From contig JAGDWI010000003.1 of assembly GCA_023269825.1 (NCBI GenBank), forward strand, positions 384,118 to 423,660: 39,543 nt of DNA, in the 5' to 3' direction. Numbering within the stretch: the stretch's first letter is position 1; each line of letters begins with the position of its first letter. Both the position numbers and the translations under genes were made by a program. Origin of the DNA: Desulfurococcaceae archaeon (GTDB taxonomy: Archaea > Thermoproteota > Thermoprotei_A > Sulfolobales > Desulfurococcaceae). Below are positions 1 to 39,543 of the stretch, piece after piece. Under the pieces are notes generated by a model. That model ran no database searches and had not been told where the DNA came from. It was given only the letters and a program-made list of their open reading frames with translations.

Positions 1-37
1 ATTGTACAGTATAATTTACTAGGCTTGGTGAGGACCC

Positions 38-805
38 GTGTCGTGGAGACCGTGGTTTCATAGGAGGAGAGCTAAGCCGCTACAAGAGCTTGTCTCAGAG
101 GAGATCGCGTGGTATTGGTGGACTAGGCTTGGGTTTATTGGTAAACTATACTTATTAATCTCCAGTATAGTGTCAATATCGTCCTCACTATTCACAGTCT
201 ACATACTATTCCAGCCACTAGTAGTCTATGATGGATACACACTGAGTGGATACATATCCCCACTAAGCTACAGCCTCAGAGTAGCTGGATACCCAGCTAA
301 ATACCCATTTCTCGATAGCCTAGTCTCAATATCTATCTTCATGTTGGCTTACGCAGCGTTCACAGGGATACTCGGTGCTCTAGGAGTCATTGGGGCAGTC
401 AAGGAGTGGAGGTCTTGGGTTGCATTTGCACCATCCTCGACGGCGTCAGCCTCACTACTAGTATCACTACTATACTCACTACTACGCTTCGCATCACTAG
501 ACGCTATACCATCAATACCATACACAGTGACAATAACGAGTACTGGTGGAGGCAGAGTATACTTAAACCCACCTAGAGCAACATATAATTGGACATACTA
601 CCTACCATGGAGGCCAATATACTTCTTCACAGCATTCAACATATTAATAGCATTCACAGCTGGCTCAATAATACTCCTACTACTAAAGCCAAAAACACCA
701 GTAACACGCGCTAGAATTAGAAGGAAGAGTGAGGTGAGCAGCTTAAACCCATTGTTGAGTAAATTAAGGGGCTTATTTAATAAAGGTAGAGGTAGCAGTG
801 TATGA
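38..805 (+). CDS. Multi-pass membrane protein, unknown function
   Basis: A 255-residue protein with a basic N-terminus followed by about four hydrophobic segments (residues about 33-60, 95-118, 130-150 and 195-215) and a basic cytoplasmic tail. A loop of about 45 residues between the last two segments contains an N-glycosylation-type sequon and probably lies outside the cell. It starts with GTG and ends inside the first codon of the next gene (ATGA overlap), so the two genes are almost certainly co-transcribed and may act together at the cell surface. I do not recognise a family. The left edge of the window cuts off whatever lies upstream. Confidence 0.7.
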   Translation: MSWRPWFHRRRAKPLQELVSEEIAWYWWTRLGFIGKLYLLISSIVSISSSLFTVYILFQPLVVYDGYTLSGYISPLSYSLRVAGYPAKYPFLDSLVSISIFMLAYAAFTGILGALGVIGAVKEWRSWVAFAPSSTASASLLVSLLYSLLRFASLDAIPSIPYTVTITSTGGGRVYLNPPRATYNWTYYLPWRPIYFFTAFNILIAFTAGSIILLLLKPKTPVTRARIRRKSEVSSLNPLLSKLRGLFNKGRGSSV

Positions 806-2268
806 CTCGGCGAGCATTCATCGCAGTAATAGTCTTGCTCCTAGTAGCAGGCATCGCCTACGCTACAATCTACACGCAGAGATGGAGTTACTTCACAGTT
901 AATATTTCACAACCCCACGTGTGGTTTGAAGACCCCCAGTACCCAAACGTAGTGGTAGAGCTATCCAACTACAAGACAAGCGCGATAGTGAATATTTCAG
1001 CTAGGAATATGGGTTTAAGGCTAGTATATAGAACTGGGCTAGTTTATAACCTCACTCAAGGCAGTGACTACGTCTTACAGTACTTCCAGGAATACGGTCA
1101 AGGCTGCAGTTTCTATTACACAAGTGACGGTAGCGGTATAGTGGTATATGGTAACCCTAGTGGTGGACTATACGGTGGCTGCACATTAAGATATAAATAC
1201 CCCCCAGGTGTAATCGCTAATATCTCGTTCACAGCACTCATGAAGACTGATGACGCAGGCTCGCCGACTGATGGGATTAGGGGAGTGTCTCTCTGGAATA
1301 GCACAAGTGGATACCACTACTTAGCTGGAATAAAAAACAATGGTACAGGGTGGTTTTTCGGAATATATAAGTACACGGGGACAACTATAAGGGAGCCGGG
1401 AGGCCCCGTAATACCGGCACTAGTAGATACTGCAATAACTGGTCGTGTAACTGGTGTTTGGTTTAGTGTATCCTTTCAGCAGATCATATACCCCAATGGC
1501 ACGGTAGTTCTCAAAGCATGGCTCTACAATGTTACGGGTGGTGGTGGATTAGTAGCCTACGTGGAGAGAGTTGACTCGTCACCTATATATTCCGATAACT
1601 TTGGATTAACAGTATATCAAATCAGGAATAAGCCGTCTGCTGTTTTCCAAATCGTTGGTTTTACAACTGAGACCCGTGTACTCATTGTTAAGGGCTTACC
1701 CTACTGTTGCTATGTCTATATTTACGACTCCTCCGGTGGTCTCATTGGATCCGGCCATGTAAATGAATCCGGTATTGTTGAAATCCCGCTTGTGAATCCA
1801 AGTGTAGTTAACGCTACTATTAGTATTTCCTGCGGTGGATATACATACAATTATACGCAGAGCACACTACTAGGTGGAGACGTCTTTGAAGTATACTTTT
1901 GGTTTGAAGGACCAGTGCTCATGGTCTACACAGATATATTAGACACGAACTTCACTGGCTGGTTAAGACTATACAATGCTTCTTGTAATGGCTCAATATA
2001 TAGTATTAAAGTATGGTTGGTTAATCAGACTGCCACCAGTAGTAGTATAAATATTACTCAAGTAGATGGCAACCTCCTAGTATACCCCGATGAAACCAGC
2101 TCAATAATACTCACTCCAAGGTCCACAGGCTGGGCTGGCAACGTAACTCTAAGGGCAGAACTTTACTATAACACCTACTGCACACTATACACATACTTCT
2201 ACTATAACTACTCAATAGGCGCGTTCAGCTGGCTAGACGCAACAATGAACATTAAGGGGGGCCCGTGA
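802..2268 (+). CDS. Exported, glycosylation-rich surface protein
   Basis: A 488-residue protein with one N-terminal hydrophobic segment (residues about 5-23) that acts as a signal or anchor; the rest is beta-rich and contains many N-x-S/T sequons, as in heavily glycosylated archaeal surface proteins. Paired cysteines are scattered through the middle (for example CC near residue 302). There is no second hydrophobic segment at the C-terminus, so it is probably held by the N-terminal helix. It overlaps the preceding membrane protein gene by 4 bp and is probably its operon partner. No enzymatic motif is visible and I do not recognise the family. Confidence 0.7.
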   Translation: MTRRAFIAVIVLLLVAGIAYATIYTQRWSYFTVNISQPHVWFEDPQYPNVVVELSNYKTSAIVNISARNMGLRLVYRTGLVYNLTQGSDYVLQYFQEYGQGCSFYYTSDGSGIVVYGNPSGGLYGGCTLRYKYPPGVIANISFTALMKTDDAGSPTDGIRGVSLWNSTSGYHYLAGIKNNGTGWFFGIYKYTGTTIREPGGPVIPALVDTAITGRVTGVWFSVSFQQIIYPNGTVVLKAWLYNVTGGGGLVAYVERVDSSPIYSDNFGLTVYQIRNKPSAVFQIVGFTTETRVLIVKGLPYCCYVYIYDSSGGLIGSGHVNESGIVEIPLVNPSVVNATISISCGGYTYNYTQSTLLGGDVFEVYFWFEGPVLMVYTDILDTNFTGWLRLYNASCNGSIYSIKVWLVNQTATSSSINITQVDGNLLVYPDETSSIILTPRSTGWAGNVTLRAELYYNTYCTLYTYFYYNYSIGAFSWLDATMNIKGGP

Positions 2269-2448
2269 ATTTTTACCTAGTAGTTTACTCTTAGCGGAGT
2301 CTCGATAGCTTACCACCCCGTGAGGAATCCCATTATTCCTGAATACTTGAGTAGAGTTTTATGAACTTTCTAAATACCTGGGATTAGTCAACAATGTAGC
2401 AAGCTATACTTTAAAACTATGTTTAAACACAAAAATTGTGAATAACCC

Positions 2449-2931
2449 CTACAGGTCAAGAGGCATTATGAAGACGTCACTCCTGAGATTTCTACTTTTG
2501 ATGAAGGTTTTGAGTGATTCATCTATAGTCAAGAACTTTACATCTTCTTGTGTAATAGTGATGCTATATAGTATATTGTCTATTAAGTCTCTGTGGCCAA
2601 GTACATATAGTTTTATTGCCTCCTTTACTGCCTCTTCAGTGATTTCTGCCCTGTTTAAGTCTCTTCTAATTGCTCTAATTCCGTTAGCTACGACTTCCAC
2701 TATATTATTTCTGTTGTAATCCTGTCCACTACTTAGTTCACGTATTTTCTTTGTTATCTTCCACAGTGCCTCTAAAATACTTAGTTCACTATAGTATACC
2801 TCATGCTCTTTTAATTTTTCTATACAATTCATTACTACCTCGTCTGTTTTAAATCCTATAAAAGGCAATAGAAATGGGGTATCAAGTAGAATTTTGTAGT
2901 TTTTCTTGTTCACGCTCACTCTCCTCTTCAA
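2449..2931 (-). CDS. vapC: PIN-domain ribonuclease toxin (VapC-like)
   Basis: About 155 residues. An LLDTPFLLPFIGF segment near residue 15 supplies the first PIN acidic residue, an E in SELSILEALWKI the second, and Asp residues in the C-terminal half (GHRDLIDN and FLTIDESLKTF) complete the usual acidic quartet. PIN toxins are Mg-dependent endoribonucleases acting on tRNA, rRNA or mRNA. The longest frame starts at a TTG; GTG codons at 2922 and 2916 are equally good starts. In every case the start lies inside the 3' end of the AbrB-type gene, the normal overlapping antitoxin-toxin order. Family assignment is by motif; the target RNA is unknown. Confidence 0.8.
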   Translation of the reverse strand: MKRRVSVNKKNYKILLDTPFLLPFIGFKTDEVVMNCIEKLKEHEVYYSELSILEALWKITKKIRELSSGQDYNRNNIVEVVANGIRAIRRDLNRAEITEEAVKEAIKLYVLGHRDLIDNILYSITITQEDVKFLTIDESLKTFIKSRNLRSDVFIMPLDL

Positions 2932-3127
2932 GCTCTTTAAAACTTATATATCCTACTTTAGGTCCATATAGTGCATGCCAGAATGCATCTCTAACTGGTT
3001 CAATAACTATTCTATCGCCCTCAATGTACATCCTGAGTCTCATCCCCTCCCTTATACCCATTTTATCTGCAATAGCCTTAGGTAGTGAAACCAGTCTCTT
3101 CTTAGACACTTTAACTTCAAAACTCAT
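2882..3127 (-). CDS. vapB: AbrB/SpoVT-type antitoxin (VapB-like)
   Basis: An 81-residue protein whose first 45 residues form the swapped-hairpin AbrB fold (VSKKRLVSLPKAIADKMGI followed by EGMRLRMYIEGDRIVIEP). The charged C-terminal tail (ISFKELEEESEREQEK) is the kind of segment that wraps around a PIN toxin. It starts with ATG and its stop lies inside the downstream PIN gene. In such pairs the antitoxin binds and neutralises the toxin, and the complex autorepresses its promoter. Similar pairs are abundant in crenarchaeal genomes and often mark accessory DNA. Confidence 0.82.
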   Translation of the reverse strand: MSFEVKVSKKRLVSLPKAIADKMGIREGMRLRMYIEGDRIVIEPVRDAFWHALYGPKVGYISFKELEEESEREQEKLQNST

Positions 3128-3276
3128 CGTAGTAGACGCTACCCCCTCACCCCGCTAGTATTCTCACCATATGGGCTTTTAAACTTAGTTCTCTGCAATG
3201 GGCTTAAACCGGGATATGTCTAGGTTCACTTCAATAATCTAAGTTATTAAAGAATACTTAGTGTCCTCCATAAGCT

Positions 3277-3998
3277 TTACGACTTGATTAACTTCTCCTC
3301 GTATTTCGCTATGAGTAGTATTAGTGGTTTTAGTGGCTTGATCTTTGAGAAGGCGTTGACTATGAAGTCTAAGTCGCCTCTATTGATAACCCCTAGTTTT
3401 GGTAGGAGGGTTGCGTAAATTAACGGGTATGCTAGTCCACCAATTACTATTTTCAATAGATTGGGGAGTACTCCAACGACTTGTATACTCGTTGATAATA
3501 TGTATGCCGGTATAGCTGATGACACAGCCGCTCCAAAAACACCTAGTGTCGAGTAGTAGTCTAAGCTCACCCCGTGCTTCCTACGTGCAACTACTAGGCT
3601 GTAGATTGTTGAAGCACCATTAGCCAATACTATTGAGTATGCTAATCCATCAACCCCTATTAACCCAGAGAGAGCTACTGCTAACCCAGCGAATACAACA
3701 GCGTAGACTACTGTAGCCTCTAGATTAACCCTGGTATCCCCAACACCGCTAAAGAAACTACCTAGAACCATGTAGCCCAATGCAACGTATAGGTAGTTTA
3801 GAGATATCAAAGCGAAGTAGTGTGGTGTTAAAGCGAGGTACTCTCTACCAAGTAACACAGCTACTATTTCACAAGGCATAACTATACACAACACCACGGC
3901 TGGGACAACTACGAGCGAGGAGTATAACAGATATAGTGAACAACTTCCCCAACTCAACCCTGTTATTGCTAAGCCTAGAGAAAGCGGGGAATAGCATT
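3277..3998 (-). pseudogene. 5'-truncated polysaccharide flippase (Wzx/MATE-like)
   Basis: The open frame encodes about 230 very hydrophobic residues with six or so membrane segments and typical loop sequences of oligosaccharide flippases (a GVGDTR loop after an LGSFFSG segment). Family members are about 450-550 residues, so only the C-terminal half is here. In the same frame, similar hydrophobic sequence continues upstream of the TTG at 3957 (PLSLGLAITGLSWG) until a TAG near 4000, so the gene was cut at about that point. The IS-type TnpB gene begins 290 bp further on and may have contributed to the disruption. Flippases move lipid-linked glycans across the membrane; this fragment is probably non-functional. 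Confidence 0.6.
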
Positions 3999-4285
3999 GT
4001 CGATATGGGGGTTTCTACTAGAAGGTGGAGTGAACAGTGTTTCTATACCGCGGATTCCGCAGTGTCTCACAGCTCACACTCACCCATCTCATTCCTCATT
4101 ACCCAGTGGCCGAGACTTCTCCGCTATTAGGGATTTATTTACCAATGGTGGGTTAGCGCACTTTATCGTGTCGATTAATAAAAGTATTGCAATTTATTGT
4201 GCCGGTCCACTAACCACTAGTGACTATGAGTTGTTAATTAATGCCGAGAGATCTAGTAGCCCTGTGGAGGGTTTCCCCGAGGTAA

Positions 4286-5518
4286 TTATTTGTGGATAGC
4301 TGTAGTTATTTTTAAATATTTCTTTGCCTCGGGGTTCCCCCGCTTGGCTCGGGTTTTCACTGCTTCACTGCGGGGGCTATCAGGGCTCCACGTAACCCAT
4401 GAGCCCTTCATCCGCTTTAAAGCCTTGAGGGCTAAGTTCCATGAGGCCACAACGTCTCTAGTTGTAATGACTTCTCCTAGCTGTAGAAACCTGTAATTTA
4501 TGAACTTTACTCTCTTGCCATTAGGTGCTTTTTTGGAGGTTCTAGCTGGGTTTACGTATACTGTCTTAATACCCTCTATCAATGCCTTGTACTCTGTGTA
4601 CTCCTGTATCCTCCTATAGCACCACAGTGGCTTCACCCATGACAGTCTCTTACCACCATTATTGTTTTCTTTTATTTCCTCCAGGTTCTCGAATACTATT
4701 ACAGCATTGTATTCTCTAGCCACTTCTACAAGCCTTCTAGATACTCTATGCGCTGAGTCGACTAGAATACTCCTCGCCTTGCTAAGCCACCTAGCTCTAC
4801 TTCTCCTAGCCCACTTCAAGAACCTCCAGTTCCTCGGGTATTTTCCCTGCAACTCTTAGGCTAGCTTCCTATAGTGCAACGCTCTCTTCAACCCCTTAAA
4901 CGGCATTACGCCTATAGAGACTAATTCACTGTTCAAGTCTATTATCGTGTATGTTATGTTATTGAAGTTTAAGTCTACACCCATGACTGTCTGGGGTTCT
5001 CTAAACACTACGTCTCTGTGGAACGTTATATATACAAGTATTCTCCCATACCTATAACTTACTATTATCTCACCTGGCTTCCAGGAGCCATCGAGGTATT
5101 TATTGAGGTAGCTATACCACACTAGCTTCAACTCAACCCACTTACCGTGTAATATTGCCAATCTCAGTATCTTCTTATCCAGGTCTATTTTATAGTCTAG
5201 AGTGTGTATTCTAGCTGTTAGCTTCTTCAATAATGGCTTTGAACCACTGTTCTTCCTAGTCGACTCAACAACCTCCTTAGCGCGTTTATATATCTCTGAT
5301 ACATGGTGTGCTCTAAAACCCATTTTCATCAATCTATTGTAGAACATAACGTGTAGCTCTGCCCATGATGGTACTTCACTTAAACCCCAAATCTCATCTA
5401 CAACCAACTGGACTGAATCACGGTATGTCCTCAAGAACTCCACTAGTAATCCCTCATCTCCCTTGGGAGTGACCGCTTCCACTCTAGCGGTCACAGTAGC
5501 CCTCACAGGGAGACTCAT
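4286..5518 (-). pseudogene. tnpB: TnpB (IS200/IS605 type), broken by one in-frame TAA
   Basis: Two consecutive pieces in the same frame (220 residues from ATG at 5518, then about 190 residues) are separated only by TAA at 4856-4858. Reading through gives a normal-length TnpB of about 411 residues: HYRKLA, stop, ELQGKYPRNWRF. TnpB is an RNA-guided RuvC-like nuclease. The three acidic positions are present: D in MGVDLNF, E in FENLEEI and D in TTRDVVASWN. The usual four-cysteine zinc ribbon between the last two is absent (TSKKAPNGKRVKFINYRF), a variant I associate with some thermophilic archaeal TnpBs. No Y1 transposase TnpA gene is adjacent, so this was a stand-alone (IS1341-like) element. Confidence 0.85.
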
Positions 5519-5822
5519 CAGTAAACCCCTCTACCCACTCATTTACTACACTTAGCTTATAAAGCGGTTTAAATAACACACGCAGAAGAACAACCACATA
5601 CTCACATCTATTTACAATTAATCGCAACTATTTTTAGATCGGTCACAGGCTTTAATGGATCTAGCTAGGGGTGGTCGAGTCAAAGTGTGCTTTATTTAGC
5701 TAGACTTGTGGATCCTTGTCAATGGTTTATGTCTTAGTTTGTTTTTATTTAATAAAGTGTTATTAGTATATAGTAGTGGAGTTAATACGAGTCTAAACCC
5801 GGCTGATGACTAGCGTGGTTTA
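5519..5822. other. Intergenic region between TnpB and a membrane wHTH gene
   Basis: About 300 bp of AT-rich DNA. It should include the upstream end of the TnpB element and the promoter of the gene at 5823. A TATA-like run (TTTATTTAATAAA) lies around 5744-5757, but it is about 65 bp before the ATG, so if used it gives a short leader. I see no conserved RNA, repeat array or additional reading frame. Confidence 0.4.
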
Positions 5823-6845
5823 ATGAGTGCTATATCTAGAGTTATGCAGGTGGTTTCACTTAGTGTATTGTTGGTGTCGGTAACTCTACTTATTCGGGGG
5901 GTAAATTATCCTCACACTTCAAACTCTACTTTAACCTACATCGTACTCGATTCTTGCAGTTACGAGGTTGCAAGAGATTTAGTTAAGAAATACCCTGAGC
6001 TCCATGGAAGGATCTTATTTCCAGTTGATTTAAACGAGACAACTGAATCCCCAGTAGTGGTTTTAGCTACGAATATATCGAGAGGTGAATATAGTGATGT
6101 AGTTGGGTATTTATCAAGGTTTAATGGCTTAGTCGCCTCCACTGATGTCGTGTCCTCTAAGGGGGCTTTGAATAGTAGTGATCTATGGAGTTACTGTCTA
6201 TATGGTGATCAAGATGCCCTAGAGCGCGTTGCTAATGGAATTATTGAAAGTGTGAAGACACAGCAAAGTACTACTGTTCTAGCGCCAACAATGGGTGTAT
6301 TGGCTATAGCCATTGTTGCTGCAAGTGTATTTATTGCTTCATCATGGGATGACATTAAAGACTTCATACGCAGGATCAAGATTCCACTACCATTGATTAT
6401 ACCAATTATACTAAGGCAGAAAGTGAGCGTTGAGGATGTATTAAACCACCCCATTAGGTTGAAAATATATGAATTGGTGAGATCTAATGGTGCGGTACCC
6501 TTCTCGAAAGTACTAGAGCTGGGTGGAAGAGCTGTGGTTGAGTGGCACACTTTTATCTTAACGAGGAGTGGGTTGGTAATCGAGTTGAAAATAGGTAGGG
6601 GTGGGAGGAAGAAGAGGTACTTGGTTATCCCAAACCCAGAGGTATTATCAAAAATCCTCCCAAAGCTTGATGAGAGAGTTGAGTGTGTAATTACGAACAG
6701 GGTTAAACCACCCGAGAAAATAGCAGATGTCTGCAATCTAGACACTCAAAGCGTTATATCAATTCTAAGACTTGTAGGAATAATCACTTACAGTTCAAAC
6801 CCCACTATAAAGCCACAGTACGCTGGGATCAACACACAGCCGTAG
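5823..6845 (+). CDS. Membrane-anchored winged-helix regulator-like protein
   Basis: A 340-residue protein. An N-terminal hydrophobic signal/anchor (about 8-24) is followed by an external domain of about 125 residues with several sequons, a second membrane span (about 152-172), and a cytoplasmic C-terminal half. The segment from about 207 to 265 (EDVLNHPIRLKIYELVRSNG through GRGGRKKRYLVI) resembles an ArsR-like winged helix, and a second HTH-like stretch follows (PPEKIADVCNLDTQSVISIL). The layout suggests a one-component sensor that couples an outside domain to DNA binding. This is inferred from domain order; neither ligand nor target can be read from sequence. It starts with ATG and is monocistronic. 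Confidence 0.7.
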   Translation: MSAISRVMQVVSLSVLLVSVTLLIRGVNYPHTSNSTLTYIVLDSCSYEVARDLVKKYPELHGRILFPVDLNETTESPVVVLATNISRGEYSDVVGYLSRFNGLVASTDVVSSKGALNSSDLWSYCLYGDQDALERVANGIIESVKTQQSTTVLAPTMGVLAIAIVAASVFIASSWDDIKDFIRRIKIPLPLIIPIILRQKVSVEDVLNHPIRLKIYELVRSNGAVPFSKVLELGGRAVVEWHTFILTRSGLVIELKIGRGGRKKRYLVIPNPEVLSKILPKLDERVECVITNRVKPPEKIADVCNLDTQSVISILRLVGIITYSSNPTIKPQYAGINTQP

Positions 6846-7088
6846 CAATTAGATACTATGTTAGAGTCCTTTACGATTCTCTAGGATCGCGACTACATAA
6901 ACTTATGAAGTATATCGCCTTGGATTTGTAATTCTCTAAGGTAGTGTAGAAGTAATTATATTAGTCGATGCACGCTCACAAGCAGTCTACATGATCTACC
7001 TTGACCTCGTTGACGAGGTCGCTATGGACTCTTCTAACTCTCTCATCGAGCTCTACATGGAGTTTGAGTTAATAAACATATAGAAAAA
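6846..7088 (+). other. Intergenic region with a possible coding relic
   Basis: No intact gene. One plus-strand frame from about 6955 to the TAG at 7081-7083 reads VIILVDARSQAVYMIYLDLV and then DEVAMDSSNSLIELYMEFEL, which looks protein-like rather than random, but I see no convincing start and cannot name a family. It could be the 3' end of a decayed gene. The stretch lies between the wHTH gene and the conjugation-gene scar. Confidence 0.25.
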
Positions 7089-7391
7089 CTACAATAACCA
7101 TTCATCAACACTCTCCATCCTTCTCTGCACAATCCTAGTATTCCTCTTAATCAATGAGCCAAGCCTAACTCCGAGTTCCCTCTCTACGTGATACTTGAAC
7201 GCCTCTCCGGTGTCTCTTGCCAGGGCTTTTATATTAGTCCAAGCTCTTCTGCCCGCTTCTCCTCCAAGCGTCTTGATCCCTGCTTTGAATGCCTCCCATT
7301 TCGGATGTATTTCTGGCTCTTTTGCCTGCTCCTCCGTGTGCTTCTTGTAGGCTTCTGGGCCGTGGAGAGTGACCTGTACGCTACTAGACAC
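7089..7391 (-). pseudogene. Orphan copy of the C-terminal tail of the VirB6-like protein
   Basis: The 100-residue frame matches the last part of the VirB6/CedA-like protein encoded at 35948-37972: GPEAYKKH, EPEIHPKWEAFKAGIKTLGG and EAGRRAWTNIKALARDT occur in both. The DNA is also closely similar across roughly 200 bp, so the duplication is recent or the source elements are close relatives. All membrane-spanning and PKD-like parts are absent, and sequence outside the shared block differs (N-terminus MSSSVQVTLH; C-terminus LIKRNTRIVQRRMESVDEW). I interpret it as a scar of a second, related integrated element. A less likely alternative is that the tail works as a free-standing small protein. Confidence 0.7.
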
Positions 7392-7584
7392 GTCTTATCC
7401 CTGGCTGTAGAAGGGGAGGTTATAAATCAACTGGGATTTAGGTGCAAGCATTCCAGGATTGCTACTGTTTTTCTGAATCTTCTTGCGAGGAGGGAGTGGG
7501 GCTTCGGCTTACCTGTTTTAAGGCATAAGAATTCATAAACTTAAAAACACGGTGTGAGTGGTGGGTGGAGGGAAAAATATACAA

Positions 7585-8007
7585 ATGGCAGAGAGCTTCC
7601 TCAAAAGAGCGTCTAATAAATTGAATGAAGCTAGAAGTCCCTTAGAAAACCATTACTATGCTGAAAGCGTGTCTGCATCCCAGGAATGTATTGAGCTCTC
7701 AGTAAAAGCCATCTTTCTTCTTCTCCAAGAAGAGTATCCAAAAAGGCACGAATTTAAGGAAGAAGAATTCGAAGCGATTTTAGAAAAGATCCCGGAGAAG
7801 CTTAAGTATTTAGGATTCCCCAAGCTCTACCTTTATTCAAAATTCTGGTCAACTTTCTACACGGTAGCAAAGTATGGGTTAGAGAAAATAGGAGTAGGCC
7901 CCGAGAAGCTGTTTGAGAAAGAGGAGGCAGAACTCGCCTTGAAGCACGCTGATAAATGCTAATATGCAGCAAGTATGCTTAAAAACTACATTGAGCACCC
8001 TTGGTGA
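7585..8007 (+). pseudogene. HEPN-domain protein with an in-frame TAA near its end
   Basis: A helical HEPN-type protein: an N-terminal AESFLKRASNKLNEA helix, then HYYAESVSASQECIELSVKA typical of the family. The upstream GTG at 7558 is an alternative start. The frame stops at TAA 7960-7962 after KHADKC, but the same frame continues with YAASMLKNYIEHPW to TGA at 8005-8007, which is what the last HEPN helix normally looks like; one substitution in a Tyr codon would explain it. HEPN proteins are often RNases or partners of MNT nucleotidyltransferases. No Rx4-6H catalytic motif is obvious and no MNT gene is adjacent. The truncated product may still fold. Confidence 0.65.
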
Positions 8008-8367
8008 TAAATCTTTTCTGGAGACATCTTTGATCACTTTCTATGTTTCTCTATAGTTTAAGTCCTTGTTCTTCACTTAGAACTCTCCTTCCACCAGGCC
8101 CCCTACAGAACAGTCGCGTGTCGGCTATGCACGCGTGTTGAAGCCCTGTTCAATGGATAGGAGCCCGCTGGGCATTTATTCTAAATAGTACTGATCTACC
8201 TAGGGCCTTCTCTTAAGACTTCTACCTCTAGGCTCCTCGCTAGGGCTCTATATTTATAAAAATCCAGGGGGTTTGCAGGCTTATAGTTTGATATTGTATA
8301 TGAGCAACGATTAATGACTAATGAATTATCCTCAAAAAGTTAAAAGTTGGAGAATATGAAGTAGTTT
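8008..8367. other. Gene-free stretch with nested hairpins
   Basis: No open frame is supported. Two nested inverted repeats occur: GAACAG at 8108-8113 pairs with CTGTTC at 8146-8151, and inside it CGCGTG at 8115-8120 pairs with CACGCG at 8130-8135. A short GCCC/GGGC hairpin follows at 8163-8173. This could be the 3' end of a lost IS element (a TnpB guide-RNA region) or a small RNA. The large surface-protein gene converges on this stretch from the right, so a terminator is also possible. Confidence 0.35.
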
Positions 8368-11300
8368 CTATCTTTTTAGATAATTCATCAGAATTTGAAG
8401 ATAAGCAAAGTTCTCCTCTTGAGAAGGCTCTATTGCTAATCCATAACCCCATTCATTGAAGGCACTTATTTTTATTATTTTAGTCTTCGTACCTACATAT
8501 TTGAGTGCTATTTTGATTAAAGCTTCAAAAAGTTGGGGGCTTCTTTTAAGTGGAACATACGCTGGATCCCTCACCCAGTATGGATTTATTTCTTCGCCGG
8601 GCATAAGATTAGGAATAAGCGTAGTCTGGGAATTATAATTTCTCGAGAAATTGTACCATCTTTCGTAAAGACTTTTTACAAATGTGGGAAAGTCGCTTCT
8701 TGCATCTTCAATACTATATAACCACATGTTTCCATTTGCCGAAATAGCATCCATGCTTTTCACAATTTGAATGTTTCTTTCTTCTAATACATCATATGGT
8801 GCATTAGGAAAGTACCATCCTAGTACGTTACTGATAAGGTACATTTCATATCCTTTCTCTTCTCTTATTTTACCTCGAAGTAAGCTTATTACTTCCTCTA
8901 TATTTCCGAACCATATTCTATCAGCGTCAAATTGGACAACAGGCTTTCCATCTATTTTTAAGTATTGTGGATGTGAGAAGTAAGTATCTGCAAGGAATTT
9001 AAAGTCTTCGAGTAGTCTTTGCATATTTTGAGGATCATCGAGGGGTATAAACTCGTTTCCATTAGGATCATAATCGTAAATAATTCTCTTCACAGGCAAT
9101 CTCCCGTAGTCTTCATACAGTATACAAAATTCTATGCCTTTAATTAGCGGGTTCCTTAATAAAGTGTCCAAGTTTTCCTTGCTATGGTAGTCCCATGTTC
9201 TTTCATCGTTTCCCGTTGTCCACCAACTAATGGAAAAAGCATCTATTCCGTGTCCCGTTGCCCAATCAATATGTTTACTTATCACTATAGGGTCACTTGA
9301 AGCATATTCGCCAAGGAGAGGGTATTGTGAATGAGCTACTTCACCTTTATCACCTCTCCAATGGGAACCTTGTGCTGTTATTTGCTCGTACCACGTGTAA
9401 TAGTCAGCAATAACAATAATGTCGTCTGTTTTAGCAATGTTTTCAAATTGTCTTATATAAGGTGTTTTTACTTCTACTATTTTCTCATTTCCTGCAAGGT
9501 CTTTAATCAAGGCAACTATTTTGTACTCTCTTCCACCAACAATATCTCTTATTTGAACTGAAAACTCCTCTTTCAAGCTATCAAACTTTCCGTCAATAGG
9601 AGTTAAAACAAAAACTCTTTCTTTATCCGGTGGGAAAACCTTTGGATAATCCTCAGGCCTCATACCGTACTTCTCAACCATGTAGTAGTACTCAACTGGA
9701 ACAAAACGAAGCTCAGCATATGCTATTGGGTTCTCATCATCAATTGCCGTGAAACTCACGTTAATGTCATAAACTTTGTCTAAGATTACCCGTGTTGGAG
9801 TCCAGTTCAGACTCGTAATTGTCGGTGGGGAAGTATCCTTTGTCAGATTCAGGAGAATGCTACGCAATACCTCTAAGTAGGCGAAGCCTTCCTCTCTAGT
9901 GGGCTCTATTCCCGTTGCTTCACCAAATTCATTATAGGTATCTATTTTTATTATTTTCTCTCCAGCAGGAGTCGTAGAATATTCTAGAGCTGTTAAAACC
10001 ATTGCTTTGAACATTTCGGGTTTTCTTGGGAGTTTCGGGAAATCTGGATCCCTAAGATTAATGAACCCGGGTATTATGGAGGGAACAAATGTTTTGCTAT
10101 ACTTTAATGCTAGTTTACTCCATACTTTATATCCTTCGTCTAGGAATTTTGGATAGTTCTCCTCTAGTGGCTCTACTACTGGTGTGTACCAGCCGGCAGC
10201 CCATGTGGTCCAGGCATCATAGTTTACTGCGTAATTGATGAGGAAACAATTACCTCTTTCGTCGCATTCCTCGATCCATCCACCAGTATTGTTTATTGTA
10301 AATGATGATGTGGCAGCCCATGGATGTGCATAGTCGGATATCATGTATATGTTCACTTCTCGTTTAATGTCTTCTACGAACCCGGATATATTGCCGCTGA
10401 GGGAGCCACTCGCATAGAAGTATACGACGGGCTTACCGTTGATTTTGAGGTAGTTATTCCGCGTGAAAAATAGTTTTTCTAGTGTTTTCATATCCTCTAC
10501 TATAGTTTCCCATTGATTACTATTCTCAACATGGTAAATGCCATTTGCATCCGGCTTTACTCCTGCTCTTCGAAGTCTATCTTGAATACCCTCATATTGA
10601 ATGGCTACCATAATGTTGGATGATAAAGGGTTATCCATAAACCTAGCAATGTTCTCTAGGAGCTGGAGGCTTCCACCATCCCACGTTGGAACCCATGACA
10701 TAAAGAAACAGTTTACTCCATGGCCAGTAGCCCAGTCAATATGCTTCGAAATAACAACAGGGTCTACTACATCATATTTACCAAGGAGGGGATGGACAAC
10801 CATGGGCTCAAGTAACTCCCACGGATGCGGCCTAGGATAATATGGAAAATAATTCGCACACAGAACTACTCCTTTCACATATAGTACCTTTCCTATGTTC
10901 TCGTATTGCCTTATGTATGGTGTTTTTACTTCTACTGTCTTAGTGTTCCCTGCACTATCTTCAACTAGGATTACTATTTTGTATTCTCTACCGCCTGTTA
11001 TGTTTGTTATTTGAACCGTGAAGGTTTCTTCTAGGCCATCGAATTCTCCATCTACTGGAGTTAGATTATAGCTTCTTTCCCCCTCTGGTGGGAATATTTT
11101 TGAGTAGTCTTCCGGCTCCACGCCGTATGCTTGCATCATGTACTGATATTCCACTGGCTTGAAGCGGAGCTCAGCACGTGCTATTGGCGACTCATTGTCT
11201 ACCGCGGTGAATGATACCTGTATATCGTAGACCTTGTCGAGGACTACGCGTGTTGGAGTCCAGTTTAAACTAGTTATCTCCGGTGGATTAGTGTCCACTG

Positions 11301-11670
11301 GGTGCGCTGTCGCCGTTGTCGTAGTCGTTGATGATGTTGCTGCATGAGTAGTTGTTGAAGTACTAGGTGTCGTCGATGGATAAGTAGTCGCTGTAACCAT
11401 GGCTTGACTAGTATTGAGCAGCGTACTCGAAGTCGCCGCCGTCAGGCTATGAATGGTTGGAGTACTGGGTTGAGCAGGTCTGCCAACCCATCCAGGGTAA
11501 ACAGAGAAGAGTAGCACGAATACAGCTACCACCGCTATTAAAACCCCTAGTAAAACCCTCCTCGAAGCACCCCCAGCACGCAGCAAGCAAACCACCCCAA
11601 CAAGACAAAGACATATCAGCAAACATATATAAACAACAAGCCAAGCACTGAAACACAAGCCGCAGCCCAA
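8368..11670 (-). CDS. Giant surface protein with two Ig-like + GH99/WbsX-like units
   Basis: 1100 residues. A hydrophobic N-terminus (two segments within residues 1-60) is followed by a Ser/Thr-rich stalk (about 68-125) and a tandem duplication. Each unit starts with an Ig/fibronectin-like domain (about 127-255 and 613-740; both contain ITSLNWTPTR) and continues with a TIM-barrel-like domain (about 262-610 and 747-1100; both contain PVVISKHIDWATGHG). The barrel resembles GH99 endo-mannanases and WbsX-type proteins; catalytic residues cannot be assigned without alignment. Topology suggests an anchored protein acting on glycans outside the cell. The start is uncertain: TTG at 11670 gives the longest frame, but a later start before the second hydrophobic segment is possible. 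Confidence 0.7.
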   Translation of the reverse strand: MGCGLCFSAWLVVYICLLICLCLVGVVCLLRAGGASRRVLLGVLIAVVAVFVLLFSVYPGWVGRPAQPSTPTIHSLTAATSSTLLNTSQAMVTATTYPSTTPSTSTTTHAATSSTTTTTATAHPVDTNPPEITSLNWTPTRVVLDKVYDIQVSFTAVDNESPIARAELRFKPVEYQYMMQAYGVEPEDYSKIFPPEGERSYNLTPVDGEFDGLEETFTVQITNITGGREYKIVILVEDSAGNTKTVEVKTPYIRQYENIGKVLYVKGVVLCANYFPYYPRPHPWELLEPMVVHPLLGKYDVVDPVVISKHIDWATGHGVNCFFMSWVPTWDGGSLQLLENIARFMDNPLSSNIMVAIQYEGIQDRLRRAGVKPDANGIYHVENSNQWETIVEDMKTLEKLFFTRNNYLKINGKPVVYFYASGSLSGNISGFVEDIKREVNIYMISDYAHPWAATSSFTINNTGGWIEECDERGNCFLINYAVNYDAWTTWAAGWYTPVVEPLEENYPKFLDEGYKVWSKLALKYSKTFVPSIIPGFINLRDPDFPKLPRKPEMFKAMVLTALEYSTTPAGEKIIKIDTYNEFGEATGIEPTREEGFAYLEVLRSILLNLTKDTSPPTITSLNWTPTRVILDKVYDINVSFTAIDDENPIAYAELRFVPVEYYYMVEKYGMRPEDYPKVFPPDKERVFVLTPIDGKFDSLKEEFSVQIRDIVGGREYKIVALIKDLAGNEKIVEVKTPYIRQFENIAKTDDIIVIADYYTWYEQITAQGSHWRGDKGEVAHSQYPLLGEYASSDPIVISKHIDWATGHGIDAFSISWWTTGNDERTWDYHSKENLDTLLRNPLIKGIEFCILYEDYGRLPVKRIIYDYDPNGNEFIPLDDPQNMQRLLEDFKFLADTYFSHPQYLKIDGKPVVQFDADRIWFGNIEEVISLLRGKIREEKGYEMYLISNVLGWYFPNAPYDVLEERNIQIVKSMDAISANGNMWLYSIEDARSDFPTFVKSLYERWYNFSRNYNSQTTLIPNLMPGEEINPYWVRDPAYVPLKRSPQLFEALIKIALKYVGTKTKIIKISAFNEWGYGLAIEPSQEENFAYLQILMNYLKR

Positions 11671-12020
11671 ACCACCCTAGGGAAACAACAAACCCATGAA
11701 TCCATAACTACTCCTTCTAGTTCCTTAGTATAGTCTATGTAGCCGTAAATAGGGTCTCTAACTTGTCCATTAAATTGAGTAAAGAAACCCAACTCCCCGC
11801 CAGCAGATTACTGAGTACTTGGCACTACACTACTAGACAATCTTATCACTTCAACCATTCTCTTCACTCGCCACAGAGATCAACTATACCACATTACTTT
11901 AAATAGTTTTCCCAGAGGTAAATATCAAGGTAAATTTTCACTAGGATCTCATTATGCAATATTAAATATAAGTTTATTAAGTGAAATGATAATATCGGAT
12001 CATATCTATAGTTGGAAAAA
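11671..12020. other. Intergenic region, no gene seen
   Basis: About 350 bp of AT-rich sequence between the divergent surface-protein and peroxiredoxin genes. It should hold the promoter of the minus-strand gene, but I cannot pick one TATA box with confidence. No repeats or RNA gene were seen. Confidence 0.5.
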
Positions 12021-12059
12021 TTTATAAACCCATAAGTATATTAAGCAAAAAACGAGGTG
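12021..12059 (+). promoter_or_regulatory. TATA box and ribosome-binding site of peroxiredoxin
   Basis: TTTATAAA at 12021-12028 is a canonical archaeal TATA box. GAGGTG at 12054-12059 is a strong Shine-Dalgarno sequence 6 nt before ATG 12066. The latter decides the start codon: the upstream GTG at 12057 is part of the ribosome-binding site. Confidence 0.75.
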
Positions 12060-12065
12060 TATAAA

Positions 12066-12782
12066 ATGCCGGGCATGATACCCCTAATAGGAGAAAAATT
12101 CCCGGAGATGGTAGTTGAGACAACTCATGGAGTGAAGAAACTACCAGACGACTACAAGGGAAAGTGGCTTGTATTATTCAGCCACCCCGCAGACTTCACA
12201 CCAGTTTGCACAACTGAGTTTGTTGGGTTTGCAGTGAGGTATAATGAATTCAAGGAGTTGAATGCTGAATTACTGGGTCTTAGTGTTGACAGTGTCTTCT
12301 CACACATTAAGTGGATTGAGTGGATCAAGGAGAAGCTGGGATTTGAAATACCATTCCCAATAATAGCAGACCCCAATGGAGAGGTATCTAGAAAACTCGG
12401 CTTCCTACACGCACAGAGTGCTACATCAACTGTGAGGGCAGTCATAATAGTAGACCCCGATGGAGTTGTTAGAGCGATACTATACTATCCACAAGAGTCA
12501 GGTAGAAACATAGATGAAATACTGAGACTACTAGTCACTCTACAATTAAACACAGAGTATAAGAGAGCACTACCAGCTAATTGGCCAAACAACGGGTTAA
12601 TAGGCGACGCAGTAATAGTTCCACCAGCGAAGACAGTGCAGGAAGCACAGGAGAGACTAAAGAAGTTCAAGTGCTACGACTGGTGGTTCTGCTACGAGGA
12701 GGGCAAAGTACCAGCAGAGCTAGTAGCAAAAGTTAGAAAATACCTTGAGAGAGCTGCTAAACCATTCGCTGGCTTAAAGTAA
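12066..12782 (+). CDS. Peroxiredoxin (AhpC/TSA, archaeal Prx6-like)
   Basis: A 238-residue thiol peroxidase that reduces H2O2 and organic peroxides in the cytoplasm. The peroxidatic cysteine lies in the family signature FTPVCTTEF (about residue 46), and further cysteines in [11 protein letters not shown] near residue 205 correspond to the C-terminal pair that acts as resolving cysteines in the archaeal decameric enzymes. Length and the long C-terminal domain (LPANWPNN through the DWWF segment) match the family. The ATG at 12066 is chosen over an in-frame GTG at 12057 because of the strong ribosome-binding site. It is monocistronic, and a T-rich run follows directly. Confidence 0.93.
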
Positions 12783-12783
12783 G

Positions 12784-12803
12784 GATTTTTTAACTATTTT
12801 TAC
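12784..12803 (+). terminator. T-rich terminator after peroxiredoxin
   Basis: Two T runs (ATTTTTT and ATTTTT) follow the stop codon directly, the typical intrinsic archaeal termination signal. No stem is needed or seen. Confidence 0.5.
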
Positions 12804-12882
12804 TCCCACACTAACCCCTCCTAGTAGAGCTTCGGACTATAAAAATTTATAAGCTTGATCCAATAGGCTTACTAATGGTGAT

Positions 12883-13073
12883 CTACATGTTTAAGAGAAT
12901 ATTTGCTCTCAAAGCAATGCCCAGTGCTTTAAGGGCCTTCTCAAACCCGAGCTTTCTCTTAACCTTCTCGAGGATAAGCCTGCATGCTTCACCGCTTAGG
13001 GCGCTAGCGTTCACCCTATTATACCAGGGGTTAGCGGGCATGATTTCACCCAGTAAATCACATAGTAGTTCAC
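12883..13073 (-). pseudogene. Relic of the N-terminus of a tyrosine integrase
   Basis: Two frames read as one broken protein. From GTG at 13073 the minus strand gives VNYYVIYWVKSCP; after a one-base shift near 13041 it continues PANPWYNRVNASALSGE, then ACRLILEKVKRKLGFEK and ALKALGIA, and ends at TAG 12883-12885. From memory, N-termini of integrases of crenarchaeal integrated elements have this NPWYNRVN...LSxEACRLILE...LG..KAL..LGI pattern, before a helix-turn-helix-like stretch that here is replaced by unrelated residues. The relic lies on the 3' side of tRNA-Gly and reads away from it, where an integrated element would place its int gene. The 52-residue second frame (ATG 13041) could alternatively be a small protein. 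Confidence 0.5.
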
Positions 13074-13097
13074 GCCCCCCGCCACGGGAGCGTGAAC
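13068..13097. repeat. Inverted repeat GTTCACGC-N14-GCGTGAAC
   Basis: Perfect 8-bp arms at 13068-13075 and 13090-13097 around a GC-rich 14-bp centre. On the minus strand the proximal arm contains the GTG start of the integrase relic. The same arm sequence (7 bp) recurs as an inverted repeat at 17378-17405 beside the tRNA-Ser fragment. Confidence 0.7.
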
Positions 13098-13144
13098 TAT
13101 GGGAAACAACTCTATAGAATTTATATGGGTATTTAAAGGAGGTG

Positions 13145-13220
13145 TGCGGCGGCCGGGATTTGAACCCGGGATCTCCGGCTTGGAGGGCCGGCGTCCTAGT
13201 CCAGGCTAGACGACCGCCGC
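13145..13220 (-). tRNA. tRNA-Gly (anticodon UCC)
   Basis: A 76-nt cloverleaf with acceptor GCGGCGG pairing with CCGCCGC plus discriminator A, T-arm CCGGG-TTCAAAT-CCCGG, and anticodon stem CCGGC/GCCGG enclosing the loop CCTCCAA. The anticodon is TCC. Position 33 reads C, where nearly all tRNAs have U. No intron and no encoded CCA. Its 3' end faces the integrase relic, so it may have been an integration site. Confidence 0.93.
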
Positions 13221-13341
13221 ATCCTTCTCTTAATTAAATTAGTGTTGGTTTTATAAATTTCTATGTGTGAATAGTTTACTAGTGATGAAAAGAGGGTCTT
13301 AGGAGTTCTTGCGCGATGAAGACCGCTGGAAATACTGATTT

Positions 13342-14046
13342 TCACTGGTTAAAGTTCCCCGTGTTTTCTTCAATGTATTTTGATGCTTCTTCAAGGTCTT
13401 TATATGTGTCTATGGCTTTCCAGAATATATTGGTGTATTTTACTGCTCCGAGAAGACCGTCTCGAGCCATTGCGGGGAAAGCTGTTTTCTCTAAGTCTCC
13501 TTTATCCGGGAAGTATTTCAATGCCTCCGGTCTCAGTGCATAAACACCCGCGTTAATCCAGTAGTCTTTTATGAGCGGTTTCTCCACGAATCCTCTAACG
13601 TTGTCACCTTCGAGTTCCAGTATGCCGTAGGGGCTTGGCAGAGGAATAGTAGCTATGACACCCATGTATCTACCTGCTTCAAGCTTACTTAGTAATTGAA
13701 GAGGGTCAAGGTTCGTTAATATATCCCCGTTTAAAACAAGGAAAACACTCTCTTTTAGTAATATGTGCTCAGCGTTCTTAACAGCACCACCTGTTCCAAG
13801 GGGTTCATCTTCAACGACATAGGTTATTTTAACTCCGAATCTACTACCACTCCCGAAGTGTTCAATTATCTTTTCTTTCTTATAACCTACTAGTAGCACG
13901 ATTTCATTCAATCCATGCTTCTTCAACCAGGCTATTTGATACTCAAGTAGTGGTTTACCGGCAACGGGAATCATTGGCTTAGGAGTATCCTCGGTGAAAG
14001 GACGCAATCTCTTACCAAAACCACCAGCTAAAATAGCTACTAGCAT
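13342..14046 (-). CDS. Sugar-phosphate nucleotidyltransferase (NDP-sugar pyrophosphorylase)
   Basis: A 234-residue cytoplasmic enzyme that couples a sugar-1-phosphate to an NTP, releasing pyrophosphate. The signature LAGGFGKRLRPFTEDTPKPM at residues 6-25 contains the nucleotide-binding GGxGxRLxPxT...PKP motif; GDI near residue 105 binds metal and VEKP near 153 contacts the sugar. The short length, with no left-handed beta-helix, resembles ManC/glucose-1-phosphate thymidylyltransferase-type core enzymes, so GDP-mannose, dTDP-glucose or UDP-glucose formation are all possible. Such enzymes feed protein N-glycosylation and surface glycans. It starts with ATG; nearby genes are not functionally linked. 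Confidence 0.88.
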   Translation of the reverse strand: MLVAILAGGFGKRLRPFTEDTPKPMIPVAGKPLLEYQIAWLKKHGLNEIVLLVGYKKEKIIEHFGSGSRFGVKITYVVEDEPLGTGGAVKNAEHILLKESVFLVLNGDILTNLDPLQLLSKLEAGRYMGVIATIPLPSPYGILELEGDNVRGFVEKPLIKDYWINAGVYALRPEALKYFPDKGDLEKTAFPAMARDGLLGAVKYTNIFWKAIDTYKDLEEASKYIEENTGNFNQ

Positions 14047-14166
14047 TATTCCACCATTTTACTTATAAGCCTGGAAATTATTTAAGGATTGATTATTCAA
14101 CGTGGAACACGTGAAAAATAAACACGGTAAGATATTAAACCCCCTCAGAGTTAATTAATTCAAGGA

Positions 14167-14240
14167 GCCGCCGTAGCTCAGCCCGGGAGAGCGCCCGGCT
14201 GAAGACCGGGATGTCCGGGGTTCAAATCCCCGCGGCGGCA
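14167..14240 (+). tRNA. tRNA-Phe (anticodon GAA)
   Basis: A 74-nt cloverleaf: acceptor GCCGCCG with GGCGGC plus discriminator A, anticodon stem CCCGG/CCGGG enclosing CTGAAGA (anticodon GAA), T-arm with GGGGTTCAAATCCCC. No intron and no encoded CCA. Confidence 0.95.
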
Positions 14241-14347
14241 CATGTTCCTCAAGATCTCTAAGACCCCGGGTTCAATCGCTACATCTTTAACGTTAATATA
14301 GTGAATATTGTTGAAAATTATGTAGTGATTAAAGAGGAGTTGTTGGA

Positions 14348-14935
14348 ATGAGTAAACTAAGTAATATTATATTAGTGCCTTTAACAACGCGGGGAGTTCA
14401 AGAGTATATTGAGGAACTAGATGCTGAGGTAAGAGGAATCCTGAATGAAGCGGGTTTAAGCAACATTGATATCTTAGTGTGGCCTGACGTTGTTAAACCA
14501 CCCATGAAGTGTTTTGATTGGACAAGGGTACAGTATCATGCAGGTTGTTTAGCGAAACACATTAAAGATGTTTTCCAGGTGATAGGCGTTCTCGATAAAA
14601 ACGTTGTCATAGGAGTCGGGTACATAGATGGGTTCGAGCATGGTTTAAACTTCGTTTTCGGCGAGGCTTTACCGGATCAACGCGTAGCAGTAGTATTCAC
14701 GAAGAGGCTTAAACCAGAATTTTACGGTAATCACCCAGACTATAACTTATACTTTGAGAGACTCGTTAAAGAAGTAGTTCACGAGCTAGGTCACCTGCTT
14801 GGATTAGAGCACTGCTCCGGAAACTGCGTTATGAGGTTTAGTAACAGCGTCGTAGAAGTAGATGAGAAACCAAAGTATTTCTGCGGAGACTGCAAGGAGA
14901 AAATTAAGAGATACTATATGTCGAGAACAAAGTAG
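14348..14935 (+). CDS. amzA: Archaemetzincin metalloprotease
   Basis: A 195-residue zinc protease of the archaemetzincin (archaelysin) family. The motif HELGHLLGLEHC near residue 141 gives the three zinc-binding histidines and catalytic Glu; the following C-x4-C-x18-C-x2-C pattern (HCSGNCVM, then YFCGDC) forms the second structural zinc site that defines the family. Length is normal. Function in archaea is not established; it is a soluble protein with no signal peptide. Its 3' end overlaps that of the converging archease gene by 22 bp. Confidence 0.92.
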   Translation: MSKLSNIILVPLTTRGVQEYIEELDAEVRGILNEAGLSNIDILVWPDVVKPPMKCFDWTRVQYHAGCLAKHIKDVFQVIGVLDKNVVIGVGYIDGFEHGLNFVFGEALPDQRVAVVFTKRLKPEFYGNHPDYNLYFERLVKEVVHELGHLLGLEHCSGNCVMRFSNSVVEVDEKPKYFCGDCKEKIKRYYMSRTK

Positions 14936-15387
14936 GCAACCCACTCATTCTCTGTTTTAATAATCCTCATTAAACTATATGTTGGAGATTTAACTTCTAC
15001 CCGTGGTTCATGTTTCTCAGGATTAAACTCATCGCAGAGAGCTTTTCCTTTAATAACGTAGGATAACTCGTCGCCTAGACGCTTAATAGTTAACTCATCA
15101 ACAACTATATTGCCACATACTAAGTTGTCACTATAGTAGAGTACTAGGAGTGCTTCAAGCCACTTGTAAAGCAGGTTCTCTAAGTCGAATCCTTCGGAAA
15201 CGACGTCTCTACTGATCTCGCCTTTAATTCCTCTAATATCAGTCATTGTGTCGAAGAGAGCTAACCCGCTTTTTTCGAATAACCCCAATAGGTTACTGCT
15301 TCTAACTCTAATGTATACGTCTCCGGTGTGTTCTAGTGAATCATACACTCCCGGCAGAGAGTAAATTACTTTATCCTCGTCAACCAT
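14914..15387 (-). CDS. Archease (tRNA ligase/methylase cofactor)
   Basis: About 157 residues, the normal archease length. The protein has the family's conserved acidic N-terminus (YDSLEHTGDVYIRV) and the C-terminal DEFNPEKHEPRVEVKSPTYS segment that supplies metal ligands. Archease stimulates RtcB during tRNA splicing ligation and modulates tRNA methylation. I choose ATG 15387, because the longer frame from GTG 15396 adds only three residues and the GGTG before it looks like part of the ribosome-binding site. Overlaps the archaemetzincin gene tail to tail. Confidence 0.9.
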   Translation of the reverse strand: MVDEDKVIYSLPGVYDSLEHTGDVYIRVRSSNLLGLFEKSGLALFDTMTDIRGIKGEISRDVVSEGFDLENLLYKWLEALLVLYYSDNLVCGNIVVDELTIKRLGDELSYVIKGKALCDEFNPEKHEPRVEVKSPTYSLMRIIKTENEWVAYFVLDI

Positions 15388-15446
15388 TGAAAGCACCCTT
15401 CAATAAATCATCCAGCTATAGTCACTATTCACTGTATTATTTGCAC

Positions 15447-15487
15447 TTTTAAACCCTAAATATACATTGTTATTAAAAACCGAGGTG
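15447..15487 (+). promoter_or_regulatory. TATA-like box and ribosome-binding site of RuBisCO
   Basis: TTTTAAA at about 15447-15453 is a candidate TATA box. GAGGTG at 15482-15487 lies 6 nt before the TTG at 15494, which favours that TTG over the upstream in-frame TTG at 15467. Confidence 0.6.
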
Positions 15488-15493
15488 TCATAT

Positions 15494-16831
15494 TTGGCTA
15501 AGAGATATGAGTTTGAATCCTACCATGAGTACTTATCTCCAGGTTACACGCCTGACCCCGAGAACGATGTCATAGGTGTTTTCAGAGTTACTCCAGCGCA
15601 AGGATTTAAAATAGAGGAAGTAGCCAGTGGGATCGGCGCGGAGAGTAGTACTGGTACCTGGACAACTCTTTACCCATGGTACGATGTTGAGAGAGTTAAG
15701 AAGCTTAGTGCAAAAGTATACGAGATACTGGATTTAGGGGATGGATCATACTTAGTGAAAATAGCGTACCCAGTTAAGTTATTCGAGGAGGACAATATAC
15801 CGGGGCTTCTTGCAAGCATCGCTGGCAACGTATTCGGTATGAAGAGAGCAGCTGGTTTAAGACTCGAGGATATCTACTTACCGAAGAAGCTCCTGGATCA
15901 TTTCAAAGGACCGAGTAAAGGCGTTAAAGGTATAAGAGAAATATTTAGGGTTCAAGACAGACCATTGGTTGGCACAGTACCTAAACCCAAGGAAGGCTAC
16001 ACACCCGAGGAAGTAGAGAAACTAGCATACGAGTTGCTCCTCGGTGGCTTAGATTACATCAAGGACGATGAGAACTTAACGAGCCCAAGTTTCTGTAGAT
16101 TTGAAGCTAGAGCTAATGCGATAATGAAGGTAATCAATAAAGTTGAAAAAGAAACAGGTGAGAGAAAAGCCTGGTTCGCGAATATAACAGCAGATGTAAG
16201 AGAAATGGAGAAGAGACTTAAACTCGTTGCTGACTACGGAAACCCCTATGTTATGGTAGACGTAGTTATAACTGGTTGGAGCGCGTTAACATATATTAGA
16301 GACTTAGCGGAGGAGTATGGGTTAGCAATACATGCTCATAGAGCAATGCACGCTGCTTTCACTAGAAACAAGTACCATGGTATATCAATGTACGTGTTAG
16401 CTAAACTCTACAGGATTATAGGCGTAGACCAATTACATGTGGGGACAGCTGGTGTCGGTAAATTGGAAGGTGAAAAACTCGATGTTGTAAGGTACGCTAG
16501 AATACTACGCGAAGAACACTTCAAACCAGACCCAGATGATATATTCCACTTAGAGCAACCAATGCACCATATTAAACCAGCGATGCCTGTTTCATCGGGT
16601 GGCTTACATCCAGGCATATTGCCGCCGGTGATAGAAGCTCTTGGAAAAGACATAGTGCTACAAGTAGGAGGTGGAGTAATAGGGCACCCAGATGGTCCAA
16701 GAGCTGGTGCAGCAGCTGTTAGACAAGCTCTAGAAGCAATAAGTAAGAGTATACCGTTAGAGGAATACGCTAAAACACATAAGGAGCTAGCTAGAGCACT
16801 CGAGAAATGGGGTTTCACGAAGCCTATTTAA
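15494..16831 (+). CDS. rbcL: Ribulose-bisphosphate carboxylase, form III
   Basis: About 445 residues. The catalytic motifs are intact: PKPKEGYTPEE (first active-site Lys), GGLDYIKDDENLTSP with the carbamylated Lys and the Mg-binding Asp-Asp-Glu, and loop 6 GTAGVGKLEGE. Form III enzymes work in the archaeal AMP pathway (AMP phosphorylase, ribose-1,5-bisphosphate isomerase, RuBisCO), converting nucleoside-derived ribulose-1,5-bisphosphate and CO2 to two 3-phosphoglycerates. No small subunit gene is present, as expected for this form. It starts at TTG with a strong ribosome-binding site. Pathway partners are not in this window. Confidence 0.96.
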   Translation: MAKRYEFESYHEYLSPGYTPDPENDVIGVFRVTPAQGFKIEEVASGIGAESSTGTWTTLYPWYDVERVKKLSAKVYEILDLGDGSYLVKIAYPVKLFEEDNIPGLLASIAGNVFGMKRAAGLRLEDIYLPKKLLDHFKGPSKGVKGIREIFRVQDRPLVGTVPKPKEGYTPEEVEKLAYELLLGGLDYIKDDENLTSPSFCRFEARANAIMKVINKVEKETGERKAWFANITADVREMEKRLKLVADYGNPYVMVDVVITGWSALTYIRDLAEEYGLAIHAHRAMHAAFTRNKYHGISMYVLAKLYRIIGVDQLHVGTAGVGKLEGEKLDVVRYARILREEHFKPDPDDIFHLEQPMHHIKPAMPVSSGGLHPGILPPVIEALGKDIVLQVGGGVIGHPDGPRAGAAAVRQALEAISKSIPLEEYAKTHKELARALEKWGFTKPI

Positions 16832-16843
16832 AAATTTTCTTTT

Positions 16844-17233
16844 TCAAGCAAGAACTCCAGCTTGTCCACTACTATATTCTTCTATTTTTGGGTTCAGTAC
16901 TCTAGCAATATCGTATATTATAGGTGGTTTCCACCAGGTTTTCTCAAGGGATCTCAGTATACCAATAATCCATATGATCAGCAAACCCAGGTTCACTAAA
17001 GCTGATAGAATCCATCCTATAAAAGGAATAATGGAGAAAACAACATTTATGAGCCCTGCTCCAACTATTACGATGAAGAAAGAGATGGATAAGTAACCCC
17101 AGTAACAAGCATACCTGTAATTGGGCCTAAGAACAAGAGCTACTATACCACCAATTAATGGTATAACCCAGGCAATGAAACCCCATAGTTTCTCCTCTTC
17201 GTTTACCTCGCGAGGATCTCCACTAAGTACCAA
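16844..17233 (-). CDS. DUF4870/Tic20-like small membrane protein
   Basis: A 129-residue protein with three to four membrane segments beginning at KLWGFIAWVIPLIGGIVALV. The charged N-terminus followed by a segment ending in LRPNYRY and then a hydrophobic pair separated by a short loop is the usual layout of DUF4870-type proteins. Function unknown. It converges on RuBisCO, only 12 bp away. TTG is the only plausible start in this frame. It is the last gene on the chromosomal side of the tRNA-Ser fragment. Confidence 0.65.
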   Translation of the reverse strand: MVLSGDPREVNEEEKLWGFIAWVIPLIGGIVALVLRPNYRYACYWGYLSISFFIVIVGAGLINVVFSIIPFIGWILSALVNLGLLIIWIIGILRSLEKTWWKPPIIYDIARVLNPKIEEYSSGQAGVLA

Positions 17234-17302
17234 GACACAAACACCTATCTACCTACTATTTATGGAGACGTTAATATAGTCACGTTAACTCGTAGTTGAC
17301 AG

Positions 17303-17358
17303 CGCCGGGGGCGGGATTTGAACCCGCGCGGGGTCAACCCCCCACTGGCTCTCAAGGC
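17303..17358 (-). other. tRNA-Ser(UGA) 3' fragment, probable attachment site
   Basis: The minus strand carries everything from the anticodon loop CTTGAGA (anticodon TGA) through the 3' anticodon stem GCCAG, a long variable arm, the T-arm GCGGG-TTCAAAT-CCCGC and the acceptor strand CCCCGGC plus discriminator G. Pairing with a 5' side is lost beyond the two bases before the loop, and no GCCGGGG acceptor or D-arm occurs within several hundred bases upstream. It is therefore a half tRNA. The break in the anticodon stem/loop is a common crossover region for tyrosine integrases. The alternative is a genuine 3' half of a split tRNA gene, a type of gene known in Desulfurococcales. Confidence 0.8.
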
Positions 17359-17377
17359 TTATCCCTAGCGTGGATCG

Positions 17378-17405
17378 GTTCACGATCTGTTTTCTGAGCG
17401 TGAAC
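17378..17405. repeat. Inverted repeat GTTCACG-N14-CGTGAAC
   Basis: Perfect 7-bp arms at 17378-17384 and 17399-17405, about 20 bp outside the tRNA-Ser fragment on the element side. It has the same arm sequence as the repeat beside tRNA-Gly (13068-13097) and could be an arm-type binding site of the integrase or excision factor, or a leader hairpin if the tRNA half is transcribed. Confidence 0.65.
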
Positions 17406-17486
17406 TCTATTTCCACTTTGAAATCCCCTGTTATTTCAATTGCTTAATTAGGTAATTAAGCGTGAAGTATTGGTGGGTGCGGTTGC

Positions 17487-17494
17487 TTTAAATA
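17487..17494 (+). promoter_or_regulatory. TATA box of the first element gene
   Basis: TTTAAATA lies 28 nt (from its first base) before the GTG at 17515, the spacing of a leaderless archaeal transcript. Confidence 0.6.
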
Positions 17495-17514
17495 CCCCTT
17501 TTCCCTAGATTAGG

Positions 17515-17715
17515 GTGGTTTCATTGGGTAAGAGCACTGTTGAGTTCATAGCCAAGGGGCTTATACCGCTGGGGCCTAAGAAGATCACCAGGATGACAAC
17601 TAACCCGGAGAAAGAGCGCTACTTAATATACCTACCGCTCGAGTTAAACGACCTGTGGAGGGAGGTCTACCAGAGTGGAAAAAAGATAAAGGTTTACATC
17701 GAGGTTCCAAGCTGA
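17515..17715 (+). CDS. Small AbrB-like protein
   Basis: A 66-residue soluble protein. The C-terminal half (RYLIYLPLELNDLWREVYQS, then KKIKVYIEV) has the beta-loop-helix-beta pattern of AbrB/SpoVT-like swapped-hairpin domains, with the loop PLELNDLWRE in the usual place. It may bind DNA or pair with another protein; I cannot tell which. The GTG at 17515 fits a leaderless start from the nearby TATA box, and TTG at 17524 is an alternative. It is the only plus-strand gene at this end, converging with the pilin cluster. Confidence 0.55.
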   Translation: MVSLGKSTVEFIAKGLIPLGPKKITRMTTNPEKERYLIYLPLELNDLWREVYQSGKKIKVYIEVPS

Positions 17716-17727
17716 TTTTTACTATTG

Positions 17728-18015
17728 CTACCCAATTAGCCCAGTTATTATCGCCGTGTAGAACGCCATTATTATCGCGGCGATTACTGCGCCAACCACG
17801 TACTTTTTGCCTTTCTCGCTGTCACCCCTTGCAAACTCTATGGCACCGAGTATGAATGCTGCAGCAACAGCTATCCATCCACCCCACATAATCCAGCTCA
17901 ATATAGTGGAGACCGCTTGGCCAACACCCGGTGGCGGCGAAGGCGTAACAGTTATAGGAACCTCGGCCAATAGCAATCCTGACAACTTGTTCTTTAGCTT
18001 CTTCAAGTCTCCCAC
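17728..18015 (-). CDS. VirB2/TrbC/CedA1-like conjugative pilin
   Basis: About 95 residues. A short N-terminal region, probably removed (LSGLLLAEVPITVTPSPPPG), is followed by two membrane helices joined by a short charged loop: ILSWIMWGGWIAVAAAFILG, then EFARGDSEKGKK, then YVVGAVIAAIIMAFYTAIIT. This two-helix hairpin with a basic loop is the hallmark of VirB2/TrbC pilins and of the crenarchaeal Ced/Ted pilus subunits. The frame is open to a GTG at 18045, but a TATA box at 18034-18042 would place the transcript start near GTG 18015, which I prefer. The gene lies just downstream of the pilus module. Family assignment is by pattern, not by alignment. Confidence 0.6.
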   Translation of the reverse strand: MGDLKKLKNKLSGLLLAEVPITVTPSPPPGVGQAVSTILSWIMWGGWIAVAAAFILGAIEFARGDSEKGKKYVVGAVIAAIIMAFYTAIITGLIG

Positions 18016-18033
18016 CCTAGAGTAAAGAACCCC

Positions 18034-18042
18034 CTTATAAAA
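18034..18042 (-). promoter_or_regulatory. TATA box of the VirB2-like pilin gene
   Basis: Minus-strand TTTTATAAG, 27 nt (from its first base) before GTG 18015. A separate strong promoter for the pilin would fit its need for high expression. Confidence 0.55.
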
Positions 18043-18048
18043 CACACG

Positions 18049-18441
18049 TTACACTACTGCTAGGACTACCGGGTAGGAGCCCCGGCTCGTCGATAAAACC
18101 CCTTTAACAACGCTAGTCCCCGGATCGGGGTTTAGGCTGCAGCGGGCCTCGATAACCAATGACTCGCCTGGCTTAATATTGTTACCGGTTTCAATAATGC
18201 ATTTCCCACCCTCGACTTCTAGCCCATACACTGCTACAGCGTCTCTACCACTGTTCCTAACAGCTATGTATGCTTCATAGTAATCCCCCTTCCTCACTAG
18301 AGCCGGCTGCCCAAGAACCTCCACAGAGCCATTAGGAGCGAGAAACCAGCACCACGCGACCATAGTTAAGCCAACGGCCACTACAGCCACTGTTGCAGCC
18401 AACGCTAATACCGGGGGACTGAAAGCAGCACGGTCCTTCAT
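18049..18441 (-). CDS. Type IV pilin-like protein
   Basis: A 130-residue protein with a charged start (MKDR) directly followed by a long hydrophobic helix (AAFSPPVLALAATVAVVAVG) and then a beta-rich domain with a conserved-looking NSGRDAVAVYGL segment and cysteines at two positions. This is the layout of archaeal type IV pilins and archaellins processed by a PibD-like peptidase, probably around the RAAF junction. It lies 32 bp downstream of the TadC-like gene, after the secretion ATPase, which supports a pilin role. It could alternatively be an anchored accessory protein. Confidence 0.6.
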   Translation of the reverse strand: MKDRAAFSPPVLALAATVAVVAVGLTMVAWCWFLAPNGSVEVLGQPALVRKGDYYEAYIAVRNSGRDAVAVYGLEVEGGKCIIETGNNIKPGESLVIEARCSLNPDPGTSVVKGVLSTSRGSYPVVLAVV

Positions 18442-18473
18442 GCATCAACAGCCCTATAATTAAACACCGGGGT

Positions 18474-19967
18474 TTAAAAGAGAGGCCCCGTCGCGTACGA
18501 TGCGTAGAGCAGGGTCGTTAAGCCAGGTATTAGCGTAGACGTGTTCTTGCCTAGGATGAGCTTGGAGGCTACGTATCCATAGGTCAGCGTGTAGGTGTAC
18601 GCTATTACAGCATGCACTACAGAGATCCTTGCCGCCAGCTGCAGGATCATGGCGTTCAACAGCGGGACCATCGCCGAGACGGCTAGGATCATTACAGCGG
18701 TCTGAGAGTACTTCTTTAATCCACGGTAGAGCTCGTGAATGCTCATCACTAGTAGCTCGAAGACGCTTGGGTCGCAGTCACCGAGCAACTTGGCGAACCC
18801 AAGGGTCTCCGCGAGGTAGTCAACTATCCAGGGCCTCGCGGGCCTCCTCAGCTCAGCCTCCAACCCTGGATCCCTGTAGTTTACTAGGCTCCTCCACACT
18901 CTTACATGGTTCAATGCATTGTCAACCACCCTCTCAACCCGTGACCCGTAAATCCCTTTTAGAGTGAGGTATAACCCGGGGACACCGAGCACAATGGCTG
19001 TAATCGAGGCCATGCACGCGTACTCCCCGAATACCCCTAAGTCGCCTGTTAAAACCCCTGCTACAGCGGGTAGCACTAATACCGCTGTTCCAGCTACGAA
19101 GAGTGCCTTGAGCAACCTACTCGTCTTCTTCTCGAAGACAACGCTAATCCCCGCTGGGTAGTCTGGTGTTAGGGTTAGGGTTAGCGGCGTGGCGACCGCG
19201 GGGATTAAGGCCATGTAGAGCTGGCTTAAACCGGGCTCTGAGACCCCCTGTTCAATGCTGACTGACTGCAGCATGCTGACTGAGAGGAGCATTACTGGGG
19301 CCACTCCGAAGAAGACGAGCATTATCATGGCTAGCATCACCCTGTTGTTCACGGCTCTCTCAACTTCCAGCGAGATCCCCTTAGCGTGCTCGTAGGCTCT
19401 ATCCCTCAAGTAGTGCAGTGCTGTCCCAGAGTTCAGGGAGGCAGCGTACCCGGATAGCAGTAGCCTAGTCTTGCCCGGGAAAAGCCTGGACAAGTAGGAC
19501 ATCGCGGACTCGTAGCCAAATAACTCGCTTAGGCTAGCATACCTCTCACCCAGCAACCTTAACCCCCGGAAAACCCGGCTACCCGAGACATACCTCAGGA
19601 AGTCTGAGAGCTCCAGGCCCGTCTTAGAGACGCTCGCGGAGGCTATTACAGCGTACGCTAGCTCCTGCTCAGCAGTCTTCACCATAGTGGAAGCCCTCGA
19701 CACAGAGTCCAGTATCCTGAGCCACGGGGCAGTCAAAGCTATTACCGCCACCGTGGCAACCAGTGGATCAGAGGGGTCCAGTAAACCAAGAGCATACACT
19801 ACAGCGAGGACTGCGGAAGCGGCAAGCGTATACATAGAAGCAAGCTTCAGCTCCCTCACAGCACCCACATACCTAGCAGGCCTCGGGTCAACTAGAGCCA
19901 CAGCCCTCCTATACCTATCTAGAAGCCTTGAGAGCACCCGGAGCCACCTCTTCGAGCGGCCTCTCAA
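18474..19967 (-). CDS. TadC/ArlJ-like pilus assembly membrane protein
   Basis: About 497 residues with two T2SSF-type units: membrane pairs around residues 45-80 and 205-255, and again around 275-325 and 420-490. A helical cytoplasmic region (KTAEQELAYAVIASASVSKT, then GLELSDFLRYVS) is typical of the domain that sits on the assembly ATPase. It forms the inner-membrane platform of type IV pilus-like machines. The frame overlaps the ATPase gene by 53 bp, so the true start may be a little later, but translational coupling is clear. Confidence 0.8.
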   Translation of the reverse strand: MRGRSKRWLRVLSRLLDRYRRAVALVDPRPARYVGAVRELKLASMYTLAASAVLAVVYALGLLDPSDPLVATVAVIALTAPWLRILDSVSRASTMVKTAEQELAYAVIASASVSKTGLELSDFLRYVSGSRVFRGLRLLGERYASLSELFGYESAMSYLSRLFPGKTRLLLSGYAASLNSGTALHYLRDRAYEHAKGISLEVERAVNNRVMLAMIMLVFFGVAPVMLLSVSMLQSVSIEQGVSEPGLSQLYMALIPAVATPLTLTLTPDYPAGISVVFEKKTSRLLKALFVAGTAVLVLPAVAGVLTGDLGVFGEYACMASITAIVLGVPGLYLTLKGIYGSRVERVVDNALNHVRVWRSLVNYRDPGLEAELRRPARPWIVDYLAETLGFAKLLGDCDPSVFELLVMSIHELYRGLKKYSQTAVMILAVSAMVPLLNAMILQLAARISVVHAVIAYTYTLTYGYVASKLILGKNTSTLIPGLTTLLYASYATGPLF

Positions 19968-21327
19968 CGCGTGGCAGTAGCTCCTTAACCCTCACAGACT
20001 TCCCGAGGATTGAGCCGAGGTCTATGTCTAGTCCATCCCTCTCGCGATCCCAGAGAACCCGGGCCTCCACTCTACCCTCTTCATGCCTGTAGACTAGCTC
20101 AGCCAGGGCCTTCACCTGCCTCCGCGGCCTATCACCATAGCCCATTACGACAACGTAGTGGAACATGCCCACCTGGCTTGGCGCGAGCTCTATTGGTGGA
20201 GCTGTGAACCTCGAGACAACCTCCTCAGGTGCCGATGCGTGGAACGATGTTAAGCCACCGAGGCCCACTAGCAGGGCTTGTGCTAGAACCTTCGCCTCTG
20301 CTCCACGGGTTTCACCAACCACTAGCAGCCTCGTCCCGCTCGCTCTCAGCGATGCCTTGGCTAAGTCGAATAAGTCTACTTTGACTGCTCCAAGCTCGAA
20401 TGTAGTGTAGCGGGTCCACGGCGACCCCGGCTGAGGATCTATCTCCCCAGTGTCCTCTATCACAATCACCTTCCAGGTCTTTGGGACAAGGTAGTAGAGT
20501 ATAGACCTGAGGAGCGTTGTCTTACCCGAGCCAGGTGGCCCCGCAATTATCATGGAGCCCCTTCCATGTATAACCAGCTTGAACAAGCCGACGAGGGCCC
20601 TTGGCAGGACCTTGGCTTCCACGTAGTACTCTATTGGCGGGGGCATTGGCAGCTTCTTACGTATAACTATCTCGGGCCTGTTCTTCGACACCGTGGGGAA
20701 CACCATGTGCACGCGGTGGCCTCCATCGGGTAGTGGTAGCTGGGTGTCAACTATTGGGTTGCTGGTGGAGAGGTATGTGCCGCACTTGGTCGCTATGACC
20801 TGCTGCATTTGCACTACCTCCCCCTCGCTATTGAACACTATGTTCGTGGGGACGAAGTCTTGCTCAGGCCTCTCGAAGTCTACTATAGTGTGCCGTATCC
20901 AAACCCTGCCCGGCCCCTCAACGCTTATATCCGTTATATAGGGGTCGTCTAGGAGGACCTGTAGCTTGCCATACCCGGTTATAGTCCTTAAAGCATATAG
21001 TACATCGCTTGCCCGGCCCCTGTCCACTCCTAGTACCGCTACGACAACGTCTCCAAGGTCATTGCCCTTCCTCAGCAGTAGGAGCACGTCGTCGAGCTTC
21101 TCCTCCACCAGCCTATAAGTCTCCGGGGATAGCCTAGGGGCAACATAGTACTCCACCGAGCCCCCCGCATCCATCAGTCTCACAGCGTGTGCTCCAACCG
21201 CGTACTCCATTAGTAGGCTTCCAGCTGGTTGCTCGATGACAAGGGGCTTAGCGCTCTGCGGTTGCTTTTTCCTCTTAGCAAAGACATGTAGCTTTCTTAG
21301 AGCTAAATCGGTGAGCTTACCAAGCAA
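19915..21327 (-). CDS. Type IV pilus/archaellum-type secretion ATPase (TadA/ArlI-like)
   Basis: A 470-residue hexameric ATPase that powers pilus assembly from the cytoplasm. Walker A GPPGSGKT has its Lys at residue 269; the Asp box VIEDTGEIDPQ follows, and the Walker B region LLVVGETRG has Glu at about 339, then a His box (TSFHASAPEE). The N-terminal part contains the usual YVTDISVEGPGR-like element (TDISVEGPG near 130). TTG 21327 lies 28 nt after a minus-strand TATA box (21355-21363), consistent with a leaderless mRNA. It begins a three- to four-gene pilus operon (ATPase, TadC-like, pilin-like, then the VirB2-like gene). A 37-bp operator lies just upstream of the TATA box. Confidence 0.9.
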   Translation of the reverse strand: MLGKLTDLALRKLHVFAKRKKQPQSAKPLVIEQPAGSLLMEYAVGAHAVRLMDAGGSVEYYVAPRLSPETYRLVEEKLDDVLLLLRKGNDLGDVVVAVLGVDRGRASDVLYALRTITGYGKLQVLLDDPYITDISVEGPGRVWIRHTIVDFERPEQDFVPTNIVFNSEGEVVQMQQVIATKCGTYLSTSNPIVDTQLPLPDGGHRVHMVFPTVSKNRPEIVIRKKLPMPPPIEYYVEAKVLPRALVGLFKLVIHGRGSMIIAGPPGSGKTTLLRSILYYLVPKTWKVIVIEDTGEIDPQPGSPWTRYTTFELGAVKVDLFDLAKASLRASGTRLLVVGETRGAEAKVLAQALLVGLGGLTSFHASAPEEVVSRFTAPPIELAPSQVGMFHYVVVMGYGDRPRRQVKALAELVYRHEEGRVEARVLWDRERDGLDIDLGSILGKSVRVKELLPRVERPLEEVAPGALKASR

Positions 21328-21354
21328 GGCAGCACCCCTATCATAGGAGAGGGG

Positions 21355-21363
21355 CTTAAATAC
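21355..21363 (-). promoter_or_regulatory. TATA box of the pilus-module operon
   Basis: Minus-strand GTATTTAAG, 28-36 nt before the TTG start at 21327. The operator at 21392-21428 begins about 28 bp upstream of it. Confidence 0.6.
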
Positions 21364-21391
21364 TCATGGATCTCAAGGGGTTTAGTGAGCG

Positions 21392-21428
21392 GTGTTAGGT
21401 AGATAAACCCCTCTCAACTACCTAACAC
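21392..21428. promoter_or_regulatory. 37-bp palindromic operator, copy 1
   Basis: GTGTTAGGTA (21392-21401), a 17-bp spacer, TACCTAACAC (21419-21428). Symmetry extends one base outward and inward (12-bp arms in all). It lies between the divergent pilus operon and the plus-strand cluster. Confidence 0.85.
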
Positions 21429-21486
21429 CTACGGATCGAGGAATAGGGGTTTTCGCAGTGCATTAAACCCCTCCCCGCTCCAAATC

Positions 21487-21523
21487 GTGTTAGGTAGAAA
21501 GAAGAATAATTTATACCTAACAC
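21487..21523. promoter_or_regulatory. 37-bp palindromic operator, copy 2
   Basis: GTGTTAGGTA (21487-21496), a 17-bp spacer, TACCTAACAC (21514-21523). The spacer contains a TATA-like AATTTATA on the plus strand, so a bound protein would block it. It starts 95 bp from the start of copy 1. Confidence 0.85.
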
Positions 21524-21525
21524 TG

Positions 21526-21641
21526 CTTCAATGGATGAGTCTCCGTTGAAGCCCTTGTTTGAAAAACTAACCCCGGTTCTTCAATTGAAGATCATGGAGA
21601 GCTCTATTGAAGATCATGGTGGAGACGTGGAAAAATCCACG
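21526..21641. repeat. Cluster of short inverted and direct repeats
   Basis: CTTCAA/TTGAAG occurs five times in 90 bp: CTTCAATGG (21526) opposes CCGTTGAAG (21543-21551); CTTCAATTGAAG (21579-21590) is a perfect palindrome; ATTGAAGATCATGG occurs at 21584-21597 and 21606-21619. A CGTGGA-AAAA-TCCACG hairpin closes the cluster at 21626-21641. It lies directly after operator copy 2. It may be an origin, a transfer origin or a structured leader. Confidence 0.6.
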
Positions 21642-21662
21642 GGCTCTGAAACATGGCTATAA
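21531..21662 (+). CDS. Possible 43-residue peptide after operator copy 2
   Basis: ATG at 21531 opens a frame (MDESPLKPLFEKLTPVLQLK ... GSETWL) that ends in TAA at 21660-21662. It starts 8 bp after the operator, whose spacer contains a TATA-like sequence about 20 bp upstream. Composition is protein-like but no family is recognised, and the repeats within it may exist for structural reasons, so the frame could be accidental. Confidence 0.25.
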   Translation: MDESPLKPLFEKLTPVLQLKIMESSIEDHGGDVEKSTGSETWL

Positions 21663-21746
21663 AACCCCGCCTGCTGTGATTTATTTGACTTAGATCTCGA
21701 ATGTCCCGTAGCCATGTGATCTTTGAGGTTTCACTTGGATCGAGTG

Positions 21747-21755
21747 TTATTTAAG
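21747..21755 (+). promoter_or_regulatory. TATA box of the 21782 gene cluster
   Basis: TTATTTAAG lies 27 nt (from its last base) before the GTG at 21782; a G-rich stretch (GGGGGT) just before the start may serve as ribosome-binding site. Confidence 0.5.
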
Positions 21756-21781
21756 CACTGGGTATATCCTAGGGGGTAGAT

Positions 21782-22141
21782 GTGTCTTTTGAGTCACGCT
21801 ACCATAGATTCGTGTATATTAGCGACGTGAGTGTCTTGAATGAGCGTGTCTGGGGTTTTCTACGTGTTAAACACATGCTCTACTTGTTCCTAGCGGTTAT
21901 ATTCCTTTGGCGTGGCTACAGTGCCGGCAGCCCCGCAATGCTCAGCATGGGTGCTGTGGCAGGGGCTCTCGCATTGCTGTCCGCACTGTTCTCGAGGGGC
22001 TCAATGAGCTTTGAGGCGAGGCTACTAGCACTCATAGTGTCAGCGATATCCTCAATGGGCTCTAGTAAAGAGAAGAAGCCTGGAAAAACCAAGGGAAAGG
22101 AGCATGTGGAAGAGGAGAACAAGCGGGGCTCTGGGGATTAG
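21782..22141 (+). CDS. Two-helix membrane protein, possibly PrgI/VirB3-like
   Basis: 119 residues: a soluble N-terminus, a membrane hairpin (about 30-72, KHMLYLFLAVIFLWRGYSAG then AMLSMGAVAGALALLSALFS) and a highly charged Lys/Glu tail. Small proteins with one hairpin near a soluble N-terminus (PrgI/VirB3 type) accompany VirB4 ATPases in conjugation systems, and this layout fits, but sequence similarity is not demonstrable by eye. Its stop shares one base with the GTG start of the next gene, so the two are translationally coupled. Confidence 0.5.
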   Translation: MSFESRYHRFVYISDVSVLNERVWGFLRVKHMLYLFLAVIFLWRGYSAGSPAMLSMGAVAGALALLSALFSRGSMSFEARLLALIVSAISSMGSSKEKKPGKTKGKEHVEEENKRGSGD

Positions 22142-24210
22142 TGTTGAAGATTGTGCTGGGGTATAGCGTTAAAAACTACATTGAGCTACCACGGCCATCC
22201 AGCCCTTCTTTATCCCCGTTTAACTACGAGCACATTGTATTAACCGATTATGCGTTGCAACCCGAGATCACTCCATCAGGCATACACGGAGACCCAGTTT
22301 TCATTAAAACCCCTGAGTGCGCGCACGGTATATACATTAGTAAGGATAGACTAGAGTGCAAGGCAGAAGCCGGCTTCTCTCACTCCGTGCATGGAGTAGC
22401 AGTCCTAAAAGGATCCCGGGGCCCTCGAGTAGTCACTAGTAGCGAGGCATTGGACTGCGAGAAGATTGTTTATGATTCGAGGCCCGGGGCTTTTATTGTC
22501 GCCTGCTTCGACGGCTCCTCTACAAGTGTCATCACCGCGGACTACTCGGGTTTAAGGGTACACAGGGGCCTCTACAAGAGGAAGCCTAGTAGCGTATACG
22601 TGGGGTTTGACTCATATAGTGTTGTATTCGAGGACCACAGGTCTATCATTATATATAGCGACAACCCAGTAGAGATCGGGATACCTATATTAGCAACAGC
22701 ATATACTGGTAGCAGCTTCTACGGGGTCTCGGGTAAGTGGCTTGTGAAAGTGAGTGGCGACGGATCCTACGAGCCCCTAGTCCTACTCGGGGATAACTAC
22801 GAGTTTGCAGGAGTCTCCAATAGCCTACCAGTATTCAAGGGCAATGGGAGGCTCTACAGGCTCGAGGGAGGAGCACTAGTTGAACTAGACTTCGTTAAGG
22901 CCCCTGTGGAGAGGGCTAGTGTATATGATATCGTGGTAGTGGATAATGGGAGGCTGCTAAAGGCCTACGACCCCTCTGGGAAAACCTTTCTAGAGCTACC
23001 AAAGGAGCCTGAAGTAAATTGCTATGCCACGAGGTATGGGGTTTTGTGCTGCAGGAGCGGGCTCTGCGGTCTAGTGGAGCCGGGGGTTTCAACCATTAAC
23101 ATCGAGGCCAGTAACAACGAGGGCCACGAGCTACGAGTAGCCAGCGATGTACCAGTATTGCTTAGCTACGGGGATAAGCAGCATTACTGCAGGCCCGGGG
23201 AGCCATTTGTAATTAGAGAGGAGAAAGCCAGTGTGTTGAAGAGGCTTGTCTTCGAGGCCGGGGTCACTCACTTGCTTAGTAGTGAAAGCGTCACGGTTGC
23301 ATCGCCTCCAGCCAAAGTCTCGGTGGAGGCGCATGGCAGGGTGTATGAGAGCACGGGGCTACATGAGTGTGGTGGATTATCCCTAGTGGAGTTAATGATT
23401 AAGAGGGTTGAGAAGCCGGGTAGAGTCAAGCTCGAGGCTCTCGGCAGAGAGGTCTCCGAGGGCCCATCCACAATATGCACAGACAGAAACCCCGGCACCC
23501 TGCTCATCGAGGCAGTTGACGCGGTCTCAGGCGATAGAGTGCGAGTAGTAGATCTGAAGCCGGAGCGAGTATTCATCCCCGAGCCAAAGTATGGGGTTAA
23601 AATAGATCATGGAGAGGGAAGCAGCACGATCGAGCTTAGAGTCGAGGACGGAGAGCTAGTAAAGGCTGTTTTAAAGTGTAGGAATGGAGAGGCCCTGTTG
23701 AAGCCTGGTTTGAACACAGTAAAGGAGTGTGTCCTGCCAGCCGAGGTGCACTTAACCCTGAGGAAGCAGGGGTTTATACATAATTATAAAAAGAGTATAG
23801 CAATACCAAGCCTCCTCGATAAGCTACTCAACGCCATGGAGCCGGGGCTACATGAGGTTAGAGTAGGTGGGTTCAAGCTGAGGTATGTTGCAACACCATA
23901 TCCGGACATAGTCCCTGTAACGGGGATACGTGCTGTAATAGGAAACAACGTCGAGCTGATATTCAGGAGCAAGGTCGCGGGCCGGGTAGCAGTAGTCTCG
24001 CAGACCGGGGTTAAGTGGTACCAGGTGAGGCCGGGATTAAACAGTGTGTTAGCTCCGGGATTTAACGACACATACCACTTGGTATTCGACACAGGGTACT
24101 CGAGACACATCTACAGAGTAGAGATACCAATAATTACTCAGCTACAAGTAGCGGAAGCTCAAGCTAAGGCTCTTTTGAGGGAATTAAAAATAGCTGGGTT
24201 AAAAGCTTAA
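22141..24210 (+). CDS. Large beta-rich protein of unknown function
   Basis: 689 residues without signal peptide or membrane span. The first about 310 residues show repeated strands and turns with short aromatic/valine-rich blades (YVGFDSYSVVFED, YGVSGKWLVKVSG, YDIVVVDNGRLLKAYD), suggesting a beta-propeller. The remainder looks like consecutive Ig-like domains (for example SVTVASPPAKVSVEAHG), and a short helix (QVAEAQAKALLRELKIAG) ends the protein. About ten cysteines may form disulfides. It is translationally coupled to the preceding membrane hairpin protein, so it could be a cytoplasmic or exported partner of the transfer machine. I do not recognise a family. Confidence 0.7.
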   Translation: MLKIVLGYSVKNYIELPRPSSPSLSPFNYEHIVLTDYALQPEITPSGIHGDPVFIKTPECAHGIYISKDRLECKAEAGFSHSVHGVAVLKGSRGPRVVTSSEALDCEKIVYDSRPGAFIVACFDGSSTSVITADYSGLRVHRGLYKRKPSSVYVGFDSYSVVFEDHRSIIIYSDNPVEIGIPILATAYTGSSFYGVSGKWLVKVSGDGSYEPLVLLGDNYEFAGVSNSLPVFKGNGRLYRLEGGALVELDFVKAPVERASVYDIVVVDNGRLLKAYDPSGKTFLELPKEPEVNCYATRYGVLCCRSGLCGLVEPGVSTINIEASNNEGHELRVASDVPVLLSYGDKQHYCRPGEPFVIREEKASVLKRLVFEAGVTHLLSSESVTVASPPAKVSVEAHGRVYESTGLHECGGLSLVELMIKRVEKPGRVKLEALGREVSEGPSTICTDRNPGTLLIEAVDAVSGDRVRVVDLKPERVFIPEPKYGVKIDHGEGSSTIELRVEDGELVKAVLKCRNGEALLKPGLNTVKECVLPAEVHLTLRKQGFIHNYKKSIAIPSLLDKLLNAMEPGLHEVRVGGFKLRYVATPYPDIVPVTGIRAVIGNNVELIFRSKVAGRVAVVSQTGVKWYQVRPGLNSVLAPGFNDTYHLVFDTGYSRHIYRVEIPIITQLQVAEAQAKALLRELKIAGLKA

Positions 24211-24286
24211 CCTGCTCTCAACGAGCTTCTTTGCATCATTTTAAATCTCAAGGGATGTATAAATAAATGAGAGTTAGTGGTTTTTT

Positions 24287-24757
24287 ATGAAAAAGGTCAT
24301 CGTTAGTAAACCCCTTAAAGGCATTAGTACTTCGGGGAACTACTTAGTTGTCGAGTTCGACTCGGGTGTAGTGAGTATTGAAAAACCGAGGCACATAGGT
24401 CTCTACATACGGCCAGGTGTCCTCGACTCGCGTGACATTACAGGCATTGTTGGAGCAATGTTCTTCATGCTAGTTATCGGTGCATTCTTAGATTATTTTA
24501 ACCAGTTTCCACTGAGTGTTTGGTACACGTTTATGATATTATTGAGCGGTGCGGTATTGCTCGGTCAACTCGTGTTTCCTAGAAAGGTTCTAGTGATTGG
24601 AACCAGTAATGAGACCTACTACTTTACGCACCCACATGGAATCGATGAGAAACTAATCAAGGAGATAGTGGCAAAAACATATTCTGTTTTTATCGATAAA
24701 GAGGCTCAAACAACCAGCGACAATGCAAGGGCTAATAACACATCCAGGGTGAGCTAG
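24287..24757 (+). CDS. Two-pass membrane protein, unknown
   Basis: 156 residues: a beta-rich N-terminal domain of about 50 residues, two membrane helices (about 56-75 and 84-105), and a soluble C-terminal region with sequons near the end. The N-terminal pattern (KGISTSGNYLVVEFDSGVVS) resembles small cytoplasmic beta domains placed before a membrane hairpin. A TATA-like ATGTATAAATAA at about 24255-24266 precedes the ATG. One base separates its stop from the transglutaminase-like gene, so the two form an operon. Confidence 0.65.
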   Translation: MKKVIVSKPLKGISTSGNYLVVEFDSGVVSIEKPRHIGLYIRPGVLDSRDITGIVGAMFFMLVIGAFLDYFNQFPLSVWYTFMILLSGAVLLGQLVFPRKVLVIGTSNETYYFTHPHGIDEKLIKEIVAKTYSVFIDKEAQTTSDNARANNTSRVS

Positions 24758-24758
24758 T

Positions 24759-25790
24759 ATGCCCAGTAGAACCGTGGAGAAGGCCCTGGCTCTCATAGTA
24801 GTATTCTTCATGGTGTCGAGTGCCAGCGTTCTTGTGATGAAGTACGCTAATTGGAGAATAGCTGCTCCTCCATATAATACACGTTTAGAACAAACAATCG
24901 CAGACTATCTGAGAGAGTTTCCAGCTAAGAGTGAAATACGCGAAAAAACCATTGATATTTTGAAGGAGTATCTGGAAAAATCAAGTGTGATCTTACAAAG
25001 GTCAATCCAAGTTAGTGCTGGGAGCTCTTCTAGAGTTGAATTAACACTTCATAGCGGAATCATATATGAGCTTACAGTAAGCGTTAGCGACTGTTTTATT
25101 GGTTCATGCGATATTGGCCTAAAGCTCTTAGATTCAAATTACCGCATTGCAATCGTGAATACATCTACAGGCTCGGGTTTTATAATGGGCCGCTACAGTT
25201 CTCTACGCGTCAACTTCACACTACACCCACTCGAAGAGAAGGGAGTATTCTACTTGGAACTAGACAATTCATATTCCATTATTACGTCTAAAGATGTTTA
25301 CATTACGCTGAGAGCTTATTACCCCAGTTACGCTTTCGATGATGAATACTTCAAGGTCTTCGCTATTGGTCATTGGGTTTCTATGAATATAAGGTATATT
25401 AGTGACCCACTCACAGAAAACGAGTATATTGCACCACCAAACGAGACCCTCAATGTAGGGGCTGGAGACTGCGATGACTACGCTGTCTTACTGGCCACTC
25501 TCTATAGGAGTGTGGGGTTGAATGCCGTTGTAGGCTTAATTGACACTAATGGCGACAATAAAGTAGACCACGCAACAGCACTAGTCTATTTTACTGGAAA
25601 CACCACTGAGATTTTAAACGGTATTTCAAAGTGGGCTAGTGTCCTAGGCATAGAGGTCGAGAAAATCTCCTATTTCAAAGCAGATGGAGGAGTATACCTA
25701 ATAGTAGACCCACCCATGTCTACATACAAGAACAATCCATGGAGCATATACCACACATCTTACAAACTAATCAAAATCATTAAACCATAG
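24759..25790 (+). CDS. Membrane-anchored transglutaminase-like protein
   Basis: A 343-residue protein with an N-terminal signal/anchor (about 9-27), an external beta-domain (about 85-190) and a C-terminal transglutaminase-like core. The catalytic triad is visible: Cys in GAGDCDDYAVLLATLYRSVG (about residue 237), His in KVDHATALVYF (about 269) and Asp in YLIVDPP (about 319). Such domains act as cysteine proteases or peptide/isopeptide transferases. Outside the cell it could process or cross-link pilins or surface proteins of this element; that role is inferred from context only. ATG start. Confidence 0.78.
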   Translation: MPSRTVEKALALIVVFFMVSSASVLVMKYANWRIAAPPYNTRLEQTIADYLREFPAKSEIREKTIDILKEYLEKSSVILQRSIQVSAGSSSRVELTLHSGIIYELTVSVSDCFIGSCDIGLKLLDSNYRIAIVNTSTGSGFIMGRYSSLRVNFTLHPLEEKGVFYLELDNSYSIITSKDVYITLRAYYPSYAFDDEYFKVFAIGHWVSMNIRYISDPLTENEYIAPPNETLNVGAGDCDDYAVLLATLYRSVGLNAVVGLIDTNGDNKVDHATALVYFTGNTTEILNGISKWASVLGIEVEKISYFKADGGVYLIVDPPMSTYKNNPWSIYHTSYKLIKIIKP

Positions 25791-26001
25791 TAACGCAATT
25801 TGCATTCTCACTGCACAATTAAAAGGCAATGCAATATCAACAGACTGTGCTTTCGCAATACTATTTCCTAATCCACCAGTACACCTACTAGGAAGAGAAG
25901 ATGTAGTAAGAGAGCTATTGAACCACGCAACCACAAGTAGCGGATATGTAAGCGGGGAGTATATTCAGAGAGCTAAAAATACGTGGATTCAAGTAGACTG
26001 C
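25791..26001 (+). other. Short stretch with a possible coding relic
   Basis: No complete gene. A plus-strand frame without a convincing start reads LKGNAISTDCAFAILFPNPP, VHLLGREDVVRELLNHATTS and SGYVSGEYIQRAKNTWI up to about 25990, which looks like real but truncated protein. I cannot assign a family. It may be debris from an insertion. Confidence 0.3.
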
Positions 26002-26259
26002 TTACTCTTTTGCAACTTCTTCTCTTTTACCCTCTGCTTGCTTCTTCTCCGCCTCTCCCTCTACTACTACCTCTAGGTAGTGTTTCCTCTCGAGGTGTAG
26101 CTTGGCTGCTGAGAGTGCCTTGGCTGGGCTGAACTCTGCTACTACGTATCCGCAGTGTGGGCAGATCCAAACGTGCATTGTCATGGGCCTTACATCGCTC
26201 ATTCTCAAGACTATGGTTCCTACTTTCTCTTGTTTAGCTTTCTCTGGTTTTTGAGCCAT
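26002..26259 (-). CDS. Small C2H2 zinc-finger protein
   Basis: 85 residues. One C2H2-like finger, CPHCGYVVAE followed by about 13 residues and HLERKH, lies between a short beta-like N-terminus and a Lys/Glu-rich C-terminal tail. Single-finger proteins of this size are common in crenarchaeal plasmids and viruses and are presumed DNA-binding regulators. It starts with ATG about 30 nt after a minus-strand TATA-like TTTATATATAAA (about 26288-26297). It is a candidate for binding the element's palindromes but nothing proves it. Confidence 0.8.
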   Translation of the reverse strand: MAQKPEKAKQEKVGTIVLRMSDVRPMTMHVWICPHCGYVVAEFSPAKALSAAKLHLERKHYLEVVVEGEAEKKQAEGKREEVAKE

Positions 26260-26320
26260 TGTCTCAGCCCCTACTTAGATACATGTTTATATATAAAATA
26301 GAGGAGAAAAAGAGCTGGGT

Positions 26321-26695
26321 TTAAAGCTTCTGGTAGTATGCGTATGCCGTGGTTATCTCATCTGTCTCTGGATCGCAGATTAGCCTGTAGACTACTGCAA
26401 TCCTCGTGAGGTATAAAATGTGCACTGTTACAACGCTCACAGTCTTCCCATTCAGGGTCTTCTCCTCCTCGAAGAGCCATATCCCTATCACATTTTCTAT
26501 TGCTGGCTCATAGGGGTTTAGTATAACGGAGTAGTTTGAGCCATTGGCCTCTAAGATGTCTCTGACTACGCTATTCAAGTATATGACTGCAGCCCTGTAG
26601 TCGTGGACGCGTATCATCGAGTTCATGGCTTTAAAAAACTCGCTTCGAGTATATGTTTTACGTGGGGTTTGAATCTGAACCTGTGTCTGGGTCAT
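26321..26695 (-). CDS. Small protein of unknown function
   Basis: About 124 residues from ATG 26695 (MTQTQVQIQTPRK); a longer frame reaches 26719. It is soluble and mixed alpha/beta with helix RSEFFKAMNSMIRVHDYRAA and strands VVTVHILYLTRIAVVYRLIC. No family is recognised. It is transcribed divergently from the large surface-protein gene, and the palindrome at 26824-26860 lies between them. Confidence 0.6.
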   Translation of the reverse strand: MTQTQVQIQTPRKTYTRSEFFKAMNSMIRVHDYRAAVIYLNSVVRDILEANGSNYSVILNPYEPAIENVIGIWLFEEEKTLNGKTVSVVTVHILYLTRIAVVYRLICDPETDEITTAYAYYQKL

Positions 26696-26823
26696 ATATC
26701 TCAACCCCCATATAAACAAATATCCAAACAGGGGTTAATAAACTTTACGGTCTCCACGGGGGCATTGTTCAAAAGAGAAGTAGGGGTTTACAAGGGGCCG
26801 CACTCGCAGGGGCTTCTATATGG

Positions 26824-26860
26824 GTGTTAGGTAGAAAGAGGCTCAATCAATACCTAACAC
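26824..26860. promoter_or_regulatory. 37-bp palindromic operator, copy 3
   Basis: GTGTTAGGTA (26824-26833), a 17-bp spacer, TACCTAACAC (26851-26860), in the divergent intergenic region between the genes starting at 26695 (-) and 26945 (+). Confidence 0.85.
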
Positions 26861-26916
26861 TTCATTAGAGATGGAATGGGGGCCACATGCAAGTTAAACC
26901 CCGGTGAACACGCTGG

Positions 26917-26954
26917 TTTAAAACACGGCTCCTATTAGAGTGGGGTGTTAGGTA
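26917..26954 (+). promoter_or_regulatory. TATA box and half-operator at the start of a surface-protein gene
   Basis: TTTAAAA at 26917-26923 predicts transcription starting near 26945. GTGTTAGGTA at 26945-26954 is one intact operator arm; its first three bases are the GTG start codon. No second arm follows at the standard 27-bp offset. Confidence 0.6.
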
Positions 26955-28948
26955 TGGGTTTTCTGAGGCTTCTCGCGTGGTTGCTTGTACTAGTGGTCGT
27001 TCTTGGATTGGCTTTTAGCTTGATGCCTAGCTGGGAGAATTGGCCTGCTAGCTCTCCGTGGTCGGGGTTTATTACTGCCCCTGGGTTGAGGAAGGTTCAA
27101 GCGTGCCCGGTCTCAGACACCTCTATTAACCCGGAGCCCTGGGATCTATACAATAGCCGCTGGTTCAACCTATCATATGTATTGGAGCTACTGTCGAGCT
27201 ACATGGATCCAGTCGAGTACTATGGGCTCTACGCTTCTCTAACGGGCCTAGCAGCCGTGAAGCTTGTCTTCAACTGCACGGGCTACACTCTGTACGAGCT
27301 ACACCCACTACCCATGAGCGAGAGAGACGACGAGGGGTTGGCAGAGCTCAATATAACGCTCTGCATGCCCCACTACTACCTAATACCGCCAATTGAGCCA
27401 AGGCTTACCTCTAATACCACCTTTGAGGAGACAGTAGTATCAATCCACAACCCCTGCACCAACACGAGCGAGGAGGCTGTAGTCCCCTTGAACATCCTCA
27501 CCTACGCACCAACAGCGAGGCTGAACATCTCTACTCGCATGGAGAGCGTGTATAATCTAACAGTATGGGGCTACGCTAATGGCTCAGTAGACTACTCTCT
27601 CGAAGGCCAGGTAGTAGATGAGAGCTGTAGCTATGACCCGGGGCTGAATAAAACCGTTTGCAGTGTAGCTATATACAATATATATATTATTAATGTAAAC
27701 TACACGCTCGGCATAGTAGTTGATAACGAAACAATACTCGAAGACTACACGGGCACAACTAGGTTCACAGCAAGGAGCAGTGGGAGCTACAGAGAGCTCT
27801 GCATAGAGGACGGGTACTACAATGGGACGGGGCCATACGCGAGGGCATGCACTAACATCACTGTGGAGGCCAACAATACGAGGGTGGAGAACTCTACGCA
27901 CGTAGTCTACACTACAGAGTACTACATCGCGGGAGCCGCTGTAGCCACCTGGACACGTGGATTGAGGATACCGAGCATGGTGGAGGCCTCAGTGTACCTA
28001 GATGGATTCCAGGTGTTAACGGGGTTCCTAGACACATTGAAGCTAATGGCTGGGAGTAGAGCATTCTCCATGAACGAGTCTGGATTAGTGGAGAAACTAG
28101 TATTCAGCAACATAACCGAGACCAGGCTACATAACATTACTGTTTATATAAGCGACTACATAGGCTTCACAACCGGCATTAAATCCCCGAGCAATGAGAA
28201 GCCGTTTGGAGTATTGGCATTCAATAGAACACTGAGAATGGCAGAGATAACAGTTAAAGCAGAGCCCGTGGAGCCACGGGTCTGGGAGTGGGGCTCAGTC
28301 AAAGACCTGGGAGTAACCGTAGAGGCCTCAATACAATACCACTACCCAGACCCCTCCACGATAAACCTATATGAAATTAAGAAAGCCATAACCCCTAACC
28401 CCGCTGAGAACCTACTCCAATACCTAACACTAGCCTACATACACGACAAGCTAGTAAGCATAGTAGAGTCGAGCCCTATGAGTGAGTATAGAGACGCATA
28501 CCTATGGCTCCTAGCAGCACAAATACCAATAGCAATGAAGAACTGTAGCCGACACGAGTCCCCGAAGCCACTGCTCGACGCACTATGCGAAGCCTGCGGA
28601 AGCAATGAAGAGCGAGTGTGGATACAGGGCAATATAACAGGATTCACACTAGAGGTTAGCACAGCCACGGGCCTGGTTAAATGGCCCTCCCTCACTAATG
28701 AGACAATAGTGGAGACTCCAATAGTGTATGCTAATATAACAAGCTACCCAGAGCTCTGGCAGCTATACAATGAGACATTGAAGACTCACCTAGCACACCC
28801 CGTGGGAGGCAAGTACCTAGTATACTACGACCCCGTGGAGAACACAGTGTTCTGCGACTGGGATAGGCTAGTAGAAGAAGTAGAACTGCCAATACCAACA
28901 CAGCAACCTGAGGAAACACCACCAGAGATCCCGCCAATGCCCGTATAG
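26945..28948 (+). CDS. Large exported, glycosylation-rich protein
   Basis: 667 residues with an N-terminal signal/anchor (LLAWLLVLVVVLGLAFSLM, about residues 8-26), then a long external region with more than 20 N-x-S/T sequons, strand-rich in the middle and helical after about residue 480, and a Pro-rich end (PTQQPEETPPEIPP). No C-terminal membrane span. GTG 26945 agrees with the TATA spacing; ATG 26954 is an alternative. A fragment of its 3' end is duplicated at 29058-29230. It may be a cell-contact or mating-pair protein of the element; this is inferred from location only. Confidence 0.75.
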   Translation: MLGMGFLRLLAWLLVLVVVLGLAFSLMPSWENWPASSPWSGFITAPGLRKVQACPVSDTSINPEPWDLYNSRWFNLSYVLELLSSYMDPVEYYGLYASLTGLAAVKLVFNCTGYTLYELHPLPMSERDDEGLAELNITLCMPHYYLIPPIEPRLTSNTTFEETVVSIHNPCTNTSEEAVVPLNILTYAPTARLNISTRMESVYNLTVWGYANGSVDYSLEGQVVDESCSYDPGLNKTVCSVAIYNIYIINVNYTLGIVVDNETILEDYTGTTRFTARSSGSYRELCIEDGYYNGTGPYARACTNITVEANNTRVENSTHVVYTTEYYIAGAAVATWTRGLRIPSMVEASVYLDGFQVLTGFLDTLKLMAGSRAFSMNESGLVEKLVFSNITETRLHNITVYISDYIGFTTGIKSPSNEKPFGVLAFNRTLRMAEITVKAEPVEPRVWEWGSVKDLGVTVEASIQYHYPDPSTINLYEIKKAITPNPAENLLQYLTLAYIHDKLVSIVESSPMSEYRDAYLWLLAAQIPIAMKNCSRHESPKPLLDALCEACGSNEERVWIQGNITGFTLEVSTATGLVKWPSLTNETIVETPIVYANITSYPELWQLYNETLKTHLAHPVGGKYLVYYDPVENTVFCDWDRLVEEVELPIPTQQPEETPPEIPPMPV

Positions 28949-29030
28949 TTCTAAACACTTTCAACGCCATCGTGAAATGCGAGGAAAATATTAACAAGGG
29001 GGTCAAGTGCTTTACTACCTTCACTCTCTA

Positions 29031-29067
29031 GTGTTAGGTAAAAACTTATGATGAGTTTACCTAACAC
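29031..29067. promoter_or_regulatory. 37-bp palindromic operator, copy 4
   Basis: GTGTTAGGTA (29031-29040), a 17-bp spacer, TACCTAACAC (29058-29067). It lies just before the decayed copy of the surface-protein 3' end and about 380 bp upstream of the VirD4-like gene. Confidence 0.85.
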
Positions 29068-29266
29068 CAACCCACCATCAAAGTTCCCGCAACTCATGCG
29101 ACTACCACTAACAAACAAGATAATGGCGAATGCCACAGTAGTCATAGCTGAGATCGAGAGCCACCCAGCACTCTGGCAACTATACAACAAGATGTTGGGA
29201 CTACACCTTGCAAAGCCCGTAATACTTCGGTATATCAGCACCACGTCCATCAATATCAGCCTTTAA
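29068..29266 (+). pseudogene. Decayed partial copy of the 3' end of the 26945 gene
   Basis: The frame read here contains ANATVVIAEIESHPALWQLY and NKMLGLHLAKPV, matching ANITSYPELWQLYNETLKTH and LAHPVGGKY near the C-terminus of the large exported protein. The rest of the gene is absent and the frame soon degenerates. The adjacent operator may have been duplicated together with it. It is probably non-functional. Confidence 0.65.
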
Positions 29267-29447
29267 ATCACCCAAAGGCTCGCCGCCACCATGGATGAGG
29301 AAATACAATGATATATCCTCGTGGAGATCTATAATAGGTATCTTCAAAATACCACCTCATACAATTATGAAAAGCTCGGATTCCTTTATAACTAGCTAAC
29401 ACCGGGTCGCTCTTAATAACCTATCTCTTTATTTATGGTGATTATCA
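29267..29447. promoter_or_regulatory. Upstream region of the VirD4-like gene
   Basis: Gene-free. A TATA-like CTTTATTTA at about 29427-29435 precedes the TTG start at 29448, a little closer than usual. Nothing else is recognised. Confidence 0.4.
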
Positions 29448-32408
29448 TTGTTTGTCGAGCTCTTGCCCCGCGTTGGCTCGCCTAAGCCCCCGGTTGGCGT
29501 GCTTGGCCCTGGCTTCACACTATGTATTGTTAGCAATGGATATGGACTGCGTGTTTTCCTAGAGTCTACTGTGAGCCCTGAGACCCTGTCAAGGTTTTAC
29601 GGTGTCAAGAAGTCTAGCTACGAGGAGCTACTTAGAGTACTTGGTAATGAGGTTTGGGCTAGTGAAGCTAGGCTTAAACGCGAATTCGACTTCTACCACA
29701 CGGATATAGTGGTGGCCGACGTACCCGGCCTTGTGAATTCTCTCGAGGGTGCGGGAGGGGTCTGCGTCTCTGTATCACGTGATCCTGGCTTGAAAATGGT
29801 CTTTGCATCTAAGGCCTCCTCGCTACTAAGCAAGGCTAGTAAATACCACAATGAGTCTTTCAGGCTGCAGGGTAAGGAGCTGCAGAGGAGGATGAGTAGG
29901 ATCCTCCTGGGTAGAATCCTGGTGTTGGCTCCGAGTAAGAGCGAGTTGAAGGTTGTTGAGAAGCTTGTTGAGGCCTCTTGTAATGCCCCGTTGAAGTGGG
30001 AGAGGCGTAGAGTGAGGAAGCTGAGCGAGCTCGTGGAGCTACTTAAACCCCCGCAAACAAGTTTCTGGTGGAGGCTGCTTGGCGAGAGAAATAGAATTGT
30101 ATTCACAGAGGACCTTCTACCAGAGGTGGTCAAGCTCCCAGACCCCTCGCTACACAGAATAGGCTTCGTCCGCGGCTCACCGCTACCACTAGTTATACCG
30201 GTTAGAACAGGGGAGAAGACTTTTAGAATCGGGGTTTTAGAGGACGGCCGGGAGTTCAGGCTATCCATCGAGGACCTCTACAGGCACTGCTACGTGATAG
30301 GGCAAACAGGCAGCGGCAAAACCACGTTCATAAAGATGCTTGTGCACAGGTTGAGGGAGCTGGGAGACGCCTCCATTATTGTCATAGATCCCCATGGAGA
30401 CATGGCGTTGGAGCTAGCCAAGGAGATCCCTGGATCCCTCTACCTGCACCCAATCAGGAGCCCGTTTGGGTTAAACCCCTTGGATCTACCCAAGCACGAG
30501 AACAGGGACTTCGCGGTCACAATTGCCATAGATATCCTAATCGAGATGTTCAAGGAGGTGTTGAAGCTTATGGAGACCGCTGTGAACGTGAAGTACCTAT
30601 TACAGGTATTACTGAGGGCCTTTTACTCCAAGACGGATTCACCTACTCTCGCTATGCTCTACAACGCTATACTGGGGTTGTATAAGGGTGAGCTGGATCT
30701 AGATGTTGATGATGAGGAGTGGCAGAGGCAGCTCGAGGCACTTCAGAGCATGCAGGATCAGACTTTTATTAGTGCATTGTCTAGGCTTGAGGCCTATGCT
30801 CACGATAAGTTGCTACTCAAGTTGACTAGTAGGACCACGGTGGACTTTGAGGAGTTGATGTCCCCTGGCAGCATCACTATATTCTCAGTCCCGAAGGCAG
30901 ATCTAGGCGAGAACCTCGCTAGGCTCATTGCTTCAACAATAGTCATGAAGCTCTGGTTTGAAGTACTGGCCCGGGCTAGGTTGAATAAGCCCAGGACCCC
31001 TGTCTTCCTAGTTATAGACGAGTTCCAGTTTGTAGCTGACTTGCCAATTATTGACACTATATTGTCCGAGGCTAGGAAGTATGGTTTACACCTAGTCATA
31101 GCACACCAGCACACTAAGCAAATACCGGAGCAACTACTGCAGTCGGTGATGAGCAACTGCGCTGTCAAGGTAGCGTTCCAAGTCGGGGGAGGAGACATCA
31201 AGAAGCTCTCAGCAATGGACGCTTCATTCGCAGACTCCCTGGAGAAGGCCTTGACGGGGTTAACTATTGGCAAGGCGGTTGTCAAGCTGACAGCGAGGCC
31301 AGGAGAGCAACAGCCGCCACCAGTAGTTGTGCAAATGGACTACATCAAGCACGAGGCACGGAGAGAAGACGTATACACCACAGTATACGACCCCGGGGAA
31401 CCGGGGAGCCAGGATCTAAAGTCCCTGTTAAACCCGGTGTTAAAGTACATTGAGCCAGTTAAACCCCTCGAGTTCTACGCGCTATACACTCTACGAGTGA
31501 ACGGATCCCTGGCAATAGCGGACCTAGCCACGAGGCTCGGGGCCCGTAGAGAAGACGTTGAGGAGGCCGTGAACACGCTGGCTGGAAGGGGCTACATAGA
31601 GGTCTACAGGGAGGGAAACAAGAAGGTGGCGAAATACATTAAGGGACTATACAGGGGCCTGAGGAAGGCCGCTCCAAGCGAGGAGGGCTACAAGCTCGCC
31701 AAGAAGGTACTACTATATTACGCTAGGAGGGGATACATTGTTGCACCCGTTAGACAGGACCCGGGTCTCTCCTCGAGGCCTGACCTAGTAGCGGTGCCGG
31801 TGGATAAGTCTACTTGGAGGCCCATTTACTCTAAGGCGATAGCAGTAGAGGTTGAGAGCTGCAACGAGGTTGAGACGCACCCGGAGCAAGTAGCACATAA
31901 CTGGGTCAAGGAGAGCGTTAGGGACTTCGCCGAGGTACACACGTGGACTTGGAATACATGCCTCAATAAGTTAAAGCAAATATATGAGAAAGCCTATGTA
32001 GACAAGGCCAAGGTAAAAATATTCAGCACTAAGCCACCGGTAGAGAATCCCGCTAAGAGACAGACGGCGCAGCGACAGCCATTAAAGCCCCTAGAGGTTT
32101 CTCCAAAAACACCATTAAAGGGCCCAATAGTTGAACACGTTGAAACAGTGCAGGAGGTATTACAAGAGATTGAGAGGGAGAAGCCCGCGGAGACCACTAT
32201 AGTTGAATCCAGGGAGAAGAGAGAGGCTTCTTGTAGTGGTGGCCGCGTGGAATTCAAGCTTAGTGATGGGAGAGTGGTGTGTGTTCAAAGAGACTTAGCA
32301 GGAGTGCTGAGAGTATTCGCTGAGAGTGGTTATAGAGTTGAAGCCTCTAAGTCGAGGATTGTCGTCTACGATGAGCGCGGTGAAGAGGTCTTCTCGAGTA
32401 GCTTCTGA
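29448..32408 (+). CDS. VirD4/HerA-like ATPase with winged-helix and nuclease-like C-terminal domains
   Basis: 986 residues. The ATPase core has Walker A IGQTGSGKTTF with Lys 291, then IVIDPHGDM, and Walker B FLVIDEFQF with Asp 524/Glu 525, followed by a conserved ARKYGLHLVIAHQ sensor segment; this is the HerA/FtsK class used as conjugation coupling proteins. A winged helix follows (about 675-730), then a domain with RPDLVAVPVD (Asp 779) and AIAVEVESC (Glu 801, Glu 803), the pattern of PD-(D/E)xK-type nucleases but with E instead of K. A charged linker and a small beta domain end the protein. It probably recruits or pumps DNA to the transfer channel. Confidence 0.85.
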   Translation: MFVELLPRVGSPKPPVGVLGPGFTLCIVSNGYGLRVFLESTVSPETLSRFYGVKKSSYEELLRVLGNEVWASEARLKREFDFYHTDIVVADVPGLVNSLEGAGGVCVSVSRDPGLKMVFASKASSLLSKASKYHNESFRLQGKELQRRMSRILLGRILVLAPSKSELKVVEKLVEASCNAPLKWERRRVRKLSELVELLKPPQTSFWWRLLGERNRIVFTEDLLPEVVKLPDPSLHRIGFVRGSPLPLVIPVRTGEKTFRIGVLEDGREFRLSIEDLYRHCYVIGQTGSGKTTFIKMLVHRLRELGDASIIVIDPHGDMALELAKEIPGSLYLHPIRSPFGLNPLDLPKHENRDFAVTIAIDILIEMFKEVLKLMETAVNVKYLLQVLLRAFYSKTDSPTLAMLYNAILGLYKGELDLDVDDEEWQRQLEALQSMQDQTFISALSRLEAYAHDKLLLKLTSRTTVDFEELMSPGSITIFSVPKADLGENLARLIASTIVMKLWFEVLARARLNKPRTPVFLVIDEFQFVADLPIIDTILSEARKYGLHLVIAHQHTKQIPEQLLQSVMSNCAVKVAFQVGGGDIKKLSAMDASFADSLEKALTGLTIGKAVVKLTARPGEQQPPPVVVQMDYIKHEARREDVYTTVYDPGEPGSQDLKSLLNPVLKYIEPVKPLEFYALYTLRVNGSLAIADLATRLGARREDVEEAVNTLAGRGYIEVYREGNKKVAKYIKGLYRGLRKAAPSEEGYKLAKKVLLYYARRGYIVAPVRQDPGLSSRPDLVAVPVDKSTWRPIYSKAIAVEVESCNEVETHPEQVAHNWVKESVRDFAEVHTWTWNTCLNKLKQIYEKAYVDKAKVKIFSTKPPVENPAKRQTAQRQPLKPLEVSPKTPLKGPIVEHVETVQEVLQEIEREKPAETTIVESREKREASCSGGRVEFKLSDGRVVCVQRDLAGVLRVFAESGYRVEASKSRIVVYDERGEEVFSSSF

Positions 32409-32827
32409 AGCAAAAACAATAGTGACGATATTGAATACTCTATTACTAGGTAAAGCGATGAGTGGGCCTCTACTTGGAAAAGCTCTTGGCGAGGTCAGCC
32501 CAGTTAATAAGAATGAGGCCAGTGCGCAGAGAGAAATACTACTCGGCCTCGGAGCAATAGGAATATTGGCATGGATGGTTACCGACTTCACAATAATAAT
32601 ATTGAGTAAAGCAGTAAAACGGCGATCACGCACCGCTAACAGACTGTGCACACAGTGAATAGTTGCGTTCATATTCGAGAAGCGGTGAACTAATCGTAGA
32701 GACAAGTGATGACATTGTTTTGAAACCAGCCAGGTGAAGAGTAGACCTGGTTGAAGTGAAGAAGGCATTGGCTCAACATGCGGAGAAAGATGTATGCCTA
32801 GATTCTTACCCCGCTAATGATATAACA
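32409..32827 (+). other. Region with a possible small membrane-protein gene
   Basis: After the VirD4-like gene, a plus-strand frame to TGA at 32656-32658 could start at GTG 32423 or ATG 32459 and encode one hydrophobic helix (LLGLGAIGILAWMVTDFTII) with a basic tail. It has no clear promoter or ribosome-binding site. The remaining 160 bp hold nothing I recognise. Confidence 0.35.
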
Positions 32828-33148
32828 CTAGGCTCTTAATAGAGCAGAGCGGAGCTCCTCTATTTCCTTTTTGCTCAGGTTTAGGCTCCATAGTAGGCTC
32901 TTAGTGAATAATAGGTTTTCGGATTTGACTACTCCCTTCTTCTCTAGTCTCCGGAGCACGTATCTCACGAGGCTGATCTTTACTGGTTGCCTCAGCTCAG
33001 AGACCACTTTCACGTGTAGCTCGCTGGTGGTTCTAGATCCGTTCACCAGCTCCCTGAGGACTATAACTGTGATCTTCTTCATAACTCCCTCTCCATTCCC
33101 GGTTATATACCTCTTAACGCTCTCAACAACGTTAACCCTCCTAGGCAT
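32828..33148 (-). CDS. Winged-helix DNA-binding protein
   Basis: About 106 residues from ATG 33148 (MPRRVNVVESVKRYI); the open frame reaches GTG 33160. A wHTH is visible: VIVLRELVNGSRTTSELHVK, then VRYVLRRLEKKGVVKSEN as recognition helix and wing, and a C-terminal helix (SKKEIEELRSALL) that probably dimerises. The minus-strand TTTTTAAG at about 33179-33186 is the likely TATA box. Being a dimeric DNA-binding protein encoded inside the element, it is one of the better candidates to bind the 37-bp palindromes, although no palindrome lies at its own promoter. Confidence 0.7.
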   Translation of the reverse strand: MPRRVNVVESVKRYITGNGEGVMKKITVIVLRELVNGSRTTSELHVKVVSELRQPVKISLVRYVLRRLEKKGVVKSENLLFTKSLLWSLNLSKKEIEELRSALLRA

Positions 33149-33160
33149 ACCAGGCAACAC

Positions 33161-33593
33161 CCTTTAATAATACAACACCTTAAAAACAAGCAGTCCAGCC
33201 CAGAACATGTTCTAATACTAGTGGTGCAAGACCTAGACATTACGCAACCAGTGTACACCCAGTACACACCCGGAGAGAAACCGTTGCACAACCGTAACAC
33301 GCGACCGCACACTTCACCTAATGTTTCTGGGTTTCTCAGGTCGGCTTAGGTTGGGCTTGGGGTTTAGACGTCTTCGAAGGCAGGGAAGTAAAGGCATACG
33401 TAGCACGAACACTAATTCAGTGGAGCGAGCATAGATCATAAGCCAAGAACCTCTCCGTCTAAGTATTTTTTTGTCTTCTAGCACATATTAGCAAGAATTA
33501 ACCAATAGCCTGCCTACCGTCCCTGAGTAGCCTCTCTAAGCACTATATACGTACTTGATTTATAACCCTCTCTCCTACTGTTAGGGATGCGGC
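33161..33593 (+). promoter_or_regulatory. Gene-free region with the VirB4-like gene promoter
   Basis: About 430 bp without a supported gene. TTTATAA at 33559-33565 lies 29 nt (from its last base) before ATG 33594 and is the likely TATA box. CTGTTAGGGA near 33578 faintly resembles an operator arm but has no partner. The rest holds no repeat or RNA that I recognise. Confidence 0.5.
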
Positions 33594-35414
33594 ATGCCTG
33601 ATAACTATAAGTCGAAGCGTGTTACCTGGTCTTGGCTTAGATTGGAGGGGGTTAGCTTCACTATTCTACCATTCGAGGACAGGGACAGTGTGCTCAGGGA
33701 CTACGCGGGGTTATTAGCGAGTATTAAGCGGGGTGTCTTGCTGGCGAGGAGGGTTGACTACGAGTACAAGTACTCAGACTACTCCTTCAGCGTCAGCGAC
33801 ACAGCCTTCTACCTCAGGGCCCCTGCTGGGAGCCAAGTAGTATTCTTCAATCCCCGGCCCGAGGAGCCTGCGAGGCCCCGGGTCAAGAGGCTTGTAAACC
33901 CCGCCACATTAGAACTAGAGGACGGCTCCTACGCGAGGGTCTTAGTGGCCTACGGGTTCCCCGCGGGCCTCCCAGAGGGCCTACTGTACACCCTGTACAC
34001 CGAGGTCTCAGAGGCAGCGTTGGTATTCAGGGAGGTAGACAAGGTGAAAGCAGTCCGCATGGTTGAGACAGCTAGGCGCAGGAGGATCACCAGTAGTAGC
34101 CAGGGAGTTACAGAGGCCCATGAAGCAGGGGCACTCGAGGAGCTAGCATCAAGGGTTTTATCCGGGTCAAGCCTATTCGAGTTCTACCTATACTTCATAA
34201 TAAAGGATAAGGAACCAAAATCCCTCAACACCAGGGCCAACACGGTTAAATCACTCCTCAAAGGCTACGGAGTAGACGTGGATGCGCCCCCGATCCAGCG
34301 GGAGCTATACAACCTCGAGACATGTCTAGGGGTTATGTGTATTGAGAAGCACTACGCTGACTCGGAGAGCCTTAAACCACTATTTCCATTGATAAGCGAG
34401 GAGCTACACGACCCAAATGGAGTATTCCTCGGGGTCTCAGGGACGGGGAGCCCGGTGCTGCTAGATGTCTGGTCTAAGCCAAACCTCAACTTCGTGATAG
34501 TAGGTGTAACGGGGTCTGGTAAGTCAATGACTGCGAAGGTCTACTTGAAGCGGCTCCGCGAAGTAGACGATAAAATACTCTACGTGGGAGTAGACCCTGA
34601 GTCAGAGTACACGCGTGTAGCGGGTCTCCTCGGGGCACAGGCTGTTGAGATACATGAAAACCAGAGGCTGGGATTAGACCCCATCAAGCTAATGCGTAGC
34701 GGGGCCCTAGAGATCGGCCAAGTAGCGGACATAATATCAGAGGTCTACGGGGTTCCCGAGAACCTGCACGGGGTCTTAAGGAGGGAATTATTCATGAACA
34801 GCGACTTCGCAGACTCATTCGTGGAGTTCGCGAGCAGCGTCAAAGACCCAGAGCTCTCAAAGTACCTCCAGGGAGCCACGGTTCCACCGGACAGCCTAGT
34901 CTACGAGGGGGAGCCGCCGCCACTAGCAGGCAGCGTGATATTTGGATTAAAGAACGTGAGGAGCAAGAGGCTCAAGATACTTATATCAGCGTTGATCTCC
35001 TCGCACTCATACAACACCCTGCTAACCAAGGCCCGGAGAAGCGTCTTCTTCGTCGACGAGGCCTGGCTATTCATGGAGACACCTAGCATAGTCTCACTAT
35101 TCGAGAACCTGGCTAGGCGTGGAAGGAAGCACGGAGCAGCATTCCTGTACATAACACAGAGAGCCGAGGACCTCGCGAGGACACCGCAGGGGAGGACAAT
35201 ACTAGAGCAGAGTGCCACGGTATTATTGCTCAGGCAGGAGCCTGAGGGCCGTGACGCGTGCAAGGAGATATACAAACTAAGCGACTCAGAGGCAGAGTAC
35301 CTAGTGAACGCACCCGTAGGCTCGGGGATACTCAAAGCGGGGAGAAAGAGGATTACGATACAGGTGCTGCCAACCGAGGGGGAGCTGAAGGCGTTCTCCA
35401 CAACGGTCTCCTAG
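33594..35414 (+). CDS. VirB4/TraC/CedB-like conjugation ATPase
   Basis: 606 residues. An N-terminal domain of about 280 residues, typical of VirB4, is followed by Walker A GVTGSGKSMTAK (Lys 310) and Walker B VFFVDEAWLFM (Asp 488/Glu 489), then the characteristic ITQRAEDLARTPQGRTILEQ segment and a C-terminal region with YLVNAPVGSGIL. VirB4 energises pilus biogenesis and substrate transfer in T4SS, and the crenarchaeal homologue CedB drives DNA import. ATG start, leaderless from the TATA box at 33559. It heads the run of transfer genes reaching 37972. Confidence 0.9.
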   Translation: MPDNYKSKRVTWSWLRLEGVSFTILPFEDRDSVLRDYAGLLASIKRGVLLARRVDYEYKYSDYSFSVSDTAFYLRAPAGSQVVFFNPRPEEPARPRVKRLVNPATLELEDGSYARVLVAYGFPAGLPEGLLYTLYTEVSEAALVFREVDKVKAVRMVETARRRRITSSSQGVTEAHEAGALEELASRVLSGSSLFEFYLYFIIKDKEPKSLNTRANTVKSLLKGYGVDVDAPPIQRELYNLETCLGVMCIEKHYADSESLKPLFPLISEELHDPNGVFLGVSGTGSPVLLDVWSKPNLNFVIVGVTGSGKSMTAKVYLKRLREVDDKILYVGVDPESEYTRVAGLLGAQAVEIHENQRLGLDPIKLMRSGALEIGQVADIISEVYGVPENLHGVLRRELFMNSDFADSFVEFASSVKDPELSKYLQGATVPPDSLVYEGEPPPLAGSVIFGLKNVRSKRLKILISALISSHSYNTLLTKARRSVFFVDEAWLFMETPSIVSLFENLARRGRKHGAAFLYITQRAEDLARTPQGRTILEQSATVLLLRQEPEGRDACKEIYKLSDSEAEYLVNAPVGSGILKAGRKRITIQVLPTEGELKAFSTTVS

Positions 35415-35417
35415 TGC

Positions 35418-35426
35418 TTTAAAATA
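35418..35426 (+). promoter_or_regulatory. TATA box upstream of the small membrane protein
   Basis: TTTAAAATA, 27 nt (from its first base) before the GTG at 35445, immediately after the VirB4-like stop codon; it gives the downstream genes their own promoter. Confidence 0.5.
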
Positions 35427-35444
35427 CCCAACTGTTTTTAATGG

Positions 35445-35678
35445 GTGGTCAAAGTGACTCTCAGGGAGCTCATTGCCCTCGCTTGGGGCCAGGCATGGGA
35501 GAGGCTTGTTGGAGCCCTGCCGCTACCGCGGGGTTTATCCGACTTCATCATAGTGCTCGCTGTTGCCAGCCTACTCGTACTGCTATACAAGTTGAACAGG
35601 GTGTGGCTTAGGGTAGCATTGATCCTCCTCTGGGGAGTAGCCATTGTCTCTATAATACTATACTACGTGGGTGGTTAG
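35445..35678 (+). CDS. Small two-helix membrane protein of the transfer cluster
   Basis: 77 residues with two membrane helices (about 34-48, DFIIVLAVASLLVLLYKL, and 54-75, WLRVALILLWGVAIVSIILY). The start may be GTG 35445 or GTG 35454. Its position between VirB4- and VirB6-like genes suggests a small channel or pilus component, but no family is recognised. Its stop is 1 base before the most likely GTG start of the next gene (35680). Confidence 0.6.
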   Translation: MVKVTLRELIALAWGQAWERLVGALPLPRGLSDFIIVLAVASLLVLLYKLNRVWLRVALILLWGVAIVSIILYYVGG

Positions 35679-35679
35679 C

Positions 35680-35973
35680 GTGTGCAGGGTGTTGAAGATC
35701 CTAGACCCCTCCACCATGAAGCCCTTCACATTGAGGGACTGCGGGGACACGCTGGTGGTTGAAATGGATAATATAGTCATCGTGTTGAATAAGAGGCTTG
35801 AGAAAACCCATATAGCACTGAGGAGCCTGGAGATAGGGCTGACTCTCGACGCACCACTGGAGGCCATCGAAGAGTTCGAAAGACTACTGAAAAAGAGGCT
35901 TAAGAAGCTTGTAGTTGTCTCCGAGGAGTCCGAGGAGGTGGGTTCTAGTGGTGGATGTCTGGGATCTTGTTAG
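35680..35973 (+). CDS. Small soluble protein of the transfer cluster
   Basis: About 97 residues from GTG 35680; the frame also allows GTG 35671. A beta-rich N-terminal half (FTLRDCGDTLVVEMDNIVIV) precedes a helix with many Lys/Glu (EEFERLLKKRLKKLVVVSEE). No family recognised. It overlaps the start of the VirB6-like gene by about 26 bp, indicating coupled translation. Confidence 0.55.
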   Translation: MCRVLKILDPSTMKPFTLRDCGDTLVVEMDNIVIVLNKRLEKTHIALRSLEIGLTLDAPLEAIEEFERLLKKRLKKLVVVSEESEEVGSSGGCLGSC

Positions 35974-37972
35974 CTGGGGGCTCTGGATCGGCTGGGCAGT
36001 AGCCATAGGCTCATTCACAGTTGGAGTAATACGTAGGGCCCTGGGACAAGAGGGCTACGAGAGGCTGCTGGCTGGCTCACTAGCCGGGATACTGGTGTTG
36101 GCGTTCGGATGGGGACTAGTCCAAGCGATTTATGGTGGCGTAGTCCCCGGTGTACCGTATGGGTGGGTCTTCTACGCTGTGAGCGGTGCACTACTAGTCA
36201 CGTCATCAATATACCTCGCACTTGGGAGGGCTGAGGGAGCAAGCCACTTGGTTGCAGCACTATTAGTTGTTGGACTCGGATTCTTCGCAGCCTCCATCGC
36301 GAGCGGTGTTAACACCGGCCCCGGGGGCCAGTTGTCTGTGAGCGTCTACCCATCGGACACCATGATCGAGAGCGGTAAGCAGTTAGTCCTCAGGGTTAGA
36401 GTAGACGGTGGGAGCCCGCCGTACAGTGTGACCATTGACTGGGGTGACGGGAGCCCGCCCAGCGGTGGATCTATCCAGAACGAGGGGGAGTGGAGTAAGA
36501 CGTACCGTATTCCAGACAATAATGCGACAGCGTCTTTCCCAGTCCGCGTAACCGCTGTCGACAGCGAGGGGAGGACTGGCTGGAACACCTTCTCCATCAT
36601 CGTGCAGAACAAGGAGTGGTGCCCACTCGGCTGGCCATTCAACTTCTTCTGTGGTTTTTATAAGTTAGTCTCCTCGATACTCCCCGCACTAGACGTGCAG
36701 AAGCTTGTTGAGTGCCCATTGTTCCCAATGGATGAGGGGGACCCCATCCACAAGATCTACACTATGATACTCGGGGTCTCGATGAGTGCTCTAGGCTTGT
36801 TCCTAGCATTCAACCTCGTGTGGAGAGCTGCAGGCGAGGAGGGGTTGCTCAGTATAGCTGACTCAATAAAGGACGCTGTAATAGTGGTTGCACTAGCGCT
36901 CCTAGCACCATACGTCTACAACGCGACTGCTCAGGCATTGAACACTATTAGCTACAGCCTCATAGGCGACATAGACGTGGGCTGGGTCCTAGTCTGGATA
37001 TTCGCGCAGCTCGGCCTAGCCATCGCAATAGGCTACTTCGTCCCCTTCATAGCCAACTACGGAGTATTCCTAGCGATCACACTGTTCCTCGCAAGCCTAA
37101 CCGTCTACGTAAGATACATCCTAATACTGACGCTGATAACGGCTTCTCCCCTACTAGCAGTCAGCTACTTACACCCAGGCCTCAGGTCTATGGCAAGGCA
37201 CGCGGTGAGCCTCTTGGCGGGGTTGATGATAGCGGGGCCTATAGCTGCGGTGTTCATGGTGATACTCAGCAAGACTATACCAGGCCAGAACATAGTCTTC
37301 GGGATACTATACCCACTAATAGTCGGGACACTGCCAACAGTGCTGGGAACCTTCGGTGGAGGAGCAGTCTCAGCAGTAGCGGGAGCGGTTAAATCGGGTG
37401 TTACAAGCCTAGTAGGAGTAGTAGCCAGTAAAGGAGCACAGGTATCAACTACAAGTACAAGCACAGGTACTGCCCCTAGCGGAGTAGTAAAGCTGAATAC
37501 CCCGAGAACCACAGTAGCAGCTAAAACGCCTACTCAAACAGAGGCAGCACCAGGCGTCAAGGCAATAACCATACCAGTAAAGCCAGGGCCAATAATAACC
37601 CCTACAACCGTGAAGAAGTCTATTCAAGAAGCAAGGATGAAAGGCACGGTAGCGGAGACACTAGCTGAGGCGAGAGAAATAGGCCCCGGAATATCGTTCA
37701 CTCTCCAAGGCCCAGAAGCGTACAAGAAGCACGCGGAGGAGCTGGCAAAAGAGCCAGAAATACATCCAAAGTGGGAGGCGTTCAAAGCAGGGATTAAAAC
37801 ACTCGGAGGAGAAGCAGGTAGAAGAGCATGGACTAATATAAAAGCCCTGGCGAGAGATACCAAGGAAGCGTTCAAATATCATGTGGGGAGAGAGTTTAAT
37901 ATTAAACTTGGTCATCTCTCAATACATGGCTTTAGGAGTGGTGGAGATGCTAAGCATATGGATTGGGCCTAA
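35948..37972 (+). CDS. VirB6/CedA-like channel protein with PKD-like insert and charged tail
   Basis: About 674 residues. Four membrane helices (about 6-120) precede a PKD-like domain (about 128-221; SPPYSVTIDWGDGSPP is the PKD signature region), then five to seven more helices (about 265-505), a Thr/Ala/Pro-rich linker and a charged helical tail (about 581-655). A polytopic protein in this operon position corresponds to VirB6/CedA, the inner-membrane channel. I choose GTG 35948, 7 nt after GAGGAGGTG, instead of the longer frame from TTG 35915. The tail is duplicated at 7089-7391. The 3' end overlaps the converging gene by 4 bp. Confidence 0.75.
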   Translation: MVDVWDLVSWGLWIGWAVAIGSFTVGVIRRALGQEGYERLLAGSLAGILVLAFGWGLVQAIYGGVVPGVPYGWVFYAVSGALLVTSSIYLALGRAEGASHLVAALLVVGLGFFAASIASGVNTGPGGQLSVSVYPSDTMIESGKQLVLRVRVDGGSPPYSVTIDWGDGSPPSGGSIQNEGEWSKTYRIPDNNATASFPVRVTAVDSEGRTGWNTFSIIVQNKEWCPLGWPFNFFCGFYKLVSSILPALDVQKLVECPLFPMDEGDPIHKIYTMILGVSMSALGLFLAFNLVWRAAGEEGLLSIADSIKDAVIVVALALLAPYVYNATAQALNTISYSLIGDIDVGWVLVWIFAQLGLAIAIGYFVPFIANYGVFLAITLFLASLTVYVRYILILTLITASPLLAVSYLHPGLRSMARHAVSLLAGLMIAGPIAAVFMVILSKTIPGQNIVFGILYPLIVGTLPTVLGTFGGGAVSAVAGAVKSGVTSLVGVVASKGAQVSTTSTSTGTAPSGVVKLNTPRTTVAAKTPTQTEAAPGVKAITIPVKPGPIITPTTVKKSIQEARMKGTVAETLAEAREIGPGISFTLQGPEAYKKHAEELAKEPEIHPKWEAFKAGIKTLGGEAGRRAWTNIKALARDTKEAFKYHVGREFNIKLGHLSIHGFRSGGDAKHMDWA

Positions 37973-38505
37973 TCGCTTTTTTCTACGAGTACTAGTCCGC
38001 ACTCGTTATGTAATATTCCAAGCTCTATGATAACTACATGGGCTTGTTCTGGAACATCTTTTTCCGGGTTCTGGAACTTCTCCGGACGCCATTCGGCCAT
38101 TCGGTAAATAATGAGAGTTGCAAACTCATCGAGTGCAACTCCATCCGGATATCCCGCTAGCTCCAAGAGAACCGTTTTCCTCAACCACCCAACACCCTTG
38201 AACCTTACACCATCACTTCTTTTAACAAGGATCCACCTATCACCAACTTCCTCGACGCTGTAGTTTGGGTAAAGCTTGAACTTCTCCATCTCCGCGATCC
38301 ATGCCTCGTAGACGTGGTCTTTCTCGATGACATCGAATGGAGGATAGAGACTAGACATCCTCGGCTCCCTTCTCATATCAACAACAATAGTGCCATCTGG
38401 CTCAACCTCGGCCCACGCTAGTGCCGGCCTATACTTGATATTCCCCTTTTCATCAACATAGGGGATTTCTTTTCTTAGAGCATATTTGGATAGGTCTTGC
38501 CCCAT
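37969..38505 (-). CDS. Soluble protein of unknown function
   Basis: 178 residues, alpha/beta, no membrane span or signal. Notable segments are YRPALAWAEVEPDGTIVVDM, then DRWILVKRSDGVRFKGVGWL and LDEFATLIIYRMAEW. No family recognised. ATG start. It reads in the same direction as the gene at 38528-39022, 23 bp downstream of it, so the two are probably co-transcribed from the operator-controlled promoter at 39052. Confidence 0.6.
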   Translation of the reverse strand: MGQDLSKYALRKEIPYVDEKGNIKYRPALAWAEVEPDGTIVVDMRREPRMSSLYPPFDVIEKDHVYEAWIAEMEKFKLYPNYSVEEVGDRWILVKRSDGVRFKGVGWLRKTVLLELAGYPDGVALDEFATLIIYRMAEWRPEKFQNPEKDVPEQAHVVIIELGILHNECGLVLVEKSD

Positions 38506-38527
38506 GCGGGATCCCCGTATAAGTAAG

Positions 38528-39022
38528 TCAAGTAGTATTTAAAGCACTAGACCCCCGGGCCGCCTCCGCGGCTGAAACCGCACTGAGCTGTGTTAGTTTC
38601 TCAACGAGTTCTCTCAGGGCCTTGTCTAGTTCCTCGTCCACTCCCCTGAGCCTCACTGCGGCTGCCACGGCTTCGCTTGCAGCTCTAGCCGCGTTCTTCA
38701 CCGTGTTGTATCCCTCCGGGGATTTACCGAGATAAATGCTTCTCCGCTTATCTCTACCCGTGCACTTGAGGTACCAGTAGTAGTACGGCTTCTTAGCCCT
38801 ATTGTAGACCACGGTGTACTCCTCGGTGCAACCCCGCAACTCCTCGTACACGCTGGCTAATCCATAAACCCCGAGTTCTCGTAGAGCATGGTCGAGTATT
38901 TTGCAGGCCTCTCCAAGCCTACTCCTCGCCTCCTCGAGAGAAGCGAGCTTCGCGGGGTCTACAGAGACCCCCTTCAAGAGATCCCTCACCCGGGGTTTTC
39001 CACTGTCTTTCTCCACCCGCAC
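38528..39022 (-). CDS. Probable DNA-binding protein under operator control
   Basis: 164 residues: an N-terminal helix pair (SLEEARSRLGEACKILDHAL), a central segment KKPYYYWYLKCTGRDKRRSI-YLGK that looks like the short basic beta motif (DUF6788-like) of presumed nucleic-acid-binding proteins, and a long helical, Ala-rich C-terminus suited to dimerisation. GTG 39022 lies 30 nt from a TATA box that is itself enclosed by the 37-bp palindrome, so the gene looks tightly repressed, possibly by its own product. That autoregulation is inferred. GTG 39016 is an alternative start. Confidence 0.6.
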   Translation of the reverse strand: MRVEKDSGKPRVRDLLKGVSVDPAKLASLEEARSRLGEACKILDHALRELGVYGLASVYEELRGCTEEYTVVYNRAKKPYYYWYLKCTGRDKRRSIYLGKSPEGYNTVKNAARAASEAVAAAVRLRGVDEELDKALRELVEKLTQLSAVSAAEAARGSSALNTT

Positions 39023-39030
39023 TCACCCAA

Positions 39031-39067
39031 GTGTTAGGTATGCAAAAGGGACTTATATACCTAACAC
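39031..39067. promoter_or_regulatory. 37-bp palindromic operator, copy 5, enclosing a TATA box
   Basis: GTGTTAGGTA (39031-39040), a 17-bp spacer, TACCTAACAC (39058-39067). Minus-strand TATATAAG at 39052-39059 lies in the spacer, 30 nt before the GTG of the 38528-39022 gene; occupancy would exclude TBP. Confidence 0.88.
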
Positions 39068-39157
39068 TCAAGAAGCAGGAACAATGGGTTTCACACCACG
39101 TTAAACCCCTGCCACCAGCCTGCAGGTAGGGCTGTTTCCTTTTTGATTGCTTGTTGT

Positions 39158-39166
39158 TAAGTTTAT
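39158..39166 (+). promoter_or_regulatory. TATA box of the IS607-type genes
   Basis: GTTTATAAG-type box about 30 nt before the TTG/GTG start at 39192/39195, giving a leaderless mRNA. Confidence 0.55.
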
Positions 39167-39194
39167 AAGCTTTTATTACTATTTATTATCATTG

Positions 39195-39380
39195 GTGGTT
39201 GAGGTTTCTGAGAGGTTGTTGAGGCCTAGGGAGGTTTGTAAGAGGCTTGGTATTAGCTACACTACTCTCTATCGCTGGATTAGAAATGGTAGGATTAAAG
39301 CTGTTAGAATAGCTAGTGGTAGGTATAGAATCCCAGAGAGCGAACTCAAGAGAATCATAGAAGAGGTAGGGAATAAGTGA
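39195..39380 (+). CDS. HTH-only IS607-type protein (TnpA N-terminal domain)
   Basis: About 61 residues from GTG 39195 (TTG 39192 also possible). The MerR-like helix-turn-helix of IS607 serine recombinases is complete: RPREVCKRLGISYTTLYRWI, then NGRIKAVRIASGRYRIPESE. A full TnpA would continue with the serine-recombinase catalytic domain; here a TGA stops it and the TnpB gene starts 4 bp earlier (GTGA overlap). It could be a truncated transposase or a stand-alone regulator of the downstream TnpB. Confidence 0.8.
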   Translation: MVEVSERLLRPREVCKRLGISYTTLYRWIRNGRIKAVRIASGRYRIPESELKRIIEEVGNK

Positions 39381-39543
39381 CCAGTATAGCGAGAACCGTT
39401 ATTGTTAATAGCACCAGGCTTCCTAGGAAAGTATTTAGTGTCTTCGTTGAACTAGAGGGTATGTACCGCAATATGGTTGAACAGTTGACAATGTATGCTG
39501 TTTCTAGTGGAATAACGAGTTTCACCAGGCTCAAAGCATTAAA
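39377..39543 (+). CDS. tnpB: TnpB (IS607-associated), N-terminal part only
   Basis: The frame from GTG 39377 reads ARTVIVNSTRLPRKVFSVFV, then ELEGMYRNMVEQLTMYAV and SGITSFTRLKAL, the normal N-terminus of archaeal TnpB RNA-guided nucleases. The window ends after 55 codons, so catalytic residues cannot be checked. It overlaps the HTH gene by 4 bp and is co-transcribed with it. Confidence 0.82.
   Translation, partial: MTSIARTVIVNSTRLPRKVFSVFVELEGMYRNMVEQLTMYAVSSGITSFTRLKAL

Follow-up and report, generated by a model that had tools for sequence, protein, structure and literature searches.

F55 of SSV1, SvtR of SIRV and AvtR of AFV are ribbon-helix-helix (RHH) autorepressors of archaeal viruses, each with several sites (PMC5569661). 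AspA of pNOB8 and SegB of Sulfolobus are dimeric proteins that bind palindromes upstream of their own genes and act with a ParA/SegA ATPase (PMC5120986). In Thermococcales, chromosome flipping has been described for an element-encoded integrase, a full tyrosine recombinase (PMC5495485).

Here we describe spaced palindromes in a 39,543-nucleotide stretch of the genome of a Desulfurococcaceae archaeon (hereafter the window) and the protein encoded beside one of them, at 38528-39022. Like F55, SvtR and AvtR, this protein is small, element-encoded and a proposed autorepressor with several sites in its element, where it would interfere with the TATA/BRE region (PMC5569661). However, those proteins are ribbon-helix-helix repressors of short or tandem operators, whereas here a three-stranded sheet between long helices is predicted, and the sites are 37-49-bp palindromes with rigid, genome-specific spacing, most of which are not at promoters. 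With AspA and SegB the locus shares an archaeal protein and palindromes upstream of its own gene (PMC5120986), binding here being proposed. AspA, in contrast, is a winged-helix protein on a continuous 23-bp palindrome (PMC5120986), and no ParA/SegA ATPase is present in the loci examined here. As in the Thermococcales account, there are inversions in hyperthermophilic archaea that are attributed to something other than native homologous recombination, although no full tyrosine recombinase is common to the present loci (PMC5495485).

Palindromic sites and their host element

An earlier note on the window listed five copies of a palindrome, in which the two 10-bp arms never vary and enclose a spacer of exactly 17 bp. 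Our scan of the window finds all five:

21392-21428, no strand: palindromic site 1, with an exact inverse copy, spacer included, at G000:C1:7811-7847
21487-21523, no strand: palindromic site 2, with a TATA-like TTTATA at the spacer end and the ATG of a short frame 8 bp beyond
26824-26860, no strand: palindromic site 3, between the divergent frames 26321-26719 (minus) and 26945-28948 (plus)
29031-29067, no strand: palindromic site 4, behind 26945-28948, with a homologous site in the Thermosphaera-like genome G081
39031-39067, no strand: palindromic site 5, covering the core promoter of 38528-39022

The note had seen no other complete copy in the window; none is added when up to three mismatches are allowed, and dinucleotide shuffles of the window contain none. 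In the whole genome, of 1.50 Mb in three contigs, the exact copies number eight, the five above and three at the start of contig C1 (C1:1060, C1:2400 and C1:7811); copies with one to three mismatches and matches to a reversed control pattern are both absent from it. The motif is thus not a common feature of the rest of the genome, but is confined to the element described below. The universal core of the arms is GTGTTAG, and the core centres are 30 bp apart in the window element. An Rfam scan of the window returned only tRNAs, and therefore no known RNA family lies at the sites. A search of the open-access literature gave no relevant match for the motif. The words TTTAAACCCC and GGGGTTTA recur in the flanks of most window sites.

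All eight sites are placed within one integrated element of ~38.7 kb in a tRNA-Ser gene, across a deduced contig join, because the contigs break in tnpB and the tRNA-Ser half-copy matches the intact tRNA of C1. The window ends where contig C3 ends, within an IS607-like tnpB, and the start of C1 likewise falls within a tnpB gene; one IS607-like tnpA/tnpB copy explains the break. The intact tRNA-Ser(TGA) lies at C1 16424-16509 and adjoins an archaeal integrase. In addition to the features below, the element encodes a transglutaminase-like protein and a PriX-type primase with a helicase-like protein.

17304-17358, minus strand: 3' half copy of tRNA-Ser(TGA), the att end of the integrated element
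19915-21327, minus strand: type II/IV secretion (pilus) ATPase, whose promoter is just left of site 1
29448-32408, plus strand: TraG/VirD4- and HerA-like ATPase of the host element
33594-35414, plus strand: VirB4/TraG-like ATPase of the host element
38528-39022, minus strand: proposed cognate site-binding protein of 164 aa, with the core YYYWYLK...RSIYLGK

Copies of IS607-like tnpA/tnpB are found at 39127-39543 of the window and at 1-1011, 6129-7753 and 13843-14232 of L009; two of the tnpB genes terminate ~50 bp from a palindrome.

A protein family that accompanies the sites

The note had attributed the palindromes to one element-encoded regulator and named three candidates, among which it is 38528-39022 whose relatives, by sequence, accompany the sites in other elements. 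Its core, in the form YYYxYLK..R..SIYLGK, is common to one protein of the G073 element and to a protein of a Candidatus Methanomethylicota contig (L048) that lies directly behind two sites, and a profile search of the order gave further relatives. Palindromes with GTGTTAG arms stand beside or around many of these (G086, G085, G095, G068, G058 and G122), and several family genes are bracketed by sites. The other two candidates, the winged-helix-like 32828-33160 and the small Cys/His protein 26002-26259, are without relatives in the other site-bearing loci compared.

The family was previously unclassified and has no Pfam assignment. For 38528-39022, no family in Pfam or PHROGs scores above cut-off, and Pfam yields no RHH family, the prediction being helix, three strands and helix instead. 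Its match to PF13356, the Arm DNA-binding domain, is weak (E 0.006; 17.1 bits against a cut-off of 27) and falls short of the curated Pfam threshold for membership. A predicted three-stranded sheet that may bind DNA would recall PF13356 of tyrosine integrases; unlike those integrases, 38528-39022 has no catalytic domain and has coiled coils on both sides. Modelling of the L048 relative gives a helix, three strands and a long helix (pLDDT 80), the model of 38528-39022 itself is poor (pLDDT 59), and a Foldseek search of the PDB returned no significant match. Members of the family are predicted to combine coiled coils with a sheet of three tyrosine-rich strands, in the order helix, three strands, long helix. 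Neither a conserved Arg/His catalytic set nor an HUH or other nuclease motif was seen in the family protein, and a peptide scan of IMG/VR found no relatives.

Co-occurrence and spacing

Within the order (214 genomes), good copies of the palindrome were found in G073, where seven lie in a provirus-like element, and in G081, G085, G101 and G110. An exact-match search of public genomes and viral contigs found the two sites of L048, and Hyperthermophilic Archaeal Virus 2 (HAV2, GU722197, L060) carries two exact sites, at 3201-3237 and 9486-9522. Family matches at E<1e-9 are present in 14 of 398 genomes of the phylum. GTGTTAG-N20..36-CTAACAC was found in 10 of these 14 and in 23 of the other 384 (Fisher p 3e-9), the latter rate being near the reversed-control background. 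Sites with no detected family protein are found in HAV2, the Thermosphaera-like genome, G110, G101 and G093; none of the HAV2 proteins matched the family, despite the complete HAV2 sequence, and the Thermosphaera-like and G101 loci look like remnants. The Thermosphaera-like G081 keeps dispersed remnants of the window's element.

Across all compiled sites the gap between cores is 23 to 28 or 32 to 35 bp (GTGTTAG-N23..28 or N32..35-CTAACAC), and none is of 29-31 bp. With these gaps the core centres lie about three or four helical turns apart. A gap of 23 is found in the window element, G073, HAV2, L048, G101 and G081; 24 in G086 and G095; 25 in G068 (eight copies), G093 and G085; 26 in G444 and G528, with two 27s also in G444; 34 in G409 (nine copies) and G437; and 35 in G122. 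Per-genome counts include 8x23, 7x23, 8x25, 9x34 and 12x26. Exceptions to this uniformity are G058 (mostly 26, range 25-28) and G012 (mostly 33, range 32-34), which vary by 1-3 bp, and G218, which has gaps of 24 and 34/35 in one locus. Within genomes the gap variance is 1.8, compared with 17.5 overall, and none of 20,000 permutations gave so low a value. Mapped on the protein tree, gap class requires a single change, and none of 500 shuffles needed as few. Spacer length is not tracked by protein length. Hence spacing is conserved in related elements, and neither of the two observations named in the note as refuting its reading, a motif equally common in coding DNA of the rest of the genome or unconserved spacing, is seen. 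Taken together, the uniform gap of each genome, the distribution of gap class on the protein tree and the co-occurrence tie the protein to the sites, and on these comparisons the sites are very probably bound by their element's own protein, 38528-39022.

Geometry at the family's own promoters

Eleven family genes have a site directly upstream, and in 10 of them a TATA-like hexamer lies between the arms. At six of these own-gene sites the start codon follows the downstream arm by 9 bp, and at eight by no more than about 12 bp; site 39031 belongs to the six, with TATATAAG (minus strand) between its arms. Other sites have a TATA-like box between the arms, on either strand, in only 7 of 70 cases (p 1e-7), a value that is indicative since the hexamer list was picked by eye. 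C1:2400, with TATATAAA between its arms, has the same layout and is a paralogous promoter. At the own genes the putative operator covers the core promoter. This geometry, read from sequence, is that of an autorepressor that would exclude TBP/TFB, and the family protein probably switches off its own gene.

Sites away from the own promoter

According to the note, the sites occupy intergenic or promoter positions. The intergenic part is borne out, with 63 of 80 sites between genes (as called from mechanical ORFs) in DNA that is ~88% coding. The promoter part holds only in part: site 29031 adjoins a duplicated gene fragment and has no clear promoter, and convergent gaps are not avoided, as convergent, divergent and tandem gaps hold 15, 16 and 32 sites against 12.8, 18.7 and 31.5 expected from gap lengths. 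In G409, sites are spread over seven contigs, and several are between converging chromosomal genes. Given this use of gap types as expected by length and the convergent sites of G409, a promoter regulon alone is insufficient. The duplicated fragment at site 29031 (29048-29266, just behind the site) is the end of gene 26945-28948.

Inversions with ends at sites

Inverse copies that include the spacer are not limited to 21392 and C1:7811. In G444 and G528, several site pairs are exact or near-exact inverse copies, spacer included, with unmatched flanks. Between these two genomes, two segments of ~300 bp are inverted with breakpoints at sites: the outer-left flank matches the outer-right at 0.87 identity as reverse complement versus 0.64 direct, and the inner segment matches at 0.92 inverted versus 0.62 direct, its own flanks being direct (0.90/0.98). 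The flanks in G101 are connected in the manner expected had the window's element undergone a 26-kb inversion between 21392 and C1:7811; the crossover would fall at some point within the 104-bp inverted repeat that surrounds the site. In G086 versus G085, near alba and reverse gyrase, a site-bracketed family gene is reversed between the same neighbours. Segments with ends at inverted sites are thus inverted in two clean G444/G528 cases, the 26-kb case and the gene flip. Because of these inversions, the sites are, by sequence comparison, recombination-prone, at least over evolutionary time. Tyrosine recombinases are near sites in G000, G073 and G218 only, and no recombinase was noticed beside the family genes of G444, G528 or G409.

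Discussion

From the sites, their spacing, their co-occurrence with the family and the promoter geometry, all of which can be read off the DNA, we infer binding, repression and bridging. The palindromes would be the cognate sites of 38528-39022, serving autorepression at its own gene and, at the other intergenic positions, DNA organising or bridging; we put the probability of this reading at roughly 0.77. One protein assembly would contact both GTGTTAG half-sites on the same DNA face, at a distance of three helical turns in the window element and four in another clade. Since the half-sites straddle the TATA box of the own gene, bound protein would shut out TBP/TFB and thereby limit how much of it is made. 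Elsewhere between genes, the sites probably serve, although here we are guessing, as dispersed points at which the protein organises or bridges element DNA, and a few of them may also regulate genes, as the promoter layout of C1:2400 suggests.

The note had favoured operators of an element-wide transcription regulon embracing the pilus, surface protein and accessory genes. The geometry at the own promoter, together with the paralogous promoter C1:2400, agrees with this, as do site 26824 upstream of the surface-protein-like gene and the several promoters targeted by known archaeal viral repressors (PMC5569661). A broad promoter regulon nevertheless sits poorly with a TATA-like box in so few of the non-own spacers and with sites in convergent gaps, including those between converging chromosomal genes of G409, and we consider it possible but doubtful. 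Partition, one of the note's alternatives, would make the palindromes centromere sites of a centromere-binding protein. AspA and SegB show that an archaeal centromere binder can be autoregulated and have palindromes in front of its gene (PMC5120986), and G073 and G528 have tandem site clusters. However, no protein with a ParA-type or deviant Walker A motif was found in the element loci examined, so the ParA-like ATPase partner required by ParABS, SegAB or AspA is absent from them and the classical form of the proposal lacks support; the sites of G409, moreover, are dispersed over chromosomal contigs. Partition is accordingly improbable. Small mobile palindromes akin to REP sequences, mobilised by a gene that they flank, might account for bracketed genes, intergenic dispersal and exact copies of a ~42-bp unit with unmatched flanks, but the spacers of most copies differ in sequence while their length is exact, and the family protein has no visible nuclease motif, which makes this explanation very improbable.

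Recombination was not among the note's alternatives, yet the evidence for it is real. On this account the palindromes are recombination sites flipped site-specifically with the family protein, the spacer being the region that must match. The ~300-bp inversions, the G101 flank joins, the opposite orientation of the family gene in G086 and G085 and the exact spacers common to inverted partners whose flanks differ all agree with it. The family protein, on the other hand, has no conserved Arg/His catalytic set, the majority of sites in a genome lack a partner with a matching spacer, template switching can flip short inverted repeats, and the 26-kb case falls within an inverted repeat of 104 bp. 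Known tyrosine-recombinase core sites are also far shorter than the 17-29 bp that separate the 10-bp arms. We regard site-specific flipping as unlikely. Either the protein bridges or recombines the DNA, or the repeats flip passively; both would be compatible with the sequences compared. A speculative extension, and rather unlikely, is a phylum-wide system built on a small coiled-coil protein that would synapse palindromes two by two, act as the ruler of their spacer length and effect or guide inversion, including that of its own gene. If true, elements and chromosomes would switch arrangement, down to the orientation of the family protein's own gene, and if the inversions are enzymatic, they would add a programmed-inversion mechanism to archaea.

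Returning to autorepression with DNA organising or bridging, the sequence comparisons lead us to propose a new element-borne family of DNA-binding proteins that would repress its own gene, act at non-promoter sites and be linked to DNA inversion. What emerges is a protein with its candidate sites, ready for functional study, from a family that occurs across Thermoproteota in conjugative-like elements, in a provirus and on chromosomes. It also poses a biochemical question, namely how one protein would read two half-sites at a distance, three or four helical turns, that is set by the clade. In Sulfolobaceae genomes, genes directly behind orc1/cdc6 code for distant relatives of 111-112 aa (L132 1294-1629 in G199; L141 5019-5357 in G204). 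No palindromes of the GTGTTAG kind were found near them; with these relatives, a chromosomal role could be tested in a tractable host.

Some further features of the window should also be noted. A fragment from the C-terminal part of 35915-37972 has a second, inverted copy at a distance of 30 kb (7089-7391 and 37698-37893, 87% DNA identity), and 8368-11670 encodes a secreted-like protein of 1100 aa with an internal repeat (68% DNA identity). At 12883-13220, a tRNA-Gly(TCC) lies beside a fragment that shares 72% identity with a portion of the integrase of the element, which is likely a trace of another integrated element.
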